This document shows, piece after piece, positions 1 to 64,000 of a stretch of DNA of 64,000 nucleotides. Position 1 is the stretch's first letter. Each line of letters begins with the position of its first letter. The translations under genes were made by a program, and so were the position numbers. The DNA lies in contig OX422186.1 in NCBI GenBank assembly GCA_949130485.1, positions 7,130,792 to 7,194,791 of the forward strand. The letters are read 5' to 3'. The notes under the pieces were generated by a model, which had not been told where the DNA came from, searched no databases, and saw only the letters and a list, made by a program, of their open reading frames with translations. The DNA comes from Agelas oroides. Taxonomy: Eukaryota > Porifera > Demospongiae > Agelasida > Agelasidae.

Positions 1-144
1 TACCATGGCTAGCAGTGCAATTTTGGATTTGGGATTAATTGCACGAGTAAGGTTTGTAACAAATCATATAGATTTTTCTTCACCTATTACACTTTTACTT
101 TGACAGTGATATTAACATAGCCTCGTACCCAGTCCTCCACCACA

Positions 145-701
145 GCTTGCAGTACGAATAATGCAGAAGAGGCCTGGTGAGAATTATCACGTGATGTATG
201 CCACTGTCTATGTCACACATCTTAGTTATTAAATTTTGTATCCTTGTACCCAGGCGAACGGTATCTTGGGAATGAGACTGGAATTATTATGCAGCAGTAG
301 CCACGATATCAATCGACAGTGTACAGATATATAGAAACAATATATGTGAAGCATGATGTTCCAAGAGCAAGCTAGTGTCATAGCGACTTCAAAACTAACC
401 TCTGGAGACGTTGGCAACAGCTGGTTGCACTCCAGGTTCGTCATATAGCTTCTAGCAATCTGCAACTGTCAACTTTTCCATTCGAGCATCCTTTATCTCG
501 TGTTCTGTTCTTGTTCGTCTTCGTCTAAACATGAAATTCGTTAGATAAATGTCCTGAACAAGCTCTAGTCCGTCCAAGTCGGCTTTGTGCAGCTACCTCA
601 TGACGTTGCGAAAATATTAAAGTTATGTTATTACGTCAGTGGCATACATCATGTGATAATTCTCACCAGGCCTCCTCCACGTTATTCATACTGCAAGCAA
701 C
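145..701. repeat. Foldback element with about 60-bp inverted arms
   Basis: The segment at about 145-205 (containing GGCCTGGTGAGAATTATCAC) recurs as its reverse complement at about 638-701 with only a few differences. The arms flank about 430 bp with no recognised gene. This is the structure of a non-autonomous inverted-repeat transposon; no target-site duplication was identified. Confidence 0.55.
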
Positions 702-874
702 GATAGCTCTATCGAACGCTCCAACGATAGCCCGGACCCCAGACGTTCACGAGATCGACAGTACTTGACTTCACCGGTAAGAAACTCGCTCTAGGATTTA
801 TTGCACATGAATTTGTAGTTGGGCACCGCCCCCCCCTACGTCCACCTCGCGTCCACCAGACATCATTCATGTGA

Positions 875-980
875 CAAGTGTTCCCAGGCCTTCCCCGTTT
901 TTCGCGCTCCTCCGCCTCCGTGTATTATACTGAACGCAAACCGAAGAACAAAAACGGGATAGGCCTGGGAACAAGGCTAG
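875..980. mobile_element. Short palindromic MITE, TTCCCAGGCC family
   Basis: Left end reads GTTCCCAGGCC and right end reads GGCCTGGGAACAAGGCTAG, its approximate reverse complement, about 100 bp apart. The same terminal motif recurs many times in the window (for example 12803-12962, 14532-14580, 16562-16660, 31296-31399), so this is a dispersed family. Confidence 0.5.
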
Positions 981-1145
981 TAGAAAGGCATGAACGAGGC
1001 TATACAAGGGGGTGGTCACCATGAGGTAGCCAAGCATAGGCTTTCCAAAAACTGTCTGTTCTCTTGTTGAATGCCACTACTTGCTTCACTGCTAGACAGG
1101 AAGGGTTCATAGTACTGACCTCACATTGACCCCAGGGGGGGAGTG

Positions 1146-1907
1146 TACAGTAAAACCTCCGAACAAAGGACACATTGGGGACGGGACATTTGTCCCTTGT
1201 AGAGAGGTTGTCCTCTCCTCGGAGGTTTTCTTTTAAACTTATTGGAAAGTCATTAAAGACAAAAAACTAACACTTAAAGGCTTTAAAATGTATTATTACA
1301 ATATATTCTGTGCATAAATTTTCAATTGCAAGATGGCAAGAGCAATACTACTTGCATAAAAAGTGCAGAATGATGTAATTATGTTTGTACAGTAAACACT
1401 CGATTGATATTTGTATGTAGCTAAACGAAAGTTTTCGTTTGCGGGTACAGTGGAAAGGACCACCGCTGCATATGCGGAATACGGAGGTATCCATTATGTG
1501 CATTCGGTATACTTCCGGTAGGCGTGGTAATATGTGAGGTCGCATTTTTGGACCTCTCAGTTGCTGTACCATGGCGAGAAAGGCTAGCACGATGAGCAAC
1601 AGTGCTAATATAATGTCTGGTCTTTGAATCCAGCGACGGTGGCGCACAATCTTATGACAAGCGTTCGCATTATGTACAAAAGTATCGGTGGGTGTAGTTT
1701 CACTGTCAGCTTTCGGAGGTAATTTTGTATTGGCTAAGGTACGTCTGGGGCTCATCAGTGTCTCTTGTTCGGAATTGAGAGGTGTTCGTTTCTCAGAGGT
1801 TCGAAATGTATTAGTTCTATGGTAAAATCAATCGGGGGCAAGTGATCTGTCCGCTGTACAGAGGTTGTCCGCTTTTCGGAGGGTCCGTTATTAGAGGTTT
1901 TACTGTA
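1146..1907. mobile_element. Pogo/Tc1-like inverted-repeat element in PTP4A intron
   Basis: The element begins TACAGTAAAACCTCC and ends GAGGTTTTACTGTA, which are inverted copies, each including a terminal TA. A TA target and CAGT-type ends are typical of the Tc1/mariner-pogo group. Subterminal text such as 'GGACA...' and 'TTGTCC' is also inverted. It contains a 135-codon minus-strand open frame (1348-1755) that I do not recognise and do not call a gene. It sits just downstream of the phosphatase active-site exon, in the following intron. Confidence 0.6.
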
Positions 1908-1923
1908 CATGTATATTTGTTAC

Positions 1924-4623
1924 CTTCCTAGCCCTGCGACACAGTGCACAGCAATGCAGTTGTTTCCATCTTCTTTGAAAGTGTCTATTACCAGACGAAG
2001 CCACCGAGTGATAACATCTACAGGGGGAGCAGCACCATCTTCAAATGGGTAGTCCTGGAGGGGGGTGGAGGGAGGGAGGGAGGGAGGGAGGGAGGGAGTA
2101 AGAGAGGAGAGAGGGGAGAGAGGGAAAGGTGGGAGGAGGGAAAGAAGGGTGGAAGGAAAGAGAGGAAGGGGAAGAGGAGAAGGAATGGAGGAAGAAAAGG
2201 ATGAACCAAAGAAGTGTAGAAGCAGATCTTAGACTAGTGTAACAAATGTTACATGTACATGTACATTGGAAAGCTTGTAATGTGCTGACAGGGAATAGAA
2301 AAATCTACTGCCAAGCACATTCATGTAGTTTCTAAAGCTGCAATGATATATTGATTTTTTACAATATAGTGTGATTCTGCTTAAAGCAATACGTGAACCG
2401 ATACGAGTTTTGACGTATCGATACATCACGTGATTGTCAAGTAGGTAAACGCACACTCATGGTAAACAGGTAGTTGTTAGAGAGATGGTAAGTCAACTAA
2501 AAATGTGAGGTGTAACGCTACTTTTGTTATTCTGGGGGAGCAATAGCCATCGTTATATGTCGCCTGTACACCGACAACAAGCTCCTGTGCACAGAGGTAT
2601 TGCAAAGCCTAGCCCATGTAGCCTGGTCATCCATTGCGTATGTAAAGCAACATATGTGTGAGCCAGCGGAAAGTGGCAGGCAACTTGTCATTGAACAGTA
2701 AGCAGGTGCCATTGAAAACCGCAGTGCATAGTTATATCATCTGACCGATAATTGATACAGTACTAAAGTGTATTGTTGCAGCTCTAGTAGTTCCACCAAA
2801 ATCTTGTCCAAGATGAACGCTGTAGAAGATCATCAAGAAGAAGTACAGAGATATGCGAACACTGGTAACCAAAGAATTTCTCATTAAGTGGAGAACATGT
2901 GCTCAACATATGCACTGAGATTTCTTCCCTTGAAAAGATCGAGCTACTGACTCCTGCTGAACTACCTGATTATCCCAACACCATAAAATCATGAGCCAGT
3001 TGATCATTCCACTCGAGATTACATCATAACAAACCAAAACAGTAATTATACTTGTCTGTTGGTTAGCGATATTTGGTAGTGCACAGTTTTGTATAAATAG
3101 GAGGTAACTATTGGTGTGAGATCATGAAGCAATTAGGCTACAACCACTTCCAGGATCATGGAGTCTGTCTTACCACAACTGTGATTCCCTCCTGCTTCAG
3201 ACTTTCGGTGCTATAGGTGGGGTCACAGCACCTTACCACCACCTTCACACCATGCTTCTTCATCTCCTAGGAGGGGTGGAGTGGGAGGAAGGGAGGGTGG
3301 AGGGGAAGGAAGGGAAGAGGCGAGTGAAGAGGGGGAGGGAGGAAGGGAGGGGAGGGGAAGGGGAGGGAAGAGGGGAGGGAAGGGGAGGGGAGGAGGGGAA
3401 GGAAGGGGAGGGAAGGGGAGGAGGGAAGGAGGAGGGGAGGGAGGAGGGGAGGGAGGAGGGGAGGGAAAGGGAGAGGAGGAGAACGGAGAGCAGGAGGGTA
3501 AGATAGGGGATGGGAAGGGAGAAAGAAGAGGAAAGAGCAAATTAGTATGACACTAGGTGCCAGACATGTGCCACTGTACAATAAGTATGTCTAACAACTT
3601 TAATTGTAGACAGGCAGTACACGAAGGGACAAAAAATGTTTTGACTATGCTACTTTGTTTTTGTCAACACAGTACAGTAAAGTAGGTTTTGGAATGCCAA
3701 CATTTCCCTTCTTAAAGGAAGTAGGGTCAAAAGGTATTGTGAAGCTGTGGTTACACTTGGTTTACTATAACAATGCCACACTAATCATTCACCCACGTCA
3801 TACATAACAAGGAACAACAGTCCAGAAATTATTGTAACGATGCTCATGACCCTATTACACATGTATTTCGAAGGTGGTTTTGGAATGCCAACATTTCCCT
3901 TCTTAAAGGAAGTAGGGTCAAAAGGTATTGTGAAGCTGTGGTTACACTTGGTTTACTATAACAATGCCACACTAATCATTCACCCACGTCATACATAACA
4001 AGGAACAACAGTCCAGAAATTATTGTAACGATGCTCATGACCCTATTACACATGTATTTCGAAGGTAGATCACTCATCCTTGTGCCAACTGTAAGTATTT
4101 CTTTGCATGACATGACCTAGCAAAAACAGTATAGTGGTCTATAGAAACTTTCAGGATCGAGCTCTTCACAGCTGCTGAGCAATTTGTGCAAGTAGTGTGG
4201 CCACTTACTGGTTCAAATACGTTGGAGCATTTCTAAGCAACTGCTTCCTTGCTTTAAGTCTTTTTGTGTATTGTTGGACTACAACTACATTGTAGATTCG
4301 AGACAATTTACAGTTTTTGAGAAGTAGTGAAGTTACTAGGATAAAATTCTGTTGTTTACTGTAATCATGTCACCATAAACAAGTAAATGTTGTCACTATA
4401 AACATTCAACATGTCACTGTAAACAAGTCAAAGTCATCAGTAAACATACATACACAAAACTTCCAGGCACACCTGCTGCTAACTGCTCAAAACACTGAAT
4501 TACCTTCACAAACTGTGGCAGGGTGGACTGAGATGGTTTGTTCACAATGACAAACTTCAGATTCTTGTGCTCGATTAACGAGGGGGCCCCAGGATGGGCA
4601 CGTTGGCGATTATTGGCCGTCAT
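1924..4623 (-). CDS. PTP4A: Protein tyrosine phosphatase type IVA (PRL) gene, 5' exons (partial)
   Basis: Spliced model on the minus strand: exon 1 4623-4504 (40 codons), exon 2 3266-3174 (31 codons), exon 3 2054-1924 (43 codons plus 2 nt). All junctions are GT-AG and the phases agree (0, 0, 2). Exon 1 contains [18 protein letters not shown], matching the PRL N-terminus. Exon 2 contains [10 protein letters not shown], with the Cys that forms the regulatory disulfide in PRLs. Exon 3 carries [10 protein letters not shown], which retains the general-acid Asp, and the P-loop HCVAGLGR, whose Arg codon is split by the intron. PRLs are small, prenylated dual-specificity phosphatases at membranes that bind CNNM magnesium transporters. 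The C-terminal exons and CaaX box are not in view. An in-frame ATG lies upstream at 4752, but the family starts near 4623 and its A at -3 is favourable. Family assignment is firm; the paralogue is unknown. Confidence 0.92.
2057..2205. repeat. Purine-rich GGGA microsatellite tract
   Basis: About 150 bp of almost pure A/G on the plus strand, with perfect GGGA iterations near 2070-2098. Read on the minus strand it is a long polypyrimidine run ending directly at the acceptor of PTP4A exon 3. Confidence 0.85.
3269..3540. repeat. Purine-rich GGGA/GGGGA tract
   Basis: About 270 bp of nearly pure purine on the plus strand (GGGAGGGGA-type iterations). On the minus strand it is a polypyrimidine run leading straight into the acceptor of PTP4A exon 2 (first base 3266). 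The long open frames on both strands across it are low-complexity artefacts. Confidence 0.85.
3685..4066. repeat. Perfect 191-bp tandem duplication
   Basis: Positions 3685-3875 and 3876-4066 read identically, from GGTTTTGGAATGCC to ATTTCGAAGGT. Two head-to-tail copies with no visible difference in PTP4A intron 1 imply a very recent duplication or an assembly duplication. Confidence 0.85.
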
Positions 4624-5997
4624 CTTCACGTACACACACACCAGATAAATATATTTCTGTCCAGCCCAAGGAAAAAGGGATCTCTCGAGACCAAATGTAC
4701 AATCGAGGGATTCAGGGGTAGAGACAGGGGCAGAAAATATTTTACTCTTCAAACAAATAACGATTCTCTGTACAGGCTATATACATGTATGTATAGTGCG
4801 ATTCGATTTAGGGTGGGGAAGGGAGAACTGGATCTCACACTTGATTACATAGCAATAAAAATCGTACTCTTGAAATGAATTTCCACTAAGATTCAATTGA
4901 CTCCTAAAGTGACACGATCTGGTATTTGACCGAGGCGAGACGATTTGATAGAGTTTATTTCTCTTTCGCTCTCCTCTTGTCAGCCACCACGTTGTTGGTT
5001 GTGTGTTCAGATGTGCTGTGCTAGGCACCAGTCGCCGCAGCTTCCCTTCACAAACTCCATAAACGTTTGGCCAAATCTGCAGAACACCTGCAGAAAAGTA
5101 ATACCAACAGTTCATTTAGTAAGGAATACTGGCACTGGACACCTAGCCTTGTTCCCTGACTCTCACTCCAACAGCTTTTATTGCTCACAATTGCAGTACA
5201 GTATGACAATGAAAACTGGGGGGTGTGAGACAAAAACTATTTTAACCATTGCTTTTATGGTTTAGTTATTGTTGCTGAGGATCTTTGTAAGACTAAAACC
5301 TTCCCATGTTCAAGTTTTCATCATATGCAGTATGTATGAACAATCAACGAGCCATACCTCCTTAAAAGAAATTTCATGCAAAAGTCACCCACTGCGCAGG
5401 ATGCGTTTCGGCTAGTACCGGGCCTCATCAGCTGCACTAGGGTGACTGCATGAGATGTGGAGTACTGCTACTATCATGAGATGTGAGTACTGATCAGTAC
5501 CACGAGATGTGGAGTACTGTTACCATACCGATGATAGCCAGTCACGCAATACAGAATGAAGTAGGGGAAAGTAGAGTGTGGGTGTGCATGCAGGTATGTT
5601 GAGTGCTACTATTAGCCATCCCATTTCTGTACTGTGGTTTTTCAATTCAAACACAGGCTTTCAATTCAAACACAGGCTTTCATTCCCTGCAGCCTACTAT
5701 GCATAGCTATCATCCTACAGTCCCACTTCAAAGAGAGCCATTAGTGTCTACCCTTTCATATCAGGAGCTGTCAGCACAATAAGGTACATTACATCCTACA
5801 AACAACCCGATCCTTTGTTACCGATAATGTTCCCAGGCTCTCTGAGTTTCTGGTTAAAGCCAGACACACAATGTGTGTGTACTATGTTTGACCGACAAAC
5901 AACCCACCCATCCTTTGTACTGTAGCAGTATCTGCACCAGTTGAAACAAGTCTCATGGCACACAATGGCACAATGGTAGAGTACAGCGGCATTGATC

Positions 5998-6620
5998 AAC
6001 TTTGCATACGCTAGTGATCACACAATCTCTTGTTGGTGGCCCTTCATGCAAACTATTCCAAGGTATGATTCCACAGCTGCATGCCAAGATAAGCCCTATA
6101 CATACTGCAAGTGACGACAGTTGTGGTGCACCGATTGAAAACAAGGCCACATACATTTAAGCCGAGATTCAGAAGCTATGCTTGCTAAGTTTGTCGCTCG
6201 CAAACCATTGGATACAACTTGAAAGCACAGTACATTACCTTTGACTGCCACTCAGAATGGCATGCAGAACCATAACCACCTCCCCCAGTCTAGACTATCA
6301 TACGTACGTGTAAGAATGCCAGGAATTCACCACATGTTTGCCGTAGCAGGAGACACTTGAGAGCTCACTTTAAGGGCATGTGGCAGTCCTGGATAGAAAT
6401 CAAACATTCATTTGCACATTTCAAGCACCTCACCGTGTTTGAAGCACTGCAATGCTGAACTTGTTGGGGCAGGGCTAACAGCACTTCATTCTAACTTTGC
6501 ACACGCTAGTGATCACACAATCTCTTGTCGGTGGCCTTCATGCAAACTAGCCTTATTCCCAGGCCTTTGTTCAGATAAGATTCCACAGCAGCATGCTGAC
6601 TATACATACTGCAAGTGATG
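5998..6620. repeat. Diverged direct repeat pair
   Basis: The text from 'ACGCTAGTGATCACACAATC' through 'CATACTGCAAGTGA' occurs at about 5998-6113 and again at 6494-6620. The second copy has an extra AGCCTTATTCCCAGGCC block, so a member of the short palindromic family may mark the difference between them. Confidence 0.5.
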
Positions 6621-7738
6621 ATGACGATTTGGGTATGAGCCCCACACTTAAGTCTTAACAGAAGTTCGGCAACACTGAGCTTTGAACTCAGCGATGTATT
6701 CAAAAATTTGTGACGGAATAAATATTTGATTTCTATCTGCAACTGCCACATCCTCTGGATCCATGCAATGCGCTAGCAATGTGACCACCTCAAGTGGCTC
6801 CATTTTGACTAGGAATACCTTCATCGTGGCATGTCACATCCCAGCCGCAGTCACTGACTTCATAGTCATAACTGAACACTTTTAATTCACTGGCCAGCTA
6901 CACTACATGTCAACATTCACACGAGCCACTAAATTCATAAGGCTACTGCTGTGCTACAGAGCCCAGACATGCCACAACATCCCAGCAGTGACATTCCCTT
7001 TAGACCACAAATTCCCTCTACACAAACAAAAACATCGAGCTGGTGTTGCACTGGGTATTATATGAAAACACGAGCAATAGATAACTAGCCTTGCTCCCAG
7101 ATTTTTTCTACTGTCCAGTTTGTGATTACTAAAGGTAATCGAAAATGGGTTTTGTATACTGTAAGTAATCACAAACTTAACGTTGGTGGGAAAGGTCCAG
7201 GATGAGGCTATGGACACACTTTTATGTACACATTCGCACAATCTCTACACAGATGGTGGTTTTGCACTAACTCTGAGACAATGAGGCACCAACAGTAACT
7301 GTAGTCTGGCAAAGCCAGACCTCATCTATTATAAATCGAAATGGAAGTAAGGCGAGTACAAGCAGACAAGGCACCACACCTACACACCACAACCAGTGGG
7401 CAGGCAATACCGGAACAATCCCACCATCCATACCAGCACAATCTTTAGGCCACAATATAATCACATTACATCCTTATATGGACTATAGCACAATACTGCA
7501 ATAGTTTGTACTGCTCCCACGTGCACCCAAAAGGCAAAAAAGACAACTGAACTGGAACAACACTAAGGAGAAGCAACAACACTAGTTGGCCCCACACAGT
7601 TGCTACTGCCGTAGGCATGAGTGAACCTTGTTCCCAGTCTCCACTGAGCTTACCGTCATTAGCAGTACTGAAAAACAAGGAATGCCGGGTGAGGGGCTGA
7701 GAAAAACTTGGCCAGTAGTGATACTACATGTACATATC

Positions 7739-8080
7739 CTATGCTACTATAGGTGGAGTACTCATGATGGAAGTTTTGTATGACTACTAAATAAGGGGCA
7801 AGCTGTTCAGATTGTCTGTGTGATGTCAACTTCCTTCTTTAAACCACAAACAGTGTTACTACTGGCATACAAAGCCATCCAAGTTCCCATCTCTATTAAG
7901 TACACATCCACACACATACAGAAAAGCAAGGGAAGCTGGTGGGGGCTGGGAATAAGGCTAGGGGGTAGTAGTAATACAATCTATCCTACGATACCATGCT
8001 ACTAAAGGTGGAGTACTCAAGACGGAAGTTTCATGTGACCACTGTACAAACCATTGAAAAGGGGGCAAGCTGTTCAGACA
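7739..8080. repeat. Diverged direct repeat pair
   Basis: The text around 'GGTGGAGTACTCA' and 'GGGGCAAGCTGTTCAGA' is present at about 7739-7815 and again at about 7993-8080, same strand, with scattered differences and a small insertion in the second copy. I see no coding potential. Confidence 0.5.
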
Positions 8081-10188
8081 TTACACACACCAAGTCTGAC
8101 TGACTAACCACAAACTATTATTCAGTTACAGTTATCCAAATTCCTATCTCTATAGCACATAACCTGTTTCCTGTCGTGGGATACCCTTCTGACTGTTGTG
8201 CATCCTCCCATACTAACTCAAATCCAAGACATGCCATGTGTAAAGACAGGCAACATTGGTCTTGCAATACTTAGAGGTTCAAATGAAAAAGCACTAGTGC
8301 TAGTCAACCTCAAACTTGTATACCTGCTTGTGTATAAGAAGCTTTTGGCCAGTTCTATCAAGTCGGAACACTTTTGTGCACATTATGAGTCTAATCCCCT
8401 TAAAAGTTCACATACAAATGTTCGGTTAAAAAATATATAAAACGTTTTGATTTATATGAGGAAAAATATCTGCGTAAAGACCAACCAATATTCAAACTAC
8501 ATGTGTTGTGTAACTTTCCAGTTGTATGCTGCTTGAGGTCAGTCTGAAGAACAAGGCATTTCTTTCAAAAGGTCAGATATCACCAGATCGCTATTCAGAC
8601 ATTTACACGTGCCTGTATACCATTCAAAACAGTAAAACAGCAATTACAAAGCAAAGGTGCCATGTTGTTGCCACTTCATTCCATAAGTAAATTGACTACA
8701 CAAAACTTACTCCCACAAAAACGTAAAAGTCTACATATATTACAGTAAACCATGTTCCATCAACTATGGGCTACAATGAAACATCAACTGTTAATACTAT
8801 GCAAAGCAAATTACTATGGCTCAGAGTGGTGGCCCTTGTATATATTTCTGCTGGTGAAACATGAGAACACACACACACATAACATGCCATCTCAAGAATA
8901 ACATTGCTAGACAGTCAAGATGGTCTGCAGGGTAGTTATCTACAAATGAGCTACAACAATGTCCAGTGATTGTCAGCCATCGGCTAAGGGTGCCAAGTAT
9001 GTGCAATGATTCAGGAAATAGGTGAGGCTGATAGTAAGGGTGCTTAACAAACACAGTGAGGGTTACCACTGTTCCCAGGCCATGTTCAACCTCATCACCG
9101 CCCACCTGGAAATGAGGCTAAGTGAGGGTCTGACTGAAACTCGCAGCTACAGTATACATGTATAGGGGAATAATCTTGCATGAGAACGAGACAGTTGAAC
9201 TTGTGTGTAAAACCTTGTTGCAACAAATCCAAATTAACCCCACTTTCTTTTCCTCCAGGTGGACTGACTTTTTTGGAGTTCTTATAAGACTCCTTTACCT
9301 ATAATGTTGCATGACCTGGAAACATAGCTACTCCTTTCTCACAAGCTCATGTTGCACATCTACTGACATGAGGCATGAGTCTAGCAAGCCTCACTCAAGG
9401 TAACACAGATGTGGCAGGTACACTATTCTATGATGATATTGAGTACAAGTGTCTGTTCGCCAATCTAGTCCACCATTCTAGTCCATTGATTATACACTAT
9501 CCACCTAAGCCTCTCGCCCCTCTAAGATACTTCCATATTTTGAACTGATCACAATTTCAAAAGTGACAACATTGTCATTTCCTCCCTGCCTAATGCTCAG
9601 GTGAAGGAATACTAGCCAAAGAAGACTCTTCAGTGGAACCATAGATAGTAGAGTGACATGGAACATGCAGTGAATTGAAAGGGTATGGAGGACAGTATCA
9701 CACATGAGCTTTTCTACATAAATCCACCCTACAGAACAACTAATATCCTTCAACACATCTCTCATAGTGTACCCATCATAGTCGCACTCGTCACGCACAC
9801 AGTCATACACACCCCAAAAATGATTTCGAATCACCATACGCTTATTATCTTTGATATAATGACTTCAACTTACGCTTCCGTTTCTTCTCATCGATGAACT
9901 AGATCAACTTAAGAAAGACAGACGCCAAATGGCCAAAATATGGTTTGAACGACCTTCGGAGGGGGGTGATTTCACGGCGTGGCGTAATAAAAGCTGTCAG
10001 ACTGGTTTTGCATTGGGCCACACACCGATCACGTTCGCAGTCGAAAAATTGACGGGAATACCCAGCATCTTTGGCAGACAAACGTCACTGGCCATTCCAA
10101 AATTTTTGAGAATCTCAGCAGAATGGAATGCGACTGAAACGGTTGCACGATCAGAAGTGTTGCGCAACAATCCAACATTCCCGGTAAT

Positions 10189-20293
<10,105 letters not shown>

Positions 20294-20978
20294 ATCTCAT
20301 CTTCAAACATCACAACACACTATGTTTCAGTAATGACCGTATGATATTCAGTAAACTCTTCTGTGAACTATTTCCTAACTAATGCAAAGTTTTTATCTTC
20401 TTTATGACTCATGTCAATTGTAAAAATTATGACATACATGTAATATTTGTTAAAGTGTGGGTACAGAGTAGCACTAAGGTTGAATGCTGTCGTCTGCTAT
20501 CAAACAAAAGACTGGTTTGCTAAGCCACTCCTTGCCCATCCATGTGATTACTGTCTATCGTTTCCTGGTTTAGATCACAAGTTGTGGAGAGCTACGGCTT
20601 AAACATTACCTGTTCCATCTGCTTCCATTTACCAACATAAGTGTGTTAGCTGCTTCACAACTATTGTGTTGTGCTTCCAAATGTGTTGTTTTCCATTACA
20701 AACAGTCACCGCACCACACCCTCATGTGGCAGTGGCCTAGACCCAACCTGGCAAGTGCGTAAATACATACGAACAGTACGGTAACGTAGTTCAGCAACAG
20801 TGACCACCAACACACACAGCCAACAGTGACCACCAACACACACAGCACTAAACGGTATGCCATGTGAGCATCTAGGGGTGTGGTTTATACCAGTGTTGTT
20901 TCGGTTTAATGTTCGGACTAGAGTTTATTTAGGCAACAGATTCAAATTGTTAGGTAAGTTTTACTAAACCTAAAAATG

Positions 20979-21016
20979 GTTAGGGTTAGGGTAAGGGTTG
21001 GGTTAGGGTTAGATTA
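20979..21016. repeat. Interstitial telomere-like TTAGGG tract
   Basis: GGTTAGGGTTAGGGTAAGGG followed by TTGGGTTAGGGTTAG: about six degenerate TTAGGG units on the plus strand. TTAGGG is the usual metazoan telomere unit. The tract is short and internal. Confidence 0.75.
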
Positions 21017-21031
21017 AGTTACAGCTTGTCA

Positions 21032-21104
21032 TGTTTCTCGTGTTTCTTTTTCTTGTGTTTCTTGTGTTTTTTGTGTTTCTTGTGTTTCTCGTGTTTCTCG
21101 TGTT
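21032..21104. repeat. 10-bp minisatellite TTTCTTGTG-type
   Basis: Repeated GTGTTTCTCGTGTTTCTTGT units, about seven copies with C/T variation, directly follow the telomere-like tract. Confidence 0.75.
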
Positions 21105-21600
21105 AGAGTTGGTTGACCAATCAAATTACAGCTTTAAAGGATCATGTGCATGTCTGTTGTGATTGATGGACTTTGAACTGATTATGATTTAATTGGAATA
21201 GTTGAACCTGTAAGAGCCATCACAGTACATGTACATGCTTATACAACTGTGTATTATTTCCTGTTGTTATGTAATAATATTATGATGTCATTGTAGATAT
21301 ATAAGTGCATGCAGATTTTTAGTGTGTGTACACAGCCAAAAATTTTCTGACCCGATACAGTTCCGTTGCCAAAAAGTTCTGTTACGGGCGTATTTTCGGA
21401 ACTGAACCAGTACCGCAGTAGCATCAGGACAGTATCAGATCAGTACGCACATATCTGTATCTGGATCAGATTGGTTCCACTTCTGATTCAAAACGTACGA
21501 TTTTGCTGTGTATTTATGAGATCTTGGCTGTCAGCTTTAACAATTGCGTGCACGGCTACCACATATTGGCGACGAGGGTAAAACAATTTCTCAGACAGTC

Positions 21601-21890
21601 ATGGCTACACACGGCTCGGTGTCGGCGTTCGATCCCAGTAAGGACTGGACGAGTTACGAGGAACGTCTACGATATACTATTTTGTCGCCAACGATGTTAC
21701 CGACGGAGCAAAGAAGCGCTCGATTCTGCTGGCTGCTTGCGGAGCGCCAGCGTACAAATTGATTCGCAGCCTGGTACAGGCAGAGAAACTGGATTCAACG
21801 CCATACGAAGAGTTGGTCAAGATCGTGAAAAATCATTGCGACCCGAAGCCGTCAATGATAATGCAGAGATACAAGTTCAATACATGCAAG
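21601..21890 (+). pseudogene. Broken Ty3/gypsy-type gag fragment
   Basis: The frame opening at 21601 (MATHGSVSAFDPSKDWTSY) matches the start of gag of Ty3/gypsy-like retrotransposons. Near 21680 the similarity moves to another frame, where it continues as KKRSILLAACG, YEELVKIVKNH and DPKPSMIMQRYKF, typical gag core motifs. One frameshift therefore breaks it. 'TTGGCGACGAGG' just upstream (about 21567) resembles the leader of such elements. The fragment ends before the inverted-repeat element at 22013, and no protease or reverse transcriptase follows, so it is a dead remnant. Confidence 0.75.
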
Positions 21891-22531
21891 ATCGATATCG
21901 TGAAGCATGTGAAGGCCAGTGAAGGTCTGACTGTCAGACATGTCAGAGTGCAGCGTCGGTGACCCAGAGCGAAGACGACTGAAGTTGAAGCACGCGGGTC
22001 GCGGGGTAAAAGACGTAATTTAAGGAAAAATCCCATGTGTCACTCATGGGAAAGAATTACGTTACCATTCCCATGAGTCACTCATGGGAAAGAATTACGT
22101 CATTTGCACCTTGGGTTACTCATGGGATAGAATTACGTGCTTTCATTGTACGTAAAATGCCCAAAAGTATGCACAACTTGTGGTCTAATATAGGGAAAGA
22201 ATTACGTCTTTTGCCTCAAAAGGATATTCCTGTAAATTAACGTAAAACTCCCCCATATATAAGCAAGATATCCTTATATATAGGGAAAGAATTACGTCCT
22301 TTGCCTCAAAGGTAAATCTCTGTATATTCATTACATAATTGGTTATGAATTTCATTTATATTTCCTCAGGATATCACCTGGAGCATTTTTAAAGGTTTTG
22401 TAACTTGCAAGCAAGAGCAGCTAAATGAAAGTAGCTCCAAATAGATACGTATCCTGGTGACTTAACGAAGTGATAAAGATAATGCTCTCATGAGTTACTA
22501 TGTAGGACCCACTGAAACACACACTTGACGC

Positions 22532-22576
22532 TAGTCTCGTGTGGCCACACCACGGGGTGTGGCCACGCGAGACTAA
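22532..22576. mobile_element. Hairpin element, GTGTGGCCAC family
   Basis: CTAGTCTCGTGTGGCCACAC and GTGTGGCCACGCGAGACTA form an almost perfect 45-bp palindrome. A second, longer copy is at about 26572-26624. Confidence 0.6.
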
Positions 22577-22765
22577 CTGCAGAAATCTCAGAGGCTATTG
22601 GTAAAGAGACCGCGGCAAAACTCTTACAAGGATGTAAGATTCATTGGGCAAGATCATGAAAGGCAGTGTTTAGTAAAATAGCCTCAAGCTTAGGTTTACA
22701 CCGGAACCAATCTGCAGATGATACACTTAATTGAAGAAGTTCAATCATAAAATATTGGTTACGAA

Positions 22766-23322
22766 TTGTATCTGACTGGAATACTCAAAGAAATTTATGT
22801 CATGCAAACAGAAAATCAAACCTTATCCAATTTGGGTTTCGCAAATATATGGCCTCTCAAAGGGCCCTTTCTTGCCGAACTCGAACAAAGATCAAGGGTC
22901 CAGTATGTTCAAACATGGATTAGTCAGCTATCATCAACGACAGGAAAACTAAGATTCTACAAACTATTTAAAACAACTTTTGAAGGAGAACCTTACCTCA
23001 ACCTTCCACCACACCTTTGGGTCCCAATCACAAAACTAAGGATCAGCTGTCACCCAGACCGGTCGATATACACTACCCTCCCCAATCCCCTGCAGTGAGA
23101 GGCTTTGCTGGTGCTGTGAGGGAAAAGTTGAAGATAAATTACATTTTGTGTTCCGATGCCAACTTTATGAAACCTTACCTGAATGGGCTAACCTACTACA
23201 GTTTCTGCCATGACAAATTAAACTCCTGCTACAACTACCTAGAAGACATTGAAAAAAATCAACCTCATTTGGTCAGCTGGGAACTCATAAGCACTATACT
23301 TACTAGGTGTCTTTCTACTTAA
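22766..23322 (+). pseudogene. Degenerate fragment resembling the C-terminus of a non-LTR retrotransposon polyprotein
   Basis: The frame ending at 23098 contains GKLRFYKLFKTTFEGEPYL and then TKLRISCHP, a pattern seen near the C-terminus of LINE-type reverse-transcriptase polyproteins (YRLFK...E.YL...LR...HP). After a stop and a frame change, a second piece (to 23322) includes NYILCSDANF. There is no catalytic domain. Placed inside the 22013-24649 element, it may be a captured or inserted fragment. Family call is tentative. Confidence 0.4.
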
Positions 23323-23645
23323 GGCCTTCCAAACCAGAAAGCAATATATAATGAACCATGCAACTTAGTTAGAGATTAAACTCTCTTGTCTTGACTGTTG
23401 GGCCTTCTGGCCACTTAAAATTACATATATATAATAATGGTTCAAGGCCTAAGAAAGCTAAAACCATGTCACCTGTAATGGAAGATGATGATGATGTTGT
23501 GGACACAAACACATCAAAGTCCAGGTAACAGTTATTGTTGGGCTTTAAGTAAATTAAATTTACATGTATGTCTTTTTTTTTCAACAGTGAGGAAATCACC
23601 TGTAAGCCACCAGATATATATCCTTAATGGGCAGAATGTTAAAAT

Positions 23646-23810
23646 AAGTTTCATGTGCAAGACACAGGTGTTGACCAGTACTTCACTGGCAAAATTGTAA
23701 ACTATGATGGATGCTCTGGAAAATACGGAGTTTACTTTCCTTCTGATGGTGAAATAGTATACATGCACCCGAATGATAAAGATATGTTGTTTTCCTCACT
23801 TGAGAATTGA
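23646..23810 (+). CDS. Short ORF fragment with a Tudor/chromo-like sheet pattern
   Basis: A frame ending at TGA 23808-23810 reads through YFTGKIVNYDGCSGKYGVYF and then PSDGEIVYMHPNDKDM. The G-x-I-x-x-Y-D...Y-x-V-x-F-x-D-G alternation is reminiscent of small Tudor/SH3-like modules found at the ends of some transposon proteins. No start codon was chosen; it is probably the last exon or a remnant of the element's own protein. Confidence 0.4.
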   Translation, partial: KFHVQDTGVDQYFTGKIVNYDGCSGKYGVYFPSDGEIVYMHPNDKDMLFSSLEN

Positions 23811-24911
23811 GTGTACATGTAACATTGGTTGGGTTAAGAACGTGCACTATATCATACAAGCATTTATTACTATGGCCGTATATCACTAGAATATCATCAT
23901 GATTGAATTAATGATCCATGCAGCATTTCTCTTATGCACTATCATTCCTCCTTGTTGATTGTACACTAAGTTATTGTTGTATGAAGAACGAAACTTAATG
24001 ATATTCATATTCAACTCATTGACAATTTACACTCTCAATGTGGTGACCCCTGAAGAATGTAAATGAGATTCATAGTCAATTCAGTATTGATTTAGCTACT
24101 GAGATTTACCTTTGAGGCAAAGGACGTAATTCTTTCCCTATATAAGGATATCTTGCTTGTATATGGGGAACTTTTACGCTAGATGTGAAGTAATAACAGG
24201 GTACCCCTCTGGTGACTCACAAGTGAATGTAAATGAGCTTTACAGCCAATTATGTAATGAATATACAGAGATTTACCTTTGAGGCAAAGGACGTAATTCT
24301 TTCCCTATATAAGGATATCTTGCTTATATATGGGGGAGTTTTACGTTAGATGTGAAGTAATAACAGGGTACCCCTCTGGTGACTCACGAGTGAATGTAAA
24401 TGAGATTCATAGCCAATCACTTGATAATTTACAGGAATATCCTTTTGAGGCAAAAGACGTAATTCTTTCCCTATAAGACCACATGTTGTGCATACTTTTG
24501 GGCATTTTACGTGCAATGAAAGCACATAATTCTATCCCATGAGTAACCCAAGGTGCAAATGACGTAATTCTTTCCCATGAGTGACTCATGGGAATGGTAA
24601 CGTAATTCTTTCCCATGAGTGACACATGGGATTTTTCCTCAAATTACGTTTTTTTCTAAGTGACCAGCATGCGTGGCAACTTAATTCTGGTTTGTGCTTC
24701 TATCGACGATGGCAGGCCGCTCACAGGTGGTACAAATTTAATTATACGGACAGTGGTTGACTGGGTCGCTTCAGGTAGGGCCATGCATAAACGACACTCA
24801 TAAACGCCAGAAATTTAGCTCATGATTTCGGTGTAAAGGTTAGTCCATGCATGTGTAGCCACATTAGGTGCCCTGGCTGGAGAAATGGCTGGGATATGAA
24901 AAGTGGCCCCC

Positions 24912-25179
24912 ATATGAGACACCATGAGAAATTACAAGACATTATGAGACACCATGGGAAATCAGAAGACATCATGAGACACCACTGATGGGAAATTAGA
25001 AGACATTATGAGACACCATGGGAAATCAGAAGACATCATGAGACACCATGAGAAATTAGAAGACATTATGAGACACCATGGGAAATCAGAAGACATCATG
25101 AGACACCATGAGAAATTAGAAGACATTATGAGACACCATGGGAAATCAGAAGACATCATGAGATACCACTGATGGGAAA
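24912..25179. repeat. 30-bp minisatellite, left part
   Basis: Units of GACATCATGAGACACCATGG plus GAAATCAGAA, with ATTATG/ATCATG and AGAAATTAG/GGAAATCAG variants. The same array continues at 26979-27376; the 1.8 kb between is inserted transposon sequence. Confidence 0.9.
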
Positions 25180-25521
25180 CAGTGGCGTAGCCAGGACATC
25201 GCCGATGCTAGGGCACAGCATGGGCACACTACGTTAATTTGTACAAAATTTTTGGACTTTCCCAGGTCGGTTCTGAGGCCATATCGTACAGCAGTGTACA
25301 TCACTTATACGACAAACTCGCGTGCTTACGGTGAGCGTACGAGACTCGTAATTCTGTGGATATACATCGCGATACTGCGCCGTTCGATTTCAAGATAGTT
25401 TAGCGCCCAATTAGGGTTGGGCGGATTATGCTGGCATAATTTTGGGAATAATAGGTACCAGAAAGCATTGAGCATTATGCGAGGGGTCCGTCACGAAAGA
25501 AATCTCGTACACCGTCGGCAG

Positions 25522-25700
25522 AAATCCAAACTGAAATCCAGAAATCCACTGTGAAATCCAGAAATCCAGAAATCCACTATGAAATCCAGAAATCCAATCT
25601 GAAATCCAGAAATCCACTCTGAAATCCAGAAATCCACTCTGAAATCCAGAAATCCACTCTGAAATCCAGAAATCCACTCTGAAATCCAGAAATCCACTGA
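25522..25700. repeat. GAAATCCAGAAATCCACT minisatellite, copy 1
   Basis: About eight to nine units of roughly 20 bp, plus orientation, near the left end of the innermost element. Minus-strand frames give WISGFQ-type repeats, which are low-complexity artefacts. Confidence 0.85.
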
Positions 25701-26144
25701 AATCCGGAAATCCAATTCAGGATTCTATTAAAATACTCCGCAAATATCCGTATACTTTACATTAATTACACTACAAGGACGTGCACGTGCACCGATTTGC
25801 TATGACGTAATAGAACGTCACCACAATGAATGACCTTTGTACGCGGCCGATCTTCGCGGTCGGGTACAAAGGTCATTCTTCCAAGGTGATGTAGATGTAA
25901 TTGGATGTATTATGTATGACGAACATGCAGTACGGTATGAATATGTATGTAAACTAACACGCAGTATGAATATGTATGACAATCAACGAACACGCAGTAT
26001 GCGTATGAATATGTATGACAATCAACGAACACGCTGCCTATGCGCTATGTAGCGGTGAACTGCCTGTGACATTGTATTCTGTTAGCATATAGGCTGAGAG
26101 GAATGTGGTTCATGATTGTTCATGAGCTGTATCTTCAGAAATAG

Positions 26145-26335
26145 CGAAATCCAGAAATCCGCTTTGAAATCCAGAAATCCGCTTGAAATCCAGAAATCCA
26201 CTTTGAAATCCAGAAATCCACTTGAAATCCAGAAATCCACTTTGAAATCCAGAAATCCACTTTGAAATCCAGAAATCCACTTTGAAATCCAGAAATCCAG
26301 AAATCCAAACTGAAATCCAGAAATCCACCTAAATC
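26145..26335. repeat. GAAATCCAGAAATCCACT minisatellite, copy 2
   Basis: About nine units of 18-20 bp in the same orientation as copy 1, near the right end of the innermost element. Confidence 0.85.
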
Positions 26336-26571
26336 CACTGGATTTCGAAATCTCGTACGCCGAACCGCGCCGTGACGGACCCCTCGGCATTATGCGGGAA
26401 TAATAGGTACATTTTGAGCATAATGTGTCTGTGGTAGACTGGTAGTCTCGTCCTCAGACCGTATCCCAGTCCCAGACCGTGAAGTATCTCGTCCCATGCC
26501 CTGTTGGCAAGCGGCGAAGTGAGGGAGAGCAATCGCAGAGTCAGGTGATCTACATTGAACTTTCCATGATG

Positions 26572-26624
26572 TTAGCGTGGCCACACCCACTCTTGCGGAA
26601 CGGGGTGTGGCCACGCGAGACTAC
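26572..26624. mobile_element. Hairpin element, GTGTGGCCAC family
   Basis: TTAGCGTGGCCACACCC and GGGTGTGGCCACGCGAGACTA are inverted around TCTTGCGGAAC. Related to the copy at 22532-22576. Confidence 0.55.
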
Positions 26625-26978
26625 AATGGTCAATGAACTGCCATCCTGTTAGGCTGTTTCAATTTACTTTTTCCGCACAGTGTTAAATAATTATTCAAAC
26701 ATACAAGTTTGCTCCTTCCAGAAATAATGGGCATAGTTTGAGCATAATAGGCAAATTTTGGGCATAATTTTAGGCATAATTGGTACAATTTAGAGCATAT
26801 TGGAATAGCATAATGGGTAAAAAAAATGGAGCATAATCCGCCCAACCCTACGCCCAATTCGCGATCGACAACGGTACTATCAACGCCGATAATTCACATG
26901 CGTACCTACACTGGTGGGGCACGACCTCTGGTTGCTAGGGCACGTGCCCCAGTGTGCCCCAGCCTGGCTACGCCACTG

Positions 26979-27376
26979 ATGGGAAATCAGAAGGCATCAT
27001 AAGACACCATGGGAAATCAGAAGACATCATGAGACACCATGAGAAATTAGAAGACATTATGAGACACCACTGATGGGAAATCAGAAGACATCATAAGACA
27101 CAATGGGAAATCAGAAGGCATCATGAGACACCATGGGAAATCAGAAGACATCATGAGACACCATGGGAAATCAGAAGACATCATGAGACACCACTGATGG
27201 GAAATCAGAAGACATCATGAGACACCATGAGAAATTAGAAGACATCATGAGACACAATGGGAAATCAGAAGACATCATGAGACACCATGGGAAATCCGAA
27301 GACATCATGAGACACCATGGGAAATCAGAAGACATCATGAGACACCATGGGAAATCAGAAGACATCATGAGACACC
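26979..27376. repeat. 30-bp minisatellite, right part
   Basis: Continuation of the 24912-25179 array, about 13 units with the same variants, ending at GAGACACCTTGCAAG. Confidence 0.9.
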
Positions 27377-29032
27377 TTGCAAGTTCATTTTGAAAATGGA
27401 AAATCAGAGTTTCTATACTAGTAGAATAGCAGAGAAAATCATTAATGTACTTGAACTTTAGATATAATTGTGTAGCTACAGCAGTATCCATTTGTAATTC
27501 ATTTGCATCTTGTTTCTATTGGGGTTGCATTATATGATGCCTGCAGGTAGAAGCCTCCACTCAGACTGAGTTGTCAAGTGGAAGTTTTTCTATACTTAAT
27601 CAAAGTTACGAAGAGTCTGGTAGAGACAAAAACCTGCGTAGTCCAACATTTTCCCTTTGTTCATCTTTTCAACTCCCTAAGGCTTTTCATATCTTAGATC
27701 TTGATAATACCATGCTAGAATTTCAGACCAATTAGCTTCATTCTTGGCAAATTTGATCTTGGTGATACTAGTTTCAGTTAAATATTCACTTGTGATGCAT
27801 GATGGACATATCAATGGTTTGCTGCTATTACTCAAGGCGTTGTAGCTATGCATGTTTACAAACAGAGCAGGTGTTTTCCTTAACATAACTCAGAGCGTTC
27901 ATCTAGGTTGCAATATGCAAGCAAAACAGAATTTTGTTTTCTTCAATTGGGAATGAAGCCGCTTGGGGTTTATTGCATGTCTGCTTTGTTACATGTATCC
28001 CTAGCCACTTCTTTTTTCTATCAGTAGCTTATCAGATGGCTCCTGCGTAAGTGAAAGTGAAAAAAGTGCGATAAACACTATTTTTAGTAATGTACATATA
28101 TACTAACAAGAATACACGTTATTTGGAGGTCAAAGGTTGGCAAGGATTATTCCCCCCTTCCTGCCTCCTCGCCACTGCAGTTCAGCACTGATGTCGATCT
28201 TTTCCCAGTTGGACTGGTTGATGGTTCTCCCACATACGCTCCCATGGTCGACTTCATCATCATCCCCTCTCACAGATGTCCCGATGCTCCTTCAGTCTTG
28301 TCTCTTGTCTCTGTTTGGCCTCCTTATAATGTAGACCTGTCCATATAGCTGCAGAGGTTATGATATACAACATGCTCATCATTTTTGTGAGTGGTATTAA
28401 TCAAACATGTGTGAGTGTGTCAGTTCTAATCCACTACTTCATGGTGGTGCTGTGGATTGGGATAGACGCAGAGGCTGTATGTGCTTGTGTTCCAGACCAT
28501 CATCAAATACATCATTGCTCTCTCATTTGTCTGTTAGTGTAAGTTTGAGATCACAGATATATTGTACTCCTGTAGCTAAGTACCAAAGGTACTGTGTTGT
28601 GTACTTCTTTTTCACTGCAGGGGTACTGACTGTTCCAGTGATCATTCCATTGGCAATTGGGCATGACTTCATGGTCACAATTTCACCACCCATTGGTCAT
28701 CAAGGGAGCTACCAACACTAACAATGTTACTGACGTACACAATAAGTCACTATGCAACCTGACCTCAATATTTGCTGAATGATCAGCAATTGCAACTTTC
28801 TTTTCTCCAGCTGCTTCATTAGTGAGCCTGGTATTTTTCTTCAGGGCTTTACTGGGGTCCTCCTCCTCTTCGTTGCTGCTATAGTTGTGTGGTGAATATG
28901 GCAAAAGGGAACTGGAAGGCAGTGGAGGCCTCACAGACTGTGAGAGATCCAAAGACCCACATTAGCCCAAGCAGAGCCATCACCCCCATGTTGGTGAGTA
29001 AACTTATAACTATTCTCTTTTTCTGCGCCGCT

Positions 29033-29366
29033 GTAAAAAGGGAATTGTCATTTCAACAAACATTTGCTATCTGAGTTTCAGGTGAGTAAACTTATTATAT
29101 GCATGGGCAGTTAATTCTGTGAAATAGATTGGTTAAGAATCAAAAAACACCTTACAGCAATTACCTTTTCCTCCAAGCCTAACATTCACCCATCCATATC
29201 ACAAGCAAATAGTCTGGCATTTGTGATGCAGATGAGTAAGGATTCTTGATTACTTGCAAATGGGTGAATGTTTGGCCACAGAATTAACTGTCCATGCATG
29301 CAATATGTTCACTCACCTGAAACTCAGATAGCAAATGGCTTGTTGAAATGACAATTTCCTTTTTAT
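29033..29366. repeat. Foldback repeat with about 95-bp arms
   Basis: GGGAATTGTCATTTCAACAA through TTAACTGCCCATGCAT-complementary text at about 29039-29126 is inverted at about 29278-29364 (CAGAATTAACTGTCCATGCA through TTGTTGAAATGACAATT). The spacer is about 150 bp. No coding content. Confidence 0.6.
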
Positions 29367-30387
29367 ATGCATGCATGTGTGTTTGGAAAAGAAGGCTGAG
29401 AGTTTTGGCTCCAGGTACTAATGGTGTGGAAGGAAGATACCAGTCATCACAGTATCAACACACTCAAATATCAAAAAAAAACAACAACAACCAAGAAAGC
29501 ACTGTCCCTGGGAAACTATCTGAACTCAATACTACCAGTGCAGATCTGAGATCTGCCATGCACTCCTAAAAGCCTTCATAACATGGCCGTTCAGTTCTTC
29601 AGTAGCTACATACTGCTTCCCAATCAAAATTCATGTATTTACCATGTCATATCTTTCAGAGCATGTCATATATGGCTTTTCTAAAGAATTTGTGGTAACT
29701 ATATATACTGATGAGTAGTATATACAACAAGAGAAACCTTCCACCAACAGCAAAAGCACCACATCATAATGAATAGCAACTACCAGTACTGGTGAAATGC
29801 AGTTCAACACTCTCATCATCATGTCGAAACAGCTGGCATTGATGGTGAGAGTAACAGTGAAGTTGTTGCAAACCCAAATACTGAAAGCATATAAAAGTCT
29901 AACTGTGCATGTACTCTACTTGTCAGTAAATTAGCACATTCAAAACTTGACTTGTACCTTTAGTAGATAGTAGATATATTTATTCTTTGAATTCACTGGG
30001 GAGGCATGCTATGTGTGCTATGTGTGTAAGTATGCATAAACCTTACTATAGTAATTGGACTGTGACGTGTTTTTTAGTAAACAATAAGCCTCCAAACAAA
30101 CAATATGTTGGGAAGGAGGGGGGGTGTCTAGTTCCTTTTTGTAAATACACTTGTACTTTACTACACAAAATATATAAGCCCCATTGTATGAATATAGTAC
30201 TAATACTAAAATGACTCAGACAAGATTCACTTACATACCCATGGTTGACTGCTGCTAGTAACAGAGTTGATTGAGTTCTCACACAGTATGGAGCATCATT
30301 CTACCATGGGCACAATGAATAATAAAAAGAGTAAACATGTTTTGTGTTTATCATTCCAGTGCTACATGTAGCTATTATAGGCTATCC

Positions 30388-30395
30388 CTATATAT
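30388..30395 (+). promoter_or_regulatory. Possible TATA box of the Ig gene
   Basis: CTATATAT lies about 65 bp upstream of the proposed initiator ATG at 30455, compatible with a core promoter and a very short 5' UTR. Based on position only. Confidence 0.25.
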
Positions 30396-30454
30396 GCTGT
30401 ATTAAGCCAGCTTGTGTCAGTCACATAGCAATTATAGTAGAATTGTAGTAGGAA

Positions 30455-30503
30455 ATGGTTACCTTGGCTCTGCTTGCGAGATTGTCACTGTTTTGGATTT
30501 CAG
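30455..30503 (+). CDS. Ig gene exon 1: signal peptide
   Basis: ATG at 30455 opens MVTLALLARLSLFWIS and then a donor GTGTGT at 30504 in phase 1. Joining to 30813 gives ...WISAVSAQLTV, with a hydrophobic core and a V-S-A cleavage site before Q. Length 49 nt exactly fits the phase needed by the next exon. This start was chosen because it alone supplies a leader in frame. Confidence 0.75.
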
Positions 30504-33500
30504 GTGTGTGTAGTAGTATAGCTAGCTACGTATAGTTGCAGTTTTAACTGGTGACTCTATGAATCACCATGCATTCATGTGTGGCTATAACTAACAATTT
30601 ATGGTGAGCTAGAAGCAGTTGTGCATGGGGGGCTACTTTGTTGCTTAAGTTCTTCCAGGTCTCCAATTAATTGTCCTAAAATTTGTAGGGGCCACAATCT
30701 TTTGAGGCCTGGATAAAAATTAACTACGAGCAAGACAAAGTATATATAATTATGTTCTGGGACCTTCAAATTTATGGTAAACTGAAGTAAATGCTCATAT
30801 GCCCTTCTACAGCTGTGAGCGCCCAGCTGACAGTCACTCCCCTCCCAAATGTACTCTTCCAAAACAATAGTGGAGTACACAACGTTGTGGAGCAATCTGT
30901 GATCTGGCTGTACTGCACAGCAAATTCTACAACTGCAACCATCACCTGGACCAAGGATGGAGAGAATCTAGTCAACAACCCACCCCACATTCAAATTAGG
31001 AGCTCCACCAACAACAATGAGACATCTTCTACCTCATCACTTGTCGTTAATAACTTTCAAGCATCAGACAATGGCAATTATGTGTGTCAGGCCAGTGATG
31101 GAACAGTGACTGTGAACAGCTCCAGACTGTCTCTCACAGGTGAGTGTAGCTGGAGTCACTGTCATAATTACAGGCCATCTGGTAGTTATAACAGGGCATA
31201 GCTGAAGTCAATTGTTGTGGTTACTTAGTGATAGAACAGGGGTGAAACACTCACAAATATGTGGTCTTGACTCATTGTTGAGTATTTAGGTTTATGAGCC
31301 TAGTTCCCAGGATCCTCCCCAACTTTTGTCACACACTGTACAAAATGTTTTCATACAGTATGTGAAGAAAGCTGGGAAGAAGCCTGGGAACTAGGCTATA
31401 CAGTGTGCCAAATGTCATGGGGATTGCATGCATGCATGCAGTGAGTAGAAGTGTCATACAGTATGCTTGTGAATTACAATAGATTGATGCTTGTTCATAT
31501 TTGATGACATTGTGTCTACCGACATAATCTTTCTTTCTTGCAGCAAGTACTAACACACTGACTGTTGTAACAAATCCTACTGACAGTGACAGCTTCCCTG
31601 ACAACAGAGTAGCAGTGTCAGTTGGTAATAATCAGCTATTGAGATGTAGTGCCTCAGGAAGCTCTAGCCCTCCTTCAGTAGTGTGGATCAGGAATGGAGA
31701 GCAGATGGTTGCTGGTAGCAGGATTTCCATCACCGAAGAAATTATTAATCTAAGTCAGCAAAGGTCCAGTGAACTTGAGATCACCAACTTTAGCTCATCT
31801 GATGCTGGTGTGTACCAGTGCATCTTCACTGACGATGTAGAAGTGATCACCACTATACCCCTGAGACTGGATGCAGGTTGATAAATTCTTCCTACATATA
31901 TACCGATACTTTATAATTGTTACTACAAAAATGCTGTATTTGCACAAAATGCCTAGGCACTTATAAGGAAGTCATACAATGACCAAATTTGAGGACCAGG
32001 AGCCAACAGTACCTATAACAGTTTGTTCAGCTCCCACCAGCAGATAGAGTCACACAATCTAGAAGATCAGGTTAGCTATGGATGACTTGACACATACTCT
32101 TAGTTATCACTGTAATCTCACTGTCCCTACAAGAAGAAAGTACTATATATATGCCTACTACGCAGGTCTCATCAATAATTTGCTTTTGTATTATCAAGAG
32201 TGCATAATGATGTAAAAAGTAGAAGGAAGAGTTAGGGTCAGGGAAAATTTTTCCTTTTACTGCCTCGGAAGTCTCCTCACTTGGCTGCAAAGCAGCTGGT
32301 ACCTGCATCTGATGCATGCAAGTACTTCTCTTCGTGAGGCTCGGGCCTTGGTAGTAGGCTAGCTTTTTTCTAGCTGTTGTTCTTCAGGAAAGTCATGACT
32401 CATGTGTGTTTGTGCACATACATTGGAGCGATAAAAATAGTAACACTGGCGAAGTTTTCAAATGTCAAACTTTTGGATGGTCGTTTCTTGCTCCAACTCC
32501 TTTTCTTTTCCTTTTTCACTTTTTATGAGGCTAACCGCACCCCAAGTGGAAAGAAAACGGAGACTTGAATGCAGGTGGCTTGAATGCAGGTGGATAAATC
32601 AGTTTATCATGACGTAACTCACTAATTACACATAGTGTGGAAGCCTGGCTAGATTACAGCAAAAGTGGAACAGGGAAATGGAGTTAGGCAATAAGCATAA
32701 CCATTGCATGTAGAGTGAAGTGAAGCTATTGCATGAATACTGTATGTCTAAGACCTACGACGGGTGCTAATTGGTGGTAAATGAAGCCATGTAGAGGCAA
32801 GATGATACAAAGGCTGCATGCTGGGCAGAAGATGGCTACACTACCATTGTGCATATCTGTATCTGAGTTGTGTAAGAGGTAAGAACACCACGCAAAGCCT
32901 ATTGAGAGACGTTGGTCAGTTTTATAAAGAAGTGCCGTTGCCCTCAAAAGTGCTGTGGAGGCATGGGATGTGCTGTAGTGCAGCAATCCAATATAGCTAA
33001 GTGTGCACTTCACTGAAGTGTCTAGCTCAGTGCAGCTGTACTATCGGTAGTCTGCTACCAGAAGATCTAGCCTTTTTACAAGCCTTTTTGTGTGGTCACT
33101 GAAGTGTCAACATTTTTGATCATAACTCAGGTTAGCAGTGGTTTGATAAAAATTGCACATTATCATCTTTTGCAAATGTAAGTACCTTCATGCTAAGATA
33201 GCTAGTTAGGTTACTGTAAAATCCTGTGTCACCACAGGTCCCATTTCATGATTGCAAATATATAGTCTTCGTAGATTACCTCTCAGCCTTAGCGCTTTAA
33301 CCAAAGATACTTCAATGACAACTGTATCTAGCTGTGGTGTCAAACTTCAGTAAGTCCTCTCAGGCTTGGAAAGAAAGGCTAAAAGATTGGACATACATGT
33401 GGACTTTTGTGGCTTTTCATTCATTCCTTCATTAATTACTATCTTTCCACTTGGGGTGTAATGTCATTATGTACTTCTGGTATTACACACAGGTGATATT

Positions 33501-36500
33501 ATGCTGGAGAGAATCTCCCCTCAAGTCATTGTTGTCGACCCACCTGAGAAGCTGGTCATTGAGACAAGAGCATCAGGAGCATATCAACAGATTGATTGGC
33601 AAAGAAATGGAAACCCTTTCACCCTAGTACAAGGACAACCATTCAGTGTACTTCTACAAGAGTTCCCAAACTTTTTTGACATCTTTGCTCGTGATAACAC
33701 CACTGTAAATGATCTGGGAGTATATACGGTTGACCTCCCTGGATCACAAGTACCAGATTTAGACTTTGTTGTCACTCCATACAGTAAGTATATGTACAGA
33801 ACTTTTTGTGTATTGTTTGAGCCCAAGTTCCTATTTAAAGGATCTTCTGGTCTCTTATGTACATGTGTGCATAAAGTCAGTCATACATACAGTCATAATT
33901 ACTGTCATTCCATATATGGTATGTACATGTAAACATACACTAAGTTAGTTGGAATTTTTTTGCATTAGTATGTCCCATTCTCACGAAATGAAGGCGAGTG
34001 AAAATGGAGTAAATAAGACTAGTTGTAATAAATCACCACTACCGTCATTATTCTAATAGAACGGTAGGAAATTAAATACCGGTGTAAGCGCGATATGGGC
34101 CCCCCCGCGATATGGGGCCCCCCGGACCCAAATCGCTAGTGATATGGGGACCCCCCAGGCCCCAATTCGCTAGCGATCTGGGGCTCCCCTTAGCGGAATA
34201 GGGCTCCCCCTAAGACACAGACTCGTTCGTAAAACATGAGCGCTCCAATCTTGACGTCCATTGATTTGAGGACGGCGGGTACGCCATCAGGGTGTTATAA
34301 AAGGAAAACCACTAGGTAAGATGTACCTACAGTTGTCAGAATGCCAAAGGAAATGGGAAAGGATGTGAACGTCCAAAAAGATGCAGCAATAAAGCAAGGA
34401 AACGCAGCAAAATTTTCACAGCAGATGATGGGAGACTCAACGAAAGATTTTTATGCCATTTGGGTGGATTGGGACAATCCCGACTAAGTACCAATCCCTC
34501 ACGGAAGATTCCATCGGCAAATCTTCCTCTATTTAATAGTTCCATTCTTGTGTACTAGTGCATAACTATCTTGGTTGTTACTGTACAATATGATTTCTTT
34601 ACTACTGCAGCTGTTCTGTACTATTGCCTGTTTTAGTATGACTGTACTGTTATCTGATACTTAGGTAACTACATGCCCACCAGCCCCATATCACTAGTAA
34701 TGTGGGGACCCCCCATGCCCCAAATGCAAAGCAAATACATTTAGCTAGCGACCTACAAGATGAATGCTACACATGCAGACATATAGACTACAAGCACATG
34801 GAGAATAATAGGTAGCATCTGGGCATGCAGAAACAAGAAATTGCTTCCAGAATCATGTACTGACTGGTCCGAGATGTACGTTGTTCTCTTGTACTCAGCT
34901 TTTCATTTGAGTTCAGAGGGGCCCCAAATCACTGAAGGGTCCCCATATCACTAGAGTTTTGGGGCCCCCGAGGCCTCATATCACTAGTGTATTAGGACCC
35001 CCCGGGCCCCATATCTCTAGAGATATGGGGCCCGGGGGGCCCCGATTTAGGGGGGCCCCATATCACGCGGACACCGGTAATTTCAAATCTGGCTTCCAGA
35101 TTCACAAAAACTTCCAGGAACCCCGCTTGATAATTTAGATCTACCGCTGTAATGGAAGCGCATTTTCCAAGAAAAGCACTAGCCACGCACTGAGGCCTCT
35201 TCGCCCCAGGGAGTGTTGCTTGCAGCACTAAATTACCATAGGCTTTCCCAGAAGTGTATAGGCTCCAGAAACTTCGATCGTCTGAGCATCGTTCTGTCTT
35301 CCAGCCGACTATTGTCCGTACTTGTTTTGATAAGAACAAGGTCTGGGTGCACTACAGCGCCTCTGCAGTGAGTTCACAAGTGTTGTTTTGATAAGAACTC
35401 TTCCTGGTTCACTAAACAGACTCGTTCTGTCCGTGACTTCGCCGTTTGTTTTGCTTCGTGGTGTCTACTACTATACTATGGGCTCTTCCGCTAAATTGGA
35501 TTCACTCGAAATTAATTCGTGCAGCTACCTTCCACATAATTGGATTAACAAACATCGCAAAAAAAATTGCTCAGAGGATCTTGCCTCATGCTGGAAATAA
35601 AGGAATTTAGATGTTATGAGGTGAAAATAGAGGGCCGGCAGCCACTGGGAGTCGAACCCAGGACACCTCTGGCTTGAGCCGCCAGTGCTCTGCCACTGAG
35701 CTACAGCAACCGGAAAACAACCAACCCCCACAATCCTCTATATGTACTGCACAGGTGGTACTGAATGCCTCAGTTGCACACCTGGCAGCCACTCAGCATG
35801 TGCCGTCAGAACTCCATTAGGGGTTGACCGGAAAATTCTCTCCATCAGGAAAGAACCCATGCTTTATTTCCAGCATGAGGCAAGATCCTCTGAGTATTTA
35901 GAGTGAGAAAACCACTCAGCATGGATACTTTCCTATAAATGGAGAGAATTTTCTGGTCAACTCCTAATGGAGTTCTGATGGCACATGCTGTCAGAGTGGC
36001 TGCCAGGTGTGCGACTGAGGCATTCAGTACCACCTGTACATATAGAGGATTGTGGGGGTTGGTGGTTGTCCGGTTGCCGTAGCTCAGTGGCAGAGCACTG
36101 GCAGCTCAAGCCAGGTGTCCTGGGTTTGACTCCTGGCCTTTTCGCTTTCCTCTATTTTCACCTCTAAATTCCTTCATCGCAAAAATTGAATTTCTTCTGC
36201 TAGATTGGATCTATTATCTTGTACGTCTCAGGCCAGTAGTATCTGGAGTAATTTCAGACAGTGTTTTGTTTCTGCATGCCCAGATCAGCCTGAGCGTGGA
36301 TGCTGTAGCACACTTCCCTCTGTTCACTATGAAAACGTTAATGCGCTTCCTCAGCCTCTATATCTGCATGTGTGGGATTTGTCTTGTAGGCAACATAGTC
36401 ATAAAGGTTGCTAAAACATACTAGCGTGCTTTTGTTGCGTTTTCCTCTACCAAGGCGGCTCATCACCTACGTAGTGGTTGATGATGGGAAGTCATTCTCT

Positions 36501-39500
36501 GCAACACAAAAATTGCTTGAAAACTTAGAGAGTACAGCAACTTATGAGGCACTCTTGTCTTTCAGAGCTGCAGCTTCAGCCCACTTGGTGTAGTAGTCAA
36601 TAAGGAGATAATATATTTTTGACCTCTAGTAGTCTCAGGTAGCCTAGAGGCCCAACTAGATCCATCCCAACCTTCTCTTATATTCTCCTCCTCTCCTCTG
36701 CATTTCCACCACCAAGCGAGGGTTCCCATTCCCTTTTTTCTCCGCCGGCATAGTACAGTCTCCCACCATCTGCTGTGAGAAATTTGCTGTGCTTCCTTAG
36801 CCCCCACTTATAGGCTTTAGCGGGTATGACAGTGGGTATGCAATGGGTGTTGTAAAAGCAAAGCACAGGGTAACAAGTACCTACAGTTGTTGGAATGGCA
36901 AAGGAATCGGAAAGGATGCGAACATCGAAGAATATGCAGCGGAAGCATTCAGGAATACTTATGACTGTCACCTCAAATCAATGGAGGACAAGATGGAGCA
37001 CTCATCTTCGGGTGATCCCTATACCGCTAAGGGGATCCCCAGACCGCTAATGTTTTGGTCCCCATATCATTAGTGATATTTGCACCAAAATGTTCATAGT
37101 TTAAATTTTTGCATCTTGAAGCTCCATGCAAAATATGCACCATGCGAAATTTCCCGCTCTACAATATATTTTGCTGCAGGTGCACCAACAACCACAAATC
37201 TAAATGGCACTGTCACAGTACAAGAGGGAGACTCAGTCAACATTACCTGTGTTTCTTCTGGTAATCCCACCCCTACCATCTTGTGGTACCTTGGAGGCTC
37301 ATTAGCACCATTTCCAAAGACTGATGTTGTGCAACCCTTTAGTGCAGAAGTAGCAAATGGATTCTTTCGCTTCACAGATGGTAGCATCACTTCGGTGCTC
37401 CAAATCATAAATGCAACTTACCCAGCACATGATGGGGAGTACATGTGTATGGGCCTCAATTCACACAGAGGAAGAGACAATACCAGCAATGCTACTATCA
37501 CTGTGCAAGTGCAAGGTATGACACTTGTTGCACATTCAAACCTCACACCGTTTAAGATCATATATGTGTTTGTGGCTGGTATTTATTCAAGGGTGGCATT
37601 TATGGAGTGTACCCATCTGTATGTATACTCTATTATTCAGTAGCGTAGGAAAGACTTTTTGATTGGGGGGGCCCCCGGTTCCTACACCTATATGTTATTG
37701 AGTTGTAAATAAAAATAATGAGACATAAAGTTCTTATTATTCAATAACTGTAGGCTGTGGCATTCTGCCTAACCCAGCCAATGGTGAAGTTAATCACACC
37801 AACAGAACAAGTGGACAAACAGCCACCTACAGTTGTGATAGAGGCTACAACCTGGTAGGAAACAGTACTCGCACTTGTGAAGCTACAGGAGAGTGGACTG
37901 GAAATGCACCTACCTGTCAATGTATGTTGTTATGTGTACCAATTATAAAGTAGACTAGTGTATATATGTATACATAATGTGTTCCTTGGCCCAAAACCAG
38001 GTAAGGGAACTGTATTAAAGTGCTCAGTGTGCATGTTGCAGGCTGCTCTATGGGCTGAGTTGGAGCTACCATCTGATCTTATGGCTAGGTTACATTCGAG
38101 GCTGTGTCAAGCACTGGTTTTCAGAAGAGGGAGCAAGAATAAGCTAGAAGTCTCAGATTCCAGCTGTCTTCTCTCTCATTGACATGGTCAATTGTTTGGG
38201 TAGATGTGCTCTAACAGGATGTGCAAAGCTATTGCATTACTTCTTTCTTCACAGTATCAGTCATTCTACTTGCAAGCCCCATGAATGTGGATGTCCTCTC
38301 ACCTTCCCCTGCTGTTCTTAGCTGTAGCGCAACTGGAGAAAACACTCCTCACTTCACCTGGACCAAAGTGCTTCCAAATGGCACCATGGTGGAGGTGTCA
38401 GAATCAATGTCTAAGATTGTCATTAATACCTCCATCTCTGGTGAAAATATCACCAGTACTCTGACAATCAACCCCACCAATGCCTTTGATACAGCCGGAT
38501 ACAGGTGCACTGCAGAAAATATATTTGGCCTACTTCACAGTCCTGAGGCTCAAGTGACAGTGTTTGGTAAGATTTGCCTTATTTGGCACATATAGTATAC
38601 TAGCTTTATCATCTAGATCTCTTTTCATCGTACAGTTGCTCCAGTTATTGCGATGCCAGTAGATGGAGAAATATTCCATGTCAATAGGACTGATGACATC
38701 TCAATCATATGCTCAGCACGTGGCATTCCTCCACCATCAATCAGATTTCTACGAGAAGATGTGGAGCTAAGCAGGACAGGTGGGGAGTCAGGAGCAGGAA
38801 TGGACCTTGCATCACGAGTCGAACTGGGCAATGGTTCATCACCTGTATTCACGGATGATGGTACTTTCATGGTGTCGAGGATGCTGGCCATCTTCAATGT
38901 TGCTGAAGACAACACAGGAAATTTCACCTGTGAAGCCTTTAGCACATTCCCAGAACTGGGCCTCTCCCTTAGTGATAGCAGGATCTTTTGGCTGTTTATA
39001 CCAAGTAAGCTTAAACCATGCAGCATTAATTTTTGGTGTGTGTATCATAGCTATTATACTGCAATTGTACGCAATTGACACTTGCATTTCTAAACCCAAA
39101 TCACTATTCAATGGTGCAGCCGTTTGAACCATTATTACATGTCTGCATCCACTTTTCTTCCCGCTCTAGTTCCACCCACAATCACTGTCCCTCCCATGAA
39201 CATAACTGTGGTGTCACCCAAACGTGCTGTATTCACCTGTGTGGCTGATGGCATCACTACTCCAGCAATAACATGGTGGAGGCGGGAGACCAATGACAGC
39301 CTCACACAACTGTCCTCAGATGGAATTAATGTCACCATTTCAGATGAGAACCTTGATCCAAGGAGAGTACAGAGTAATCTCACCATCCTCCAGTCCCACC
39401 CAGGTGATGCTGCTGAGTATGTCTGTATGGCTACCAATGAGGTTGATTCAGATACAGCATCTGCAGCATTGACAGTGTATGGTAGGTACCAGTTGATCTA

Positions 39501-42500
39501 CAGTATTCTAGGCTTGTACTTGTGTGTATCTTTTAACCCTTTATATAATTAACCACCGAGGACGCTTTTTTGTGTCGTCTGACTTTGGCCGCATGTTATC
39601 AGTTGGCGCAATCCGTTTTGAAGGTAGGTTCTGTGCTAGCAGAAAGGGTGGGATAGGGGGAGGTGGGTGGGTGTACCCCTCTGGGTGACAGTGCATGGCC
39701 GCTGTTGCAGCTGGCTGTAGAAAAGCCCTGGTCAGTGCCGGATGGGCCATTTGTCTGCTTTCTTGCACAAAAAGGCATAGAAAACGCGCCTTTCACCTTG
39801 TAGGGACTCCATTTCTGGCATTTTAGGCAGCTTTTAGTCCAGAAGAGCATTCTCTGGTCAGAGGGCCCGGACTATTGAACGCTTGAGAATGTGTGGGTGT
39901 GGCTAAGGTCATGAACCCACAAAGAATGTGTCAATAAAGCTATGACTCAAGTTTCCAGTGCTAGCTCCAAGCAGAAGTGGAAATACGGACCAAGGAAGGT
40001 ATCCACACACACACACACACACACACCAGGCCGGTGGCCAGGATTTTTGGAAGAGGGGTTATACAGGGGTGGTATGTATGCATGCATGCATGCAAGACTA
40101 AGGGGGATTGAGAGCATGCTCCCCCAAGAAATTTAGATGTTCTGAGATTGTTTCTGAGGCCATTTTGGGACCGAAGCAGAGCCGTAGTAGCTACATGGCT
40201 TGCAGAGTATTGCGTCCAATTTTAGGCTGTCCATATATGCTTTTGCTAAGCCAGCTGACATCGAATTTTTCACAAAAGAAGGCACCATGGTTGGAAAAAC
40301 AGCAGATGGGGTGACAGATGGTGAAATAGTGCATGGCAATTTGGCAAGCTGTTGATCTCACTGTGCATGGTAAGAGGCTCCTTACAGCACATAATAAAAC
40401 ATGTGATCTATGCCCTATACTGTCTCCTTCAGTCATACCCAACATCACCTTCCCACTGGATGATCAGGTGTACACTGTGAACGAGACTGATCCAGTGACA
40501 TTCACCTGCTCAGCCACTGGTATCCCACCACCTGAGATCACCTGGATGAGGAACGGAGTAGTTCTAGATGAAAATACAGAACCGCGTGTCAGTCTCAATT
40601 TCTCTAATCCAGAGCAAGTTGTAACTGCTGATGGAGATATCTATTTAGTCACTCATACCCTCACCATCAGTAGCACCAGGGACGGTGACTCTGACACTTA
40701 CAAATGTGTGGCATCCAATGGAAACACAGAGACACCCAATGTGACTCAAGACTTTGAGCTGATTGTGCAAGGTAGGCTGCCTTTCTACTTATGTACTTGC
40801 GCTCGTATTTGATTTGATGTAAATTTATTTGTTTTTACCCAAATTGCCATTGTTTATTCCACAGTTTCTCCACAAATTATTGACCCACCAGAAAACCTCA
40901 CAGTTGTTGAAGCCAAAGAGGCCTCCTTCTCATGCCTTGCCACTGGCAGACCAATCCCCGAGATTGTGTGGGTCAGACTCAGGGACATGGCCAAGTTACA
41001 ATCTCAGTCATGTTTAACCATTGAAGAACAGGAGTTTGGAGACACACAGAGGAGTAACTTAACCATCATTGGTGTACAGCTTTCTGATAGTGGTGCCTAT
41101 GTCTGTGTGGCTACGAATGAAGTCGGGAGCATAATGGCTCATGTCACTCTGACAGTCCATGGTATGCTATAAGCAGGTGTTGAACAAACATTATTATGTT
41201 GTAAAACAGACATGTACAAATCATAGTTGTGGTAAGAACATGCTGCCGTTTTCTCCCTCAAAGAATTGAAATGTTTCACTCTTCATTTGAGCTTGTTCAC
41301 ATAAGCAACACAACACTAAACAAACTAGCAAGAACTGCGTGGGAGGCAGTTCAACAGGTGAACGAACAATGTATCAATTACCATGACTACATTGAGGAGC
41401 ACTTAGCAAAGTTACTTTTGTGTAAATCATAATCGCTGTTCCGATAAGTACATGTTTTTTATTATCAAGGATGATAACAATGTAAATATTGGTGCTTATT
41501 AACTTAGATGCTCCTGTTATACTTGACCCTCCGGAGAACCTGACAGTGGTGCATCCTCAGTCTGTGACCTTTCTCTGCAATGCCACTGCGCATCCCAGTC
41601 CACTGATCACATGGTGGATGATGGGTATCCAGCTGGTAGAACAAGCAGGAGAGGTTGAAATCAGTAACGATACATTTGGAGACAGCGACGTTCTCAGCAA
41701 TCTGACAATCATAATGGTTGACCCCTCTGATGCTGGCATGTATGTCTGCATGGCCACTAATGTTGCTGGACAGGATACTAAAGCTGTTGAACTCACTGTG
41801 CATGGTAAGAGGCTCCCTGTGATCTTGTAGCCCCAAAAAAACATGTGATCTATGCCCTATACTGTCTCCTTCAGTCATACCAAACATCACCTTCCCACTG
41901 GATGATCAGGTGTACACTGTGAACGAGACTGATCCAGTGACATTCACCTGCTCAGCCACTGGTATCCCACCACCTGAGATCACCTGGATGAGGAACGGAG
42001 TAGTTCTAGATGAAAATACAGAACCGCGAGTCAGTCTCAATTTCTCTAATCCAGAGCAAGTTGTAACTGCTGATGGAGATATCTATTTAGTCACTCATAC
42101 CCTCACCATCAGTAGCACCAGGGACGGTGATTCTGACACTTACAAATGTGTGGCATCCAATGGAAACACAGTGACACCCAATGTGACTCAAGACTTTGAG
42201 CTGATTGTGCAAGGTAGGCTGCCTTTCTACTTATGTACTTGTGCTCATACTTGATTTGATGTAAATTTACTTGTTTTTACCCAAATTGGCATTGTTTTTT
42301 CCACAGTTTCTCCACAAATTATTGACCCACCAGACAACCTCACAGTTGTTGAAGCTGAAGACGCCTCCTTCTCATGCGTTGCCGCTGGTAGACCTATCCC
42401 CGCCATTGTCTGGGTGAGACTCGCAGACACGGCCCAGTTACAATCTCAATCAGGTTTAACCATTGAAGAACAGGAGGCTGGAGACACGCAGAGGAGGAGT

Positions 42501-45500
42501 AACGTAACCATCATTGGTGTACAGCTTTCTGATAGTGGTGCCTATGTCTGTGTGGCTACGAATGAAGTGGGGAGCGTAATGGCTCATATCACCCTAACAG
42601 TCCATGGTATGCTACAAGCAGATATTGAACATACATTATTATGTAGTAAAACAGATATGTATAAACCATAGTTGTGGTAAGAACACGCTGCTCTTTTCTC
42701 CCTAAAAGAATAGAAATTGATTGAAATGTTTCACTCTTCATTTGAGCTTGTTCATGCACATAAGCAACACAACACTAAAGAAACTAGCAAGAACTGCATG
42801 GGAGGCAGTTCAACAGGTGAACGAACAATGTATCAATTACCATGATTACATTGAGGAGCACTTAGCAAAGTTACTTATGTGTAAGTCATAATTCTTGTTT
42901 CGACAAGTACATGTTTTTTATTATCAAGGATGATAACAATGTAAATATTGGTACTTATTAACTCAATCTTTTAGATGCTCCTATTATACTTGAGCCTCCG
43001 GAGAACCTGACAGTGGTGCATCCTCAGTCAGCGACCTTTCTCTGCAATGCCACTGCGCATCCCAGTCCACTGATCACATGGTGGAGGATGGGTATCCAGC
43101 TGGTGGAACAAGCAGGAGAGGTTGAAATCAGTAACGATACAATTGGAGAGAGCGAGGTTCTCAGCAATCTGACAATCATAATGGTTGACCCCTCTGATGC
43201 TGGCATGTATGTCTGCATGGCCACTAATGTTGCTGGACAGGATACTCAAGCTGTTGAACTCACTGTGCATGGTAAGAGGCTCCCTGTGATCTTGTAGCCC
43301 CAAAAAAACATGTGATCTATGCCCTATACTGTCTCCTTCAGTCGTACCCAACATCACCTTCCCACTGGATGATCAGGTGTACACTGTGAACGAGATTGAT
43401 CCAGTGACATTCACCTGCTCAGCCACTGGTATCCCACCACCTGAGATCACCTGGATGAGGAACGGAGTAGTTCTAGATGAAAATACAGAACCGCGTGTCA
43501 GTCTCAATTTCTCTAATCCAGAGCAAGTTGTAACTGCTGATGGAGATATCTATTTAGTCACTCATACCCTCACCATCAGTAGCACCAGGGACGGTGACTC
43601 TGACACTTACAAATGTGTGGCATCAAATGGAAACACAGAGACACCCAATGTGACTCAAGACTTTGAGCTGATTGTGCAAGGTAGGCTGCCTTTCTACTTA
43701 TGAACTTGCACTCGTATTTGATTTGATGTAAATTTATTTGTATTTACCCAAATTGCCATTGTTTTTTCCACAGTTTCTCCACAAATTATTGACCCACCAG
43801 AAAACCTCACAGTTGTTGAAGCCAAAGAGGCCTCCTTCTCATGCCTTGCCACTGGCAGACCAATCCCCGAGATTGTGTGGGTCAGACTTGCAGACATGGC
43901 CCAGTTACAATCCCAATCAGGTTTAACCATTGAAGGACAGGAGGTTGGAGACACGCGGAGGAGGAGTAACATAACCATCATTGGTGTACAGCTTTCTGAT
44001 AGTGGTGCCTATGTCTGTGTGGCTACGAATGAAGTCGGGAGTATAATGGCTCATGTCACCCTGACAGTCCATGGTATGCTATAAGCAGATGTTGAACAAA
44101 CATTATTATGTTGTAAAACAGGCATGTACAAATCATAGTTGTGGTAAGAACATGCTGCCGTTTTCTCCCTCAAAGAATTGAAATGTTTCACTCTTCATTT
44201 GAGCTTGTTCACATAAGCAACACAACACTAAAGAAACTAGCAAGAACTGCGTGGGAGGCAGTTCAACAGGTGAACGAACAATGTATCAATTACCATGACT
44301 ACATTGAGGAGCACTTAGCAAAGTTACTTTTGTGTAAATCATAATCGCTGTTCCGATAAATACATGCTTTTTATTATCAAGGATGATAACAATGGTACTT
44401 ATTAACTCAATCTTTTAGATGTTCCTATTATACTTGAGCCTCCGGAGAACCTGACAGTGGTGCATCCTCAGTCTGTGACCTTTCTCTGCAATGCCACTGC
44501 GCATCCCAGTCCACTGATCACATGGTGGATGATGGGTATCCAGCTGGTAGAACAAGCAGGAGAGGTTGAAATCAGTAACGATACATTTGGAGACAGCGAC
44601 GTTCTCAGCAATCTGACAATCATAATGGTTGACCCTTCTGATGCTGGCATGTATGTCTGCATGGCCACTAATGTTGCTGGACAGGATACTCAAGCTGTTG
44701 AACTCACTGTGCATGGTAAGAGGCTCCCTGTGATCTTGTAGTACAAAACAAAACATGTGATCTATGCCCTATACTGTCTCCTTCAGTCATACCAAACATC
44801 ACCTTCCCACTGGATGATCAGGTGTACACTGTGAACGAGACTGATCCAGTGACATTCACCTGCTCAGCCACTGGTATCCCACCACCTGAGATCACCTGGA
44901 TGAGGAACGGAGTAGTTCTAGATGAAAATACAGAACCGCGAGTCAGTCTCAATTTCTCTAATCCAGAGCAAGTTGTAACTGCTGATGGAGATATCTATTT
45001 AGTCACTCATACCCTCACCATCAGTAGCACCAGGGACGGTGATTCTGACACTTACAAATGTGTGGCATCCAATGGAAACACAGTGACACCCAATGTGACT
45101 CAAGACTTTGAGCTGATTGTGCAAGGTAGGCTGCCTTTCTACTTATGTACTTGTGCTCCTATTTGATTTGATGTAAATTTACTTGTTTTTACCCAAATTG
45201 GCATTGTTTTTTCCACAGTTTCTCCACAAATTATTGACCCACCAGACAACCTCACAGTTGTTGAAGCTGAAGACGCCTCCTTCTCATGCGTTGCCGCTGG
45301 TAGACCTATCCCCGCCATTGTCTGGGTGAGACTCGCAGACACGGCCCAGTTACAATCTCAATCAGGTTTAACCATTGAAGAACAGGAGGCTGGAGACACG
45401 CAGAGGAGGAGTAACGTAACCATCATTGGTGTACAGCTTTCTGATAGTGGTGCCTATGTCTGTGTGGCTACGAATGAAGTGGGGAGCGTAATGGCTCATA

Positions 45501-48500
45501 TCACCCTAACAGTCCATGGTATGCTACAAGCAGATATTGAACATACATTATTATGTAGTAAAACAGATATGTATAAACCATAGTTGTGGTAAGAACACGC
45601 TGCTCTTTTCTCCCTAAAAGAATAGAAATTGATTGAAATGTTTCACTCTTCATTTGAGCTTGTTCATGCACATAAGCAACACAACACTAAAGAAACTAGC
45701 AAGAACTGCATGGGAGGCAGTTCAACAGGTGAACGAACAATGTATCAATTACCATGATTACATTGAGGAGCACTTAGCAAAGTTACTTATGTGTAAGTCA
45801 TAATTCTTGTTTCGACAAGTACATGTTTTTTATTATCAAGGATGATAACAATGTAAATATTGGTACTTATTAACTCAATCTTTTAGATGCTCCTATTATA
45901 CTTGAGCCTCCGGAGAACCTGACAGTGGTGCATCCTCAGTCAGCGACCTTTCTCTGCAATGCCACTGCGCATCCCAGTCCACTGATCACATGGTGGAGGA
46001 TGGGTATCCAGCTGGTGGAACAAGCAGGAGAGGTTGAAATCAGTAACGATACAATTGGAGAGAGCGAGGTTCTCAGCAATCTGACAATCATAATGGTTGA
46101 CCCCTCTGATGCTGGCATGTATGTCTGCATGGCCACTAATGTTGCTGGACAGGATACTCAAGCTGTTGAACTCACTGTGCATGGTAAGAGGCTCCCTGTG
46201 ATCTTGTAGCCCAAAAAAAACATGTGATCTATGCCCTATACTGTCTCCTTCAGTCGTACCCAACATCACCTTCCCACTGGATGATCAGGTGTACACTGTG
46301 AACGAGACTGATCCAGTGACATTCACCTGCTCAGCCACTGGTATCCCACCACCTGAGATCACCTGGATGAGGAACGGAGTAGTTCTAGATGAAAATACAG
46401 AACCGCGTGTCAGTCTCAATTTCTCTAATCCAGAGCAAGTTGTAACTGCTGATGGAGATATCTATTTAGTCACTCATACCCTCACCATCAGTAGCACCAG
46501 GGACGGTGACTCTGACACTTACAAATGTGTGGCATCAAATGGAAACACAGAGACACCCAATGTGACTCAAGACTTTGAGCTGATTGTGCAAGGTAGGCTG
46601 CCTTTCTACTTATGTACTTGCGCTCGTATTTGATTTGATGTAAATTTATTTGTTTTTACCCAAATTGCCATTGTTTTTTCCACAGTTTCTCCACAAATTA
46701 TTGACCCCCCAGACAACCTCACAGTTGTTGAAGCTGAAGACGCCTCCTTCTCATGCGTTGCCGCTGGTAGACCTATCCCTGCGATTGTCTGGGTGAGACT
46801 CGCAGACATGGCCCAGTTACAATCTCAATCAGGTTTAACCATTGAAGAACAGGAGGCTGGAGACACGCAGAGGAGGAGTAACGTAACCATCATTGGTGTA
46901 CAGCTTTCTGATAGTGGTGCCTATGTCTGTGTGGCTACGAATGAAGTGGGGAGCGTAATGGCTCATATCACCCTAACAGTCCATGGTATGCTACAAGCAG
47001 ATATTGAACATACATTATTATGTAGTAAAACAGATATGTATAAACCATAGTTGTGGTAAGAACACGCTGCTCTTTTCTCCCTAAAAGAATAGATATTGAT
47101 TGAAATGTTTCACTCTTCATTTGAGCTTGTTCATGCACATAAGCAACACAACACTAAAGAAACTAGCAAGAACTGCATGGGAGGCAGTTCAACAGGTGAA
47201 CGAACAATGTATCAATTACCATGATTACATTGAGGAGCACTTAGCAAAGTTACTTATGTGTAAGTCATAATTCTTGTTTCGACAAGTACATGTTTTTTAT
47301 TATCAAGGATGATAACAATGTAAATATTGGTACTTATTAACTCAATCTTTTAGATGCTCCTATTATACTTGAGCCTCCGGAGAACCTGACAGTGGTGCAT
47401 CCTCAGTCAGCGACCTTTCTCTGCAATGCCACTGCGCATCCCAGTCCACTGATCACATGGTGGAGGATGGGTATCCAGCTGGTGGAACAAGCAGGAGAGG
47501 TTGAAATCAGTAACGATACATTTGGAGAGAGCGAGGTTCTCAGCAATCTGACAATCATAATGGTTGACCCCTCTGATGCTGGCATGTATGTCTGCATGGC
47601 CACTAATGTTGCTGGACAGGATACTCAAGCTGTTGAACTCACTGTGCATGGTAAGAGGCTCCCTGTGATCTTGTAGCCCAAAAAAAACATGTGATCTATG
47701 CCCTATACTGTCTCCTTCAGTCGTACCCAACATCACCTTCCCACTGGATGATCAGGTGTACACTGTGAACGAGACTGATCCAGTGACATTCACCTGCTCA
47801 GCCACTGGTATCCCACCACCTGAGATCACCTGGATGAGGAACGGAGTAGTTCTAGATGAAAATACAGAACCGCGAGTCAGTCTCAATTTCTCTAATCCAG
47901 AGCAAGTTGTAACTGCTGATGGAGATATCTATTTAGTCACTCATACCCTCACCATCAGTAGCACCAGGGACGGTGATTCTGACACTTACAAATGTGTGGC
48001 ATCCAATGGAAACACAGTGACACCCAATGTGACTCAAGACTTTGAGCTGATTGTGCAAGGTAGGCTGCCTTTCTACTTATGTACTTGTGCTCCTATTTGA
48101 TTTGATGTAAATTTACTTGTTTTTACCCAAATTGGCATTGTTTTTTCCACAGTTTCTCCACAAATTATTGACCCACCAGACAACCTCACAGTTGTTGAAG
48201 CTGAAGACGCCTCCTTCTCATGCGTTGCCGCTGGTAGACCTATCCCCGCGATTGTCTGGGTGAGACTCGCAGACACGGCCCAGTTACAATCTCAATCAGG
48301 TTTAACCATTGAAGAACAGGAGGCTGGAGACACGCAGAGGAGGAGTAACGTAACCATCATTGGTGTACAGCTTTCTGATAGTGGTGCCTATGTCTGTGTG
48401 GCTACGAATGAAGTGGGGAGCGTAATGGCTCATATCACCCTAACAGTCCATGGTATGCTACAAGCAGATATTGAACATACATTATTATGTAGTAAAACAG

Positions 48501-51500
48501 ATATGTATAAACCATAGTTGTGGTAAGAACACGCTGCTCTTTTCTCCCTAAAAGAATAGAAATTGATTGAAATGTTTCACTCTTCATTTGAGCTTGTTCA
48601 TGCACATAAGCAACACAACACTAAAGAAACTAGCAAGAACTGCATGGGAGGCAGTTCAACAGGTGAACGAACAATGTATCAATTACCATGATTACATTGA
48701 GGAGCACTTAGCAAAGTTACTTATGTGTAAGTCATAATTCTTGTTTCGACAAGTACATGTTTTTTATTATCAAGGATGATAACAATGTAAATATTGGTAC
48801 TTATTAACTCAATCTTTTAGATGCTCCTATTATACTTGAGCCTCCGGAGAACCTGACAGTGGTGCATCCTCAGTCAGCGACCTTTCTCTGCAATGCCACT
48901 GCGCATCCCAGTCCACTGATCACATGGTGGAGGATGGGTATCCAGCTGGTGGAACAAGCAGGAGAGGTTGAAATCAGTAACGATACAATTGGAGAGAGCG
49001 AGGTTCTCAGCAATCTGACAATCATAATGGTTGACCCCTCTGATGCTGGCATGTATGTCTGCATGGCCACTAATGTTGCTGGACAGGATACTAAAGCTGT
49101 TGAACTCACTGTGCATGGTAAGAGGCTCCCTGTGATCTTGTAGTACAAAACAAAACATGTGATCTATGCCCTATACTGTCTCCTTCAGTCGTACCCAACA
49201 TCACCTTCCCACTGGATGATCAGGTGTACACTGTGAACGAGACTGATCCAGTGACATTCACCTGCTCAGCCACTGGGATCCCACCACCTGAGATCACCTG
49301 GATGAGGAACGGAGTAGTTCTAGATGAAAATACAGAACCGCGTGTCAGTCTCAATTTCTCTAATCCAGAGCAAGTTGTAACTGCTGATGGAGATATCTAT
49401 TTAGTCACTCATACCCTCACCATCAGTAGCACCAGGGACGGTGACTCTGACACTTACAAATGTGTGGCATCCAATGGAAACACAGTGACACCCAATGTGA
49501 CTCAAGACTTTGAGCTGATTGTGCAAGGTAGGCTGCCTTTCTACTTATGAACTTGCACTCGTATTTGATTTGATGTAAATTTATTTGTTTTTACCCAAAT
49601 TGCCATTGTTTTTTCCACAGTTTCTCCACAAATTATTGACCCACCAGACAACCTCACAGTTGTTGAAGCCGAAGAGGCCTCCTTCTCATGCCTTGCCACT
49701 GGCAGACCAATCCCCGAGATTGTGTGGGTCAGACTTGCAGACATGGCCCAGTTACAATCTCAATCAGGTTTAACCATTGAAGAACAGGAGTTTGGAGACA
49801 CACAGAAGAGTAACTTAATCATCATTGGTGTACAGCTTTCTGATAGTGGTGCCTATGTCTGTGTGGCTACGAATGAAGTCGGGAGCATAATGGCTCATGT
49901 CACTCTGACAGTCCATGGTATGCTATAAGCAGGTGTTGAACAAACATTATTATGTTGTAAAACAGACATGTACAAATCATAGTTGTGGTAAGAACATGCT
50001 GCCCTTTTCTCCCTCAAAGAATTGAAATGTTTCACTCTTCATTTGAGCTTGTTCACATAAGCAACACAACACTAAAGAAACTAGCAAGAACTGCGTGGGA
50101 GGCAGTTCAACAGGTGAACAAACAATGTATCAATTACCATGACTACATTGAGGAGCACTTAGCAAAGTTACTTTTGTGTAAATCATAATCGCTGTTCCGA
50201 TAAATACATGCTTTTTATTATCAAGGATGATAACAATGGTACTTATTAACTCAATCTTTTAGATGTTCCTATTATACTTGAGCCTCCGGAGAACCTGACA
50301 GTGGTGCATCCTCAGTCTGTGACCTTTCTCTGCAATGCCACTGCGCATCCCAGTCCACTGATCACATGGTGGATGATGGGTATCCAGCTGGTAGAACAAG
50401 CAGGAGAGGTTGAAATCAGTAACGATACATTTGGAGACAGCGACGTTCTCAGCAATCTGACAATCATAATGGTTGACCCTTCTGATGCTGGCATGTATGT
50501 CTGCATGGCCACTAATGTTGCTGGACAGGATACTAAAGCTGTTGAACTCACTGTGCATGGTAAGAGGCTCCCTGTGATCTTGTAGTACAAAACAAAACAT
50601 GTGATCTATGCCCTATACTGTCTCCTTCAGTCATACCAAACATCACCTTCCCACTGGATGATCAGGTGTACACTGTGAACGAGACTGATCCAGTGACATT
50701 CACCTGCTCAGCCACTGGTATCCCACCACCTGAGATCACCTGGATGAGGAACGGAGTAGTTCTAGATGAAAATACAGAACCGCGAGTCAGTCTCAATTTC
50801 TCTAATCCAGAGCAAGTTGTAACTGCTGATGGAGATATCTATTTAGTCACTCATACCCTCACCATCAGTAGCACCAGGGACGGTGATTCTGACACTTACA
50901 AATGTGTGGCATCCAATGGAAACACAGTGACACCCAATGTGACTCAAGACTTTGAGCTGATTGTGCAAGGTAGGCTGCCTTTCTACTTATGTACTTGTGC
51001 TCATATTTGATTTGATGTAAATTTACTTGTTTTTACCCAAATTGGCATTGTTTTTTCCACAGTTTCTCCACAAATTATTGACCTCCCAGACAACCTCACA
51101 GTTGTTGAAGCTGAAGACGCCTCCTTCTCATGCGTTGCCGCTGGTAGACCTATCCCCGCGATTGTCTGGGTGAGACTCGCAGACATGGCCCAGTTACAAT
51201 CTCAATCAGGTTTAACCATTGAAGAACAGGAGGCTGGAGACACGCAGAGGAGGAGTAATGTAACCATCATTGGTGTACAGCTTTCTGATAGTGGTGCCTA
51301 TGTCTGTGTGGCTACGAATGAAGTGGGGAGCGTAATGGCTCATATCACCCTAACAGTCCATGGTATGCTACAAGCAGATATTGAACATACATTATTATGT
51401 AGTAAAACAGATATGTATAAACCATAGTTGTGGTAAGAACACGCTGCTCTTTTCTCCCTAAAAGAATAGAAATTGATTGAAATGTTTCACTCTTCATTTG

Positions 51501-54500
51501 AGCTTGTTCATGCACATAAGCAACACAACACTAAAGAAACTAGCAAGAACTGCATGGGAGGCAGTTCAACAGGTGAACGAACAATGTATCAATTACCATG
51601 ATTACATTGAGGAGCACTTAGCAAAGTTACTTATGTGTAAGTCATAATTCTTGTTTCGACAAGTACATGTTTTTTATTATCAAGGATGATAACAATGTAA
51701 ATATTGGTACTTATTAACTCAATCTTTTAGATGCTCCTATTATACTTGAGCCTCCGGAGAACCTGACAGTGGTGCATCCTCAGTCTGTGACCTTTCTCTG
51801 CAATGCCACTGCACATCCCAGTCCACTGATCACATGGTGGAGGATGGGTATCCAGCTGGTGGAACAAGCAGGAGAGGTTGAAATCAGTAACGATACATTT
51901 GGAGAGAGCGAGGTTCTCAGCAATCTGACAATCATAATGGTTGACCCCTCTGATGCTGGCATGTATGTCTGCATGGCCACTAATGTTGCTGGACAGGATA
52001 CTCAAGCTGTTGAACTCACTGTGCATGGTAAGAGGCTCCCTGTGATCTTGTAGCCCAAAAAAAACATGTGATCTATGCCCTATACTGTCTCCTTCAGTCG
52101 TACCCAACATCACCTTCCCACTGGATGATCAGGTGTACACTGTGAACGAGACTGATCCAGTGACATTCACCTGCTCAGCCACTGGTATCCCACCACCTGA
52201 GATCACCTGGATGAGGAACGGAGTAGTTCTAGATGAAAATACAGAACCGCGTGTCAGTCTCAATTTCTCTAATCCAGAGCAAGTTGTAACTGCTGATGGA
52301 GATATCTATTTAGTCACTCATACCCTCACCATCAGTAGCACCAGGGACGGTGACTCTGACACTTACAAATGTGTGGCATCAAATGGAAACACAGAGACAC
52401 CCAATGTGACTCAAGACTTTGAGCTGATTGTGCAAGGTAGGCTGCCTTTCTACTTATGTACTTGCGCTCGTATTTGATTTGATGTAAATTTATTTGTTTT
52501 TACCCAAATTGCCATTGTTTTTTCCACAGTTTCTCCACAAATTATTGACCCCCCAGACAACCTCACAGTTGTTGAAGCTGAAGACGCCTCCTTCTCATGC
52601 GTTGCCGCTGGTAGACCTATCCCTGCGATTGTCTGGGTGAGACTCGCAGACATGGCCCAGTTACAATCTCAATCAGGTTTAACCATTGAAGAACAGGAGG
52701 CTGGAGACACGCAGAGGAGGAGTAACGTAACCATCATTGGTGTACAGCTTTCTGATAGTGGTGCCTATGTCTGTGTGGCTACGAATGAAGTGGGGAGCGT
52801 AATGGCTCATATCACCCTAACAGTCCATGGTATGCTACAAGCAGATATTGAACATACATTATTATGTAGTAAAACAGATATGTATAAACCATAGTTGTGG
52901 TAAGAACACGCTGCTCTTTTCTCCCCAAAAGAATAGATATTGATTGAAATGTTTCACTCTTCATTTGAGCTTGTTCATGCACATAAGCAACACAACACTA
53001 AAGAAACTAGCAAGAACTGCATGGGAGGCAGTTCAACAGGTGAACGAACAATGTATCAATTACCATGATTACATTGAGGAGCACTTAGCAAAGTTACTTA
53101 TGTGTAAGTCATAATTCTTGTTTCGACAAGTACATGTTTTTTATTATCAAGGATGATAACAATGTAAATATTGGTACTTATTAACTCAATCTTTTAGATG
53201 CTCCTATTATACTTGAGCCTCCGGAGAACCTGACAGTGGTGCATCCTCAGTCAGCGACCTTTCTCTGCAATGCCACTGCGCATCCCAGTCCACTGATCAC
53301 ATGGTGGAGGATGGGTATCCAGCTGGTGGAACAAGCAGGAGAGGTTGAAATCAGTAACGATACATTTGGAGAGAGCGAGGTTCTCAGCAATCTGACAATC
53401 ATAATGGTTGACCCCTCTGATGCTGGCATGTATGTCTGCATGGCCACTAATGTTGCTGGACAGGATACTCAAGCTGTTGAACTCACTGTGCATGGTAAGA
53501 GGCTCCCTGTGATCTTGTAGCCCAAAAAAAACATGTGATCTATGCCCTATACTGTCTCCTTCAGTCGTACCCAACATCACCTTCCCACTGGATGATCAGG
53601 TGTACACTGTGAACGAGACTGATCCAGTGACATTCACCTGCTCAGCCACTGGTATCCCACCACCTGAGATCACCTGGATGAGGAACGGAGTAGTTCTAGA
53701 TGAAAATACAGAACCGCGTGTCAGTCTCAATTTCTCTAATCCAGAGCAAGTTGTAACTGCTGATGGAGATATCTATTTAGTCACTCATACCCTCACCATC
53801 AGTAGCACCAGGGACGGTGACTCTGACACTTACAAATGTGTGGCATCCAATGGAAACACAGTGACACCCAATGTGACTCAAGACTTTGAGCTGATTGTGC
53901 AAGGTAGGCTGCCTTTCTACTTATGTACTTGCGCTCGTATTTGATTTGATGTAAATTTATTTGTTTTTACCCAAATTGCCATTGTTTTTTCCACAGTTTC
54001 TCCACAAATTATTGACCCACCAGACAACCTCACAGTTGTTGAAGCCGAAGAGGCCTCCTTCTCATGCCTTGCCACTGGCAGACCAATCCCCGAGATTGTG
54101 TGGGTCAGACTTGCAGACATGGCCCAGTTACAATCTCAATCAGGTTTAACCATTGAAGAACAGGAGTTTGGAGACACACAGAAGAGTAACTTAATCATCA
54201 TTGGTGTACAGCTTTCTGATAGTGGTGCCTATGTCTGTGTGGCTACGAATGAAGTCGGGAGCATAATGGCTCATGTCACTCTGACAGTCCATGGTATGCT
54301 ATAAGCAGGTGTTGAACAAACATTATTATGTTGTAAAACAGACATGTACAAATCATAGTTGTGGTAAGAACATGCTGCCCTTTTCTCCCTCAAAGAATTG
54401 AAATGTTTCACTCTTCATTTGAGCTTGTTCACATAAGCAACACAACACTAAAGAAACTAGCAAGAACTGCGTGGGAGGCAGTTCAACAGGTGAACGAACA

Positions 54501-57500
54501 ATGTATCAATTACCATGACTACATTGAGGAGCACTTAGCAAAGTTACTTTTGTGTAAATCATAATCGCTGTTCCGATAAATACATGCTTTTTATTATCAA
54601 GGATGATAACAATGGTACTTATTAACTCAATCTTTTAGATGTTCCTATTATACTTGAGCCTCCGGAGAACCTGACAGTGGTGCATCCTCAGTCTGTGACC
54701 TTTCTCTGCAATGCCACTGCGCATCCCAGTCCACTGATCACATGGTGGATGATGGGTATCCAGCTGGTAGAACAAGCAGGAGAGGTTGAAATCAGTAACG
54801 ATACATTTGGAGACAGCGACGTTCTCAGCAATCTGACAATCATAATGGTTGACCCTTCTGATGCTGGCATGTATGTCTGCATGGCCACTAATGTTGCTGG
54901 ACAGGATACTAAAGCTGTTGAACTCACTGTGCATGGTAAGAGGCTCCCTGTGATCTTGTAGTACAAAACAAAACATGTGATCTATGCCCTATACTGTCTC
55001 CTTCAGTCATACCAAACATCACCTTCCCACTGGATGATCAGGTGTACACTGTGAACGAGACTGATCCAGTGACATTCACCTGCTCAGCCACTGGTATCCC
55101 ACCACCTGAGATCACCTGGATGAGGAACGGAGTAGTTCTAGATGAAAATACAGAACCGCGAGTCAGTCTCAATTTCTCTAATCCAGAGCAAGTTGTAACT
55201 GCTGATGGAGATATCTATTTAGTCACTCATACCCTCACCATCAGTAGCACCAGGGACGGTGATTCTGACACTTACAAATGTGTGGCATCCAATGGAAACA
55301 CAGTGACACCCAATGTGACTCAAGACTTTGAGCTGATTGTGCAAGGTAGGCTGCCTTTCTACTTATGTACTTGTGCTCATATTTGATTTGATGTAAATTT
55401 ACTTGTTTTTACCCAAATTGGCATTGTTTTTTCCACAGTTTCTCCACAAATTATTGACCTCCCAGACAACCTCACAGTTGTTGAAGCTGAAGACGCCTCC
55501 TTCTCATGCGTTGCCGCTGGTAGACCTATCCCCGCGATTGTCTGGGTGAGACTCGCAGACATGGCCCAGTTACAATCGCAATCAGGTTTAACCATTGAAG
55601 AACAGGAGGCTGGAGACACGCAGAGGAGGAGTAACGTAACCATCATTGGTGTACAGCTTTCTGATAGTGGTGCCTATGTCTGTGTGGCTACGAATGAAGT
55701 GGGGAGCGTAATGGCTCATATCACCCTAACAGTCCATGGTATGCTACAAGCAGATATTGAACATACATTATTATGTAGTAAAACAGATATGTATAAACCA
55801 TAGTTGTGGTAAGAACACGCTGCTCTTTTCTCCCTAAAAGAATAGAAATTGATTGAAATGTTTCACTCTTCATTTGAGCTTGTTCATGCACATAAGCAAC
55901 ACAACACTAAAGAAACTAGCAAGAACTGCATGGGAGGCAGTTCAACAGGTGAACGAACAATGTATCAATTACCATGATTACATTGAGGAGCACTTAGCAA
56001 AGTTACTTATGTGTAAGTCATAATTCTTGTTTCGACAAGTACATGTTTTTTATTATCAAGGATGATAACAATGTAAATATTGGTACTTATTAACTCAATC
56101 TTTTAGATGCTCCTATTATACTTGAGCCTCCGGAGAACCTGACAGTGGTGCATCCTCAGTCAGCGACCTTTCTCTGCAATGCCACTGCGCATCCCAGTCC
56201 ACTGATCACATGGTGGAGGATGGGTATCCAGCTGGTGGAACAAGCAGGAGAGGTTGAAATCAGTAACGATACATTTGGAGAGAGCGAGGTTCTCAGCAAT
56301 CTGACAATCATAATGGTTGACCCCTCTGATGCTGGCATGTATGTCTGCATGGCCACTAATGTTGCTGGACAGGATACTCAAGCTGTTGAACTCACTGTGC
56401 ATGGTAAGAGGCTCCCTGTGATCTTGTAGCCCAAAAAAAACATGTGATCTATGCCCTATACTGTCTCCTTCAGTCGTACCCAACATCACCTTCCCACTGG
56501 ATGATCAGGTGTACACTGTGAACGAGACTGATCCAGTGACATTCACCTGCTCAGCCACTGGTATCCCACCACCTGAGATCACCTGGATGAGGAACGGAGT
56601 AGTTCTAGATGAAAATACAGAACCGCGTGTCAGTCTCAATTTCTCTAATCCAGAGCAAGTTGTAACTGCTGATGGAGATATCTATTTAGTCACTCATACC
56701 CTCACCATCAGTAGCACCAGGGACGGTGACTCTGACACTTACAAATGTGTGGCATCAAATGGAAACACAGAGACACCCAATGTGACTCAAGACTTTGAGC
56801 TGATTGTGCAAGGTAGGCTGCCTTTCTACTTATGTACTTGCGCTCGTATTTGATTTGATGTAAATTTATTTGTTTTTACCCAAATTGCCATTGTTTTTTC
56901 CACAGTTTCTCCACAAATTATTGACCCCCCAGACAACCTCACAGTTGTTGAAGCTGAAGACGCCTCCTTCTCATGCGTTGCCGCTGGTAGACCTATCCCT
57001 GCGATTGTCTGGGTGAGACTCGCAGACATGGCCCAGTTACAATCTCAATCAGGTTTAACCATTGAAGAACAGGAGGCTGGAGACACGCAGAGGAGGAGTA
57101 ACGTAACCATCATTGGTGTACAGCTTTCTGATAGTGGTGCCTATGTCTGTGTGGCTACGAATGAAGTGGGGAGCGTAATGGCTCATATCACCCTAACAGT
57201 CCATGGTATGCTACAAGCAGATATTGAACATACATTATTATGTAGTAAAACAGATATGTATAAACCATAGTTGTGGTAAGAACACGCTGCTCTTTTCTCC
57301 CCAAAAGAATAGATATTGATTGAAATGTTTCACTCTTCATTTGAGCTTGTTCATGCACATAAGCAACACAACACTAAAGAAACTAGCAAGAACTGCATGG
57401 GAGGCAGTTCAACAGGTGAACGAACAATGTATCAATTACCATGATTACATTGAGGAGCACTTAGCAAAGTTACTTATGTGTAAGTCATAATTCTTGTTTC

Positions 57501-60500
57501 GACAAGTACATGTTTTTTATTATCAAGGATGATAACAATGTAAATATTGGTACTTATTAACTCAATCTTTTAGATGCTCCTATTATACTTGAGCCTCCGG
57601 AGAACCTGACAGTGGTGCATCCTCAGTCAGCGACCTTTCTCTGCAATGCCACTGCGCATCCCAGTCCACTGATCACATGGTGGAGGATGGGTATCCAGCT
57701 GGTGGAACAAGCAGGAGAGGTTGAAATCAGTAACGATACATTTGGAGAGAGCGAGGTTCTCAGCAATCTGACAATCATAATGGTTGACCCCTCTGATGCT
57801 GGCATGTATGTCTGCATGGCCACTAATGTTGCTGGACAGGATACTCAAGCTGTTGAACTCACTGTGCATGGTAAGAGGCTCCCTGTGATCTTGTAGCCCC
57901 AAAAAAACATGTGATCTATGCCCTATACTGTCTCCTTCAGTCGTACCCAACATCACCTTCCCACTGGATGATCAGGTGTACACTGTGAACGAGACTGATC
58001 CAGTGACATTCACCTGCTCAGCCACTGGTATCCCACCACCTGAGATCACCTGGATGAGGAACGGAGTAGTTCTAGATGAAAATACAGAACCGCGTGTCAG
58101 TCTCAATTTCTCTAATCCAGAGCAAGTTGTAACTGCTGATGGAGATATCTATTTAGTCACTCATACCCTCATCATCAGTAGCACCAGGGACGGTGACTCT
58201 GACACTTACAAATGTGTGGCATCCAATGGAAACACAGTGACACCCAATGTGACTCAAGACTTTGAGCTGATTGTGCAAGGTAGGCTGCCTTTCTACTTAT
58301 GTACTTGCGCTCGTATTTGATTTGATGTAAATTTATTTGTTTTTACCCAAATTGCCATTGTTTTTTCCACAGTTTCTCCACAAATTATTGACCCACCAGA
58401 CAACCTCACAGTTGTTGAAGCCGAAGAGGCCTCCTTCTCATGCCTTGCCACTGGCAGACCAATCCCCGAGATTGTGTGGGTCAGACTTGCAGACATGGCC
58501 CAGTTACAATCTCAATCAGGTTTAACCATTGAAGAACAGGAGTTTGGAGACACACAGAAGAGTAACTTAATCATCATTGGTGTACAGCTTTCTGATAGTG
58601 GTGCCTATGTCTGTGTGGCTACGAATGAAGTCGGGAGCATAATGGCTCATGTCACTCTGACAGTCCATGGTATGCTATAAGCAGGTGTTGAACAAACATT
58701 ATTATGTTGTAAAACAGACATGTACAAATCATAGTTGTGGTAAGAACATGCTGCCCTTTTCTCCCTCAAAGAATTGAAATGTTTCACTCTTCATTTGAGC
58801 TTGTTCACATAAGCAACACAACACTAAACAAACTAGCAAGAACTGCGTGGGAGGCAGTTCAACAGGTGAATGAACAATTTATTAATTACCATGACTACAT
58901 TGAGGAGCACTTAGCAAATTTACTTTTGTGTAAATCATAATCCCTGTTCCGATAAGTACATGTTTTTTATTATCAAGGATGATAACAATGTAAATATTGG
59001 TGCTTATTAACTTAGATGCTCCTGTTATACTTGACCCTCCGGAGAACCTGACAGTGGTGCATCCTCAGTCTGTGACCTTTCTCTGCAATGCCACTGCGCA
59101 TCCCAGTCCACTGATCACATGGTGGAGGATGGGTATCCAGCTGGTGGAACAAGCAGGAGTGGTTGAAATCAGTGACGATACAATCGGAGATGGTGAGGTT
59201 CTCAGCAATCTGACAATCATAATGGTTGACCCCTCTGATGCTGGCATGTATGTCTGCATGGCCACTAATGTTGCTGGACAGGATACTAAAGCTGTTGAAC
59301 TCACTGTGCATGGTAAGAGGCTCCCTGCGATCTTGTAGCCCAAAAAAAAACGTGATCTATGCCCTATACTGTCTCCTTCAGTCGTACCCAACATCACCTT
59401 CCCACTGGATGATCAGGTGTACACTGTGAACGAGACTGATCCAGTGACATTCACCTGCTCAGCCACTGGTATCCCACCACCTGAGATCACCTGGATGAGG
59501 AACGGAGTAGTTCTAGATGAAAATACAGAACCGCGTGTCAGTCTCAATTTCTCTAATCCAGAGCAAGTTGTAACTGCTGATGGAGATATCTATTTAGTCA
59601 CTCATACCCTCACCATCAGTAGCACCAGGGACGGTGATTCTGACACTTACAAATGTGTGGCATCCAATGGAAACACAGTGACACCCAATGTGACTCAAGA
59701 CTTTGAGCTGATTGTGCAAGGTAGGCTGCCTTTCTACTTATGTACTTGTGCTAATATTTGATTTGATGTAAATTTACTTGTTTTTACCCAAATTGGCATT
59801 GTTTTTTCCACAGTTTCTCCACAAATTATTGACCTCCCAGACAACCTCACAGTTGTTGAAGCTGAAGACGCCTCCTTCTCATGCGTTGCCGCTGGTAGAC
59901 CTATCCCCGCGATTGTCTGGGTGAGACTCGCAGACATGGCCCAGTTACAATCTCAATCAGGTTTAACCATTGAAGAACAGGAGGCTGGAGACACGCAGAG
60001 GAGGAGTAACGTAACCATCATTGGTGTACAGCTTTCTGATAGTGGTGCCTATGTCTGTGTGGCTACGAATGAAGTGGGGAGCGTAATGGCTCATATCACC
60101 CTAACAGTCCATGGTATGCTACAAGCAGATATTGAACATACATTATTATGTAGTAAAACAGATATGTATAAACCATAGTTGTGGTAAGAACACGCTGCTC
60201 TTTTCTCCCTAAAAGAATAGAAATTGATTGAAATGTTTCACTCTTCATTTGAGCTTGTTCATGCACATAAGCAACACAACACTAAAGAAACTAGCAAGAA
60301 CTGCATGGGAGGCAGTTCAACAGGTGAACGAACAATGTATCAATTACCATGATTACATTGAGGAGCACTTAGCAAAGTTACTTATGTGTAAGTCATAATT
60401 CTTGTTTCGACAAGTACATGTTTTTTATTATCAAGGATGATAACAATGTAAATATTGGTACTTATTAACTCAATCTTTTAGATGCTCCTATTATACTTGA

Positions 60501-63500
60501 GCCTCCGGAGAACCTGACAGTGGTGCATCCTCAGTCAGCGACCTTTCTCTGCAATGCCACTGCGCATCCCAGTCCACTGATCACATGGTGGAGGATGGGT
60601 ATCCAGCTGGTGGAACAAGCAGGAGAGGTTGAAATCAGTAACGATACAATTGGAGAGAGCGAGGTTCTCAGCAATCTGACAATCATAATGGTTGACCCCT
60701 CTGATGCTGGCATGTATGTCTGCATGGCCACTAATGTTGCTGGACAGGATACTCAAGCTGTTGAACTCACTGTGCATGGTAAGAGGCTCCCTGTGATCTT
60801 GTAGCCCAAAAAAAAACGTGATCTATGCCCTATACTGTCTCCTTCAGTCGTACCCAACATCACCTTCCCACTGGATGATCAGGTGTACACTGTGAACGAG
60901 ACTGATCCAGTGACATTCACCTGCTCAGCCACTGGTATCCCACCACCTGAGATCACCTGGATGAGGAACGGAGTAGTTCTAGATGAAAATACAGAACCGC
61001 GTGTCAGTCTCAATTTCTCTAATCCAGAGCAAGTTGTAACTGCTGATGGAGATATCTATTTAGTCACTCATACCCTCACCATCAGTAGCACCAGGGACGG
61101 TGATTCTGACACTTACAAATGTGTGGCATCCAATGGAAACACAGTGACACCCAATGTGACTCAAGACTTTGAGCTGATTGTGCAAGGTAGGCTGCCTTTC
61201 TACTTATGTACTTGTGCTAATATTTGATTTGATGTAAATTTACTTGTTTTTACCCAAATTGGCATTGTTTTTTCCACAGTTTCTCCACAAATTATTGACC
61301 TCCCAGACAACCTCACAGTTGTTGAAGCTGAAGACGCCTCCTTCTCATGCGTTGCCGCTGGTAGACCTATCCCCGCGATTGTCTGGGTGAGACTCGCAGA
61401 CATGGCCCAGTTACAATCTCAATCAGGTTTAACCATTGAAGAACAGGAGGCTGGAGACACGCAGAGGAGGAGTAACGTAACCATCATTGGTGTACAGCTT
61501 TCTGATAGTGGTGCCTATGTCTGTGTGGCTACGAATGAAGTGGGGAGCGTAATGGCTCATATCACCCTAACAGTCCATGGTATGCTACAAGCAGATATTG
61601 AACATACATTATTATGTAGTAAAACAGATATGTATAAACCATAGTTGTGGTAAGAACACGCTGCTCTTTTCTCCCTAAAAGAATAGAAATTGATTGAAAT
61701 GTTTCACTCTTCATTTGAGCTTGTTCATGCACATAAGCAACACAACACTAAAGAAACTAGCAAGAACTGCATGGGAGGCAGTTCAACAGGTGAACGAACA
61801 ATGTATCAATTACCATGATTACATTGAGGAGCACTTAGCAAAGTTACTTATGTGTAAGTCATAATTCTTGTTTCGACAAGTACATGTTTTTTATTATCAA
61901 GGATGATAACAATGTAAATATTGGTACTTATTAACTCAATCTTTTAGATGCTCCTATTATACTTGAGCCTCCGGAGAACCTGACAGTGGTGCATCCTCAG
62001 TCAGCGACCTTTCTCTGCAATGCCACTGCGCATCCCAGTCCACTGATCACATGGTGGAGGATGGGTATCCAGCTGGTGGAACAAGCAGGAGAGGTTGAAA
62101 TCAGTAACGATACAATTGGAGAGAGCGAGGTTCTCAGCAATCTGACAATCATAATGGTTGACCCCTCTGATGCTGGCATGTATGTCTGCATGGCCACTAA
62201 TGTTGCTGGACAGGATACTCAAGCTGTTGAACTCACTGTGCATGGTAAGAGGCTCCCTGTGATCTTGTAGCCCAAAAAAAACATGTGATCCATGCCCTAT
62301 ACTGTCTCCTTCAGTCGTACCCAACATCACCTTCCCACTGGATGATCAGGTGTACACTGTGAACGAGACTGATCCAGTGACATTCACCTGCTCAGCCACT
62401 GGTATCCCACCACCTGAGATCACCTGGATGAGGAACGGAGTAGTTCTAGATGAAAATACAGAACCGCGTGTCAGTCTCAATTTCTCTAATCCAGAGCAAG
62501 TTGTAACTGCTGATGGAGATATCTATTTAGTCACTCATACCCTCACCATCAGTAGCACCAGGGACGGTGACTCTGACACTTACAAATGTGTGGCATCCAA
62601 TGGAAACACAGTGACACCCAATGTGACTCAAGACTTTGAGCTGATTGTGCAAGGTAGGCTGCCTTTCTACTTATGTACTTGCGCTCGTATTTGATTTGAT
62701 GTAAATTTATTTGTTTTTACCCAAATTGGCATTGTTTTTTCCACAGTTTCTCCACAAATTATTGACCCCCCAGACAACCTCACAGTTGTTGAAGCTGAAG
62801 ACGCCTCCTTCTCATGCGTTGCCGCTGGTAGACCTATCCCCGCGATTGTCTGGGTGAGACTCGCAGACATGGCCCAGTTACAATCTCAATCAGGTTTAAC
62901 CATTGAAGAACAGGAGGCTGGAGACACGCAGAGGAGGAGTAACGTAACCATCATTGGTGTACAGCTTTCTGATAGTGGTGCCTATGTCTGTGTGGCTACG
63001 AATGAAGTGGGGAGCGTAATGGCTCATATCACCCTAACAGTCCATGGTATGCTACAAGCAGATATTGAACATACATTATTATGTAGTAAAACAGATATGT
63101 ATAAACCATAGTTGTGGTAAGAACACGCTGCTCTTTTCTCCCTAAAAGAATAGATATTGATTGAAATGTTTCACTCTTCATTTGAGCTTGTTCATGCACA
63201 TAAGCAACACAACACTAAAGAAACTAGCAAGAACTGCATGGGAGGCAGTTCAACAGGTGAACGAACAATGTATCAATTACCATGATTACATTGAGGAGCA
63301 CTTAGCAAAGTTACTTATGTGTAAGTCATAATTCTTGTTTCGACAAGTACATGTTTTTTATTATCAAGGATGATAACAATGTAAATATTGGTACTTATTA
63401 ACTCAATCTTTTAGATGCTCCTATTATACTTGAGCCTCCGGAGAACCTGACAGTGGTGCATCCTCAGTCAGCGACCTTTCTCTGCAATGCCACTGCGCAT

Positions 63501-64000
63501 CCCAGTCCACTGATCACATGGTGGAGGATGGGTATCCAGCTGGTGGAACAAGCAGGAGAGGTTGAAATCAGTAACGATACAATTGGAGAGAGCGAGGTTC
63601 TCAGCAATCTGACAATCGTAATGGTTGACCCCTCTGATGCTGGCATGTATGTCTGCATGGCCACTAATGTTGCTGGACAGGATACTCAAGCTGTTGAACT
63701 CACTGTGCATGGTAAGAGGCTCCCTGTGATCTTGTAGCCCAAAAAAAACGTGATCTATGCCCTATACTGTCTCCTTCAGTCGTACCCAACATCACCTTCC
63801 CACTGGATGATCAGGTGTACACTGTGAACGAGACTGATCCAGTGACATTCACCTGCTCAGCCACTGGTATCCCACCACCTGAGATCACCTGGATGAGGAA
63901 CGGAGTAGTTCTAGATGAAAATACAGAACCGCGTGTCAGTCTCAATTTCTCTAATCCAGAGCAAGTTGTAACTGCTGATGGAGATATCTATTTAGTCACT
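30455..64000 (+). CDS. Giant Ig-superfamily protein gene, 5' part with tandem Ig-exon array
   Basis: Spliced model: signal exon, Ig1, Ig2, Ig3, Ig4, CCP, Ig5, Ig6, Ig7, then 16 complete A-B-C Ig triads and part of a 17th A exon (coordinates in the exon entries). Every junction is GT-AG and every intron is phase 1, so all internal exons are multiples of three. About 5,894 codons are visible without a stop, with 55 complete Ig-like domains and one CCP. The mature N-terminus should be extracellular. Many N-x-S/T sites are present. The 3' end is missing, so a transmembrane or cytoplasmic part cannot be judged. The I-set/C2-type Ig folds resemble those of adhesion and receptor proteins (hemicentin, Dscam, RPTP-like), but the N-terminal VWA domain of hemicentin is absent. 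Role in adhesion, matrix or self/non-self recognition is inference. Confidence 0.88.
30813..31139 (+). CDS. Ig gene exon 2: Ig domain 1
   Basis: 109 codons, phase 1-1. Canonical Ig: WLYC (B-strand Cys), ITWTKDG (core Trp), ASDNGNYVC (DxGxYxC). Acceptor TTCTACAG, donor GTGAGT. Confidence 0.85.
31296..31399. mobile_element. Palindromic MITE, TAGTTCCCAGG family
   Basis: GAGCCTAGTTCCCAGG at the left and CCTGGGAACTAGGCTA at the right are near-perfect inverted copies around 70 bp, in the intron between Ig1 and Ig2. This is the cleanest copy of the dispersed family. Confidence 0.65.
31544..31876 (+). CDS. Ig gene exon 3: Ig domain 2
   Basis: 111 codons, phase 1-1. LLRCSASG, VVWIRNGEQ and SSDAGVYQC give all canonical Ig landmarks. 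Donor GTTGAT is slightly unusual but keeps phase. Confidence 0.85.
33493..33783 (+). CDS. Ig gene exon 4: Ig-like domain 3 without cysteines
   Basis: 97 codons, phase 1-1, acceptor ACACACAG, donor GTAAGT. It keeps IDWQRNG and NDLGVYTV, the positions of the core Trp and the DxGxY motif, but both disulfide cysteines are replaced. Frame and splice phases fit the chain, so it is probably a real but disulfide-less domain. Confidence 0.75.
34077..35079. mobile_element. 1.0-kb inverted-repeat element with GGGGCCCC-rich ends
   Basis: Left end TACCGGTGTAAGCGCGATAT and right end ATATCACGCGGACACCGGTA are inverted with a few differences. Both ends continue into repeated 'GATATGGGGCCCCCC / CGCTAGTG' blocks. 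The interior has a segment (about 34316-34390) that recurs in diverged form near 36866-36940, so a second partial copy is present there. It lies in the Ig3-Ig4 intron. Confidence 0.65.
35568..35895 (-). mobile_element. tRNA-derived repeat unit (minus orientation) with 32-bp inverted ends
   Basis: CTCAGAGGATCTTGCCTCAT at 35568 is inverted at the other end (ATGAGGCAAGATCCTCTGAG, to about 35895). Between them is a minus-strand tRNA-like sequence and about 150 bp of companion sequence. The arms also pair with the plus-oriented copy at about 35930-36185, giving a large hairpin. Confidence 0.55.
35638..35710 (-). pseudogene. tRNA-like sequence inside a SINE-type repeat
   Basis: On the minus strand GTAGCTCAGTGGCAGAGC (A box and D arm), a CTGGC/GCCAG anticodon stem with a 7-nt loop GGCTCAA, and GGGTTCGACTCCC (B box and T arm) form a cloverleaf. 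Position 33 is G rather than U and the acceptor stem pairs poorly, so it is tRNA-derived rather than a working tRNA. Confidence 0.65.
35930..36185 (+). mobile_element. tRNA-derived repeat unit (plus orientation)
   Basis: Inverted, diverged copy of the 35600-35870 unit. The companion sequence (GGAGAGAATTTTCTGGTCAA ...) precedes a tRNA-like part at 36073-36143 with GTAGCTCAGTGGCAGAGC and a B box weakened to GGGTTTGACTCC. Confidence 0.55.
36480..36850 (-). pseudogene. Retrotransposon pol (integrase-region) fragment, broken
   Basis: On the minus strand the segment contains LTADGGRLYYAGG, as found just before the integrase zinc-binding region, then WDGSSWAS.. in one frame while GMDLVGPL and KWAEAAALKDKSA, typical of Ty3/gypsy integrase cores, appear in others. 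The zinc-binding part is missing, and frame changes and stops break it. It is a dead insertion in the Ig3-Ig4 intron. Confidence 0.6.
37180..37515 (+). CDS. Ig gene exon 5: Ig domain 4
   Basis: 112 codons, phase 1-1. VNITCVSSG, ILWYLGG and AHDGEYMCMG are canonical. Several N-glycosylation sites. Acceptor TTGCTGCAG, donor GTATGA. Confidence 0.87.
37754..37921 (+). CDS. Ig gene exon 6: CCP/sushi domain
   Basis: 56 codons, phase 1-1, encoding CGILPNPANGEV...TATYSCDRGYNLVG...TRTCEATGEWTGNAPTCQ, with the four cysteines, the 'Y.C..GY.L.G' core and the 'W.G..P.C' end of complement-control-protein modules. It is the only non-Ig domain visible in the gene. Confidence 0.9.
38255..38566 (+). CDS. Ig gene exon 7: Ig domain 5
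   Basis: 104 codons, phase 1-1. AVLSCSATG, FTWTKVLPNG and DTAGYRCTAEN are the Ig landmarks. Acceptor TTCACAG, donor GTAAGA. Confidence 0.87.
38636..39004 (+). CDS. Ig gene exon 8: Ig domain 6
   Basis: 123 codons, phase 1-1, the longest Ig exon. ISIICSARG and DNTGNFTCEAF give both cysteines. The core Trp is replaced by Phe (SIRFLRED), and a Gly/Ser-rich insert lies between the C and E strands. Confidence 0.85.
39170..39481 (+). CDS. Ig gene exon 9: Ig domain 7 (single-copy relative of array exon C)
   Basis: 104 codons, phase 1-1. VFTCVADG, ITWWRRE and GDAAEYVCMATNEV. The ITWW and VCMATN text resembles the array C exon, so this may be the single-copy relative from which C-type exons grew. Confidence 0.87.
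39533..39930. mobile_element. Truncated piggyBac-type element
   Basis: It starts TTAACCCTTTA and shares several blocks (GGGGGAGGTGGGTGGG; 'CACCTTGTAGGG') with the complete element at 11121-11572, but the right TTAA end is not seen. It lies in the intron before the array. Confidence 0.4.
40345..40369 (+). pseudogene. Truncated tail of an array C exon (5' boundary of the tandem array)
   Basis: The 25 bp ending CTCACTGTGCATG, followed by donor GTAAGAGGCTCC, match the 3' end of every C exon and its downstream intron. Sequence to the left is unrelated. There is no acceptor, so it is not an exon. Confidence 0.8.
40433..41804 (+). CDS. Array unit 1 (alpha): Ig exons A1, B1, C1
   Basis: A1 40433-40771, B1 40865-41161, C1 41508-41804. 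A: FTCSATG, ITWMRNG, DGDSDTYKC. B: ASFSCLATG, IVWVRLRD, DSGAYVC. C: TFLCNATA, ITWWMMG, DAGMYVC. B1 has an extra Cys (QSQSCLTI) where all other copies have Gly. C1 starts APVILDPP, shared only with C13. A1 has NTETPN. Confidence 0.9.
41875..43271 (+). CDS. Array unit 2 (beta): Ig exons A2, B2, C2
   Basis: A2 41875-42213, B2 42307-42606 (300 nt, TQRRSN), C2 42975-43271. A2 begins VIPN with CCA for Pro; NTVTPN. B2 has LADTAQ. C2 has WWRMG and TIGESEV. All landmarks intact. Confidence 0.9.
43342..44715 (+). CDS. Array unit 3 (alpha variant): Ig exons A3, B3, C3
   Basis: A3 43342-43680, B3 43774-44073, C3 44419-44715. A3 has NEIDP instead of NETDP. B3 is a mosaic: an alpha-type start (FSCLATG) but the 300-nt length and RRRSN of beta, with unique EVGDTRRRSN. 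C3 has DVPIILEPP, WWMMG and TFGDSDV. Confidence 0.9.
44787..46183 (+). CDS. Array unit 4 (beta): Ig exons A4, B4, C4
   Basis: A4 44787-45125 (VIPN, NTVTPN), B4 45219-45518 (LADTAQ), C4 45887-46183 (TIGESEV). Very close to unit 2. Confidence 0.9.
46254..47650 (+). CDS. Array unit 5 (beta): Ig exons A5, B5, C5
   Basis: A5 46254-46592 (VVPN, NTETPN), B5 46686-46985 (LADMAQ), C5 47354-47650 (TFGESEV). Nearly identical to units 9 and 12. Confidence 0.9.
47721..49117 (+). CDS. Array unit 6 (beta): Ig exons A6, B6, C6
   Basis: A6 47721-48059 (NTVTPN), B6 48153-48452 (LADTAQ), C6 48821-49117 (TIGESEV, QDTKAV). C6 is followed by the 'GTACAAAACAAAAC' intron variant otherwise seen after alpha C exons. 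Confidence 0.9.
49189..50559 (+). CDS. Array unit 7 (alpha): Ig exons A7, B7, C7
   Basis: A7 49189-49527, B7 49621-49917 (297 nt, EFGDTQKSN, LIIIGV), C7 50263-50559 (WWMMG, TFGDSDV, QDTKAV). First unit of the regular three-unit pattern. Confidence 0.9.
50631..52027 (+). CDS. Array unit 8 (beta): Ig exons A8, B8, C8
   Basis: A8 50631-50969 (VIPN), B8 51063-51362 (IIDLPDN, a Pro-to-Leu change shared with B11, B14, B15), C8 51731-52027 (alpha-like SVTF start but WWRMG, TFGESEV: a mosaic). Confidence 0.9.
52098..53494 (+). CDS. Array unit 9 (beta): Ig exons A9, B9, C9
   Basis: A9 52098-52436 (NTETPN), B9 52530-52829, C9 53198-53494 (TFGESEV). The B-C intron carries the TCTCCCCAAAAGAATAGATA variant shared only with unit 12. 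Confidence 0.9.
53565..54935 (+). CDS. Array unit 10 (alpha): Ig exons A10, B10, C10
   Basis: A10 53565-53903, B10 53997-54293 (EFGDTQKSN), C10 54639-54935 (WWMMG). Starts exactly 4,376 bp after unit 7. Confidence 0.9.
55007..56403 (+). CDS. Array unit 11 (beta): Ig exons A11, B11, C11
   Basis: A11 55007-55345 (VIPN), B11 55439-55738 (IIDLPDN), C11 56107-56403 (TFGESEV). Starts exactly 4,376 bp after unit 8, with a handful of base differences. Confidence 0.9.
56474..57870 (+). CDS. Array unit 12 (beta): Ig exons A12, B12, C12
   Basis: A12 56474-56812 (NTETPN), B12 56906-57205, C12 57574-57870. Starts exactly 4,376 bp after unit 9 and shares its private intron variant. Confidence 0.9.
57941..59312 (+). 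CDS. Array unit 13 (alpha): Ig exons A13, B13, C13
   Basis: A13 57941-58279 (private LIISSTRD for LTISSTRD), B13 58373-58669, C13 59016-59312 (APVILDPP like C1, but WWRMG and private AGVVEISDDTIGDGEV). Starts exactly 4,376 bp after unit 10. C13 is the most divergent C exon. Confidence 0.9.
59382..60778 (+). CDS. Array unit 14 (beta): Ig exons A14, B14, C14
   Basis: A14 59382-59720 (VVPN, NTVTPN), B14 59814-60113 (IIDLPDN), C14 60482-60778 (TIGESEV). Confidence 0.9.
60848..62244 (+). CDS. Array unit 15 (beta): Ig exons A15, B15, C15
   Basis: A15 60848-61186, B15 61280-61579 (IIDLPDN), C15 61948-62244. Essentially a copy of unit 14. Confidence 0.9.
62315..63711 (+). CDS. Array unit 16 (beta): Ig exons A16, B16, C16
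   Basis: A16 62315-62653, B16 62747-63046 (IIDPPDN), C16 63415-63711 (private NLTIVMVD for NLTIIMVD). Confidence 0.9.
63780..64000 (+). CDS. Array unit 17: start of exon A17 (cut by window edge)
   Basis: The first 221 nt of an A exon (VVPN start, FTCSATG, ITWMRNG), still open at the edge, showing that the array continues to the right. Confidence 0.9.

Follow-up and report, generated by a model that had tools for sequence, protein, structure and literature searches.

A predicted giant adhesion GPCR with a recently growing array of Ig-exon cassettes in the sponge Agelas oroides

The locus analysed here raises the question of what kind of protein is encoded where one cassette of three Ig exons is repeated in tandem many times over, whether all of these exons belong to a single gene, and how the array came to grow. 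The window, by which we mean the whole stretch of 64,000 nucleotides analysed, corresponds to C4:7130792-7194791 on contig C4 (12.6 Mb) of an assembly of 259.3 Mb in 141 contigs. The gene model reaches past the window end, and the DNA examined was therefore the window together with the 80 kb downstream of it, the initial 100 bases of the downstream piece being the same as the final 100 bases of the window. Neither the window nor this downstream DNA contains any N.

The results suggest that the whole locus is likely to be one gene for a giant adhesion GPCR, as predicted from this one assembly. The predicted gene runs from 30455 to 72844 in window coordinates continued downstream, ending 8.8 kb past the window, and has 79 exons with 23,121 coding bases, or 7,706 codons (residues); GT-AG sites were found at all 78 introns, and the one stop codon (TAA) stands at the end. 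The 5' half encodes, in order, a signal peptide, Ig1 to Ig4, a CCP domain, Ig5 to Ig7, 19 copies of an A-B-C cassette and an A-like Ig exon (A20), and the 3' half consists of a Cys-less exon G1, exons G2 to G7, a GPS exon and four 7TM and tail exons. Altogether the predicted receptor has 65 Ig-like exons and a single CCP exon in the same open frame, 64 of the 65 keep the C-(W/F)-(Y/F)xC core, and 221 of 225 N-glycosylation sequons fall in the ectodomain. An earlier note on this DNA had claimed at least 55 Ig-like domains before the window end, and 55 Ig-like exons were indeed counted there, the Cys-Trp-Tyr-Cys core being present in 54.

The single-copy 5' part, like all features of the gene given below, is on the plus strand. 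Exon 1 (30455..30503) contains the start codon and a predicted signal peptide (MVTLALLARLSLFWIS-AVSA-Q), with a hydrophobic segment at residues 1-20. It is followed by Ig1 (30813..31139), which was delimited by splice sites and Pfam and has eleven paralog matches at 51-78% identity, and by Ig2 (31544..31876), Ig4 (37180..37515) and Ig5 (38255..38566), each of which was identified by splice sites, Pfam and paralog matches. The CCP/Sushi exon (37754..37921; Pfam PF00084, E 3.1e-14) lies between Ig4 and Ig5, and the last two exons ahead of the array are Ig6 (38636..39004), which is 34% identical to cassette exon A, and Ig7 (39170..39481), which shares 40-44% identity with exons B and C of the cassette. 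Pfam reported six Ig_3 stretches and one Sushi domain in this region, and the in-phase GT-AG joins agree with the signal peptide, seven Ig-like exons and single CCP domain that had been described ahead of the array. The Ig3 exon (33493..33783) gave no Pfam match when scanned alone and has neither core cysteine, while the tryptophan and tyrosine positions are retained; since paralogous exons at 55-79% identity exist, it appears to be a genuine domain of Ig-like type that lacks the cysteines.

The array of A-B-C cassettes occupies 40424..64000 in the window, its units being located by motif search and self-comparison and its exons being cut at the splice sites. The first unit starts at 40424 and the following ones each 1441-1468 bp further on. 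In the first unit, exon A (339 bp) is at 40433..40771, exon B (297 bp) at 40865..41161 and exon C (297 bp) at 41508..41804. The 16 full units and part of a 17th (230 bp) reported earlier for the window were counted again here, and every one of the 48 complete cassette exons is open and bounded by AG on its 5' side and GT on its 3' side. The cut-off 17th A exon, the 49th cassette exon in the window, is open as well. Past the window end the array continues to a total of 19 units and the final A-like Ig exon, with unit 17 regular, unit 18 carrying about 0.7 kb of additional DNA in its B-C intron, and unit 19 diverged. Exon sizes are 339 bp for A, 297 or 300 bp for B (two B types) and 297 bp for C, so that the cassette exons vary in length by 3 bp only, while the cassette introns take many sizes, and every cassette exon has phase 1 at both ends. 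A sample of four cassette exons matched Ig models of Pfam, and titin was among the PDB matches of the cassette. TRF, whose maximum period of 500 is below the unit length, reported no repeat in the window.

The nature of the protein was determined mainly from its 3' end, for which the C-terminal 822 residues were used in a Pfam scan and in a phmmer search against the PDB. A secretin-type 7TM domain was matched by Pfam 7tm_2 at E 4.6e-36 over positions 3-250 of 250 and the GPS at E 4.9e-14; the GPS sequence CHCNHLTNFG carries HL|T, with the cut predicted after residue 7289. ADGRG2 was the best PDB match (E 9.4e-66), across GAIN, GPS and 7TM, and among the 40 PDB matches listed 37 were adhesion GPCRs and three were CRF receptors; the 7TM domain aligns to ADGRG2, ADGRL3 and ADGRD1 among others. 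The ADGRG2 alignment begins about 190 residues ahead of the GPS match, and it is because of this alignment and their position that the exons concerned, which had no Pfam match of their own, are labelled GAIN-like. Inspection of the 3' end for a transmembrane segment or tail, as had been suggested earlier, found both, the 7TM domain being of secretin type and the tail cytoplasmic. Calx-beta, pentraxin and EPTP domains were not found by Pfam in the single-copy region, the four cassette exons, A20 or the C-terminal 822 residues.

A working mechanism can be proposed by analogy with known adhesion GPCRs, for which HL|T cleavage and the tethered agonist are described in a figure legend of PMC8878244. 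The GAIN domain would cleave itself at HL|T, and the Ig arm would remain attached after cleavage, reaching a partner on another cell, in the matrix or on a microbe, and a pull on the arm, or its removal, would uncover the tethered agonist, at the TNFGCLV following the GPS, for the 7TM domain. The repeats would act mainly as a spacer setting reach and elasticity, and the binding site would more likely lie in the single-copy tip from Ig1 to the CCP domain.

How the array grew can be read from the similarity of its units. The 16 units in the window are 1 to 74 substitutions apart in pairwise comparison, no two being identical, and the units of the array fall into short units (1, 3, 7, 10, 13 and 17; 1440-1445 bp) and long ones, with many pairs of the same type differing by just 1-20 substitutions per about 1467 bases. 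Units 7-9 (49180..53555) and units 10-12 (53556..57931) are 99.77% identical, with 10 differences in 4,376 bases. Units 3-5 are 99.18% identical to units 7-9 (33 substitutions), and units 13-15 differ from units 7-9 by 56 and from units 10-12 by 50 substitutions. As assembled, the array is a higher-order repeat of 4.4 kb blocks, each of three units and nine Ig domains, and the 99.77% identity of units 7-9 and 10-12 points to recent copying of nine-Ig blocks, as expected of unequal exchange or conversion. Because the cassette exons are phase 1-1, every duplicated block remains in frame, and unequal exchange between copies can therefore add or remove three or nine ectodomain domains at once. The rapid copy-number change proposed in the earlier note is borne out insofar as the unit sequences record repeated recent duplication of blocks.

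The cassette itself may have arisen from the Ig6-Ig7 pair, as suggested by the resemblance among exons B, C and Ig7 (44-45% identity between B and C, 40-44% between either of them and Ig7) and by the 34% identity of exon A to Ig6. In addition, the intron between Ig7 and the first A exon holds the truncated end of a C exon together with the start of its intron (40346..40423), matching at 84-88%, and this is probably what remains of one more unit.

Whether all units are joined in one transcript was considered against a known Ig-exon array, that of Dscam. Alternative exons of Dscam are diverged, and the protein has fibronectin III domains and a single transmembrane helix at its end. It is conceivable, and in our estimate unlikely, that the units of the present array are spliced in the same manner, as alternatives or with units skipped, to give proteins of few to many units. 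The shared 1-1 phase, which would keep any subset of exons in frame, is in line with such use, as are passages of PMC1397879 and PMC3236188 in which the Ig-exon arrays of arthropod Dscam are chosen mutually exclusively. However, a choice among same-type units 1-20 substitutions apart would yield little diversity, and each cassette consists of three different exons in a fixed order. The likeness to arthropod Dscam lies in the tandem duplication of Ig exons, as treated in parts of PMC4835542 and PMC3236188, while the near-identical units of the Agelas gene do not fit the diverged, mutually exclusive alternatives of Dscam. Within a single gene for a giant adhesion GPCR, skipping of units that varies the length of the arm may occur.

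Another reading, to which we give a low probability, is that the unit count was inflated by the assembly through placing two haplotypes of the array end to end. Allelic differences of about the size seen between units 7-9 and 10-12 (10 in 4,376) are usual in outbred invertebrates, and these two blocks could thus be allelic. On the other hand, there is no N in the DNA examined, all 16 units are distinct, and units 13-15 are separated from the two blocks by 56 and 50 substitutions; nor was a near-identical cassette or N-terminus present elsewhere among the matches listed, where the best identities were 78% and 79%. Even half of the array would be long.

Selection on the two halves of the predicted receptor was then compared. 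Among the 17 units compared, the mean divergence was 0.009 for exon A, 0.045 for exon B and 0.022 for exon C, in comparison to 0.028-0.038 for the three introns, and the cassette pN/pS, a ratio made rough by conversion between units, was 0.19 for A, 0.34 for B and 0.70 for C. Exon A looks constrained by both divergence and pN/pS; for exon B, which is more diverged than the introns, only the ratio points to constraint; and exon C, with its pN/pS of 0.70, is hardly constrained. For the GPCR half, dN/dS was 0.33 against the paralog at C4:10.00M, with 11 of the 12 G and T exons compared, and 0.34 (9 exons) and 0.32 (5 exons) against two further paralogs of the same genome, and on these ratios the GPCR half is judged to be under purifying selection.

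These values also bear on the idea of a polymorphic receptor for allorecognition or microbe recognition, in which unit number and unit variants would mark self. The recent block duplications and the clustering of related Ig genes on contigs C12 and C4 are compatible with it, and one sponge adhesion GPCR gene is given as up-regulated on microbial patterns in a part of PMC6208332. But the units have a strongly conserved exon A, and near-identical repeats count mildly against a diversifying recognition surface, so that we consider such a role for the predicted adhesion GPCR rather improbable.

The same genome was searched for relatives of each part of the gene, and the number of candidates scored was 75 of 974 for the N-terminus, 127 of 687 for the cassette, 132 of 232 for the 7TM domain, 114 of 114 for the GPS and 101 of 195 for G1, absences being provisional. 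In the N-terminal search the Ig1 exon was found at no fewer than 11 other loci, of which seven lie on C12, three on C4 and the last on C67; Ig2, Ig3 and Ig4 follow in order at 10 of the 11, and the eleventh has no Ig2 among the matches listed. The cluster at C12:946-1122k comprises seven or more related Ig genes whose arrays are short. Fewer cassette copies were listed at the relatives, for example at C12:946-952k, where at least four C-A pairs and another C are spaced by about 1.3 kb, and outside this gene the top identity among the matches listed was 78% for the cassette and 79% for the N-terminus. A search at the DNA level listed matches of 68-86% on C12 and C4, and since it missed the array's own copies too, it has no bearing on a second array. 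Counted per exon, there were at least 157 matches in the genome for the 7TM search and 100 for the GPS search. The receptor at C4:10.00M has the same GAIN-7TM half, with G1 found at 76% identity, an Ig5-like exon 1.3 kb and a B-like exon (42%) 0.4 kb upstream of G1; because only 1.3 kb separates Ig5 from G1, an array would not fit there, and this gene looks like a form without it. The 7TM relatives at C4:5.56M and C4:10.31M had no nearby cassette among the matches listed. One scan of viral contigs found no related proteins.

The paralogs on C12 are relevant to the suspicion that two genes were read as one, namely a secreted or matrix Ig-array protein and then a separate adhesion GPCR. Among the matches listed, a GPS occurs at just one of the seven C12 loci that share the Ig N-terminus (at 1078116), and G1 occurs at four C12 sites with no adjoining GAIN; after one of these, a 771-base piece holds another Ig exon (Pfam I-set, E 1.4e-14). 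From these C12 paralogs, with G1 lacking a listed GAIN and followed by a further Ig exon, the Ig arm appears not always to be joined to a GPCR. In the present gene, by contrast, the last C exon (C19, end at 68526), A20 and G1 (start at 69352) are separated by introns of only 72 and 366 bp with the frame open, residues 20-7318 have no hydrophobic segment above the cut-off, so that no second signal peptide shows, and at C4:10.00M G1 likewise stands between Ig exons and GAIN. Two genes are therefore regarded as very unlikely. A matrix protein ending in the array was rejected in view of the GAIN-like, GPS and 7TM exons 3' of it; the earlier description as a giant adhesion, matrix or recognition protein holds in outline for a predicted giant surface receptor and is not supported as to the matrix. 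A tyrosine kinase tail was also considered for the C12 paralogs and rejected, with no PF07714 among the matches listed for C12:944k-1122k (129 of 1,424 candidates scored).

The predicted one-gene receptor can be compared with several known systems. The vertebrate receptors ADGRF5 and ADGRA carry a few Ig domains on the N-terminal side of GPS and 7TM. Giants of the hemicentin and titin type have dozens of I-set domains in series, with repeats mostly old and diverged; the long tandem Ig series is shared with them, although they are not 7TM receptors. The earlier note knew no named family with this layout, yet the layout is that of an adhesion GPCR, and Ig domains are among those found on sponge (Amphimedon) adhesion GPCRs (PMC4302439, section 8 and Figure 4 legend). 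As in these Amphimedon Ig/I-set receptors, the Ig domains precede GPS and 7TM, while that section mentions no comparable Ig array. ADGRV1/VLGR1 is called the largest adhesion GPCR, at about 6,300 residues, in passages of PMC8878244 and PMC13197933, and the Agelas gene is similar to it in being a giant adhesion GPCR with many ectodomain repeats. The two differ in that ADGRV1 is given Calx-beta repeats, pentraxin and EPTP in a part of PMC8878244, in comparison to the three-domain cassette of Ig I-set type in Agelas, and in that the Agelas gene is predicted at 7,706 residues with near-identical, recent repeats. Its C-terminal half is nearest ADGRG2 among solved structures, a list with no ADGRV1 chain and hence no direct comparison. 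Among the open-licence PMC papers listed, we found neither an adhesion GPCR carrying dozens of Ig domains that are nearly identical nor one predicted to be longer than ADGRV1.

According to a portion of PMC8878244, adhesion GPCRs are thought to signal when a long arm is pulled or comes unbound, and the effect of arm length is hard to test. The cassette arm, the close paralog free of an array and the more distant relatives with fewer cassette matches provide a natural length series in the same genome. The locus is a protein-coding array arranged like a higher-order satellite and caught growing in a sponge, and it offers a way to study how the arm of an adhesion receptor grows and what its length does. 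One could speculate, at long odds, that arm length is a rapidly evolving trait, with nine-Ig blocks gained and lost and individuals differing, and that length sets the reach or force of agonist release or serves as a cell-identity signal where tissues meet.

Several further features were observed around the gene. Just upstream of the signal peptide, at 28342..29557, lie fragments of a second 7TM region of adhesion-GPCR type (50-79% identical to that of the present gene), one inverted and one with a stop, and one of them is the 7TM search match at C4:7159682-7159819; two of the ORFs were scanned with no Pfam match, and the fragments are the rearranged remains of a neighbouring gene. The exon-like ORF 1920-2228 of the minus strand contains HCVAGLGR, which we take to be the signature of a PRL-type phosphatase, and the Pfam DSP-PTPase match was below the cut-off (E 0.0016). 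An inverted repeat (83%) at 35648-36133, which looks like a tRNA-derived element, overlaps a minus-strand tRNA-Glu-like gene (35637-35710), and pieces of similar sequence recur some 48 kb downstream. One interspersed element, probably a short transposon, is present in opposite orientations in the Ig2-Ig3 intron (32512-33470) and between exons B and C of unit 18 (66068-66766, continued coordinates).

Elsewhere in the genome, 16 Dicty_CAR-type matches were found, and a part of PMC4302439 gives 14 such receptors for Amphimedon. Introns are short, and most matches fall on contigs with numbers from 1 to 23; for Ephydatia, passages of PMC7385117 give 23 chromosomes and 326 Mb. GPCR-PIPK is described as sponge-only in a portion of PMC12716839, and in our search for it PIP5K matches occurred at three sites, none coinciding with the 16 Dicty_CAR matches. 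PF07714 kinase matches form large clusters at C8:4.86-5.93M and C15:1.23-1.49M, and Ig_3 matches at a regular spacing of about 345 bp at C3:569-572k, 757-760k and 888-890k are apparently more Ig exon arrays.
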